Shown: piece by piece, positions 1-35,616 of the stretch
Layout: every line of letters starts with the position of its first letter
Numbering within the stretch: the first letter of the stretch is position 1
Source: Steroidobacter sp.
GTDB lineage: Bacteria > Pseudomonadota > Gammaproteobacteria > Steroidobacterales > Steroidobacteraceae
Direction: 5' to 3'
Assembly: GCA_025929585.1 (NCBI GenBank)
Contig: JAICPY010000037.1
Span: 1 to 35,616, forward strand
Length of the DNA: 35,616 nt
Translations under genes and position numbers: made by a program
The notes under the pieces: model-generated
Database searches by the model: none
The model's input: only the letters and a program-made list of their open reading frames with translations
What the model was told of the DNA's origin: nothing

Positions 1-99
1 CACACTGCCGCAGGTAATGAAGCGCAGCAAACTCTTATGCTCGTGCGACTTCAAATAAGCCTGAATATCAGAGGCGATCAGATCGGATTTGTGAGCCAT
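1..99 (-). CDS. cysN: Sulfate adenylyltransferase subunit 1 (CysN or CysNC), N-terminal fragment
   Basis: Reading left from the ATG at 99, 33 codons stay open to the window edge. The peptide starts [16 protein letters not shown] and reaches [10 protein letters not shown], which is the lead-in to the first GTPase loop of CysN (family continuation DDGKSTLIGRLL lies outside). CysN is the GTPase subunit of ATP sulfurylase, which with CysD makes adenosine 5'-phosphosulfate from ATP and sulfate. Whether an APS kinase domain is fused (CysNC) cannot be seen. cysD lies 131 bases upstream on the same strand, the usual cysDN order. The start codon is preceded by a pyrimidine-rich repeat arm, not by a clear ribosome binding site. 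Confidence 0.88.
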
Positions 100-108
100 G
101 GTCGGAAG

Positions 109-229
109 CGGGTCGTGACTAGTGACTAGCGGGTAGGAAGAGATGGCTAGAGGTGAGCTATGACATGTGCGGCACAGATTGAAAGGCAGAGCCTGCCTTA
201 CGACCCGCGCCCCGCGAGTCACGATTCAC
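109..229. repeat. Boundary inverted repeat A between cysD and cysN (GTGACTAGCGGGT family)
   Basis: The left arm at 109-134 carries GTGACTAGTGACTAGCGGGT. The right arm at 200-229 is an imperfect reverse complement (ACGACCCGCG... CGAGTCACGATTCAC). The left arm starts 10 bases from the cysN start codon and the right arm ends next to the cysD stop codon (231-233), so the arms bracket the whole intergenic gap. The same word recurs in the much better matched element at 13511-13775. It may act as a hairpin in the cysDN transcript; that role is inferred. Confidence 0.6.
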
Positions 230-230
230 T

Positions 231-1133
231 CTAAAAGTATCCTTCCTGCTTTTTCTTCTCCATCGAAGCGCTGCTGTCGTGGTCGATGACGCGGCCTTGG
301 CGTTCGGAGCTCGTGGTCAGCAGCATCTCTTGGATGATGGCGGGCAGTGTGTCGGCGCGGCTTTCAACGGCGCCGGTGAGCGGGTAACAACCCAACGTAC
401 GGAAACGCACCCAGCGCATTTCCGGCTTCTCTCGTTCCTTAAGAGGCATGCGATCATCGTCGACCATGATCAGAGCGCCATCGCGCTGCACGACGGGACG
501 GGGTTGCGAGAAATACAGGGGCACGATCGGGATGTTCTCCAAATAGATGTACTGCCAGATATCCAGCTCGGTCCAGTTCGACAGCGGAAAGACGCGCAGG
601 CTCTCGCCTTTGTTCTTTCGGGCGTTATACAAACGCCACAACTCCGGCCGCTGGCGCTTCGGATCCCACCGGTGCTGCGCGGAGCGGAACGAGAAAACCC
701 GCTCTTTGGCTCGCGATTTCTCTTCATCACGCCTGGCGCCGCCGAAGGCAGCGTCGAATCCATACTTGTCCAAAGCCTGCTTGAGGCCTTGAGTCTTCAT
801 GATATCCGTATGTACGGCCGAGCCATGCGTGAAGGGGCTGATCCCCTTCGCCAAGCCGTCCTGATTGATGTGAACCAGCAGCTCCAAACCGAGTTTGCGC
901 GTCGTCTCATCCCGAAACGCGATCATTTCTCGGAACTTCCAGGTGGTATCCACGTGTAGAAGGGGAAAAGGAGGCTTGGCGGGATAGAACGCTTTCATCG
1001 CCAAATGCAGCATCACGGAGCTGTCTTTGCCGATCGAATAAAGCATCACGGGGCGTTCGCATTCAGCGACAACTTCCCGCAGGATATGGATGCTTTCGGC
1101 CTCTAGGCGTTGCAGATGTGTCAGTCGGGTCAT
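231..1133 (-). CDS. cysD: Sulfate adenylyltransferase subunit 2 (CysD)
   Basis: This is a 300-residue protein with the family's usual length (about 300). The PP-loop is seen as SIGKDS at residues 33-38, followed by [12 protein letters not shown], and the protein ends in the typical basic tail [10 protein letters not shown]. CysD is the catalytic subunit of ATP sulfurylase, which acts in the cytoplasm with CysN in assimilatory sulfate activation. I chose the ATG at 1133 ([20 protein letters not shown]) because homologues start there. The frame stays open to 1244 with another ATG at 1187, but those extra residues ([10 protein letters not shown]...) look non-coding. cysN follows downstream after repeat A. 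No sulfur-starvation operator was recognised with confidence. Confidence 0.95.
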
Positions 1134-1473
1134 TTTCTCGAATGCGCGGTGCTTGCCGCCCTGGTCTCGGGTCGTCTTTTGGGTCATGCGTAACGCACCA
1201 TTGTGGGGGAAAGGTGCACATCTGCATATTTCAGGTGGTTCCAAACGGCTCGCACTTGGTTATAAGAGGGTCTGAAAGGCCCTGCCTGGTCAACGCCCGC
1301 CGCCTTGGTGCGTTTAACGGTGCAACGCGTCCGTTTGTTTCGCCGCTGCATCTATGACGTAAGGTTGAGGGAACGAACCAACGACGTCTGAAGCAATCTA
1401 CGACAATCTACGATAGGTGCGATGCCGCTCCAGGCTTGGGCTCGGAGCTCACGAGTCTGGTGCGGGATTTTTG
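1134..1473. other. Divergent intergenic region between cysD and the efflux operon
   Basis: This 340-base stretch has no convincing gene. It should hold promoters for cysD (leftward) and for the outer-membrane factor (rightward). On the minus strand a TATAAC-like -10 candidate lies near 1260. The only clear structure is the perfect tandem decamer at 1394-1413, listed separately. Frames running through it on both strands are extensions or shadows of the flanking genes. None of the boundary inverted repeats seen elsewhere is present. Confidence 0.5.
1394..1413. repeat. Perfect tandem decamer CAATCTACGA x2, possible operator
   Basis: CAATCTACGA occurs twice head to tail (1394-1403 and 1404-1413), 60 bases before the efflux operon start codon. 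One full helical turn between copies would suit a dimeric or cooperative regulator. No regulator gene for the pump is adjacent, so the role is a guess. Confidence 0.35.
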
Positions 1474-2952
1474 ATGCAAGAGGTTTCAGCGATTCTTCGT
1501 TCTGAGCGCCGGTTGTCCGTGTGGGCGCCGCTTTTCGCCTTTTTACTGGCCGTATCGGTGATCGCGGGCTGCGCAGTCGGTCCCGACTATCGAGCTCCCG
1601 AAACTCAAACGCCAGATGAGTGGCATCTCGCCCCATCGGCCGGGGTGCGGGTGGAATCCGCGCAGGCTCCCTCGCTTGCGGACTGGTGGACGTCGTTCGA
1701 AGATCCGATGCTCTCGAACCTGATCGAGCGAGCAATCGCGGACAATAAGACCGTTCAGCAGGCACGTGCACGCGTCATCGAGGCGCGTGCCCGACGCGGC
1801 GCTGCCGCCGGCTCGTTTCTTCCTTCGATCAATGCTTCGGCGGGAGCGAGTCGAACCGATTCCGAGCGCCGCTTCATCGATCCCGATGACGATTTCGAAG
1901 TGGCATCTGCGGATGAAATCTACACCGCAGGGTTCGATGCCAGCTGGGAGCTCGATCTTTTCGGCGGCCAACGACGGGCCTTCGAAGCCGCAACCGCGCA
2001 ACTGGGCGCGAGCGAGGCGGATCTTCGCGACGCGCTCGTGACATTGCTCGGTGATGTCGCTCTGAACTACACGAACCTGCGCACGGCGCAAGCGAGGCTC
2101 GACTTTGCCGAACGTAACCTTGCAGCCCAAGCTGAGTTGTTGGACATCACGCACTGGCGTGCAGAAGCCGGGCTCGCGAGCGTGCTGGATGTCGAGCAGG
2201 CACAAACTAGTTACCAACAGACGCGCGCACAAATTCCTTCTCTCGAGTCGAGCTTGACGCAGGCACTGAATCGTCTGGATGTACTCACAGGACAAGTACC
2301 TGGATCGTTGTCCGTGCAGCTCAATGAACGCAAACCCGTGCCGACCGCGCCAGAGGAAATCGTCACGGGTGTGCCTGCAGACGTGGTGCGCCGACGTCCC
2401 GATATCCGAGCGGCCGAGCGCCGGCTTGCAGCACAGAGCGCTCAAGTGGGTGTTGCGACTGCGGCTTTGTATCCCAGTCTTTCACTGAGCGGATCGATCG
2501 GTTTGCAGTCGTTGAACGCGAGTGATGTGCTGGATGGATCGCAAACAGATCGGCTCGGCCTGTCATTGCGAATCCCATTGTTTGCTGGTGGCGCTTTGCG
2601 CCAGAACCTGCGCGCGCAATACGCCGTGTTGGATCAGGCTTTCGCGACTTACGAGGCAACCGTGCTGGCTGCGTTCGAGGAAGTCGAGAACGCGTTGATC
2701 GCATGGACGACCGAGCAACGTCGCCGCGAAGCACTTGGCCTGGCGGTAGAGAGCGCGCGGCGCGCTCGTGAGCTGGCGCTTGTCCAATACAACTCCGGCC
2801 TGGTCGATTTTCAAACCGTCCTCACCGCCGATCGTCAGCTCATCTCACTGGAAGATTCGCTTGCCGTCAGTGATGGCGAGCGCACGGCCAACCTCGTCCG
2901 GCTTTACAAGGCCCTCGGCGGGGGCTGGTCGGTTTACCCCGCGGCACCCTAG
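1474..2952 (+). CDS. NodT-family outer-membrane efflux lipoprotein (TolC-like)
   Basis: This 492-residue protein starts with a lipoprotein signal peptide: a basic n-region (residues 7-13), a hydrophobic stretch about 15-28, and lipobox VIAGC followed by AVGPDYRAPE, the standard opening of NodT/OprM-type factors. Two outer-membrane efflux domains follow, with characteristic PDIRAAERRLAAQ and ALYPSLSLSGSIG segments. It should form the trimeric outer-membrane channel for the exporter encoded next. The ATG at 1474 was chosen because it puts the signal peptide at the N-terminus; a GTG at 1417 in the same frame would add 19 unlikely residues. The gene for the membrane-fusion protein begins 7 bases after its stop, indicating one operon. 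Confidence 0.92.
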   Translation: MQEVSAILRSERRLSVWAPLFAFLLAVSVIAGCAVGPDYRAPETQTPDEWHLAPSAGVRVESAQAPSLADWWTSFEDPMLSNLIERAIADNKTVQQARARVIEARARRGAAAGSFLPSINASAGASRTDSERRFIDPDDDFEVASADEIYTAGFDASWELDLFGGQRRAFEAATAQLGASEADLRDALVTLLGDVALNYTNLRTAQARLDFAERNLAAQAELLDITHWRAEAGLASVLDVEQAQTSYQQTRAQIPSLESSLTQALNRLDVLTGQVPGSLSVQLNERKPVPTAPEEIVTGVPADVVRRRPDIRAAERRLAAQSAQVGVATAALYPSLSLSGSIGLQSLNASDVLDGSQTDRLGLSLRIPLFAGGALRQNLRAQYAVLDQAFATYEATVLAAFEEVENALIAWTTEQRRREALGLAVESARRARELALVQYNSGLVDFQTVLTADRQLISLEDSLAVSDGERTANLVRLYKALGGGWSVYPAAP

Positions 2953-2959
2953 ATAATTC

Positions 2960-4375
2960 ATGGATACAGAGACACACACACCCGATATAGCCCAGACGCT
3001 AGGAACTCCTTCGCGCGAGCCTCAGGGATGGAAGCGCTGGCTGAGGTGGCTCGTACTCGCGGCACTCGCGCTCGCGATCCTGTATTTCATCTTCGGCCGA
3101 GCGAGCACCGGTCCTACGAAGTACATCACTCAGGAAGTCACGCGCGGCGACTTGACCGTTACGGTGACCGCCACCGGTAATCTGGAGCCACGCAATCAGG
3201 TGGATATCGGCAGCGAGTTGTCCGGCACGATCCGCGCCGTCAATGCCGATGTAAACGATGAAGTGAAGGCTGGCCAGGTACTGGCTGTGCTCGATACGAC
3301 ACGTCTGCGTGCACAAGTATTGCAGGCGGAAAGCTCGTTGGCTTCCGCGCAAGCTCGAGTGCTTCAAAGCGACGCGAGCGAGAAGGAAGCCAAAGCAAAT
3401 CTCGCGAGGCTGTTCAAGGTTCGAGAGCTCAGCAACAACAAACTCCCCTCGCAGCAGGATTTGGACGTGGCAGAGGCCGCTGTCGCCCGTGCGGCTGGGG
3501 AAACAGCTGCCGCTCGCGCCGCCGTCGCGCAAGCTCGAGCGAATCTCGAAGCCGTAAGGACGGACCTGAGCAAAACCGACATTCGTTCTCCGATCAATGG
3601 TGTCGTGCTGGTGCGATCGGTGGAGCTCGGCCAAACAGTGGCGGCTTCGTTGCAAGCACCGGTGCTGTTCACGCTTGCCGAAGATCTCAAGAAAATGGAG
3701 CTGCACGTTTCAGTGGATGAAGCGGATGTCGGATCGGTCGAAGTCGGACAGGAAGCAACGTTCACTGTCGACGCATTTCCGAACCGCAGTTTCGCAGCTC
3801 GCATCACGCAAGTGCATTTCGCATCGAGCAACACACAAAGCGCGAGCTCCGCTTCGGGCAGCTCCGGCGGCAGTGCAACCTCGACTGGCGTAGTGACCTA
3901 CGAAACCGTATTGGAAGTCGACAATTCGGAATTGCTGTTGCGGCCGGGCATGACTGCGACAGCGGAGATCGTTACGACGAACATCACCGATGCCGTGCTC
4001 GTTCCGAATGCCGCGTTGCGTTTCACACCCGAAGGCGTGCAGGTGCCGGGACAACCCGCGCAAGCTGATCAGCAACGCGGTCCGCTCTCGGCCTTGATGC
4101 CACGCTTTCGTCGACGTGGGTCTGGAGGCGGCGAGCAAGGCTCGCGTCGCATCGGACGCGCATGGGTATCGCAACAAGGCCAGCCTGCATTGGTTCTGTT
4201 CCGAGCCGGGATGAGCGACGGCAGAGTGACGCAAGTGTTGCCGCTCGAGCCGAACGCAAATCTGGGACGCCTTTCCGCAGCAGAGGATGAAGGCGTAGCC
4301 GCCGCGCTTGCGCGCAAGCTCGAGCCGGGTACTCGAGTGATCGTCGATGCCGAGAACGCTGCTGCCAAGAGATGA
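2960..4375 (+). CDS. MacA-like periplasmic adaptor (membrane-fusion protein)
   Basis: This 471-residue HlyD/MacA-type adaptor has an N-terminal membrane anchor at about residues 28-45. The first half of the lipoyl domain follows (GNLEPRNQVDIGSELSGTI), then a long Ala/Gln-rich alpha-helical hairpin (about 105-190), the second lipoyl half (IRSPINGVVLVRSVELGQTV) and a beta-barrel domain. Two low-complexity insertions are unusual: a Ser/Gly stretch near 290-305 and an Arg/Gly-rich stretch near 370-395 (FRRRGSGGGEQGSRR). It links the inner-membrane ABC permease to the outer-membrane factor in a tripartite exporter. Its stop overlaps the ATPase start by four bases (ATGA), implying translational coupling. 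The substrate is unknown; MacAB relatives export peptides, macrolides or lipids. Confidence 0.9.
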   Translation: MDTETHTPDIAQTLGTPSREPQGWKRWLRWLVLAALALAILYFIFGRASTGPTKYITQEVTRGDLTVTVTATGNLEPRNQVDIGSELSGTIRAVNADVNDEVKAGQVLAVLDTTRLRAQVLQAESSLASAQARVLQSDASEKEAKANLARLFKVRELSNNKLPSQQDLDVAEAAVARAAGETAAARAAVAQARANLEAVRTDLSKTDIRSPINGVVLVRSVELGQTVAASLQAPVLFTLAEDLKKMELHVSVDEADVGSVEVGQEATFTVDAFPNRSFAARITQVHFASSNTQSASSASGSSGGSATSTGVVTYETVLEVDNSELLLRPGMTATAEIVTTNITDAVLVPNAALRFTPEGVQVPGQPAQADQQRGPLSALMPRFRRRGSGGGEQGSRRIGRAWVSQQGQPALVLFRAGMSDGRVTQVLPLEPNANLGRLSAAEDEGVAAALARKLEPGTRVIVDAENAAAKR

Positions 4376-5103
4376 ACAGCGCGCACTCACCTGCGATGAT
4401 CGAGCTTTCGCAAGTCACCAAATTCTATGGCGAAGGCGAGGGCGAAGTTCGCGCACTGCGCGGCATCGATCTGCGTATCGAAGCTGGTGAGTTCGTCGCT
4501 GTGATGGGGCCCAGCGGCTCCGGCAAGTCCACTTGCATGAACATTCTCGGCTGCCTCGACACCCCGACATCGGGACACTATCGATTCCTCGGCGTGCCAG
4601 TCGGTGAAATGAGCGCGGATCAGCGTGCGCTACTACGTCGCAACTACCTCGGTTTCGTGTTCCAGGGATTCAATCTGCTCAGCCGAACGACGGCACTGGA
4701 GAATGTCGAGTTGCCACTTGTCTATCGTGGTCTGCCTGCTGCTGAACGTCATGTACGTGCGAAGAAGGCATTGCTCGAAGTCGGTCTAACAGGCCGCGAA
4801 TCGCATGTGCCGAGCCAATTATCTGGAGGTCAACAACAGCGCGTCGCAATCGCACGAGCGATTGTTTCGCAGCCGCGCGTTTTATTCGCCGATGAACCCA
4901 CCGGCAATCTCGACAGCGCGACCAGTGTCGAGATCATGAAGCTGCTGACAGCGCTCAACGAGCAGCGCGGCATCACCATCGTGATGGTCACGCACGAGCC
5001 CGACATTGCCGCTTGGACGCACCGAGTTGTGAAATTCAGAGATGGACTGATCGAGAACGATGAAGTTGTTCGCCGCTCCGAGTCTGCGGTCCGTAGTCTG
5101 TAG
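4372..5103 (+). CDS. MacB/LolD-type ABC transporter ATP-binding protein
   Basis: A complete 243-residue nucleotide-binding subunit. It shows Walker A GPSGSGKST (residues 46-54), the Q-loop region FQGFNLL, ABC signature LSGGQQQRVAIARA, Walker B VLFADEPTGNLD and the switch histidine in VMVTHEP. The ATG overlaps the adaptor stop; a second in-frame ATG at 4396 (MIELSQVTKF) is possible. In E. coli MacB the ATPase and permease are one polypeptide; here they are two genes, as in the LolD/LolC or YvrO-like layout. The last residues (SAVRSL and stop) are encoded inside the left arm of an inverted repeat, so the C-terminus may have been replaced by repeat sequence. Confidence 0.93.
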   Translation: MNSAHSPAMIELSQVTKFYGEGEGEVRALRGIDLRIEAGEFVAVMGPSGSGKSTCMNILGCLDTPTSGHYRFLGVPVGEMSADQRALLRRNYLGFVFQGFNLLSRTTALENVELPLVYRGLPAAERHVRAKKALLEVGLTGRESHVPSQLSGGQQQRVAIARAIVSQPRVLFADEPTGNLDSATSVEIMKLLTALNEQRGITIVMVTHEPDIAAWTHRVVKFRDGLIENDEVVRRSESAVRSL

Positions 5104-5180
5104 TCCGCAGCCAGATGAAGCCTGCGGCACTCGTACGAGCAACTCTGGCCTGCAGACTACGGACTGCAGACTAAGGACTG
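5081..5180. repeat. Boundary inverted repeat B (GTCTGCAGTCCGTAG family)
   Basis: The left arm at 5081-5110 and right arm at 5150-5180 are imperfect inverted copies built from permuted words of the type GTCCGTAGTCTG and GTCTGCAG. A six-base inner extension GCCAGA/TCTGGC lies inside. The left arm covers the last codons and TAG stop of the ATPase gene; the right arm ends 7 bases before the permease ATG. The RNA could fold into a hairpin between two subunit genes and tune their ratio (inference). Related arms occur at 6409-6438 and 16241-16343. Confidence 0.65.
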
Positions 5181-5187
5181 TACAGCC

Positions 5188-6399
5188 ATGTTCCTGAACG
5201 CCCTGCTGCTCGCGCTTCGAGAAATCCGCCGCAACGTGTTGCGATCTTCGCTCACCATTCTCGGCATCGTGATCGGCGTTGCCTCGGTGATTACAATGGT
5301 GACGATCGGCGAGGGGGCGACGGCGCAGGTGCAGGCCGATATGCAAAAGCTCGGCACGAACCTCTTGCAAGTGTTTCGCGGCCAAGGTTGGGGTGGTGGC
5401 GGCGGGGCGCGCACTGCCTCACCTCCCTTCACGTTGGACGACGTGCGGGCGATCGAGCAAGAGATCTCGGGGATACGTGCTGTAGCACCGAGCGCGAGCA
5501 CTGGCGCGCAGGCGATTTACGGCAACACGAACTGGTCGACCCAAGTGACGGGTACCAGCGATAAATATCTAGAGGTTCGCGATTGGACGCTCGCGAACGG
5601 GCGTAATTTTTCAGAATCCGAACTGCGCTCCGGCGCCGCCGTGTGCATCTTGGGGGATTCCGTCAAGCAAGAATTGTTCGGTAGTCAGGACCCGGTCGGC
5701 GCGAATATTCGTTTGCAGAGACTTTCCTGCCAGGTGATCGGCGTGCTTACTGCGAAAGGTCAGTCCGGCTTCGGGCAGAATCAAGACGACATCGTGCTCG
5801 TACCGCTTCGCATGCTACAGCGCAGATTGGTCGGCAACTCCGACGTCAATAACATCATGGTGTCCGCGCGCGATGCGGCGTCGACAGAAAAGGTGCAGCA
5901 AGACATCGAACGCTTGATGCGCGAGCGCCGGAAAATTCGCGACGGCGCGGAAGACGATTTCAACGTGCGCGATTTGCAAGAGATCACCAGCGCGTTCACC
6001 AACTCCTCGCGAGTTCTCACCGCTTTGCTGAGTGCGGTTGCGGCCGTCAGCCTCGTTGTCGGAGGTGTCGGCATCATGAACATCATGCTGGTCTCGGTCA
6101 CGGAGCGAACGCGGGAAATCGGCACGCGTCTCGCGGTTGGTGCGATGGCGCGCGATGTATTGCTGCAGTTCCTGGTTGAAGCAGTGACCCTCGCCGCCTT
6201 CGGCGGAATCATCGGCATCATTCTCGGACTCGCCGCCGGGATCCTCGCGAATAATGCCTTCAACGTTCCGTACGTATTCAACCCGGGAATCATCTTAGTG
6301 TCGTTCGCGTTCTCTGCCGCCGTTGGAATCGTGTTCGGCTATTTCCCTGCACGCCGCGCGGCGCAGCTCGATCCGATCGAGGCGTTGAGGCATGAATGA
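5188..6399 (+). CDS. MacB/FtsX-type ABC transporter permease
   Basis: This 403-residue permease has the MacB topology. One N-terminal membrane helix (about residues 17-40, LTILGIVIGVASVITMVTIG) is followed by a large periplasmic domain (about 45-270). Three C-terminal helices form the FtsX domain, with the signature VGGVGIMNIMLVSVTERTREIGTRLAVGA, and the protein ends in PARRAAQLDPIEALRHE. It couples ATP hydrolysis by the upstream ATPase to export through the adaptor and outer-membrane channel. A Gly-rich run (GWGGGGGAR) sits early in the periplasmic domain. It is the last clear subunit of the 1474-6399 operon and is separated from the ATPase gene only by inverted repeat B. Confidence 0.93.
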   Translation: MFLNALLLALREIRRNVLRSSLTILGIVIGVASVITMVTIGEGATAQVQADMQKLGTNLLQVFRGQGWGGGGGARTASPPFTLDDVRAIEQEISGIRAVAPSASTGAQAIYGNTNWSTQVTGTSDKYLEVRDWTLANGRNFSESELRSGAAVCILGDSVKQELFGSQDPVGANIRLQRLSCQVIGVLTAKGQSGFGQNQDDIVLVPLRMLQRRLVGNSDVNNIMVSARDAASTEKVQQDIERLMRERRKIRDGAEDDFNVRDLQEITSAFTNSSRVLTALLSAVAAVSLVVGGVGIMNIMLVSVTERTREIGTRLAVGAMARDVLLQFLVEAVTLAAFGGIIGIILGLAAGILANNAFNVPYVFNPGIILVSFAFSAAVGIVFGYFPARRAAQLDPIEALRHE

Positions 6400-6408
6400 A
6401 GGAGACGG

Positions 6409-6438
6409 AGTCTGCAGTCCGTAGTCCTTGGTCTGCAG
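6409..6438. repeat. Solo boundary-repeat arm C (GTCTGCAG family)
   Basis: A single copy of AGTCTGCAGTCCGTAGTCC continuing to TTGGTCTGCAG begins 10 bases after the permease stop. Its 22-base core differs at one position from the left arm at 16241-16271, about 10 kb away, but no inverted partner is visible before the next gene. It may be a decayed or half element. Confidence 0.55.
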
Positions 6439-6505
6439 CGGCATAAGATGTCGGCGCTCCATTTCAGCCAAGGAACGAACGAAGCGGCTTCGTAGTTGAA
6501 GCCCA

Positions 6506-7318
6506 GTGACGTGCGCTCCTCGCATATCTTGGCTCCTTCTGGTCGCGCTTCCTCTGTGTGACGGGTGCTCGAGCTTGCCTTCGGGTCGCGGATGGGGTGA
6601 AGACGCGACGATCGCACCGGGATGGGACCGGGTCGGTATGGCAGCACGCAATGCTGCGGCAGATCCCTGGGTTTGGGCGCCGCTGATCGGCGCCGCCGTA
6701 TTTCAGATCGACGACTGGGATCGGCGAAGCTCTAATTGGGCTCGAGAGCACACGCCGGTATTCGGTTCTCAGAGCAGTGCGGAGCAGTGGAGCGATGATC
6801 TGCGCAAGGCGTCCGTGCATGTGCATCACGCGACGCTATTATTTACTCCGAGCAGCGATGAACCCGGTGAATGGTTCTGGAATAAGGCGAAAGGAACTCT
6901 GGTGCAGATAGCCGGCGTGAGTACCACTAGCCAGCTGACAGTGGAGCTCAAGGACTTGGCGAACCGAGAACGTCCCAACGCTCTGGCACGTGAGAGCTTC
7001 CCCTCTGGTCACGCTTCCTCTTCTGCGGTCCATACACGCTTCGCCTCGCGAAATCTCAGATCCATCGATCTGCCGCCAAAGGTAAAGAGTGTGGCCGACG
7101 CTGGGCTGTACGCTCTTACGATCGGCACTTCATGGGCCCGCATCGAAGCAGGGTGGCACTATCCTTCAGATACGCTCGCCGGCATGGCGCTCGGCAATTT
7201 CATCGCATCGTTCTTCAACGATGCGTTCTTGGGGCTGGATGGCACCGAGACCACGGCATTCGCGGTGACGGCGACACCCGATGGTGCGCAATTAGCTTTT
7301 CGAGTTGCTTTCAAATAG
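6506..7318 (+). CDS. PAP2-family phosphatase, exported
   Basis: A 270-residue protein carrying all three phosphatidic-acid-phosphatase signatures: K-x6-RP (KDLANRERP, about 148-156), PSGH (about 167-170) and R-x5-H-x3-D (RIEAGWHYPSD, about 211-221). The catalytic histidines are therefore present. Such enzymes dephosphorylate lipid phosphates such as undecaprenyl pyrophosphate or phosphatidate. The N-terminus is a signal peptide (ISWLLLVALPL) followed by CDGCSS; a cysteine there could be lipidated, although the lipobox is not canonical. I used the GTG at 6506 because the signal peptide needs it and no earlier ATG exists. It follows the exporter operon by 106 bases and may be co-transcribed. 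Confidence 0.85.
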   Translation: MTCAPRISWLLLVALPLCDGCSSLPSGRGWGEDATIAPGWDRVGMAARNAAADPWVWAPLIGAAVFQIDDWDRRSSNWAREHTPVFGSQSSAEQWSDDLRKASVHVHHATLLFTPSSDEPGEWFWNKAKGTLVQIAGVSTTSQLTVELKDLANRERPNALARESFPSGHASSSAVHTRFASRNLRSIDLPPKVKSVADAGLYALTIGTSWARIEAGWHYPSDTLAGMALGNFIASFFNDAFLGLDGTETTAFAVTATPDGAQLAFRVAFK

Positions 7319-7322
7319 CGCA

Positions 7323-7880
7323 CTAACGCGACTGTTTCCACTTGATGCTGCAGCCGATGCTGGGTTGCTGCTCGGCAGGGACAGGTTTGTCTGCAAGGAC
7401 TGCGTCGCATGCCCTGCGCATGTCGGCACCCGTGACGGGGATATTGTTGCGAGGCCGGCTGCCATCGAACTGACCTCGATAGACAAGCTTTCGCGAGCGA
7501 TCGAACAAAAAGAAGTCAGGTGTACAAGCGGCTTTGTAGGCCTGAGCGATTTTTTGCGTTTCATCGAAAAGATAAGGAAACGTGTAACCGGCCGCTGCCG
7601 CCTCCTGCGCCATGCCTTCCGGCCCGTCCTGCGGATAAGTTTCGATGTCATTCGCCGCGATCCCAACCACCGCAACGCCGCGCGGGTGATACTCGCGCGC
7701 AAAGTGCGAGAAACCTTCACGGATGTGCTGCACGTAAGGGCAGTGATTGCAGATGAAGGCGACTAGCAGAGCCGGCGAGGCAGCGAAGTCATCGATGGAG
7801 ACGATGTGTCCCCGAAAGTCAGGCAGCCGGAATGCGGGCGCCTGCGTACCTAGGGGAAGCATGTTGGATTCGGTGGCCAT
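7323..7880 (-). CDS. Thioredoxin-like / AhpC-TSA family protein
   Basis: A 185-residue cytoplasmic redoxin. It opens with the AhpC/TSA-like segment MLPLGTQAPAFRLPDFRG, and an active-site CxxC is visible as C44-NH-C47 within AFICNHCPYVQHI. FDETQKIAQAYKAACTPDFF includes the conserved cis-proline region of the thioredoxin fold. It probably handles thiol-disulfide or peroxide chemistry; the exact substrate is unknown. The start at 7880 (MATESNML) is favoured over upstream in-frame codons because homologous redoxins begin here and because the repeat arm ends exactly at this codon. It is divergent from the S-formylglutathione hydrolase gene, and the two share nearly the same leader. No purine-rich ribosome binding site is seen. 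Confidence 0.88.
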   Translation of the reverse strand: MATESNMLPLGTQAPAFRLPDFRGHIVSIDDFAASPALLVAFICNHCPYVQHIREGFSHFAREYHPRGVAVVGIAANDIETYPQDGPEGMAQEAAAAGYTFPYLFDETQKIAQAYKAACTPDFFLFDRSRKLVYRGQFDGSRPRNNIPVTGADMRRACDAVLADKPVPAEQQPSIGCSIKWKQSR

Positions 7881-8119
7881 AGGAGAGAAGGCGATAGGGG
7901 ATAGCGGATAGGGGATAGTTTTAAATAGGCGCGAGTCAGGATACACAATCGCCGCGTGCTCATCTTCCTGGGGCTTTTCCATAGGTGTTGAAGATTATTT
8001 GCAGTGTAGATTCTTCTCAGCGACACATTTGGGATGGCCAACAAGGTCGCTTACATGGAGAATCATTCTTCTTCGACCATCCCCTATCCGCTATCCCCGA
8101 TCGCCTTCTCTCTCCTATG
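7878..8119. repeat. Boundary inverted repeat D, shared leader of two divergent genes (GGATAGC family)
   Basis: The left arm at 7878-7914 and right arm at 8081-8119 are inverted copies with one mismatch and one two-base indel over about 37 bases, including both start codons. Each gene is therefore preceded by the same leader, reading CCCCTATCCGCTATCCCC then a CTTCTCTCCT-type pyrimidine tract and ATG. About 166 bases of unrelated sequence lie between the arms. The word GGATAGCGGATAGGGGATAG recurs at the end of the caspase-like gene (34493-34522). Confidence 0.85.
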
Positions 8120-8950
8120 AACCTTCTATCCGAACATCGCTGCTTTGGTGGCACACAACGCTTCTACAGTCACGACTCGGCCGAGTGTCGCAGCGAGATG
8201 CGCCTGTCGGTTTACCTGCCGCCGCAAGCAGAGCAAGGTCCCGTGCCGGTGCTGTACTACTTAGCTGGGCTGACCTGTACTGAAGAGACTTTCATGATCA
8301 AGGCGGGCGCGCAGCGCATCGCCGCCGAACTCGGGATCATGCTGGTAACGCCTGACACGAGTCCACGCAAAGTGCGCTTCCCGGGCGATGATGCGAGCTG
8401 GGATTTCGGCATTGCAGCAGGCTTTTACGTCGACTCTCTGCAAGAGCCGTGGTCGCAGAACTATCGGATGTACAGCTATGTGACGCGCGAATTGCCAGAG
8501 CTCGTGCGTTCGCTCGGGGTCGCACGAACCGATCGGCAAAGCATTTTCGGGCACTCGATGGGCGGTCACGGTGCACTGATTTGCGCCCTGAAGAATCGCG
8601 ACCAATATCGATCGGTTTCCGCGTTTGCGCCAATCTCCGCTCCGATGCAGTGCCCATGGGGGCAGAAAGCATTCTCCGGTTATCTCGGACCCGACACGAA
8701 CACTTGGCGCGGATATGACGCATCGGAGCTCATCGCCAACCAAAAATACGACGACACGATCCTCATCGATCAGGGTACAGCCGACAAATTCTTGGCCGAG
8801 CAGCTCAAGCCGGAATTGTTCGAAGCGGCGTGCAAGAAGTCCGGCACCAAGCTGAAACTCAGATTTCAAGAAGGCTATGACCACGGCTACTACTTCATCT
8901 CGACCTTCGTGGCCGATCATCTGAAGCATCACGCCGAACGACTCCGCTGA
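8117..8950 (+). CDS. fghA: S-formylglutathione hydrolase
   Basis: A 277-residue esterase-D family enzyme that hydrolyses S-formylglutathione to formate and glutathione in the glutathione-dependent formaldehyde detoxification pathway. The catalytic triad can be placed: Ser147 in GHSMGGHGAL, Asp223 in DQGTADKFL and His256 in EGYDHGYYF. The conserved AGLTCTEETFMIKAGAQR segment (about 50-67) is also typical. The length matches the family (about 280). The start at 8117 (MNLLSEHRCFGG) fits homologues; the repeat arm ends exactly there. The usual partner, glutathione-dependent formaldehyde dehydrogenase, is not in this window. Instead a thioredoxin-like gene is divergent to it. Confidence 0.95.
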   Translation: MNLLSEHRCFGGTQRFYSHDSAECRSEMRLSVYLPPQAEQGPVPVLYYLAGLTCTEETFMIKAGAQRIAAELGIMLVTPDTSPRKVRFPGDDASWDFGIAAGFYVDSLQEPWSQNYRMYSYVTRELPELVRSLGVARTDRQSIFGHSMGGHGALICALKNRDQYRSVSAFAPISAPMQCPWGQKAFSGYLGPDTNTWRGYDASELIANQKYDDTILIDQGTADKFLAEQLKPELFEAACKKSGTKLKLRFQEGYDHGYYFISTFVADHLKHHAERLR

Positions 8951-8952
8951 TA

Positions 8953-8967
8953 GGAGCGTACCGCTCC
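8953..8967 (+). terminator. Short hairpin after fghA
   Basis: GGAGCG-TAC-CGCTCC directly follows the fghA stop codon. It is a perfect six-base stem without a following T run, so it is at best a weak or factor-dependent terminator, or a 3'-end stabiliser. Confidence 0.35.
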
Positions 8968-9033
8968 ACAAGGACCCCCGCGTAAAACTCGTTGCTCACT
9001 TTCGAGCGATGAGCTCTACGCGAACACTCTCGA

Positions 9034-10221
9034 ATGCCACCTCTGCAAAGGTTTCCGCGCTGGCTGTTACTGATCGGAGCAATGACTGCCGTCGGTCCGG
9101 TCTCGATCGATATGTACTTGCCTGGGTTCCCGGCTATCGAACGCGAGTTCGCAGAGCAGGGAATCGAGAAGACCATGTCGGCTTATCTGATCGGCATCGC
9201 GCTCGGGCAACTCATTTATGGCCCGTTGAGCGATCGCTTCGGACGCAAGCCGCCGTTGTATGCCGGATTCACGCTCTACGCGTTGGGTTCGTTCGGCTGC
9301 ACTTTGGCGACAGATATGTCGATGCTGATGTTAATGCGCGTGCTGCAGGCGCTAGGTGCATGCGGGGGAATGGTGATCGGCCGGGCGATCATTCGCGATC
9401 GCTGTGAGCCGCATGAGGCGGCGCGCGCTTTTTCGATTCTCATGGCGATCGTGTCGGCGGGGCCGATTCTTGCTCCGAGCATCGGTGGCTTGGTTGTAAC
9501 AGGCTTTGGCTGGCGCGGAGTTTTCGTCTTTCAGATGGTATTTGCGCTCCTGCTGTTGATCGCCATGCACGTAGTGCTCACCGAAAGTCGCGACCCACGT
9601 TCGATCTCGCCCTTTAGCGTGCCGACGATCACGCTCAACTATCGCAGTTTGATGCGCGATCGGACGTTTCTCGGTTACACGCTCGCAGGTGCGTTCGGGA
9701 TGGCCGCCCTATTTGCATATGTAACCGGCGCACCGGCGGTATTGATCGAGGGATATGGGTTGTCGGCACAGCAGTTCGGCTGGCTGCTGGGCGCCAATGG
9801 CTTCGCCTTCATGGCGGCAAGCCGCATCAACATCGTCGAGCTTCGAAAGAAAAGCCCCAGCGAGCTGTTAGCACGAGCTATCTGGGTGCCCGCGGCGGTC
9901 GGAGCCGTCCTGGTTGTACTGACGCTCGTCTTTCGCGTGCCGCTCTGGCTGTTCGTGGCGCTGCAGCTATCTTTCTTCGTGAGTGTCGCGCGCGTAACCC
10001 CGCATGCGGCAGCGCTCGGCTTGGGCCCTTACGCGCACATTGCCGGCGCGGCCTCCGCCATGATGGGCGCACTTCAATCTCTCATTCCAATGTTGGTGGG
10101 TTTTGCGCTTGCCTATTTCAATAACAGTGAACCTACTACACTCGCTGTGATGATGACGATCGGTGCGCTCGGCGCCGGCGTCAGTTACGAGTGGGGAAGA
10201 CGGGGACGGGTGATGAGGTGA
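9034..10221 (+). CDS. Bcr/CflA-family multidrug exporter (MFS, DHA1)
   Basis: A 395-residue major-facilitator protein with about 12 predicted membrane helices. The first helix is followed by the Bcr/CflA hallmark VSIDMYLPGFPAI (residues 23-35), and motif A is GPLSDRFGRKP (63-73). RVLQALGACGGMVIGRAIIRD matches the family's motif B/C region. It should export hydrophobic drugs or dipeptides by proton antiport across the inner membrane. The ATG at 9034 gives the family's usual N-terminus. The final residues (GRRGRVMR, stop) enter the left arm of inverted repeat E. It is followed convergently by osmC. Confidence 0.92.
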   Translation: MPPLQRFPRWLLLIGAMTAVGPVSIDMYLPGFPAIEREFAEQGIEKTMSAYLIGIALGQLIYGPLSDRFGRKPPLYAGFTLYALGSFGCTLATDMSMLMLMRVLQALGACGGMVIGRAIIRDRCEPHEAARAFSILMAIVSAGPILAPSIGGLVVTGFGWRGVFVFQMVFALLLLIAMHVVLTESRDPRSISPFSVPTITLNYRSLMRDRTFLGYTLAGAFGMAALFAYVTGAPAVLIEGYGLSAQQFGWLLGANGFAFMAASRINIVELRKKSPSELLARAIWVPAAVGAVLVVLTLVFRVPLWLFVALQLSFFVSVARVTPHAAALGLGPYAHIAGAASAMMGALQSLIPMLVGFALAYFNNSEPTTLAVMMTIGALGAGVSYEWGRRGRVMR

Positions 10222-10311
10222 TGAAGTGATGAAGTGATAAGGTGATGAAGCCAGAAGGCTTTTCTTCCAGCTTCTGTCGCCATCACCTTATCACTTCATC
10301 GCCTCATCACC
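10209..10311. repeat. Boundary inverted repeat E (GTGATGAA family), convergent genes
   Basis: The left arm at 10209-10247 and right arm at 10281-10311 are inverted copies. After removing one extra eight-base unit from the left arm, 30 of 31 bases match. The loop is about 33 bases and contains a further CCAGAAG/CTTCTG pairing. The left arm contains the TGA stop of the exporter; the right arm ends 5 bases from the osmC stop codon on the other strand. It could act as a bidirectional transcript end, but there is no T run. The same word family recurs at 20051-20141. Confidence 0.85.
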
Positions 10312-10316
10312 GCGCG

Positions 10317-10748
10317 CTAGGTCCAACCTGCCAGGCGCGTTTCCATCGTGATCTCGGCTTTCAACAGTCGCGAAATCGGGCAGCCCGTCTTTGCAGCTTC
10401 AGCGGCCTTCTGGAAGTCCGGCGGGGTTGCGCCAGGTACTTTGGCTCGAACTTTCAAGTGGACCGCGGTAATCGTAAATCCCGCGTCGGTCTTCTCCAGT
10501 GTGACAGTGGCTTCGGTTTCAATACTCTCTGCGGTTTGACCCGCGTTGTTCAGTTGCGCGGACAGCGCCATCGAGAAGCATCCCGCATGCGCCGCGGCGA
10601 TCAGTTCTTCTGGATTCGTCCCGTTGCCTTCTTCGAAACGAGTCCCGAACGAATATTGCGTGTTCGCCAAGACACCGCTTTGAGTAGAGATCGTGCCTTT
10701 GCCGTCCTTCAGGCCACCGTTCCAAACTGCCGATGCGCTGCGTTTCAT
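10317..10748 (-). CDS. osmC: OsmC-type peroxiredoxin
   Basis: A 143-residue OsmC protein with the two reactive cysteines: Cys57 in AAAHAGCFSMALS and Cys123 in TGCPISRLLKAEI. The N-terminal MKRSASAVWNGGLKDGKGTIST is typical of OsmC rather than Ohr. The enzyme reduces organic hydroperoxides in the cytoplasm. It lies 97 bases downstream of a second OsmC-family gene and below gabD, all reading left, so a stress-linked operon is possible. The upstream sequence (GAGCTCC before the ATG) gives only a weak ribosome binding site. Confidence 0.95.
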   Translation of the reverse strand: MKRSASAVWNGGLKDGKGTISTQSGVLANTQYSFGTRFEEGNGTNPEELIAAAHAGCFSMALSAQLNNAGQTAESIETEATVTLEKTDAGFTITAVHLKVRAKVPGATPPDFQKAAEAAKTGCPISRLLKAEITMETRLAGWT

Positions 10749-10845
10749 GGTTGGGAGCTCCTATCGATGTGAGTAGAAATCTGAAAACTGAAATTTGCTG
10801 ATCGAGGGCAGCCATCGTGCGGCCGTGGGAGTGCCAATCTGGCGT

Positions 10846-11271
10846 CTACACGTTCTGTGCCTCCACGATCTCGATCGTGTGCGTCATTTCCGCGGTCTTG
10901 CCCATGATGGCCGTCGCCGAGCAGTACTTCTCCGCTGACAATGCGACCGCCCGCTCCACCTTCTTCGAATCGAGCGCGTGCCCAGTGACGATGTACTTGA
11001 GCGCGATCTTCGTGAAGACTTTGGGGTCCGTGTGCGCGCGCTCTCCATCGACCTCGATGACGCAGTCCGTCACACGCTCACGCCCGCGCTTCAAGATCAT
11101 CGTCACGTCGAACGCGGAACACCCGCCGAGCCCGAGTAGCAGCATCTCCATCGGGCGAAAGCCAAGATTGCGACCACCCGCCTCGGGTGCTCCGTCCATG
11201 ATGACCGAATGACCGGACCCGGATTCCCCGACGAACATGACGTCTTGGATCCATTTGATGCGTGCCTTCAT
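10846..11271 (-). CDS. OsmC-family protein (YhfA-like)
   Basis: A 141-residue OsmC-fold protein of the YhfA subgroup. MKARIKWIQDVMFVGESGSGH opens it, RNLGFRPMEMLLLGLGGCSAFDV carries the first reactive cysteine (Cys51), and EKYCSATAIMGKTAEM carries the second (Cys117). It differs clearly from its neighbour at 10317-10748, so the two are not a recent duplication. A thiol-dependent hydroperoxide reductase activity is likely from the family, but YhfA's true substrate is not known. Inverted repeat K lies just upstream, between this gene and gabD. Confidence 0.9.
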   Translation of the reverse strand: MKARIKWIQDVMFVGESGSGHSVIMDGAPEAGGRNLGFRPMEMLLLGLGGCSAFDVTMILKRGRERVTDCVIEVDGERAHTDPKVFTKIALKYIVTGHALDSKKVERAVALSAEKYCSATAIMGKTAEMTHTIEIVEAQNV

Positions 11272-11285
11272 TGGATGGGTGTACT

Positions 11286-11421
11286 GGTGAATGGGTGTAG
11301 GCGTGTAACGTCAGATAGTGGCGATGGCGGTTCGCGTGAACACAGACAAGATACGTGAGTGTCAACAGCGCCTACAACACCTCTCTGACCTCCTCACGTT
11401 ACACCTCTACACGTTTTCACC
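11286..11421. repeat. Boundary inverted repeat K between gabD and the YhfA-like gene (GTGTAGGCGTGTAA family)
   Basis: The left arm at 11286-11311 and right arm at 11396-11421 match at 21 of 26 positions as inverted copies. The right arm is 5 bases from the gabD stop codon; the left arm is 14 bases from the start codon of the YhfA-like gene. The loop is about 84 bases. Related words occur at 14446-14530. Confidence 0.75.
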
Positions 11422-11426
11422 TCTAA

Positions 11427-12902
11427 CTAGACGCCGCCCAAACACAAATACTTCACCTCCATATATTCCTCCAAGCCGTACTTCGAGCCTTCGCGTCCGA
11501 AGCCGCTTTCCTTGATGCCGCCGAATGGCGCCACTTCGGTGGAGATGATGCCTTCGTTGATGCCTATGATGCCGCATTCGAGCGCTTCGGCTACTCGCCA
11601 CACGCGTTGGATATTGTTGCTATAGAAATAGCCGGCGAGACCAAACGGGCTCGCATTCGCAAGCTCGATCGCCTCTGCGTCTGTGTCGAATTTCATCAGC
11701 GGCGCGACGGGTCCAAACGTTTCTTCTCGCATCGGCAGCATGTCTGCTTGCACGTTAGTCAGCACCGTCGGGACATAGAACGTTCCATCGCCTGTCGCGC
11801 GTCTGCCGCCCGTCAACAAGGAGGCGCCCTTGGACAGCGCATCGCTCACATGGGTCTCGACTTTCTTCAGCGCGGCATCATCGATCAAAGGTCCGATCAT
11901 CGTATCTGGCGCCAGCCCGTCACCAACCTTTAAACCCGAAGCGGCTTCAGCGAGCTTCTCGGCGAATCGATCGTAGATGCCGCTTTGGACGAAGATCCGG
12001 TTCGCACAAACGCACGTTTGACCTGCGTTGCGATACTTGGATGCGACTGCACCTTTGACGGCGAGCTCGATATCCGCGTCATCGAAGACGATGAAAGGTG
12101 CATTTCCGCCCAATTCCAGGGAGAGTTTCTTGAGCGTCGGCGCGCATTGCGCCATCAAGATTTTTCCGACTTCGGTTGAGCCGGTAAAGCTGAGCTTGCG
12201 TACCAGGGGATTGCTGGTGAGCTCGCCGCCAATCTGTTTGGCGTCTCCTGTCACGACCGAAACTACGCCTTCGGGTATCCCTGCGCGCTCGGCGAGCACA
12301 CACATCGCAAGCGCCGAATAAGGTGTGAGCTCCGAGGGTTTGATGACCATCGTGCAGCCTGCCGCCAGCGCCGGCCCGACTTTGCGCGCGATCATCGCTG
12401 CAGGGAAATTCCAGGGCGTAATCGCCGCGCTCACGCCGATCGGCTGTTTCAATACGATAATGCGCTTGTCCCGGCCATGGGCTGGAATCACATCGCCATA
12501 AGCACGTTTACCTTCCTCGGCAAACCATTCGAGAAAGGCAGCAGCATAGGCAATCTCGCCGCGGCTCTCGGCGAGCGGCTTGCCTTGTTCGACAGTCATT
12601 AGGATCGCGAGATCTTCCTGGTTCGCCATCATCAGATCGAACCATTTTCGCAGGATGGTCGCGCGCTCTTTCGCCGTGCGAGCTCGCCAATCCGGCAACG
12701 CTCTTTGCGCCGCTTCGATCGCGCGCCGCGTTTCCTTCGGGCCCAGGTTCGGAATCGAACCGATGACTTTTCCGGTTGCGGGATTGACGACGTTCTTCGT
12801 CTGTCCTGCGGCGCTGTCTTCCCAACGCCCAGCGATGAATGCCTGCTGTTTGAACAGGCTCATGTCGCGCAAGGACAGCGGTTTGTCGAGAGCGGCAGCC
12901 AT
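11427..12902 (-). CDS. gabD: Succinate-semialdehyde dehydrogenase (NADP+)
   Basis: A 491-residue aldehyde dehydrogenase. The catalytic cysteine is Cys297 in GQTCVCANR and the general base is Glu263 in LELGGNAPF; ITPWNFP and FTGSTEVGK are present. The C-x-C at the active site and the overall sequence point to GabD, which oxidises succinate semialdehyde to succinate at the end of the GABA shunt. The ATG at 12902 (MAAALDKPLSLRD) is chosen because GGAGA lies 6 bases before it. No GABA transaminase gene is nearby, so the physiological aldehyde could also be another semialdehyde (for example glutarate semialdehyde). Confidence 0.92.
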   Translation of the reverse strand: MAAALDKPLSLRDMSLFKQQAFIAGRWEDSAAGQTKNVVNPATGKVIGSIPNLGPKETRRAIEAAQRALPDWRARTAKERATILRKWFDLMMANQEDLAILMTVEQGKPLAESRGEIAYAAAFLEWFAEEGKRAYGDVIPAHGRDKRIIVLKQPIGVSAAITPWNFPAAMIARKVGPALAAGCTMVIKPSELTPYSALAMCVLAERAGIPEGVVSVVTGDAKQIGGELTSNPLVRKLSFTGSTEVGKILMAQCAPTLKKLSLELGGNAPFIVFDDADIELAVKGAVASKYRNAGQTCVCANRIFVQSGIYDRFAEKLAEAASGLKVGDGLAPDTMIGPLIDDAALKKVETHVSDALSKGASLLTGGRRATGDGTFYVPTVLTNVQADMLPMREETFGPVAPLMKFDTDAEAIELANASPFGLAGYFYSNNIQRVWRVAEALECGIIGINEGIISTEVAPFGGIKESGFGREGSKYGLEEYMEVKYLCLGGV

Positions 12903-12979
12903 GTAGATTCTCCGTTCGGAAGGATGACGTTGCTGATGGGTGTCGCGCTGCATCTGCGGCGACGTTTTCCCAGGTCGAC

Positions 12980-13513
12980 TCAGTCGTCTTGCAAATCCTG
13001 GCCGGGAAACAACGTTTCGTTGAACCCGAAGTTGCGTAGATCCCGGATCCGCATCGGGTACAGGATTCCCAACAGATGATCGACTTCATGCTGAACGACG
13101 CGGGCGTGGAAGCCCTCGACGGTTCTGTCGATGGCTACGCCGAATTGATCGAAGCCGCGATAACGCAATCTCGAGTATCGAGGAACCATTCCTCTCATGC
13201 CGGGCACCGATAGACATCCTTCCCAACCCTCTTCCATTCGATCGTCCAGCGGCTCCAGCTGCGGGTTGATCAAGACTGTATAAGGAACCTCTTCCGCTGT
13301 CGGGTAGCGCGGATTCTTACCGACGCCAAAAATCACGACTTGCTGCGACACACCGATTTGCGGCGCGGCCAAGCCCGCTCCACTGAGCGCGGCCATCGTG
13401 TCATGCATGTCGACGAGCAGCGCATGCAACTCGGGCGTATCGAACGTCTTGACGGGCTCGGCAACCTGGAGCAGCCGAGGATCACCCATTTTGAGGACAG
13501 GACGCAGAGGCAT
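12980..13513 (-). CDS. def: Peptide deformylase
   Basis: A 177-residue deformylase with all three metal-site motifs: GAGLAAPQ (residues 45-52), EGCLS (98-102, Cys100 metal ligand) and HEVDH (142-146, two histidine ligands and the catalytic glutamate). It removes the formyl group from new proteins at the ribosome. The start at 13513 ([15 protein letters not shown]) matches homologues; a frame open to 13660 would add unrelated residues. It is not next to fmt, as the main copy often is, so it may be a second paralogue. Its leader is nearly identical to that of the divergent MocA-like gene. gabD follows 77 bases downstream. Confidence 0.95.
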
Positions 13514-13561
13514 AGGGAAGTGAGTCGTGACTAGCGGGTCGCGGGTCGAAAGAATGCGGTA

Positions 13562-13575
13562 GTTACAAGTGTAAC
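13562..13575. promoter_or_regulatory. Palindrome GTTACA-AG-TGTAAC, possible operator
   Basis: A perfect six-base inverted repeat with a two-base centre lies in the divergent def/mocA-like interval, 49 bases upstream of def. It is the size of a typical dimeric repressor site; no regulator is implicated. Confidence 0.3.
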
Positions 13576-13713
13576 GCGCGAGTAGGGCGGTAGTGTCAGA
13601 TCGCCACCGGAGACTCGGCGCCAAAGTTGGGGCGAGCAGTGCGTAGGTTCTTCTTCCCACACTAACGTTAAGCGTTCATCCGCATTCGAGAACGAAAAGT
13701 TCCTAGCACCCCG

Positions 13714-13719
13714 TATAAT
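13714..13719 (+). promoter_or_regulatory. Candidate -10 box for the MocA-like gene
   Basis: A perfect TATAAT lies 54 bases before the ATG at 13773. No good -35 hexamer is found 16-18 bases upstream, so the assignment rests on the -10 alone. Confidence 0.3.
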
Positions 13720-13772
13720 TCCTGTCTTGCTCTTCATGCTACCCGCGACCCGCTAGTCACGACCCGCTTCCC

Positions 13773-14369
13773 ATGATCCCCCAGATCCTCATCCTCGCTG
13801 CAGGTAGCTCGAGTCGCTTGGGTCAGCCGAAACAGCTGGTCAAGTTAGGCGGACGGCCCGCACTGCACATTACGATCTCGAACGCGGTGGGTGTCGCCGG
13901 ACATGCGGTGACCGTCGTGTTAGGCGCGCAGGCCCGCGAGATGACTTACCTGCTGGAGCGCTCTCCCGCCTCATGGGTGATCAATCGATCGTGGGAAGAG
14001 GGAATGGCATCCTCCATCCGCGCGGGCGTGGCGGCTCTCCCTTCCGGCAGCGAGGCGGCACTCATCTTGTTGGGCGATCAAGTAGCCGTCACCTCGGACG
14101 ATTTGAAGCGGCTCATCAGTGCGTGGAATGGAGCGGACGCGGTGATTGCGGCAAGTCAGTATGAGCGACACGTCGGCGTGCCAGCCGTGTTCCCCGCATT
14201 CTGTTTTCCAGAGCTCGCAAGCCTGCGCGGCGACCAAGGCGCGCGCAGCGTACTGGAACGCAACCGCGATCGCGTGATTCGCGTGCCGATGCCGAATGCG
14301 GCGATCGATCTAGATACGCCCGAGCAACTCGCGGCACTGACAGGGCGATTCAATAACGAAGAGGGATAA
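13773..14369 (+). CDS. MocA/MobA-like nucleotidyltransferase (molybdenum cofactor cytidylyltransferase family)
   Basis: A 198-residue NTP-transferase. The nucleotide-binding loop is LAAGSSSRLGQPKQL (residues 8-22). WEEGMASSIRAG, LLGDQVAVT (metal-binding aspartate) and the final DLDTPEQL follow in family order. Relatives transfer CMP to molybdopterin for xanthine-dehydrogenase type enzymes. No molybdoenzyme gene is in the window, so the substrate is uncertain and another sugar or cofactor nucleotide is possible. The start is fixed by the short N-terminus before the loop. The leader is the right arm of inverted repeat F, pyrimidine-rich and without a Shine-Dalgarno. Confidence 0.85.
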   Translation: MIPQILILAAGSSSRLGQPKQLVKLGGRPALHITISNAVGVAGHAVTVVLGAQAREMTYLLERSPASWVINRSWEEGMASSIRAGVAALPSGSEAALILLGDQVAVTSDDLKRLISAWNGADAVIAASQYERHVGVPAVFPAFCFPELASLRGDQGARSVLERNRDRVIRVPMPNAAIDLDTPEQLAALTGRFNNEEG

Positions 14370-14372
14370 CCG

Positions 14373-14447
14373 ATGCGCGTCGTCGTTCTGCTGGTGCTGA
14401 TTGCCATCATCGTTGCAATCATATGGATGCGAATGAAGAGGAAATGA
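14373..14447 (+). CDS. Very small single-helix membrane peptide
   Basis: A 24-codon frame starts 3 bases after the MocA-like gene. It encodes a hydrophobic helix (about residues 3-18, VVVLLVLIAIIVAII) followed by a strongly basic end (RMKRK). GAGG lies about 8 bases before the ATG. The size, hydrophobic core and positive-inside tail fit a small membrane peptide, and its TGA is reached just where the GTGTAG-type repeat arm begins, as for other genes here. There is no homology evidence. Confidence 0.4.
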   Translation: MRVVVLLVLIAIIVAIIWMRMKRK

Positions 14448-14530
14448 GGTGAAAGAGGTGTAGGCGTGTAGAGGTGTGCGAATCGGAATCTTTCGACCTT
14501 ACACGTCTCACGCTCAACATATACACGTCC
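14446..14530. repeat. Degenerate boundary repeat J (GTGTAGGCGTGTAG family)
   Basis: The left arm at 14446-14485 contains GAGGTGTAGGCGTGTAGAGG. A loosely inverted counterpart (TTACACGTCTCACGC ... TACACGTCC) lies at about 14499-14529. The pairing is weak and only the word similarity to the element at 11286-11421 makes it worth listing. Confidence 0.35.
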
Positions 14531-14647
14531 GCACTCCCTTCACGCGCGCAGCGCCTGTCATCCATTCCTCACAACACACGAGGAAACATCCCCGCGAGTA
14601 AAACGTTTAACGCGGTACGGCAGATCAATTCATCAGTTGAGGTCAAC

Positions 14648-14839
14648 ATGTCTACCCTGCAGGCTTTCTTCGGCGAGTACCTGGTGCCTGTGCTGTTCTT
14701 GATAGCGTTGGCCCTGGTCCTTACGATATTTATTTTCCGCAAGAGGCTGTTCGACCGTGGCTATCGCAAAGGCACTGCCGCTGATCCTCGCGCGGTTCGC
14801 AAGGACAATCCGCCAGACGAGTGGAGTCGAAGCCACTGA
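14648..14839 (+). CDS. Small inner-membrane protein, unknown function
   Basis: A 63-residue protein with one membrane helix (about residues 11-31, LVPVLFLIALALVLTIFIF). A basic, polar cytoplasmic tail follows (RKRLFDRGYRKG ... DNPPDEWSRSH). The ATG at 14648 has GAGG five bases upstream, which decides the start against the longer open frame beginning at 14474. I do not recognise the family. It stands alone between the MocA-like gene and the convergent AraC gene, and its stop is 14 bases from a short hairpin. Confidence 0.6.
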   Translation: MSTLQAFFGEYLVPVLFLIALALVLTIFIFRKRLFDRGYRKGTAADPRAVRKDNPPDEWSRSH

Positions 14840-14853
14840 CGCAGAATGAAGAG

Positions 14854-14898
14854 AGGTAACGAAGTCGTGACGGAAAGTCCATTCTGACTTCGTCACCT
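14854..14898. repeat. Boundary inverted repeat L (GTGACGAAG family), convergent genes
   Basis: AGGTAACGAAGTC at 14854-14866 pairs with GACTTCGTCACCT at 14886-14898 (12 of 13 bases) across a 19-base loop. The right arm is 3 bases from the AraC-family stop codon, and further GTCACGCCGTCGCC words continue into that gene's last codons. It could end transcripts from both sides, though no T run is present. Confidence 0.65.
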
Positions 14899-14901
14899 TC
14901 G

Positions 14902-15879
14902 TCACGCCGTCGCCTCGTCCTTTGCTAAGACCTTCGCGGCAATCTCCGTCCTTCTTCTTCCATACCTATATTGTCCGGGCGCCACGTTGCGTTTGCGCCG
15001 GAAGGCCTTCGCAAAGGCCGTCTCTGAAACATAGCCCACGCGTCCGGCGATTCTGGCAACCGGTTCCACGGATTCGCGCAGCAATTTCGCGGCGAGATCC
15101 ATACGCCAGCGTGTGACGTACGCGAGTGGCGGCTCCCCAACCAAGTCGGTGAAGCGTTTTGCGAATGCAGCCCGCGACATTGCGACAGATCGAGCCAACG
15201 ATTCTACGGTCCAGGGCGCCTGCGGGCGTTCGTGAATCTGCGCGAGCGCTTTGCGGATCTGAGGATCGCGCAACGCTCCCAGCCAGCCTGCACTGCCTTC
15301 CGGTTGATCCCGCAACCAGGCACGCAGGATATAAACGAATAATGCGTCTATGAGTTTGGGGACGACGAGCTCGCTGCCGGCTTCTCGGCCGCCGGTCTCC
15401 TGCCCGATCAGGCGCAACAAACTTTGCAGCTCACTATCGCTATACGTTTGGTCGGCGGGCAAATGAATCACCGGCGGCAACAGCGATAAGAGCGGGTGCG
15501 TCGTCTCGTGTGAAAACTTATAAGTTGCACACTGCAACACGGTCGGTTCCACGGCGAGGTCCGCTCGTCCATCTCGCGGCGGAACGAGGTTACCTTGCGA
15601 ACGTGCCACGGCTTCTTCGTAGGGTTCCAAATGGCGGATTTCGCGGTCGGACGAAAGCGAATGTGCTTCGCCCGCTCCCAGCAACACGACATCACCGACG
15701 TTGAGGCGCACCAGTTCGCCATTGCTGCGGCGTAACCAACAAGTGCCGCGCTTTGGCATGTAGACAGCGGCATGAGGCTGTGCATCGATGTGGACGCCCC
15801 ACGGCGCGACGAATTCGTGCGATCCGAGCACGTGCGTGGCGAGATTGGTAACGTTGAGTACGTTTGAGAGGACGTCCAT
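14902..15879 (-). CDS. AraC-family transcriptional regulator with cupin sensor domain
   Basis: A 325-residue regulator. The N-terminal half (about residues 1-190) resembles the AraC-binding-like cupin domain (APWGVHIDAQPHAAVYMPKRG, LNVGDVVLLGAGEAHSL). The C-terminal 100 residues carry two helix-turn-helix motifs (WTVESLARSVAMSRAAFAKRF and VARIAGRVGYVSETAFAKAF ... RKRNVAPGQYR). It binds DNA and probably senses a small hydrophobic or aromatic ligand; the target is unknown. The ATG at 15879 gives the family's N-terminus. Three GAATGTTT repeats lie about 90-150 bases upstream and are candidate sites for autoregulation. No divergent target gene is found. Confidence 0.9.
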   Translation of the reverse strand: MDVLSNVLNVTNLATHVLGSHEFVAPWGVHIDAQPHAAVYMPKRGTCWLRRSNGELVRLNVGDVVLLGAGEAHSLSSDREIRHLEPYEEAVARSQGNLVPPRDGRADLAVEPTVLQCATYKFSHETTHPLLSLLPPVIHLPADQTYSDSELQSLLRLIGQETGGREAGSELVVPKLIDALFVYILRAWLRDQPEGSAGWLGALRDPQIRKALAQIHERPQAPWTVESLARSVAMSRAAFAKRFTDLVGEPPLAYVTRWRMDLAAKLLRESVEPVARIAGRVGYVSETAFAKAFRRKRNVAPGQYRYGRRRTEIAAKVLAKDEATA

Positions 15880-15968
15880 AGAGTGTTCCGTTTGAGGCTT
15901 GTTACGGATGCAGCGTACTCGTCGCGCCACGTGTGCTCTAGACCGGTTGGACGCCCAACTTGGAATTT

Positions 15969-16027
15969 GAATGTTTCGGACGAGTCATGAATCCGCTGGC
16001 GAATGTTTTGTGACGAATGTTTTGGAC
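15969..16027. promoter_or_regulatory. Three GAATGTTT direct repeats, candidate AraC-type operator
   Basis: GAATGTTT occurs at 15969-15976, 16001-16008 and 16015-16022. The first and third are followed by CGGAC and TGGAC, the second by TGTGAC. The spacings are 32 and 14 bases. AraC-family proteins bind direct repeats upstream of their own genes, which fits this position 90 bases from the AraC start. The link is inferred. Confidence 0.45.
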
Positions 16028-16240
16028 ACTCGACGCATGGATGAAGCGTGCTGCATCTATGTTGCGAGCACTCGTTCTACGGACTCGCGCTCATCTAGGT
16101 GATGACTGAGGAGTTGCATCGCGCGAAACAAGATCGCTTGCGCGTTCGAGTGCACGAGCTCACGCTTGAACGAGATTGGCGGACATGATGGGCTTGCGCC
16201 TCACGTTCGCCGATGTTCATGGCAGGCGGCGTGGAAAGCA

Positions 16241-16343
16241 AAGGTCCGTAGTCTTTGGTCTGCAGCCAGAGCGGATGAATAGCTCTCTTGTAGTTCGCCG
16301 CGGCCTTGGCCTCTCTGGCTGCAGACCCCAGACCGCAGACCTT
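16241..16343. repeat. Boundary inverted repeat next to the leftward receiver gene (GTCTGCAG family)
   Basis: The left arm at 16241-16271 and right arm at 16311-16343 match at 26 of 31 positions as inverted copies (core GGTCTGCAGCCAGAG), with a loop of about 40 bases. The right arm ends 2 bases from the receiver gene's stop codon. It belongs to the same family as the elements at 5081-5180 and 6409-6438. It could fold into a hairpin at the 3' end of the receiver transcript. Confidence 0.8.
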
Positions 16344-16345
16344 CT

Positions 16346-16711
16346 CTACGAGGTCACTCCCACCTTCTCCAGAGCATCGATCAGCATGGCGGCCGTGTAC
16401 GGCTTCACGAGTACGCCGATGCGTGCGTCGTGCACGAAGCGGTCCCGGATCTCGCGCTCGCTTCGGCCGCTGGCGATCAGAATGGGTAGATCGACCTTGT
16501 TATCGCGCAGTTCGGCGGCCAGCTGATCGCCGGAGCGGTCGGGAAGACCCAGGTCGATGATCAAGGCATGCAGCTCGGTGCCAAGCTGCTCCACTGCGCG
16601 CATCGCCTCGGCGGCCGTGCCAGCCTGTTCGACTTGGAAGCCCGCATCTTCCAAGGCGTCGACTGCAAACATGCGGACGAGCAGTTCGTCTTCGACAATC
16701 AGAATTCTCAT
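16346..16711 (-). CDS. Stand-alone response-regulator receiver domain
   Basis: A 121-residue protein consisting only of a CheY-like receiver. RILIVEDELLVR supplies the acidic pocket (Glu7, Asp8), Asp53 in LIIDLGLPDRSG is the phosphorylation site, and Lys103 is in VLVKPY. There is no output domain, so it must signal through protein contacts or act as a phosphate sink. The ATG at 16711 is the natural domain start; the frame continues upstream to 16960 with unrelated residues. A second single-domain receiver is divergent 283 bases away. No histidine kinase is present in the window. Confidence 0.88.
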   Translation of the reverse strand: MRILIVEDELLVRMFAVDALEDAGFQVEQAGTAAEAMRAVEQLGTELHALIIDLGLPDRSGDQLAAELRDNKVDLPILIASGRSEREIRDRFVHDARIGVLVKPYTAAMLIDALEKVGVTS

Positions 16712-16994
16712 GCGCGCGAATACTAATGCACCGTGCCAGACACTGCAGGCCAATCTAGGGGCAGGCGTTACCCCTGTCGCGCAGGGAAAGGAGGAACATC
16801 GACTGCCGATCTGGAGTAGAGCAAGTAGCGGGATCGCGCTGAGGCATGCCGCGCTTCGCGCCGGTAAGATGCCTACACCAGGACCGCTCCTGTGGAACTT
16901 TGACGCATCGCAATGCATTGCCTTTCGATCTGAGGAGGTGGCCTGCGGTGCTTCCCTCACAAATGCAGGCCAAGTGGGCTCTATTTCTTAGGAC

Positions 16995-17423
16995 ATGATT
17001 TCCGACACGTCACCCTCACCCTCGGCGACCGGTCGGGCTTTGCGTGTCCTCATCGTCGAGGACGAAACGCTTATCAGCTTGTTTCTCCAAGGTGTGCTCC
17101 GCGATTTGGGGCATTCGATCAGCGGCATTGCGCCCTCGTTTCGCACGGCCTTGGCCGTTGCGGCAGGCACACCGAGCGATCTGGCGATCGTGGATGTCGG
17201 GCTCGCAGGCGATGGCGGGGATGGAATCGACACCGCCGCCGCGCTCTGGGACCGGTATGGCATACGTTCGCTATTGATGACCGGCGCGACGTTTGCCGAA
17301 TTTGCCGATCGGATTCAGGCGGCCCGCCCACTGGGTTTACTCACCAAGCCATATACCGAGGCTGACGTTGAGAAAGCGCTGAATGGCGCCATTGATAGGC
17401 TCACCTCGGCACCCCTTATCTAG
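16995..17423 (+). CDS. Stand-alone response-regulator receiver domain
   Basis: A 142-residue receiver with a short polar N-terminal extension ([15 protein letters not shown]). [15 protein letters not shown] gives the acidic pocket, Asp67 in [15 protein letters not shown] is the acceptor, MTGAT carries the conserved threonine, and Lys118 is in LLTKPY. It resembles single-domain receivers that work with hybrid or HWE-type kinases. AGGA lies a few bases before the ATG. It is divergent to the receiver at 16346-16711, but the two sequences are not close, so a recent duplication is unlikely. The partner kinase is unknown. Confidence 0.87.
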
Positions 17424-17536
17424 TCGCGCTGTACTCCTCGCCAAGTCGTCGTTTTGCCCCTAACCAGGATAGCCAAGCGGCAGAGGGTCAATCCCTGTAC
17501 AGTGCGGCGCCTCTCCTACCTGCGAAATTCCAGAAT

Positions 17537-18952
17537 ATGTCCTTTGAATCGCTCGGGTTATTGCCCGAATTAACCCGTGCCCTCGCCGATCGCGGCTACG
17601 TCGAACCCACTCCTGTTCAGGCTCGCGTCATTCCAGAAATTCTCGCCGGCCGGGACATCCTTGCAGGCGCGCAAACCGGTACTGGCAAGACCGCCGGGTT
17701 CACCCTGCCGATCCTGCAAGAGCTGCATTCGCTCGCGAACCACGCCAAAGCGCCGCGTGCGCTGATCCTCGTGCCGACGCGGGAGCTCGCTGCCCAAGTC
17801 GCCGAGAGCGTAAAAAGCTATGGCAAATATTTGCATCTACGAACGTTAGTGCTGTTCGGCGGCGTCAGCATCAATCCGCAAACCGATGCGTTACGACGCG
17901 GCTGCGACATTCTGGTCGCGACGCCCGGCCGGCTCCTCGATCACGCTCAGCAAGGGAATGTTGATTTATCGAAGGTAGCGATTTTCGTCCTCGATGAGGC
18001 AGATCGCATGTTGGATATGGGCTTCATCGCAGATATCCGGCGCGTGATCAAGAAGCTGCCGTCCAAGCGGCAGAACCTCATGTTCTCGGCAACTTACTCG
18101 GAAGACATCCGCGGCCTCGCGCAGAGCCTGCTGCGTAATCCGGCAGAGATTGAGATCGCACGACGCAATGCCGCAGTCGAGTCGGTCGATCAAGTTGTCT
18201 ACAAAGTGTCGAAGGACCAGAAGCGCGCGTTGTTGTCGCATCTGATTCAAGAGGGCACCTGGAATCAGGTACTCATTTTCACGCGCACCAAGCACGGTGC
18301 AAATCGACTGATGAAGCAACTCGAGCAGGACGGCATCGAAGCTGCTGCGATCCACGGCAACAAAAGCCAGAACGCGCGTACGCAAGCGCTGGCCGCGTTC
18401 AAGCAATTCAAGATTCGCGCGCTCGTCGCCACCGAAGTTGCATCGCGTGGCCTGGACATCAAAGAGCTGCCGCACGTCGTCAACTACGAGCTTCCGAACG
18501 TTCCGGAAGACTACGTGCACCGAATCGGACGCACCGGCAGAGCCGGAGCGAGCGGCAGCGCCGTTTCGCTGGTCTCCTCGGATGAGAGCGGGTTGTTGAA
18601 GGACATCGAGCGACTGCTCCGCAAGTCCATTCCAGTCGCGACCGTGCCTGTTTTCAAGCAAGCACCGCCGCCGGCCGCTAACACAGAACCTGAGCGACGC
18701 TCCTTTTCGGGCAATCGATCCCAGGATTCCAGACCGGCACGAAGTGGTGAACGCCGTCCGTCATCTCACCAGGGCGCCAAGCGGCACCCCACTTCGCGCA
18801 GCGGATCCCCGTTCCAATCCCGCGGCGAGTCTTCGTCCGGACAGCGACCGCAGTCACCGGGCCAACGACCCTCCGGTCAGCGCCCCTCGCGCACGGGTGG
18901 GCATCAGCGTCGTAGCGGCCCGTCGCAAGCGCCACGAGGACGTTCGCGGTAG
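17537..18952 (+). CDS. rhlE: DEAD-box ATP-dependent RNA helicase RhlE
   Basis: A 471-residue helicase. The Q motif ([10 protein letters not shown] ... [10 protein letters not shown]), motif I AQTGTGKT (45-52), PTRELA, DEAD (153-156), SAT (184-186) and HRIGRTGR (328-335) are all intact. From about residue 380 the tail is low-complexity, rich in Arg, Ser, Pro and Gln with repeated GQRPS-like units; it probably binds RNA without sequence specificity. RhlE proteins remodel RNA in ribosome maturation, mRNA decay and cold adaptation. It is a single gene; the convergent unknown gene ends 8 bases after it. Confidence 0.95.
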
Positions 18953-18959
18953 TTCGACA

Positions 18960-20030
18960 TTACGGCGCTTGCGCGTCAGATTCGCTGCTGGCGAACCCGA
19001 ACGCAGGTACCGCTTCAGTAAAGATCACTTCTTCCTTCGCACCTCGCGCGCGTGCTAGCTGAGAGCTCGCGCGTTGCATCTCTCTTTCATTCGCGAAGTT
19101 CTGTTTCAGATGCTCGAGTTGCTCCGAGGTGAGGACCGATTCGAGAGAGGTGAGCAACCGCTCCTGCCAGCGCTCTTGTTCGGCCAACCACCGGTCCACG
19201 TCCGCACTCTGCATCGCTGGATCGACAAAGATGCCTGCTTGCGTACCGGTCGTGCTCGCGAACGCATTCTGTTGTCGACGCTGATCTTCGATCAGCGCAT
19301 CGAGTACCGCCTTGGATTGCTCTGCATTCATCGGCGCGCCCGCGAGCGCGAGCGTCGACTGCAAGCCCGCAACGCGATGACGTTGTCCTAACGTTTCCTG
19401 ATAAGTCTGCCATTTTGCGTAGGTCGCGGGGCCCAGCTGCACTTCGATCTCCATTTGGTGCTGCCGATGACGTTGTTGAATTTGTCTTTGGATTTCTTCG
19501 ACTGCCGCCGGATCTGGCTGCTCCGAGCCGTAAAAAGTGGAGTCCTCCATGTCGGCCACATGTTGGCTCGCCAAGAGATCGAGCAAGCGACCTGCTTCCT
19601 CGCGTGTTATTCCCAGCTCAGAAGCGAGACCTGGATAGGACGTTCCTAGGCTCGCTCGCATCTGTGCCTGCATTGCACTTCGATACTCGGGATCTTGCAG
19701 CCGCTGGCGTTCGCTCTGCATGTTCTCGCGCGCCTGCAGAAACATCGCGCGTGAATCCGCAGCTTCAGCGAGTTTCGCGGCACTCGCTGGCGCAGGAAGT
19801 GTGGACGCAGGTTTGGAGGGACTAGCCGTCTTCGGCTTCTCATGCAATTGCGCTTGGAACTGCGGCGCGTCCTGTTCGTGCAATGCGAGTATTTCTTTAT
19901 GCTGGGCTTCCAACTGGCTCTGCAGGGTTTCGCTTCGCGCTCGCTCCTGCCTGAGCTCGCGAACCAAGTGCATGCATGCCACAGATGCCGCTAACGTCGC
20001 GACGATCAGAATCGGAACCACCTTGTTCAT
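18960..20030 (-). CDS. Membrane-anchored coiled-coil protein, unknown function
   Basis: A 356-residue protein. One N-terminal membrane helix (about residues 4-22) is followed by a charged coiled coil (25-55), a Pro/Ala/Ser linker (65-85) and a mainly helical, Gln/Glu/Arg-rich domain to the end. That domain contains ITREEAGRLLDLLASQ and a LTSEQLEHLKQNF helix, the latter resembling Spy/CpxP-type helical repeats in composition. It probably projects into the periplasm. No enzyme motif is seen. It lies downstream of a DUF3014 gene on the same strand, also with an N-terminal anchor. Inverted repeat G separates them. Confidence 0.75.
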   Translation of the reverse strand: MNKVVPILIVATLAASVACMHLVRELRQERARSETLQSQLEAQHKEILALHEQDAPQFQAQLHEKPKTASPSKPASTLPAPASAAKLAEAADSRAMFLQARENMQSERQRLQDPEYRSAMQAQMRASLGTSYPGLASELGITREEAGRLLDLLASQHVADMEDSTFYGSEQPDPAAVEEIQRQIQQRHRQHQMEIEVQLGPATYAKWQTYQETLGQRHRVAGLQSTLALAGAPMNAEQSKAVLDALIEDQRRQQNAFASTTGTQAGIFVDPAMQSADVDRWLAEQERWQERLLTSLESVLTSEQLEHLKQNFANEREMQRASSQLARARGAKEEVIFTEAVPAFGFASSESDAQAP

Positions 20031-20050
20031 AGCGCACCGCGATGAGAAGT

Positions 20051-20141
20051 GGTGGATGAAGTGATAAGTGATAACGACGGATTGAGAAAAGGCAGTTTCC
20101 CATCTGTCGTCATCACTCTATCACGTCATCACCTGATCACC
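20051..20141. repeat. Boundary inverted repeat G (GTGATGAA family)
   Basis: The left arm at 20051-20080 (GGTGGATGAAGTGATAAGTG, then ATAACGACGG) and right arm at 20104-20141 are imperfect inverted copies with a loop of about 23 bases. The right arm ends 6 bases from the DUF3014 stop; the left arm lies 20 bases from the start of the next gene. It is related in wording to the element at 10209-10311. Confidence 0.7.
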
Positions 20142-20147
20142 TTTCCG

Positions 20148-20927
20148 TCATTCCTTCGCTACTTCCGCCTTGAGCTCACGCAGCTTGGCCTTTACCGCGG
20201 CCGCGTTCTCCGGGCCCATCCTGATCAGCAGCTTCTGTCCGGAAGACAACGCCTCGAGGGAGGGATCGGCATATTCATAAAACATTCCTGGCTGTGTGAG
20301 CTTGATCGGGCCCTCGACCTGCGGTGTGTCTAGTAAGTGATCGATCACTTCCACCAGGCGATCGTTGAAGTAGCCATCCGGGTAGCCGAGATCGACATAC
20401 GATTGCTGGAAGAGCGGGTAGTAACGCTTGTACAGCGCCGCAACTTGGGTTGAATCCGAACGCTGCAGCAAACCGATCAAGGGTGCATAGCGAGCGTAAT
20501 TCGTCTCGTTGAGCGTGATTTCCTCAGGGCTCGAGTCGACGATGAGCTCACCACTCATCGGCTTCAGCGGCCACATTTTCACCGAGGTTTCCTTGCGCGG
20601 CAGGCTGTCGATCGTCACCACGGTGTGGCGCACGATGCTCTTGGGGATCAAGAACTGCTCAATCGCCTGACCAAAGGTCGAAGTGAGATCCTTTTGCAGA
20701 GGAGCATCGCTATCCTCCAGCGTCGGTAATGGTGTCTGCTGCTCTTGTTCAGCACCTATCGGATGCTTGATTTCCGGCTCCGAGCTTGCGGGTTCGGCCG
20801 GAACCTGGGCCTGGGGCTGAAGCTCGGGTTGCTTTTGCTTATAGCCGTAATACAACGCGCCGCCGAGGCCAATCACCACCACGATTGGAATCGCCCACCA
20901 GATCCATTTCTTTGCCTCTTCATTCAC
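20148..20927 (-). CDS. DUF3014 domain protein, membrane-anchored
   Basis: A 259-residue protein: a short N-terminus (MNEEAKKW), a membrane helix (about 8-27, WAIPIVVVIGLGGALYYGY), a Pro/Glu/Gln linker (30-65) and a globular domain with the DUF3014-like segments FLIPKSIVRHTVVTIDSLPR and YARYAPLIGLLQ. The domain's function is not known. The GTG at 20927 is chosen because GGAGGA lies 9 bases upstream, a strong ribosome binding site. A frame open to an ATG at 20969 would start before that site. It is upstream of the coiled-coil membrane protein on the same strand. Confidence 0.82.
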   Translation of the reverse strand: MNEEAKKWIWWAIPIVVVIGLGGALYYGYKQKQPELQPQAQVPAEPASSEPEIKHPIGAEQEQQTPLPTLEDSDAPLQKDLTSTFGQAIEQFLIPKSIVRHTVVTIDSLPRKETSVKMWPLKPMSGELIVDSSPEEITLNETNYARYAPLIGLLQRSDSTQVAALYKRYYPLFQQSYVDLGYPDGYFNDRLVEVIDHLLDTPQVEGPIKLTQPGMFYEYADPSLEALSSGQKLLIRMGPENAAAVKAKLRELKAEVAKE

Positions 20928-21150
20928 GAGAAGATTCCTCCGAATCGATACGGCTGCGTAAGACGGCAAGAATGGTACGCCATGCTTCTGCGCGCAAGTC
21001 GCATATGGCGCGCCTAGTTAAGTAAGCGGACCGTGCCACCTTTACCTAAGTTCCACAGTTCCTCCTCGCCAAAGCACTCGATCCGAGCTCGTATTCCGTA
21101 GACAATGATCCGCCGCTCCCGCGGTGCACACAGCCAAGGACAACAGATTC

Positions 21151-22653
21151 GTGATTAGATTCCTGGGGGCGCGTCGAAGCGATGCTTATGCAGTGGTGAC
21201 AGCCATTGCTTTGACCGGGGCAACTTGCGCTCCAAGCAAGATCGTGTTGGCTCAGGCGTCCTTGCCGCTCACGGAGTGCCGGCTACAGAGCGACAATGTG
21301 AGCGGCAGCGTCGCGGCTCGGTGCGGGACGCTTACGGTGCCCGAGAATCGCGGCGAAAAGGATGGCAGGCAATTACAGCTGCACATCGCGTTGGTGCCCG
21401 CATTGCGCACTCGTGCTGAACCCGACCCGCTGTTCATCATCAGCGGCGGGCCTGGCCAGGCGGCGAGCGATTTCTATTTAGCGATGAGCCACGTCTTTGG
21501 CCGAATCCGTCGTGATCGAGACATCGTCGTCCTCGATCAACGGGGGACGGGTCGATCGAATCGCCTCGATTGTCCTTTGCCGAACGATTCGGATCTGACG
21601 GAAGCAGATCCCGCCATCATTCGATCGCACACCAGTGCTTGCCTAAAGTCTATTGCGGGCGATCCGCGCTTCTATACGACGAGCGTTGCCGTGCGTGACC
21701 TGGATGAGGTGCGCGCGGCGCTTGGGTATGAGAGGCTCAACCTGTACGGAATTTCTTACGGCACGCGAGTCGCGCAACATTATCTACGCCGCCACCCGCA
21801 ACGTGTCCGCACCGTCGTGCTCGACGGTGTAGTGTCACCCGACCTGGCGCTTGGTCCGCACATCGCGATCGATGCGCAGGCTGCGCTGGACGCGCTGTTC
21901 GCTCGCTGCTCGCAATCCAAGCCATGCGTCGCTGCGTTTCCCGACTTGCGTAAATCCTTCGATGCTTTGAGAGCTCGCCTGAAGGAAAGCCCGCTCGACC
22001 TCAGCATCGCTGACCCTGTGACTGCCGCACCCCTTCGTCTACATTTTGGTGCCTCGGAATTGAACGCTGCAGTTCGCATGCTCAGCTATAGCGATGAGAC
22101 GGCTTCAACGCTGCCTTTTCTGATTCATCAAGCGCAGGTCGCTGGGCGTCCGGAAAACTTGGCAGCGCAATTCGAAATGGTAAAGCGCTCCATGCAGAAC
22201 CAACTTGCCTACGGCATGCACTTCGGCGTTGTGTGCAGCGAGGACGCGCCGCGCTGGCAACAGGAGAGCGTTTCCACCGAGTCCTTGGCATCGACCTACA
22301 TCGGTGCGGATTTCATGGTCTCCATGCAGGCCATTTGCGAGCTCTGGCCGCGTGGACCGGTAGATGAGGATTTTTCCGAGCTGCTGAAAACCGACACTCC
22401 GGTGCTCGCACTCTCTGGAGAAGCAGATCCGGTGACGCCGCCGAGTTACGCGGTCCGTGCGCTGACTCACTTCAGCAATGCGAAACATCTGACACTCGCG
22501 GGCCAAGGACATGGCCAACTGGGAACTGGATGCATGCCGAGGGTGGTAGCGCGTTTCATTGCCGACGCCTCGACGGCGCAACTCGACGATGACTGTTTGA
22601 AAGGCATTGCGCCTGCTCCCTTCATGATTTCCAGCAGCGGACCGGCGCCATGA
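21151..22653 (+). CDS. Exported alpha/beta hydrolase, tripeptidyl aminopeptidase / proline iminopeptidase-like
   Basis: A protein of 500 residues with a signal peptide (AYAVVTAIALTGA ... LAQA) and an alpha/beta-hydrolase core. The oxyanion segment is IISGGPGQAASDF, LDQRGTGRSN precedes the helix, and the nucleophile serine is in YGISYGTR. A TAP-like C-terminal domain carries the acid (GEADPVTPP) and histidine (GQGHGQLG). Relatives cleave N-terminal residues from peptides in the periplasm. Starts are uncertain: GTG 21151 has AAGGA ten bases upstream, while GTG 21124 in the same frame has no such site. The stop overlaps natA's ATG (ATGA), so hydrolase and ABC exporter are translationally coupled. 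Confidence 0.85.
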   Translation: MIRFLGARRSDAYAVVTAIALTGATCAPSKIVLAQASLPLTECRLQSDNVSGSVAARCGTLTVPENRGEKDGRQLQLHIALVPALRTRAEPDPLFIISGGPGQAASDFYLAMSHVFGRIRRDRDIVVLDQRGTGRSNRLDCPLPNDSDLTEADPAIIRSHTSACLKSIAGDPRFYTTSVAVRDLDEVRAALGYERLNLYGISYGTRVAQHYLRRHPQRVRTVVLDGVVSPDLALGPHIAIDAQAALDALFARCSQSKPCVAAFPDLRKSFDALRARLKESPLDLSIADPVTAAPLRLHFGASELNAAVRMLSYSDETASTLPFLIHQAQVAGRPENLAAQFEMVKRSMQNQLAYGMHFGVVCSEDAPRWQQESVSTESLASTYIGADFMVSMQAICELWPRGPVDEDFSELLKTDTPVLALSGEADPVTPPSYAVRALTHFSNAKHLTLAGQGHGQLGTGCMPRVVARFIADASTAQLDDDCLKGIAPAPFMISSSGPAP

Positions 22654-23378
22654 TCGTTCTGGAGAAGGTGAGTCGCCGGTTCGGCTCGGTGCAAGCGCTG
22701 AACGAGGTTTCCTTTGAAGTGCGCGATGGTCTCATCACAGGACTTCTCGGTCACAACGGCGCAGGCAAGTCGACCACGTTACGAATACTCAGCACTGTCA
22801 TAGGCGCCGACTCGGGGCGTGCGCTAGTCGATGGCTTCGATTGTGCAACCGATTCGCTCGCCGTGCGCAGATCCTTGGGCGTTTTGCCTCACGGCAGCGG
22901 CTTGTACGCCAATCTGACGGGACGTGAGAACGTCCGCTATTACGGTCGTCTTTGCGGCTTGACAGGGGAAGCGCTCGAGCGAGATATCGAAGAGTTGGTA
23001 GATCGGCTGCGTCTCAACAACGTCATCGACCGTCGTGCCAAGGGCTATTCGCAGGGTGAGCGGCTGAAGGTCGCTTTGGCGCGCGTGCTCGTGCATCGGC
23101 CGCAAACTGTGATTCTCGATGAGCCGACGAATGGCCTGGATGTGAATGCGGTGCGCATGCTTCGCGATCTGCTTCGGGAGCTGCGCAGCGCAGGCCGCTG
23201 CATTTTGTTCTCCAGCCATGTGATGCAAGAAGTCGCTGCACTATGCGATGACATCATCATCATCTCTGGTGGGCGCGTTGTCGTGAGCGGCACGCCAGAG
23301 CAGATTCTCGAACACACGGGGACGACCGATCTCGAAGATGCATTCGTACGCGCCGCGGACGCGGAGCGGGCCGAATGA
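22650..23378 (+). CDS. natA: NatA-like ABC transporter ATP-binding protein
   Basis: A 242-residue ATPase. Walker A is GHNGAGKST (34-42), Walker B is VILDEPTNGLD (about 153-163) and the switch histidine is in LFSSHVMQEV. The signature motif is YSQGERLKVALAR, a departure from LSGGQ that is common in NatA/ABC-2 type exporters. It overlaps the genes on both sides by four bases (ATGA), forming a three-gene operon. NatAB of Bacillus extrudes sodium; the substrate here is inferred from family only and could be a different ion, lipid or peptide. Confidence 0.9.
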   Translation: MIVLEKVSRRFGSVQALNEVSFEVRDGLITGLLGHNGAGKSTTLRILSTVIGADSGRALVDGFDCATDSLAVRRSLGVLPHGSGLYANLTGRENVRYYGRLCGLTGEALERDIEELVDRLRLNNVIDRRAKGYSQGERLKVALARVLVHRPQTVILDEPTNGLDVNAVRMLRDLLRELRSAGRCILFSSHVMQEVAALCDDIIIISGGRVVVSGTPEQILEHTGTTDLEDAFVRAADAERAE

Positions 23379-24556
23379 GTCGCTCCACCGCCATCGTTTT
23401 CGCGAAGGAAGTGCTGGAGAACATTCGCGATCGCCGCGTCATCTTCTCGGCATTCTTTTTCGGTGTGTTGCTCGCGCCGGTGATTTTCGCGCTATCAACG
23501 ACGATGACTTCCAAGCGCATCGTCCAAACGCAAGACGAGCCGCTCAAGTTATCGGTGTCCGGAGAATCGCGAGCTCCTAATCTGCTCGCCTTCCTGCACG
23601 AGAACGGTGTGCAAGCCACTGCTGTTGAGATGACGGCGGATCAAGCGATGCAAGCCGTCCGAACGGATCAACAGGAAATCGTTCTGATTATCCCCGAGGA
23701 TTATGGCGAAAAACTTCGTGACGGAAAATCCGCGCCGCTCGAATTGGTCGTCGATAGTGCGAATAGCCAAACCGCGGGCAGCGCTGATCGCGCACGCCGC
23801 CTTCTAGAAGGATACGGGCGCCAGCTCGCCGTGCTACGACTCGTCGTGCGCGGCATCAGTCCGGAAGTCATTCGCCCGATCGAGGTCTATACGCTCGATG
23901 TTGCAACCCCGGCCGGCCGAGCTGCACTGTTTCTCGGCATGCTGACGTACTTTTGCTTCATGTCGATGCTCGTGGGCGGCTTTTATCTCGCGATCGACAC
24001 CACGGCTGGAGAGCGCGAGCGCGGCTCTCTGGAATCGCTACTCGCGATGCCAGTGAGCAGGGCGGAGTTGATCGTTGGCAAGATGCTGGCTACCGCAGCC
24101 TTCATGGCCGTTTCGTTATTGCTTACCTTGATTGCATTTGGCGTCGTACTGCGTTTCATCCCTCTCGAGATGTTGGGCATGTCGGCGAACTTCGGTTGGA
24201 AGGTCATTGCAGGTGTGTTTGGCGTGATGCTGGCGTTCGTACCGCTCGGCGCGGCGCTGATGACGGTGGTCGCTTCCTTCACGCGCAGCAATCGAGAAGC
24301 GCAGTCATGGCTCTCCGTGGTGCTGTTCATACCGCTCGCACCGATTTTGTTTGCGCTCATCAATGGCACCAAGGCAACAGTGACACTGATGCTGGTACCG
24401 AGCTTGAGTCAGCACTTGCTTGCGACCAATCTGATCCGTGGCGATGCAATTCCTTGGTTACACGTCGTCGTTTCGGCCGGCACCACGCTCGTTTTGGGTG
24501 CGCTACTGACATGGCTCGCGATTCGTTTCTATCGACGCGAAGCGATTCTCGGCTGA
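23375..24556 (+). CDS. natB: NatB-like ABC-2 permease
   Basis: A 393-residue permease. One membrane helix lies near residues 22-42 (FSAFFFGVLLAPVIFALS), then an extracytoplasmic domain (about 45-180), then five or six helices from about 185 to 390. The motif ERERGSLESLLAMPVSRAELIVGKMLA, which joins the first helices of ABC-2/NatB permeases, is clear. It forms the membrane part of the exporter with NatA. The start overlaps natA's stop. The gene is the last of the operon; a GC-rich hairpin near 24618-24647 might end the transcript. Confidence 0.9.
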   Translation: MSRSTAIVFAKEVLENIRDRRVIFSAFFFGVLLAPVIFALSTTMTSKRIVQTQDEPLKLSVSGESRAPNLLAFLHENGVQATAVEMTADQAMQAVRTDQQEIVLIIPEDYGEKLRDGKSAPLELVVDSANSQTAGSADRARRLLEGYGRQLAVLRLVVRGISPEVIRPIEVYTLDVATPAGRAALFLGMLTYFCFMSMLVGGFYLAIDTTAGERERGSLESLLAMPVSRAELIVGKMLATAAFMAVSLLLTLIAFGVVLRFIPLEMLGMSANFGWKVIAGVFGVMLAFVPLGAALMTVVASFTRSNREAQSWLSVVLFIPLAPILFALINGTKATVTLMLVPSLSQHLLATNLIRGDAIPWLHVVVSAGTTLVLGALLTWLAIRFYRREAILG

Positions 24557-24978
24557 GTTTGCGCACGACTGGGATTGAACATGAAAAATTTGCCTGACAT
24601 TTCCTTGCGCCGACGCTGCGGCTTTAGCCGGCTTTCGAAAGAGCCGCACCCTGAGTGGCGCGCCCGCCTATCCACTACAGGCGTGCAGAGCGGGAAATAG
24701 ACAATCAGAAAAGCACGAAAAAAATAGGCTAATTCGTCGCGAGAAAAATTTCTGCTGCGATCACCGTGCGATCGGTGAATGCGATTGCAGACATGTCGGC
24801 CCGTCACGACATTTTGCGAATCGTACGATCCTTCTATTAACTCCGCGCACCACACGAGCGGACACTCTTCGTCGATGACTCACTAAATTTCATCGGCGGC
24901 CGACTCACTGATGAGTCCGGCGCACCTGTGACTTCCTCGTGCAGGCGAACGCTTCTTCAGTTCGAAGAAGATTCCTGC
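24557..24978. other. Intergenic region before the riboswitch
   Basis: Together with the riboswitch leader this makes a 595-base gap. It contains an imperfect hairpin at 24618-24647 (GCGGCTTT ... AAAGAGCCGC) that could be the natAB terminator, and a hairpin at 24897-24921 (GACTCA/TGAGTC core). AT-rich stretches around 24690-24750 may hold the promoter of the riboswitch-controlled gene, but I cannot place boxes with confidence. No gene is supported. Confidence 0.45.
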
Positions 24979-25069
24979 AGTGTTTTGAAAAGGGCAAACC
25001 CGTCGCAAGATGGGGACGCAAAGCCACCGTTCCCGGATCGATTCGGGAAGGCCGGGCTGCCGAAGCACT
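24979..25069 (+). promoter_or_regulatory. Cyclic-di-GMP-I riboswitch (GEMM-I aptamer)
   Basis: The conserved GEMM-I core is present in order: GGGCAAACC, a P2 hairpin CCCGUC-GCAA-GAUGGG with a GNRA loop (24999-25014), GACGCAAAGCC (25015-25025), a P3 hairpin UUCCCG/CGGGAA (25030-25049) and the tetraloop-receptor side GGCCGGGCUGCCGA. P1 closes it by pairing AGUGUUUU (24979-24986) with GAAGCACU (25062-25069), eight pairs including two G-U. The family binds the second messenger c-di-GMP and controls motility, biofilm and surface-protein genes. The 3' strand of P1 is also in CGAAGCACUUCG (25061-25072), a possible competing hairpin. Confidence 0.95.
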
Positions 25070-25111
25070 TCGATGCGAATGCCGCTTGAGGCGGCTCGCT
25101 TCGTTGCCGGT

Positions 25112-25150
25112 GACGTCCTCGTACTTGGATTGGGCCCTACGAGGGTCGTC
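25112..25150 (+). promoter_or_regulatory. Shine-Dalgarno-sequestering hairpin (riboswitch expression platform)
   Basis: GACG plus CCTCGTA (25112-25123) pair with TACGAGG plus CGTC (25138-25150) to give 11 base pairs around a small internal loop. The right strand contains the Shine-Dalgarno GAGGG (25141-25145), six bases before the ATG at 25152. A shorter CCCT/AGGG alternative also masks it. No T run is near, so translational control is more likely than termination (inference). Confidence 0.65.
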
Positions 25151-25151
25151 A

Positions 25152-26369
25152 ATGTTTATATCGAGCGTACGTACGCCAAACGGCGTGCAATCGTTGTTTG
25201 TTCTCGCAATGGCTTGTGCTGCAATGTTCTTCACGAACTATGCCGAAGCCGCTGCTCCCACGATTTCAGGGACGCCGAAAACCTCGGTGACGGTTGGCAA
25301 CACCTATAGCTTCCAACCTACGGTGCGCGATTCGGATACGCCGAAGAGCAAGTTGCGCTTTTACGTGACCAATAAGCCGTATTGGGCGAGCTTCTCGACG
25401 AGCACCGGACGATTGTCGGGCAAGCCGACCAAGGCGGGTTATTGGGGCAACATCAAGATCACCGTCGGCGACGGATCCGTCTATCGCTCTTTGAAGGTGT
25501 TCTCGATCACGGCAAAGAACTCCTCGTCGAGCTCGAACAAGGCTCCGACCATCAGCGGCACGCCGAGCACCTCGGCGACGGTCGGCACTGCCTATAGCTT
25601 TACGCCCTCCGGTAAGGATGCGAATGGCGACAAGCTCACCTACAGCATTTCGAACAAGCCAGCGTGGGCAGCATTCAGCAGCTCGACCGGACGTTTGTCC
25701 GGCACACCCGGAAGCTCGCACGTCAAGACGTACTCGAACGTCGTGATTCGCGTCAGCGACGGCAGGGCGAGTGCTTCACTACGTGCGTTCTCGATCACGG
25801 TTCGGGCAGGCTCGAGCACGAGCAACAAGGCTCCGACGATTTCAGGGACGCCAGCCAAATCGATCGCCGTCGGCAGCGCGTACAGCTTCACTCCGAACGC
25901 GAGCGATGCGAACGGCGACAAGCTCACGTTCAGCATTTCCAACAAGCCATCGTGGGCAGCGTTCAGTACATCGACAGGACGATTATCTGGAACGCCGACG
26001 AGCGCCCAGGTAGGAACGTATTCGAGCATCGTGATTCGCGTCAGCGACGGCAAGGTCACGGCTTCATTGCCCTCGTTCTCGATCGCAGTCAACGATGCGG
26101 CAAGTGGGTCGGGATCGGCAACGCTGAGCTGGACTCCACCGACTCGGAATACGAACGGCACGACACTCACGAACCTGGCCGGTTACAAGATCGTCTACGG
26201 GACGAGCGCCTCGGCGTTGAACAAAACCGTACAGGTTTCAAACGCCGGTGTGTCTACCTACGTCGTGCAGAACCTGTCGCCCGGTACGTACTACTTCGCC
26301 GTGAAGGCGTATACGTCGACTGGCATTGAAAGCGCTCAGTCGAGCGTGGCCAGCAAGACGATTCGTTGA
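25152..26369 (+). CDS. Exported protein with three Ig-like (He_PIG/cadherin-like) domains and a fibronectin type III domain
   Basis: A 405-residue protein. The signal peptide runs to about residue 34 (SLFVLAMACAAMFFTNYAEA). Three putative Ig repeats occupy about 36-122, 131-217 and 227-313; each starts with APTISGTP and contains SYSF-like, NKPxWAxFSxSTGRLSG and VxDG segments. The second and third repeats are also similar at DNA level. A FN3-like module (SWTPPTRNTNG ... GTYYFAVKAY) fills 321-405. No anchor or enzyme motif is seen, so it is probably a secreted or surface matrix/adhesion protein. The ATG at 25152 is fixed by the signal peptide and the GAGGG site; the open frame from 24939 reads through the riboswitch. 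c-di-GMP control suggests a biofilm role. Confidence 0.88.
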   Translation: MFISSVRTPNGVQSLFVLAMACAAMFFTNYAEAAAPTISGTPKTSVTVGNTYSFQPTVRDSDTPKSKLRFYVTNKPYWASFSTSTGRLSGKPTKAGYWGNIKITVGDGSVYRSLKVFSITAKNSSSSSNKAPTISGTPSTSATVGTAYSFTPSGKDANGDKLTYSISNKPAWAAFSSSTGRLSGTPGSSHVKTYSNVVIRVSDGRASASLRAFSITVRAGSSTSNKAPTISGTPAKSIAVGSAYSFTPNASDANGDKLTFSISNKPSWAAFSTSTGRLSGTPTSAQVGTYSSIVIRVSDGKVTASLPSFSIAVNDAASGSGSATLSWTPPTRNTNGTTLTNLAGYKIVYGTSASALNKTVQVSNAGVSTYVVQNLSPGTYYFAVKAYTSTGIESAQSSVASKTIR

Positions 26370-26376
26370 CCGACAA

Positions 26377-26405
26377 CGCCCGCACGTAAGATGCGGGCGT
26401 CTTTT
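26377..26405 (+). terminator. Intrinsic terminator 1 after the Ig-like gene
   Basis: CGCCCGCA pairs with TGCGGGCG across a seven-base loop, followed by TCTTTT, 7 bases after the stop codon. Confidence 0.85.
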
Positions 26406-26410
26406 CCGGA

Positions 26411-26441
26411 AGGGCCGGTACTGTGAGTACCGGCCCTTTTT
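26411..26441 (+). terminator. Intrinsic terminator 2 after the Ig-like gene
   Basis: AGGGCCGGTACT pairs perfectly with AGTACCGGCCCT across GTG, followed by a run of T. This 12-base stem is the strongest terminator in the window; two in a row insulate the riboswitch gene from the TauE-like gene. Confidence 0.9.
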
Positions 26442-26490
26442 CATTGGCGCGGCCGATCCTTCTCCCCGCGCTCACTCGTGACGTATGCTG

Positions 26491-26511
26491 TGTGATCTAA
26501 AAGAAATCACA
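26491..26511. promoter_or_regulatory. Inverted repeat TGTGAT-N9-ATCACA upstream of the TauE-like gene
   Basis: TGTGAT and ATCACA are separated by CTAAAAGAA, 10 bases before the start codon. The half-sites resemble CRP/FNR family half-sites but the spacing is too wide for CRP. It could be an operator or a chance hairpin. Confidence 0.3.
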
Positions 26512-26521
26512 GCCACTGCAC

Positions 26522-27301
26522 GTGCTAGATCTCCCGTTCGATTTCATCGTTGTATTGATTGCAGCCTTCGGGGCGGGACTCATCGATGCGATGGTCGGCG
26601 GTGGGGGACTGGTGCAACTGCCTGCACTGTTCGCGTTCTATCCCAACGTCCCTCCGGCCGCGCTACTTGGCACGAGCAAGCTCGCCGGCATCTTTGGCAC
26701 CGCTAGTGCGGTTTGGCGATACGCGCGTCGCGTGCGAATTCCGTGGCGAGCTTTGTTGCCTTTATCTATTGCCGTGCTCTGCGCCTCGTGGGTTGGAGCG
26801 ACTCTAGCAACTCGCGTTCCTGTGGAAGTCTTCCGTCCGCTCGTGCCCATCATGCTCGTAGCAGTGTTGATCTATACATTGTGGCGCAAGAATCTCGGCA
26901 CTGAACATACACCGCGAGCATTCACCGGCCGCCATCATTGGCTCGGCGCGACAGCGATCGCGGCAATTGGGTTCTACGACGGCTTCTTCGGTCCTGGAAC
27001 CGGCAGCTTTCTTATGATCGTGTTCGTTCGCTGCTATGGCTATGACTTTCTGCACGCGAGTGCCTCGGCGCGCGTTCTGAATGTCGCCGCAAATGGCGCA
27101 GCCTTGATCTATTTCAGCTCTCGTGGCTACGTCCTCTGGCATATCGGTGCAGCAATGGCCGTCTGCAACATCGCCGGCTCCTTCGTGGGCACACGCCTCG
27201 CCCTGCGCGGCGGCAGCGTAGTAGTACGCAAAGTCTTCATCGCCGTCGTATCGCTGCTGATTCTAAGGACAGCATGGGTGGCGATCGGAGGAAGCGGTTA
27301 G
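26522..27301 (+). CDS. TauE/SafE-family permease (TSUP), sulfite/organosulfonate exporter-like
   Basis: A 259-residue protein with about eight membrane helices arranged as the two TSUP halves. The first half has GAGLIDAMVGGGGLVQLPAL (residues 17-36) and LGTSKLAGIFGTASAVWRY; the second has GFYDGFFGPGTGSFLMIVFV, the classic paired signature. It moves small anions such as sulfite, sulfoacetate or related compounds across the inner membrane. The start is a GTG at 26522 with no clear ribosome binding site. A link to the sulfate-assimilation genes at the left end is tempting but unsupported. The stop codon TAG is provided by the first unit of inverted repeat H. Confidence 0.9.
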   Translation: MLDLPFDFIVVLIAAFGAGLIDAMVGGGGLVQLPALFAFYPNVPPAALLGTSKLAGIFGTASAVWRYARRVRIPWRALLPLSIAVLCASWVGATLATRVPVEVFRPLVPIMLVAVLIYTLWRKNLGTEHTPRAFTGRHHWLGATAIAAIGFYDGFFGPGTGSFLMIVFVRCYGYDFLHASASARVLNVAANGAALIYFSSRGYVLWHIGAAMAVCNIAGSFVGTRLALRGGSVVVRKVFIAVVSLLILRTAWVAIGGSG

Positions 27302-27472
27302 CGGTTAGCGGTTAGTCGGAACAAGGAAAAGCGCCGAATCCGTATTGCGGTCGCGTGAGTAACGCGCGTAGCGTCGAACCAGTAGCCACCAACGGCAGTA
27401 ATGAAAGAAACTGCCCTCTCGAGGGCGAGATCGCCCGCTCTGACTAACCGCTAACCGCTAACCGCTAACCGC
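27294..27472. repeat. Boundary inverted repeat H (GCGGTTA heptamer)
   Basis: The left arm at 27294-27319 has three tandem GCGGTTA units followed by GTC. The right arm at 27442-27472 is the reverse complement with four units. The left arm supplies the last codons and stop of the TauE-like gene; the right arm ends 12 bases before the SDR start. The loop is about 122 bases and includes a GGGCGA/TCGCCC hairpin near 27423-27436. The different unit number in the two arms suggests slippage. Confidence 0.85.
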
Positions 27473-27484
27473 TTCTTTCCTATT

Positions 27485-28312
27485 ATGCTTTCCAACAAAA
27501 CCCTCTTCATCACCGGCGCCTCGCGCGGCATTGGACTTGCGATTGCCAAGCGGGCCGCGCGTGATGGAGCCAACATCGCGATCGCCTCGAAAACCGCTCA
27601 GCCTCATCCCAAGCTTCCTGGGACGATTCATACGGCAGCTCGGGAAATCGAAGAGGCAGGCGGGAAGGCGCTTGCCATGCAGGTAGATATTCGCGACGAG
27701 GAGGCGGTAGCGACCGCCGCAAAACGGTGTGCCGAGCACTTCGGCGGCATCGACATCCTTGTAAACAACGCGAGCGCCATCGTCTTGAGCCGCACTGCCG
27801 ACACGCCGATGAAACGCTTCGACTTGATGTATGGCGTGAACGTGCGCGGTACGTTCGCCTGCTCGCAGGCCTGTCTGCCCTACTTGAAGCGATCCGCCGA
27901 GGCGGGCCGCAATCCGCACATCCTCAACCTTTCGCCGCCCCTTAGCATGAAACCTCGGTGGTTCGCCCCGCACGTCGCTTACACGATGACGAAGTATGGA
28001 ATGAGCATGTGCGTACTTGGCATGGCCGAAGAGTTTCGTTCGATGGGCATCGGTGTCAATGCACTCTGGCCGCGAACCATCATTGCGACCGCTGCGCTCA
28101 ATGTGATCGCGCTTGCCGATCCCAAACGCGGACGCAAGCCCGAGATCATGGCCGACGCCGCACACGCGATCTTGTCGCGCGATCCACGCACCTGCACCGG
28201 CAATTTCTTCATCGACGATGAAGTGCTTCGCGAAGCTGGCGTTACCGATCTAGATCAATACGCCGTCACGCCAGGGAATAAGGAATTCATTCCGGATTTC
28301 TTCGTGGATTGA
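27485..28312 (+). CDS. Short-chain dehydrogenase/reductase (HSDL2-like)
   Basis: A 275-residue SDR. The NAD(P)-binding loop is TGASRGIG (10-17), the NNAS motif is at 94-97, and the catalytic residues are Ser150 (LNLSPP), Tyr166 and Lys170 (YTMTK). The sequence NLSPPLSMKPRWFAPHVAYT and the C-terminal TCTGNFFIDDEVL are typical of the hydroxysteroid-dehydrogenase-like 2 group. Such enzymes often work in fatty-acid, terpenoid or sterol metabolism; the substrate here is unknown. The leader before the ATG is the pyrimidine-rich end of inverted repeat H (CTTCTTTCCTATT), with no Shine-Dalgarno. Confidence 0.9.
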   Translation: MLSNKTLFITGASRGIGLAIAKRAARDGANIAIASKTAQPHPKLPGTIHTAAREIEEAGGKALAMQVDIRDEEAVATAAKRCAEHFGGIDILVNNASAIVLSRTADTPMKRFDLMYGVNVRGTFACSQACLPYLKRSAEAGRNPHILNLSPPLSMKPRWFAPHVAYTMTKYGMSMCVLGMAEEFRSMGIGVNALWPRTIIATAALNVIALADPKRGRKPEIMADAAHAILSRDPRTCTGNFFIDDEVLREAGVTDLDQYAVTPGNKEFIPDFFVD

Positions 28313-28320
28313 GGAGAAAA

Positions 28321-28513
28321 GTGACAGGTGACGAGTGACGGGCAAGAGAGACGAAGATTGCAGTGTGGATGTAGACCCATGACGCAGAGTCTTCCGATCC
28401 ACGCTCGTGTCGACTCGCAGCAGCGCGAAGAATGTTGGACGTTGGCAGTTGACATGCAGAGACAGACAACAAATTTTTGCCCGTCACCCGTCACCCGTCA
28501 CCCGTCACCCGTC
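28321..28513. repeat. Boundary inverted repeat I (GTGACGG heptamer)
   Basis: The left arm at 28321-28345 (GTGACAGGTGACGAGTGACG then GGCAA) and right arm at 28477-28513 (TTGCCCGTCACCCGTCACCC continuing with more CCGTCAC units) are inverted. The right arm is a cleaner tandem of the seven-base unit. The left arm starts 8 bases after the SDR stop; the right arm lies 27 bases from the stop of the convergent hydrolase gene. The loop is about 131 bases. Confidence 0.8.
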
Positions 28514-28540
28514 GAGTCCCCTGATCGCGTCGAAGGGCCG

Positions 28541-29344
28541 TCACTTATCTATCTCCTTCTCGATCTTATCCCTCAGCTGCTCCCATTCTTCGACCCAGCA
28601 ACATTTATGACCGTGCTCCTCGAACGTCCAGCGATGCGCGCCTGGATAACGCTCGAAGTAGGCATTCGTAGTGTCTGAGGGTACGACGACGTCTTTGCGT
28701 CCGGCGAGATGAACTTCGATCCATGGATGTTCGCGATCGCTGCGCGCGGGGTTCAGAGATCCAGACAAGGGTAGATACTGGTGATGCTTGGTCCAAGCAT
28801 CAATGTCTAGATTCGCGGCGATCGTCACGACAGCAACGACGGACTTCATCCGCTCCGCAATCAGCACGGCGAGTACGCCGCCGCCGCTGTGGCCGACGAG
28901 TACTAACTCCTGAGTCTCCGCCCGAGATGAGGTCTCGATGATTGCAGAGACCATCGCGTTGACGATGGACTCGGAATAACGAGCGTTCGTCCACAGCTCG
29001 TACGAGCAACGATCGCTAGGAACTGCTTGATAGCACGGTCTTGCGACGTAGGCCGCTTTGCCAGGCGTGCGAAGCAAGAGCTCGAGTGCGAGTGGATCGC
29101 GCGTCGTCGGATCTTCATTCGGTACGATGCCTGCGTGCCAGGGCTGACCATCTCCTTCGAGAAATACGACCAAGCGACTGTCATCGGACGGCATCGCTCG
29201 CAGATAGACAAGTGATCGAAGTTGATTGCTTTCGATAACGAATCGTTCCAACTCAGCAGAGCGAGCAAGCGCATCAATACGCTGCGCATTCGACGCGCAT
29301 CCAGCGACAAGCGTAAACAACCAGATCGAAGCAATCAGCCGCAT
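28541..29344 (-). CDS. Lipoprotein alpha/beta hydrolase, unknown substrate
   Basis: A 267-residue protein. The signal peptide ends in a good lipobox, LVAGC, with Cys16 as the lipidation site. The hydrolase core has FLEGDGQPW near residue 61 and the nucleophile Ser153 in VLVGHSGGGVLAV; DVVVPSDTT and EEHGHKCCW probably contain the acid and histidine. It should act from the membrane into the periplasm. The family is not characterised to my knowledge. It ends convergently with the SDR gene across inverted repeat I, and is divergent to the PKD autotransporter gene with a 286-base shared upstream region in which I see no clear motif. Confidence 0.82.
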   Translation of the reverse strand: MRLIASIWLFTLVAGCASNAQRIDALARSAELERFVIESNQLRSLVYLRAMPSDDSRLVVFLEGDGQPWHAGIVPNEDPTTRDPLALELLLRTPGKAAYVARPCYQAVPSDRCSYELWTNARYSESIVNAMVSAIIETSSRAETQELVLVGHSGGGVLAVLIAERMKSVVAVVTIAANLDIDAWTKHHQYLPLSGSLNPARSDREHPWIEVHLAGRKDVVVPSDTTNAYFERYPGAHRWTFEEHGHKCCWVEEWEQLRDKIEKEIDK

Positions 29345-29630
29345 ACGCCCATTGCGACTTGCTATGAGGACGATGTCAACACATTCCAGCTTGCACCTTA
29401 GTCACCCGATAAATGTCTAAGTGAAACGGGTGCCAACCGTTGACTCCGAGACGCACCACACTCGCGCAATCGTAAAGAAATCCGACTGTCACTTTTGTCC
29501 GTTGCTCGAATATAGACAAAGCTGTTAGATAGCAGCGGTCGAACGCGCGCGAGACATCGAGAGAGCGTGTGCATCTCGGCGATAAATAATAGCTTCAACG
29601 CGTTCTCGCGCGGAAAACAAGGGAGAAGGG

Positions 29631-32600
29631 ATGAAGGTTCGGAGTGAATGCGGCCCAAGCCGCAGAGGCATAGGCATTGCGAGCGCGCTCCTGCTTGCGC
29701 TGGTTGCACATAATGCGAGCGCTGCGACTCCGCCCACGATTGGTGCGTCGCCTATTCTAGTGCAGATCCCGGAGCGGGATCAGTCGGTCACGATCAACGT
29801 ACGAGATATTGGCGCTGTCACCGGCACCGCACCTCTGCTGCTCGAGCCGCGTGCCCAAGTTTTGCTCAATGGCAGTCCCATTGGGCTGGTGGTAAGTGTT
29901 CTAGAAACGGGACCGGGTGCCGTCTGCATTCAGATCGGCAACGAAGGCAACTTCATTCCGCCTGTCGACGGTCCGGCAGAGTACGCGCTGGAATTTGGCG
30001 TTAGTAGCTTCAGCTCACAAACCCCAATTTTCGGCACCGTAGACATTCTGAATTCGCCAGGCCCAACGACAGATCCGCAGTCGCCTGCCTGCGGAGATCC
30101 GAACACGCCGCCGATCGCGAATGCGAGTAGCACGCAGCCTCAATTCAGAGAAGGAGAAGACATCATCCTGGATGGTTCGCTGAGCAATGATCCTGATAGC
30201 AGTGTGCCTGGCGACACCGTTCTTACCTATGAATGGAGCGGCGCCGATCTCCAGCTCCCCACAACCACAGATCCAACACTCTCCATCGGCTCTCTTCCGG
30301 TCGGTACATATACGTTTACGTTGGTGGTGACGGACGATTCCGGCACAGAGAACAATCGAAGCGAACCTACGACGGTCACCATCACCGTGCTGCCGAATGT
30401 CTTTCCGACAGCGAACGCCGGAGATGCGCAAACCATTGTGGATGTCGACGGCAATGGAGAAGAGCAGGTCACTCTGACGGGTTCGGGCACGGATGCGGAC
30501 GGCACGATCACGAGCTTCCAATGGTACTTGGGTGAGACCTTCTTGGGTGAAGGTCAAACCATCCAGACGATACTGCCGCTCGGCGTCAATGAAGTGAGGC
30601 TCGAGGTCCTCGATAACACTGAGCTCAGTGGATCCGATACGGTCATCATTACTGTTCGCGCGCCGCAACCCCCAACCGCGAATGCGGGCGAGGATCAGTC
30701 GCTTCAGGATCGCGATGGAGCACCGGGCGAGCTGGTGACTTTGACGGGTAGTGCCACGGTAGGCGAACCAGAAGGCACCATTGCCTCATACCAATGGTTC
30801 GCGAATGACAGCACGCTTGGCTCCGGCGCCACGCTACAAACTCGCTTGCCCGATGGCGTCAATCAAGTCGAGCTTGTCGTCACTGACGATCTGGGTCAAA
30901 CGGCTTCGGATACGGTGGTGATCACCATCGCAGATGCCTCTGTACCGACGGCCAACGCGGGTGCTGATCGGCGTATTGCAGATAGCGACGGTCAAGTGGG
31001 TGAGAACGTAACCTTGAACGCTTCCGCTTCGGTTGCGACGGGAGGTATCGCGTCCTATGAATGGCGTGACGAGCAGAACCAACAGATCGCAACTGGGGTG
31101 ACGCCGACAGTAAGGCTGCCAGACGGCGCGAATGTCATCACGCTAGTTGTGACGAACGATGCGGGCGTGAGCTCAACCGACACGGTCACGATTGATATTG
31201 ATGTCGCTGCGCAGCTACCGACCGCAAACGCCGGTGCTGACCAAAACATTTCGGACACGGATCGCGAGGAAGGCGAGCTCGTCACGCTCGTCGGCACAGG
31301 CACGGATCCCAACAATCAGACGCTGACTTATCAGTGGTCACTGCAAGCAGATCCAGTCGTGATTTTGGGCAATCAAGCAACCTTGGCAGTGCGGTTGCCC
31401 GATGGCGAGAACATCATCACTTTGCGTGTCGAGGATCCGGACGGCAATTTCGCCATGGACAGTACGACGATTGTCGTTGCTGCTCCCACGCCGCGTGTCG
31501 CGCTTGCTGAGCTACCGAATCTCACGACGAACAAGCGCGCTGTCGCGCTCGCGCTCGATCGAGCCTGCTTGGAGTTGGACGAGAGAAGCCGAACGGACAC
31601 GCAGCTGACGCAGGAGCAGCAAGCGATGCTCGATCGCTGCGATGGACTGTACTTCGATAATACGGCCGCAAACCAGTCGCAAGCCTTGGACGCTCTGGGC
31701 GCTGATGACTTCGCAGCCGCACGCACACAAACGCTGCTGTTCTCCAACACACTGTATGCCAGCGTGATGGATCGATTGGTGGCGTTGCGCGGTGGTGCGC
31801 GCGGACTGAGCCTCGCGGGATTGAATATCATCGTGGATGGCCAGAATGTTCCACTCGCGCAGTTGCAGCAAATGACGAAAAGTCTGCTCGGCGGTGGCGC
31901 GAGCAGCGATGCAGACAAGGCCGGCGGCCTACTCAGCGACAAGCTGGGTGTTTGGGCGCGAGGGAATTACAGCTTCGGTGAGAAGGACGAATCCGCGAGC
32001 AGCCCGCGCTTCGAGGCAGACCAGTGGGCGCTGATCGGAGGCATCGATTATCGGCTATCCCAACAAACCGTGATCGGCGCATCGCTCGCGTATGGACAAT
32101 CCGGCATCGAATTCGATCCGGCCGGAGAAGGTGCGCTCGATACCACTTCGTGGGCAGCATCCTTGTACGGTTCGCTATACGCGGCCAAGAATTTCTATTT
32201 CGATGCCATTGCGAACGTCGCGAACTCCGACTATGACGCACGGCGCAATATCACCTATGTAGACGGCAACGGGTTGGTGGATGCGGATGCGAACGGCACG
32301 ACCGACGGCATGACATTCAGTGGCGGGGTATCCGCGGGCTATGACTTCTTGCTTGGCCGATTCACGCTTTCACCCACGCTTGGCGCGTTCTATATTGATG
32401 CCACTATCGATAGCTTCACCGAAGCTGGAGCGGCCGGGCTCAACCTGATCTACGATGAGCAAAACTTCACCTCATTCACCGGTAATCTTGGGCTCAGGAT
32501 GACGTACTCCATGAACACCAATTGGGGTGTTTTGCTGCCGCATATTCGCGTCGATTACGTGCGTGAGTTCGAAGATGAGGTGGACGTATTCGGAGTGAGA

Positions 32601-32810
32601 TTCGCGGCGGATCCGAACGCGGCGAGCGCGCCGCCTATTTTGGTCGAAACCGATAATCCCGATCGGTCCTATTGGCGCTTAGCGACTGGCTTCTCCGCAC
32701 AGTTCGCGCACGGATTCTCCGGCTACGTAGAGTATCAGCGGCTGGAAAGCTTCGAGTTCATCAGCTTCGAGGACTTGAGCGTTGGATTGCGGATGCAGAA
32801 GAGTTTTTGA
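29631..32810 (+). CDS. Autotransporter-like surface protein with five PKD/Ig-like repeats
   Basis: A 1059-residue protein. A signal peptide (about 1-31, ending NASA) is followed by a unique N-terminal domain (32-155). Five PKD-like repeats follow at about 162-255, 260-343, 346-433, 437-522 and 527-615; most begin PTANAGxDQ and carry DxDG-type loops that may bind calcium. A helical linker (620-770) leads into a C-terminal beta-barrel (about 775-1059) that begins KLGVWARGNYSFG and ends in GLRMQKSF, with the terminal phenylalanine typical of outer-membrane barrels. The PKD passenger is probably displayed outside the cell. GGAGAAGGG lies just before the ATG. The caspase-like gene starts 46 bases downstream, implying an operon. 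Confidence 0.87.
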   Translation: MKVRSECGPSRRGIGIASALLLALVAHNASAATPPTIGASPILVQIPERDQSVTINVRDIGAVTGTAPLLLEPRAQVLLNGSPIGLVVSVLETGPGAVCIQIGNEGNFIPPVDGPAEYALEFGVSSFSSQTPIFGTVDILNSPGPTTDPQSPACGDPNTPPIANASSTQPQFREGEDIILDGSLSNDPDSSVPGDTVLTYEWSGADLQLPTTTDPTLSIGSLPVGTYTFTLVVTDDSGTENNRSEPTTVTITVLPNVFPTANAGDAQTIVDVDGNGEEQVTLTGSGTDADGTITSFQWYLGETFLGEGQTIQTILPLGVNEVRLEVLDNTELSGSDTVIITVRAPQPPTANAGEDQSLQDRDGAPGELVTLTGSATVGEPEGTIASYQWFANDSTLGSGATLQTRLPDGVNQVELVVTDDLGQTASDTVVITIADASVPTANAGADRRIADSDGQVGENVTLNASASVATGGIASYEWRDEQNQQIATGVTPTVRLPDGANVITLVVTNDAGVSSTDTVTIDIDVAAQLPTANAGADQNISDTDREEGELVTLVGTGTDPNNQTLTYQWSLQADPVVILGNQATLAVRLPDGENIITLRVEDPDGNFAMDSTTIVVAAPTPRVALAELPNLTTNKRAVALALDRACLELDERSRTDTQLTQEQQAMLDRCDGLYFDNTAANQSQALDALGADDFAAARTQTLLFSNTLYASVMDRLVALRGGARGLSLAGLNIIVDGQNVPLAQLQQMTKSLLGGGASSDADKAGGLLSDKLGVWARGNYSFGEKDESASSPRFEADQWALIGGIDYRLSQQTVIGASLAYGQSGIEFDPAGEGALDTTSWAASLYGSLYAAKNFYFDAIANVANSDYDARRNITYVDGNGLVDADANGTTDGMTFSGGVSAGYDFLLGRFTLSPTLGAFYIDATIDSFTEAGAAGLNLIYDEQNFTSFTGNLGLRMTYSMNTNWGVLLPHIRVDYVREFEDEVDVFGVRFAADPNAASAPPILVETDNPDRSYWRLATGFSAQFAHGFSGYVEYQRLESFEFISFEDLSVGLRMQKSF

Positions 32811-32856
32811 TTTGCAGCGAAACCTTGTTGAGCAACGAAGGAACGCACAATTGGAC

Positions 32857-34515
32857 ATGAAAAAGTATCCGTCAATCTCGCGTGTCATCGGACGGCTAGG
32901 TTTTATCGTTGCTCCGCTGGCATTGTTCGTCGCGTTCGCGGCCCATCCTGCCTCCGATAAAGAGGCCGCGACGAAGGGTATGGTTAAGCGCTCGGATCTG
33001 GAGATCGTGGATTGCCTATTGCCAGGCCAGGTCCGCCAGCTCGGAAACAGCAGCTTTCTTACTCAACGCCGTCCGATCAAGACGACGGTCGCTGAATGTT
33101 CGATTCGCGGTGGCGAGTACGTTGCTTACGATCGCGCGGATTTGAAGTCTGCCTTGCGCGTATGGCTGCCGTCGGCCGAGAGCGGGGACCCGGAAGCGCA
33201 AACGAACGTCGGCGATATTTACGAGCGCGGATTAGGCGTGGCGCCGGACCATACACTTGCGGCGCAGTGGTATCAGAAGGCCGCCGATCAGGGCTATTCA
33301 CGTGCTCTGTTCAATCTGGGCACGCTATTCGAGCAGGGATTGGGTGTCCCGCAAGATCAGCTCAAGGCCCTCAATCTTTATCGGCAAGCGTGGGGGCTGT
33401 CCGAAGACAACATCATTTTTACTTCCGCTGCCCAGCGTGAACAAGAAGCATTGCGCACGCAGTTGCAATCGGCGATCGCGGAGAAAGAAACCCAACTGAA
33501 CCTTCTGCAGAAGCAACTCAAGGAACTTCAAGACCAGCTAGCAAAACAACCTGTTGCGCAGAACCCGACGCCGGCAAGCGAGAACGCCGAGGTTGAAGCG
33601 CTGAAGAAATGGATCGCGCAGCTAGAGAGCGAGCGCCGCAAGAGCACCGAACGACTTGCCGGCATCCCGCGAACACGTACGCCGCAAGGTACGGAGATGC
33701 TGACGCCGATTCCACCTAAAGCGGATGAGCGCACGCTTGCGGGAATGAACTTCGGTCGCTACTACGCGATCGTGATCGGCAATCAGGACTATCAATCTAT
33801 CGAAGATTTGCAGACCCCGCGCTATGACGCCTCGCGCGCGGCTCGCATCCTCGCCGATAAATACGGGTTTATCGTGCAGGTGCTCGAAGACGCGAACGAC
33901 ATCACGATGCTCAAGTCCATCAACGATTTGAACGCCGTGCTCAAGCCCGAAGACAATGTGCTGATCTATTACGCTGGTCACGGCGCGCGGCTACAGAGCG
34001 GGCGAATGGAAAGCGGTTATTGGCTGCCGGTCAATGCGGAGGCTCCGCCGAGCGATACGTTCTGGGTGCCGAACGAGCAAATCACCGGTCATCTGGGACG
34101 CTTGCCGGCCAAGCGAGTGCTAGTCGTCGCGGACTCATGTTACGCGGGCTTGTTGTCGACGGACCCGAGCTATCTGTTCTTGAACAAGGACGTCGCGTAT
34201 TCGAAAGAGTACATCCAGTACAAACTGCCGAAGCGCTCTCGCCTGTTGTTGTCTTCCGGCGGAGATCGTCCGGTATTGGACGAAGGCAGCGGCGGCAATT
34301 CCGTCTTTGCCCGCGCTTTCCTAGATGAGCTCGAATCTAACGAGGGGATTCTCTCGACCCCAGAGCTCTTCAGCCGCATTCGCAAGCGCGTCGAAGGCGC
34401 TGCTGCGAAGAACAAGTTCGTGCAGACCCCCGAGTTCAAATCGATCAAAGGGGCCGGGCACGAAGTCGGTGATTTCTTCTTCGTGCCTAGACGGAGAGAA
34501 GCGGATAGCGGATAG
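32857..34515 (+). CDS. Exported caspase-like peptidase (C14) with Sel1 repeats and coiled coil
   Basis: A 552-residue protein. The N-terminus is basic, then a hydrophobic stretch (14-29) acts as signal peptide or anchor. Two Sel1-like repeats (about 109-181) include NVGDIYERGLGVAPDHTLAAQWYQKAAD. A Gln/Glu/Lys coiled coil follows (about 192-270), then the caspase domain (about 300-550) with the dyad His375 in YYAGHGAR and Cys428 in ADSCYAG, both intact. Such peptidases cut after Arg/Lys (metacaspase type) or Asp; specificity is not predictable here. ATG 32857 is used; a TTG six bases earlier has a better-spaced GAAGGA. The last residues (EADSG) are encoded by a repeat arm. Confidence 0.88.
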   Translation: MKKYPSISRVIGRLGFIVAPLALFVAFAAHPASDKEAATKGMVKRSDLEIVDCLLPGQVRQLGNSSFLTQRRPIKTTVAECSIRGGEYVAYDRADLKSALRVWLPSAESGDPEAQTNVGDIYERGLGVAPDHTLAAQWYQKAADQGYSRALFNLGTLFEQGLGVPQDQLKALNLYRQAWGLSEDNIIFTSAAQREQEALRTQLQSAIAEKETQLNLLQKQLKELQDQLAKQPVAQNPTPASENAEVEALKKWIAQLESERRKSTERLAGIPRTRTPQGTEMLTPIPPKADERTLAGMNFGRYYAIVIGNQDYQSIEDLQTPRYDASRAARILADKYGFIVQVLEDANDITMLKSINDLNAVLKPEDNVLIYYAGHGARLQSGRMESGYWLPVNAEAPPSDTFWVPNEQITGHLGRLPAKRVLVVADSCYAGLLSTDPSYLFLNKDVAYSKEYIQYKLPKRSRLLLSSGGDRPVLDEGSGGNSVFARAFLDELESNEGILSTPELFSRIRKRVEGAAAKNKFVQTPEFKSIKGAGHEVGDFFFVPRRREADSG

Positions 34516-34522
34516 GGGATAG
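34493..34522. repeat. Solo boundary-repeat arm M (GGATAGC family)
   Basis: GGAGAGAAGCGGATAGCGGA and the following TAGGGGATAG cover the end and TAG stop of the caspase-like gene. The wording matches the arms at 7878-7914 and 8081-8119, about 26 kb away. No inverted partner is seen before the next gene. Confidence 0.6.
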
Positions 34523-34590
34523 CCAGAGCGCACGAGCGCAATCCACTTCCCTCGAGCCTTTACGAAGAAAGAGGCGAGGGTTTGTATGCG

Positions 34591-34612
34591 CTTCCCCCGC
34601 TTGCGGGGGAAG
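34591..34612. repeat. GC-rich hairpin CTTCCCCCGC-TT-GCGGGGGAAG
   Basis: A perfect ten-base inverted repeat with a two-base centre lies between the convergent caspase-like and SDR genes, followed by GTTAGGAAGGGG. This CCCCCGC-TT-GCGGGGG form followed by an AGG-rich tail is a common dispersed intergenic hairpin in Proteobacteria, as I recall it. It may end transcripts but lacks a T run. Confidence 0.6.
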
Positions 34613-34636
34613 GTTAGGAAGGGGCAAACAAGCGCT

Positions 34637-35401
34637 CTACGCAGCCATCCCCCCGCCGTCGATGACGATGGTTTGACCCGTGACAAACGAGCCGCTCGGC
34701 GCAGCGAGGAATACCGCTGCGCCCGCGATTTCATCTGGCTCACCGATTCGCCTCAGTGGATAGGACTTCACCACCTGCTCATAGATCTTGGGGTTCTCCC
34801 ACAGTGCACGCGCGAACTCCGTGCGAATCAGTCCGGGTGCAATGCAATTGGCGCGGATGTTCTTCTTACCCCATTCAACGCAGATATTCCGGGCGAGCGC
34901 CATATCGGCGGCTTTCGACATGCCGTATACGCCGATGCTCTGCGAACCCTGGAGGCCCGTGACTGATGAAATCAAGATGATCGAGCCGCCGCCGCGTTCG
35001 GCCATTTGAGGCAGCACCATATTGCACAACCAGAAGTTGCTGCGCACGTTGCTGTTCATGATCTTATCGAAGGCCTCATCTTCCATATTCAACGACGGCC
35101 CGAAGTGAGGATTGACCGCAGCGTTGCAGACGAGCACATCGACAGCGCCCCATTTCGCGAGCGTCGCATTCACGAGCGATTGCAGCTCCTGCTTCGAGGC
35201 AATGTTGCATTCCTGAGCGAATGCATCACCTCCTGTGCTCTTGATCTGCGCTACCACCTGCTCGCATGTTTCGAGCGTACGACTCGAGACGACCACTTTC
35301 GCGCCATGCTCCGCCAGACGCAGCGCGATCGCGCGCCCGATACCGCGACTGGAACCGGTGACTATGGCCACCTTGCCGCTCAGATCAAACAGGGACGACA
35401 T
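34637..35401 (-). CDS. Short-chain dehydrogenase/reductase (FabG/DHRS4-like)
   Basis: A 254-residue SDR. TGSSRGIG (15-22) is the cofactor loop, CNAA (92-95) replaces NNAG, and the catalytic residues are Ser145 or Ser146 (LISSVTG), Tyr159 and Lys163 (YGMSK). It ends FVTGQTIVIDGGGMAA, the usual SDR close. The substrate is unknown; related enzymes reduce ketones in fatty-acid, retinoid or steroid metabolism. The ATG at 35401 (MSSLFDLSGKVAIVTG) is set by homology; an open frame to 35446 adds unlikely residues. It is unrelated at close range to the SDR at 27485-28312. Confidence 0.92.
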   Translation of the reverse strand: MSSLFDLSGKVAIVTGSSRGIGRAIALRLAEHGAKVVVSSRTLETCEQVVAQIKSTGGDAFAQECNIASKQELQSLVNATLAKWGAVDVLVCNAAVNPHFGPSLNMEDEAFDKIMNSNVRSNFWLCNMVLPQMAERGGGSIILISSVTGLQGSQSIGVYGMSKAADMALARNICVEWGKKNIRANCIAPGLIRTEFARALWENPKIYEQVVKSYPLRRIGEPDEIAGAAVFLAAPSGSFVTGQTIVIDGGGMAA

Positions 35402-35468
35402 GACGACACTCCGGTGATGCGACACGTGCGAGTGTCGGCATTGCACTGTGAATACGCAACACGACGAA

Positions 35469-35495
35469 GGGGACTGTCCCCTGGGGACAGTCCCC
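35469..35495. repeat. REP-like hairpin GGGGACTGTCCCC-T-GGGGACAGTCCCC
   Basis: A perfect 13-base inverted repeat with a one-base centre; each arm is itself nearly palindromic. The GGGGACTGTCCCC word resembles dispersed REP-type elements mobilised by RAYT transposases in many Proteobacteria. It lies just past the stop of the partial gene at the right edge and upstream of the SDR gene. Confidence 0.65.
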
Positions 35496-35515
35496 CAAGC
35501 AGTGAGACTCAGCGC

Positions 35516-35616
35516 TCAGTTCAGCGTGTCGGTATTGCACTTCTCCCGAGTGTCGCTAAACGCCATCATGTTTTGGCCGATGTTCCCTACTGTGGGGCAG
35601 GAACTGCCTACGCACG
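35516..35616 (-). CDS. C-terminal end of an unidentified protein, cut by the window edge
   Basis: Reading left from the edge, one frame gives 32 residues (CVGSSCPTVGNIGQNMMAFS then DTREKCNTDTLN) to a TGA at 35516-35518. Three cysteines and the polar, glycine-containing composition suggest the end of a secreted or pilus-like protein, but this is too short to identify. The other two frames of this strand are closed, and a REP-like hairpin follows the stop. Confidence 0.4.
   Translation of the reverse strand, partial: CVGSSCPTVGNIGQNMMAFSDTREKCNTDTLN

Follow-up and report, generated by a model that had tools for sequence, protein, structure and literature searches.

The genome of Steroidobacter sp. 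GCA_025929585.1 contains, by extrapolation from the stretches sampled, hundreds of short hairpin-like elements just behind gene ends, which are probably dispersed, REPIN-like elements. They are best read as kin, in kind, to the GGGNATC repeats of Xanthomonas, but as a multi-family set that is mostly not quadruplex-forming.

We studied the window, i.e. the whole 35,616-nt stretch 1–35,616 of contig JAICPY010000037.1, and drew own-genome statistics from 41 stretches including it (589,561 bp of 5.13 Mb), with 28 "unselected" stretches chosen via contig number (one being part of a long contig) and 12 "biased" stretches chosen for containing repeat matches. The biased stretches were kept separate in the shuffled and coding controls and in the arm census, and were pooled in the family, arm-likeness, folding, anchoring and period figures and in parts of the boundary and orientation statistics. 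The inverted arms exist and greatly exceed chance expectation: an arm pair occurred in 28 of 192 gaps of the unselected sample (328 kb), against a mean of 0.1 after shuffling and 0/192 in the coding control, and a first, partly repeat-chosen sample gave 42/194 gaps versus 0.05 in shuffled sequence and 1/194 in coding pieces. Arm models for 11 families, trained on this same genome, detected 305 arms across the sampled 590 kb; the unselected set, once shuffled, gave 0.

At eight of the gaps in which the initial annotation had described inverted arms, computed pairs (5081–5172, 7883–8112, 10209–10311, 11286–11421, 13515–13772, 16241–16343, 27291–27475 and 28321–28501) bore it out, with arms of 25–41 nt that are 79–100% complementary and rank among the best 10 of 27 pairs by length. 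Three further pairs (107–230, 14854–14898 and 20051–20141) were read from the sequence, and the arm models give both arms at the first and the right arm only at the other two. The elements of the window are as follows:

107–230, family C (TCGTGAY/CGCGGGT words), arms 107–144 (+) and 196–230 (−), between the cysD stop and the cysN start; sequence reading and arm models
5081–5179, family D (AGTCYGC), arms 5081–5117 and 5147–5179, between an ABC ATPase and a MacB-like permease gene, with the ATPase stop codon inside the left arm
6408–6439 (+), single family D arm past the stop of the MacB-like permease gene; arm models
7883–8112, family A1 (GGATAG), arms 7883–7919 and 8076–8112, divergent gap between AhpC-like and esterase genes
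10209–10316, family I (8-nt GTGATGAA/GTGACGAAG words), convergent MFS/OsmC gap, the left arm overlapping the MFS stop
11282–11425, family J (GTGTAAC), arms 11282–11317 and 11390–11425, behind the aldehyde dehydrogenase stop
13515–13772, family C, arms 13515–13554 and 13733–13772, divergent gap between deformylase and MobA-like genes
14854–14919, short family I-like element in a convergent gap, models detecting only the right arm, 14880–14919
16238–16343, family D, arms 16241–16274 and 16310–16343, with a response-regulator gene's stop 2 nt away and the next called gene at ~360 nt
20051–20142, family I-like (GTGATAA words), behind the stop of a DUF3014 gene, models detecting the right arm, 20100–20142
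27286–27480, family A2 (GCGGTTA), the left arm overlapping the TauE stop and the right arm ending near the SDR start
28313–28510, family B (GTGACGG), convergent gap
34500–34528 (+), single arm of family A1 overlapping the stop of a caspase-domain gene; arm models

An Rfam search of the window at gathering scores matched none of these elements, its sole match being a riboswitch at 24984–25065.

Words had been thought to differ between loci; instead, arms sort into ~11 genome-wide families, most of them with a set word order and a constant repeat period (7, 8 or 9 nt; best period 7 in 240 of the 305 arms, 8 in 35, 9 in 19 and others in 11), and the number of tandem units differs between arms. 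The outward strand is G-rich in 285/305 arms, and a tag, G[TC][CA]AGA, partly common across families, lies near the loop end in 154/305. One 29-nt arm of family F is found at 56 sites in the whole genome and 12 in the congener G007, with 0 in 19 other genomes (the congener G013 not among them) and 0 in the control. Families do not cluster along the chromosome (17/129 neighbours the same, permutation p = 0.23). The word GGGAATC is also present in this genome, with exact threefold runs at 15 overlapping places (9 of 10 among the matches listed belong to one array), and at one locus twelve GGGAATC units stand opposite eleven of GGGAGTC.

Across the 590 kb sampled, neighbouring arms formed 115 inward-facing, 2 outward-facing and 26 same-strand pairs, and 108/115 inward pairs joined arms of the same family; pairs without any training arm numbered 48 inward (41 same-family), 0 outward and 16 same-strand, random family matching being ~12%. 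Loops have a median length of 33 nt and reach 174 nt, and RNA folding of 40 sampled elements, training arms included, gave a mean z of −6.0, with 35 below −3. Single arms are mostly not self-palindromic (100 sampled; mean z −1.01, 22 below −2), families E (z −4.0, 6 arms) and A2 (z −2.3, 7 arms) being partly self-complementary. Shared loops as a mark of recent whole-element copying were rejected, and no recent whole-element copy was seen, because closely similar arms enclose unrelated loops: all 18 pairs of the family-F arm did so, and comparing the loops of 74 pairs yielded three short matches only.

The two arms of a locus had also been held to resemble each other more than copies elsewhere, as if one were copied from the other. 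Partners proved no closer than same-family arms of other loci (z = −0.10 for 107 of 108 pairs, families with fewer than three pairs being skipped), and the own partner was the best match for only 44 of 148 arms. Arm-to-arm copying was rejected on this result, and selection on pairing as such is unsupported, because the two arms within an element show no mutual tuning. The same likeness figure speaks against local simple-sequence expansion, in which stop-containing 7-mers would grow by polymerase slippage past stops and a template switch would yield the inverted copy in situ, since a template switch predicts the opposite. That origin agrees with the varying unit counts, with the 12-versus-11 locus, which looks as if each arm had been homogenised separately, with the stop codon lying inside some arms, and with the slightly greater likeness of training pairs, themselves selected for matching, than of shuffled partners (65 of 67 pairs used, z +1.9); it is nevertheless unlikely in view of an identical, fixed-order 29-mer at 56 sites and of partners that share a genome-wide family yet are no closer to each other than to other loci, also among non-training pairs (37 of 41 used, z −3.4).

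Enrichment at CDS boundaries, the test named beforehand, was upheld in the 590 kb sampled, because the element class lies almost wholly outside called CDSs (295/305 arms). The anchor is the stop codon, not gene boundaries in general. Arm ends had been described as hugging starts and stops, which is true of stops: among the 283/305 arms with a called gene behind them, the arm start lay a median of 5 nt from the stop (131/164 within −30 to 40 nt, training arms included). Gene starts lay farther off, at a median of 61 nt (49/119 within the same range, start codons being rough because gene calling relied on a home-made codon-score program). In tandem gaps of at least 200 nt the median distance from the element to the upstream stop is 13 nt, and that to the downstream start is 122 nt; 51 of 56 paired tandem gaps have the element nearer the upstream stop (training arms included in both figures). 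Within the window, the arms at 5081, 10209, 27291 and 34500 overlap a stop codon, and ~360 nt separate the 16241 arm from the called start to its left. Nor are divergent, convergent and tandem gaps served alike, as had been supposed: arms occupied 20/39 convergent, 30/103 tandem and 6/50 divergent gaps of at least 40 nt in the unselected sample. On average 2.06 reading frames were closed within 42 nt past stops with an arm (124 stops), versus 1.17 past those without (208 stops).

Their position past stops, their frequency in convergent gaps and their strong predicted hairpins would suit bidirectional intrinsic terminators formed by the inverted arms. This interpretation is quite unlikely and was rejected, as the U tract is rare: TTTT within 14 nt outside the arms was found at the right of 5 and at the left (other strand) of 6 of 108 elements. 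Moreover, elements lie inside likely operons, e.g. cysD-cysN and abcA-macB, and loops run up to 174 nt. Rho-dependent or RNase-blocking roles may apply.

Among the congeners scanned, arms are common only in this genome and in G007: scanning syntenic G007 contigs (73 kb) with the models gave 13 arms, G013 (80 kb) and G008 (40 kb) gave 2 each, and seven other congeners (220 kb together) gave 0, words peculiar to congeners being absent from these models. The same junctions are often empty in congeners (0–6 nt) or occupied by another family, as sorted by eye on printed gaps for G007. The cysD-cysN, abcA-macB, osmC-g11 and g11-aldh junctions measure 0–6 nt in several congeners and are filled in others, often with different words; the gap orthologous to 11282–11425 also holds family J in G007 and measures 0 nt in 4/6 congeners; and the counterpart of 13515–13772 in G008 carries family A1 arms at the same boundaries. 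Intergenic stretches of at least 60 nt outside arms were conserved in G007 in 4/5 cases (z > 3) versus 1/16 loops (1/6 for loops of at least 60 nt), and in G013 in 3/5 versus 0/16, a contrast that is partly one of power because most of the loops compared fall short of the outside stretches in length. Of the terminal inverted repeats and target-site duplication expected of a MITE, the inverted ends are present, and no clear duplication was seen by eye at the stop-start junctions. A survey for inverted repeats in small samples (20 stretches drawn from 20 further genera in the family and order) gave 3 unrelated repeats in 113 gaps.

At one locus, 27286–27480, the loop resembles the arm-less G007 gap (z 4.9). 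The resemblance makes arms set around existing DNA a better fit than an inserted module at 27291–27475, and at this single locus the loop evidence counts against the inserted-module view.

In the REPIN-like reading that we favour, each element comprises two copies of one family-specific arm of ~30–40 nt, opposed across a non-conserved spacer, the arm being a short run of tandem 7-nt (sometimes 8- or 9-nt) units with a G-rich outward strand and, in about half, G[TC][CA]AGA at the loop end. A proposed trans-acting activity would recognise arms and copy elements around the genome, and elements would settle or survive just past stop codons, where they would cause little harm. Transcribed elements would be expected to fold into a long hairpin, either between cistrons or at mRNA 3′ ends. 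The tandem words tend to shut additional reading frames past the stop. The families, the inward pairing within a family, the anchoring to stops, the differing junctions of congeners and the predicted folding are established here; we infer mobility, a role in RNA and that the machinery is not the single Y1 transposase of this genome. A search for an arm-linked mobilising enzyme returned none: that Y1 transposase gene (Y1_Tnp) is flanked on both sides by its own palindromes, and RAYT mobilisation through it was rejected, these palindromes being unrelated to the arms. No Y1 transposase was found in the 75%-complete genome of G007.

A distinctly improbable alternative is that of a new boundary-element class: a templated, word-specific activity would write single arms, not whole elements, at gene 3′ ends, with one template per family and a partly shared terminal tag; if true, it would explain how closely similar arms enclose unrelated loops and how a junction could exchange one family for another in both arms simultaneously. 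In another, very improbable reading, a telomerase-like templated polymerase with one template per family would add each arm independently to the two sides of a break or gap, and the loop would be filler or older DNA. The inward facing of neighbouring arms (115 versus 2 outward), by which the G-rich strand runs 3′-ward into the gap from both sides, would fit this, as would the partly common inner tag, the unrelated loops between closely similar arms, the agreement of arms in family and not with each other, and the one loop like an arm-less gap. Against it, REPINs with variable spacers give the same layout without a new enzyme, as far as the published description drawn on here extends (PMC3116915), and no candidate enzyme was found, the genome's single reverse-transcriptase (RVT_1) match having an in-frame internal stop.

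Cyanobacterial STRR heptamers comprise several tandem heptamer families per genome and are not known to show inverted, stop-anchored pairing. An article on Xanthomonas and Nostoc GGGNATC repeats (Rehm et al. 2015, PMC4692102) refers to three tandem heptanucleotides of Calothrix, and its relevant parts describe, for the GGGNATC repeats, 7-nt G-rich units, often four, mostly intergenic and rare in divergent gaps, with the G strand sense past stops and antisense ahead of starts; for GGGAATC, 70 and 75 inverted pairs were counted in two Xanthomonas genomes. To the extent of that description, the Steroidobacter elements have in common with them a 7-nt tandem unit (240/305 arms), intergenic location, sense orientation past stops and inverted pairing. 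They differ in their ~11 coexisting families, several with 8- or 9-nt units, in the partly shared inner tag, in departing from the GGGNATC consensus, with most arms lacking a G3 quadruplex motif, and in junctions that hold another family or nothing in congeners.

With REP dimers and REPINs, as the portions of Di Nocera et al. 2013 (PMC3733652) and Bertels and Rainey 2011 (PMC3116915) used here depict them, the elements share an inverted-doublet layout whose spacer is less conserved, a high copy number, the presence of several families within a species, a bias to gene 3′ ends (for REPs, PMC3733652), occurrence in convergent and unidirectional gaps, and the frequent provision of a stop codon. 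The REPIN layout of two inverted copies of one repeat around a variable spacer is found here (108/115 same-family pairs, 18 unrelated loops). Unlike REPs, whose units are imperfect palindromes of 20–40 bp with GTAG or CGTC at one end, the arms are tandem heptads, mostly not palindromic alone, and outer-end tags are nearly absent (GTAG in 3/305 and CGTC in 1/305 arms; GTAG within the last 12 nt of 27); unlike in REPINs, a linked RAYT transposase was not found. The TAACTGA repeats of Beggiatoaceae (169 sets of direct repeats in the genome described, alongside a single "indirect" one; MacGregor 2015, PMC4679880) are likewise intergenic heptamer direct repeats near ORFs, but, in the sections of that account concerned, consist of one word mostly immediately upstream of starts. 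The initial annotation knew no named element with such an architecture; as far as these sources go, the published Xanthomonas heptamers come very close to it, and REPs share the 3′-end bias. The set is not one classical REP/MITE family, because no single consensus covers it. Our search of literature naming Steroidobacter found nothing related.

G-quadruplex elements, as proposed for the Xanthomonas/Nostoc heptamers, in which the G-rich arm folds and regulates expression, would match the G-rich outward strand and, within the described part of PMC4692102, the placement. Such a nature is extremely improbable here, and quadruplexes as the common denominator were rejected, the four-tract G3 motif occurring in only 16/305 arms (family B 11/45, A1 5/40) and in none of 9/11 families. 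Invertible promoters, with inverted arms around gaps, fit the many short loops poorly.

The elements look related to known bacterial gene-end repeats but are unusually diverse, which points to the GGGNATC repeats of Xanthomonas being one case of a broader kind. Since many word families with one layout and placement are possible per genome, quadruplex formation is unlikely as their common function. Orthologous stop-start junctions that are empty or differently filled in congeners make element arrival, and effects on operon expression, directly testable.

The window is the entire contig G000:C2 (35,616 bp) of a source draft of 5.13 Mb in 297 contigs, and carries ordinary bacterial genes (Pfam). 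The inverted arms reported in the initial annotation were recovered, eight of its loci making up the top ten rows of the inverted-repeat search list; three further pairs (107-230, 14854-14898 and 20051-20141) came from reading the sequence, and the arm models re-found them whole or in part. Other features of the contig were as follows.

231-398: 3' part of cysD, 99% identical to the start of another contig (G000:C73:1-168), a duplication or an assembly overlap
24984-25065, + strand: match to the c-di-GMP-I-GGC riboswitch (RF03167, 64.3 bits), either preceding a gene for a He_PIG/fn3 repeat protein or lying in that gene's 5' part
29631-34515: PKD-repeat autotransporter gene, then directly a Sel1-repeat and caspase-domain gene
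35469-35495: palindromic repeat GGGGACAGTCCCCT in about two copies, close to the contig end and dissimilar to the heptad arms

Using a plain pair criterion (arms of at least 18 nt with at least 80% match, in gaps of 40-1200 nt), arm pairs were found in 28 of 192 gaps of an unselected own-genome sample (28 stretches, 327,703 bp), versus a shuffled mean of 0.1 and none of 192 coding pieces of matched lengths. Twelve stretches chosen by repeat matches had pairs in 40/145 gaps versus 1/145 coding pieces, and the window itself in 6/24 gaps. Extrapolation from the unselected sample suggests roughly 440 such pairs per genome. G exceeded C in the left arm of 68/74 pairs, with the reverse in four and equality in two.

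Family profile models detected 305 arms in 590 kb of the genome (168 of them non-training arms), 295 lying outside called CDSs; the unselected 328 kb held 134 arms, and none after shuffling. Neighbouring arms less than 300 nt apart faced inward in 115 cases, outward in two and lay on the same strand in 26, and 108 of the 115 inward pairs joined members of one family. Pairs lacking any training arm gave 48 inward (41 same-family), no outward and 16 same-strand cases. The proposal that the words are locus-specific was not borne out: 148 arms (74 pairs) clustered into families with a mostly fixed word order, both partners falling in one cluster in 71/74 pairs. Thirteen arms, two of GTGTAAC type, remained outside any cluster, and the family J model was seeded from letters of the window and of sampled stretch L021. 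The words of the eleven families are, from A1 to J:

first six: GGATAG; GCGGTTA; GTGACGG; TCGTGAY with CGCGGGT; AGTCYGC; GTGATGNNN
remaining five: GGGGGTA (with an inner ATGATYA word); GTTGACG; CTCGCAG; GTGACGAAG; GTGTAAC

Periods are family-specific (7, 8 or 9), apart from H, which is weakly periodic. A loop-side tag, G[TCA][CA]AGA, occurred in 71/148 inner windows versus 8.4% after shuffling, and in 3/148 outer windows; the form G[TC][CA]AGA lay within the 30-nt tail of 154 of the 305 model-found arms, with families F (14/15) and H (0/14) as extremes.

A 29-mer of family F (at most three mismatches) had 56 sites in the genome, 12 in the congener G007 and none in 19 other genomes, the reversed control also giving none. 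Eighteen of 20 regions drawn from this site list held an inward pair, with arms 0-6 of 29 bases off one reference word. The 18 loops (29-133 nt) had no mutual similarity at E 0.05; YMAGA opened 15 and its complement closed 16 of them. GTCAGA/TCTGAC pairs 20-50 nt apart numbered 35 versus 9 in the control in the source genome and 20 versus 1 in G007. Smaller excesses were seen in G002 (5/1), G003 (9/4), G011 (10/3), G012 (4/1), G038 (7/0) and G039 (15/8), the G038 matches and several G039 matches among those listed being palindromes of other kinds, and the remaining genomes were near control.

The initial annotation had also suggested that one arm is copied from the other. This found no support, since within-family similarity was 21.31 for true and 21.34 for shuffled partners (107 pairs, z -0.10). 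Training pairs had been chosen for matching, and their true partners were slightly more alike than shuffled ones (n = 65, z +1.9); among non-training pairs true partners were less alike (n = 37, z -3.4).

Among unselected gaps of at least 40 nt, an arm was present in 20/39 convergent, 30/103 tandem and 6/50 divergent gaps; of shorter gaps, 1/60 had one. Elements in tandem gaps with a pair lay nearer the upstream stop in 51/56 cases; in those of at least 200 nt (n = 23) this held for 20, the stop being at a median of 13 nt and the next start at 122 nt. The reported bounding of gaps on both sides is how stop anchoring looks in gaps that, but for the element, would be short.

Gene order was preserved in the congeners. 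By the plain criterion, gaps with a pair numbered 4/14 in G002, 4/26 in G008, 1/17 in G007 and 1/19 in G011, with none in stretches of G001, G003, G005, G006, G009, G010, G012 and G013. By the arm models, G007 had 13 arms in its syntenic contigs (73 kb), G013 two in 80 kb, G008 two in 40 kb and the other seven congeners scanned none. The cysD-cysN junction measured 0-3 nt in 5/11 relatives and 68-117 nt in 6/11. The longer junction is occupied by family F in G007 and by GCGCAAA words in G002; G011 and G003 have a lone GTGACTGG-type arm, G013 resembles the window in having family-C-like words, and the filled gap of G005 shows no clear arms. Junctions of 0 nt occurred at abcA-macB (8/12 relatives), osmC-g11 (4/7) and g11-aldh (4/6), the last holding family J in both G007 and the window. 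Sorted by eye against G007 gaps, 20 own elements faced the same family in five cases (three of family B, two of these decayed), another family or repeat in seven and none in eight. DNA beyond the arms was conserved: stretches of at least 60 nt reached z > 3 in 4/5 comparisons with G007 and 3/5 with G013. Loops were conserved in 1/16 and 0/16, respectively (1/6 versus G007 for loops of at least 60 nt), the sole exception being 27291-27475. In the ahpC-esterase gap, a 14-nt middle piece (z 4.1) was common to G007 (family C arms) and G013 (without clear arms), and the window matched neither.

GGGNATC heptamers are known in Xanthomonas and Nostoc; Rehm et al. 2015 (PMC4692102) report that they follow the strand rule seen here and that two Xanthomonas genomes contain 70 and 75 inverted pairs. 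This word is present here too, including, in stretch L243 (G000:C111 near 48301), a pair in which GGGAATC x12 faces GGGAGTC x11, the words differing between arms and uniform within each. Among the other 368 class-sample genomes it occurred in one, G404, with an inverted pair at two of four loci among the matches listed. REPs share the 3'-end placement and stop-codon supply (Di Nocera et al. 2013, PMC3733652), and inverted doublets whose spacer is less conserved were described by Bertels and Rainey 2011 (PMC3116915). No description of a multi-family heptad version was found among the open-licence papers covered by the literature searches.

A single Y1_Tnp gene was found in the genome (stretch L119). 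It is bordered on both sides (143-218 and 2031-2106) by copies of one 22-nt inverted repeat unrelated to the heptad arms; because it is flanked by these palindromes of its own, this transposase is not an evident mover. Quadruplex motifs are not shared across the set (16/305 arms), and U tracts are rare (5 and 6 of 108 elements). Predicted folding of 40 sampled elements gave a mean z of -6.0, with 35 below -3. The elements are real, widespread and ordered; their copies may move via something that reads the arms and persist where they are harmless, and transcripts would carry a hairpin.
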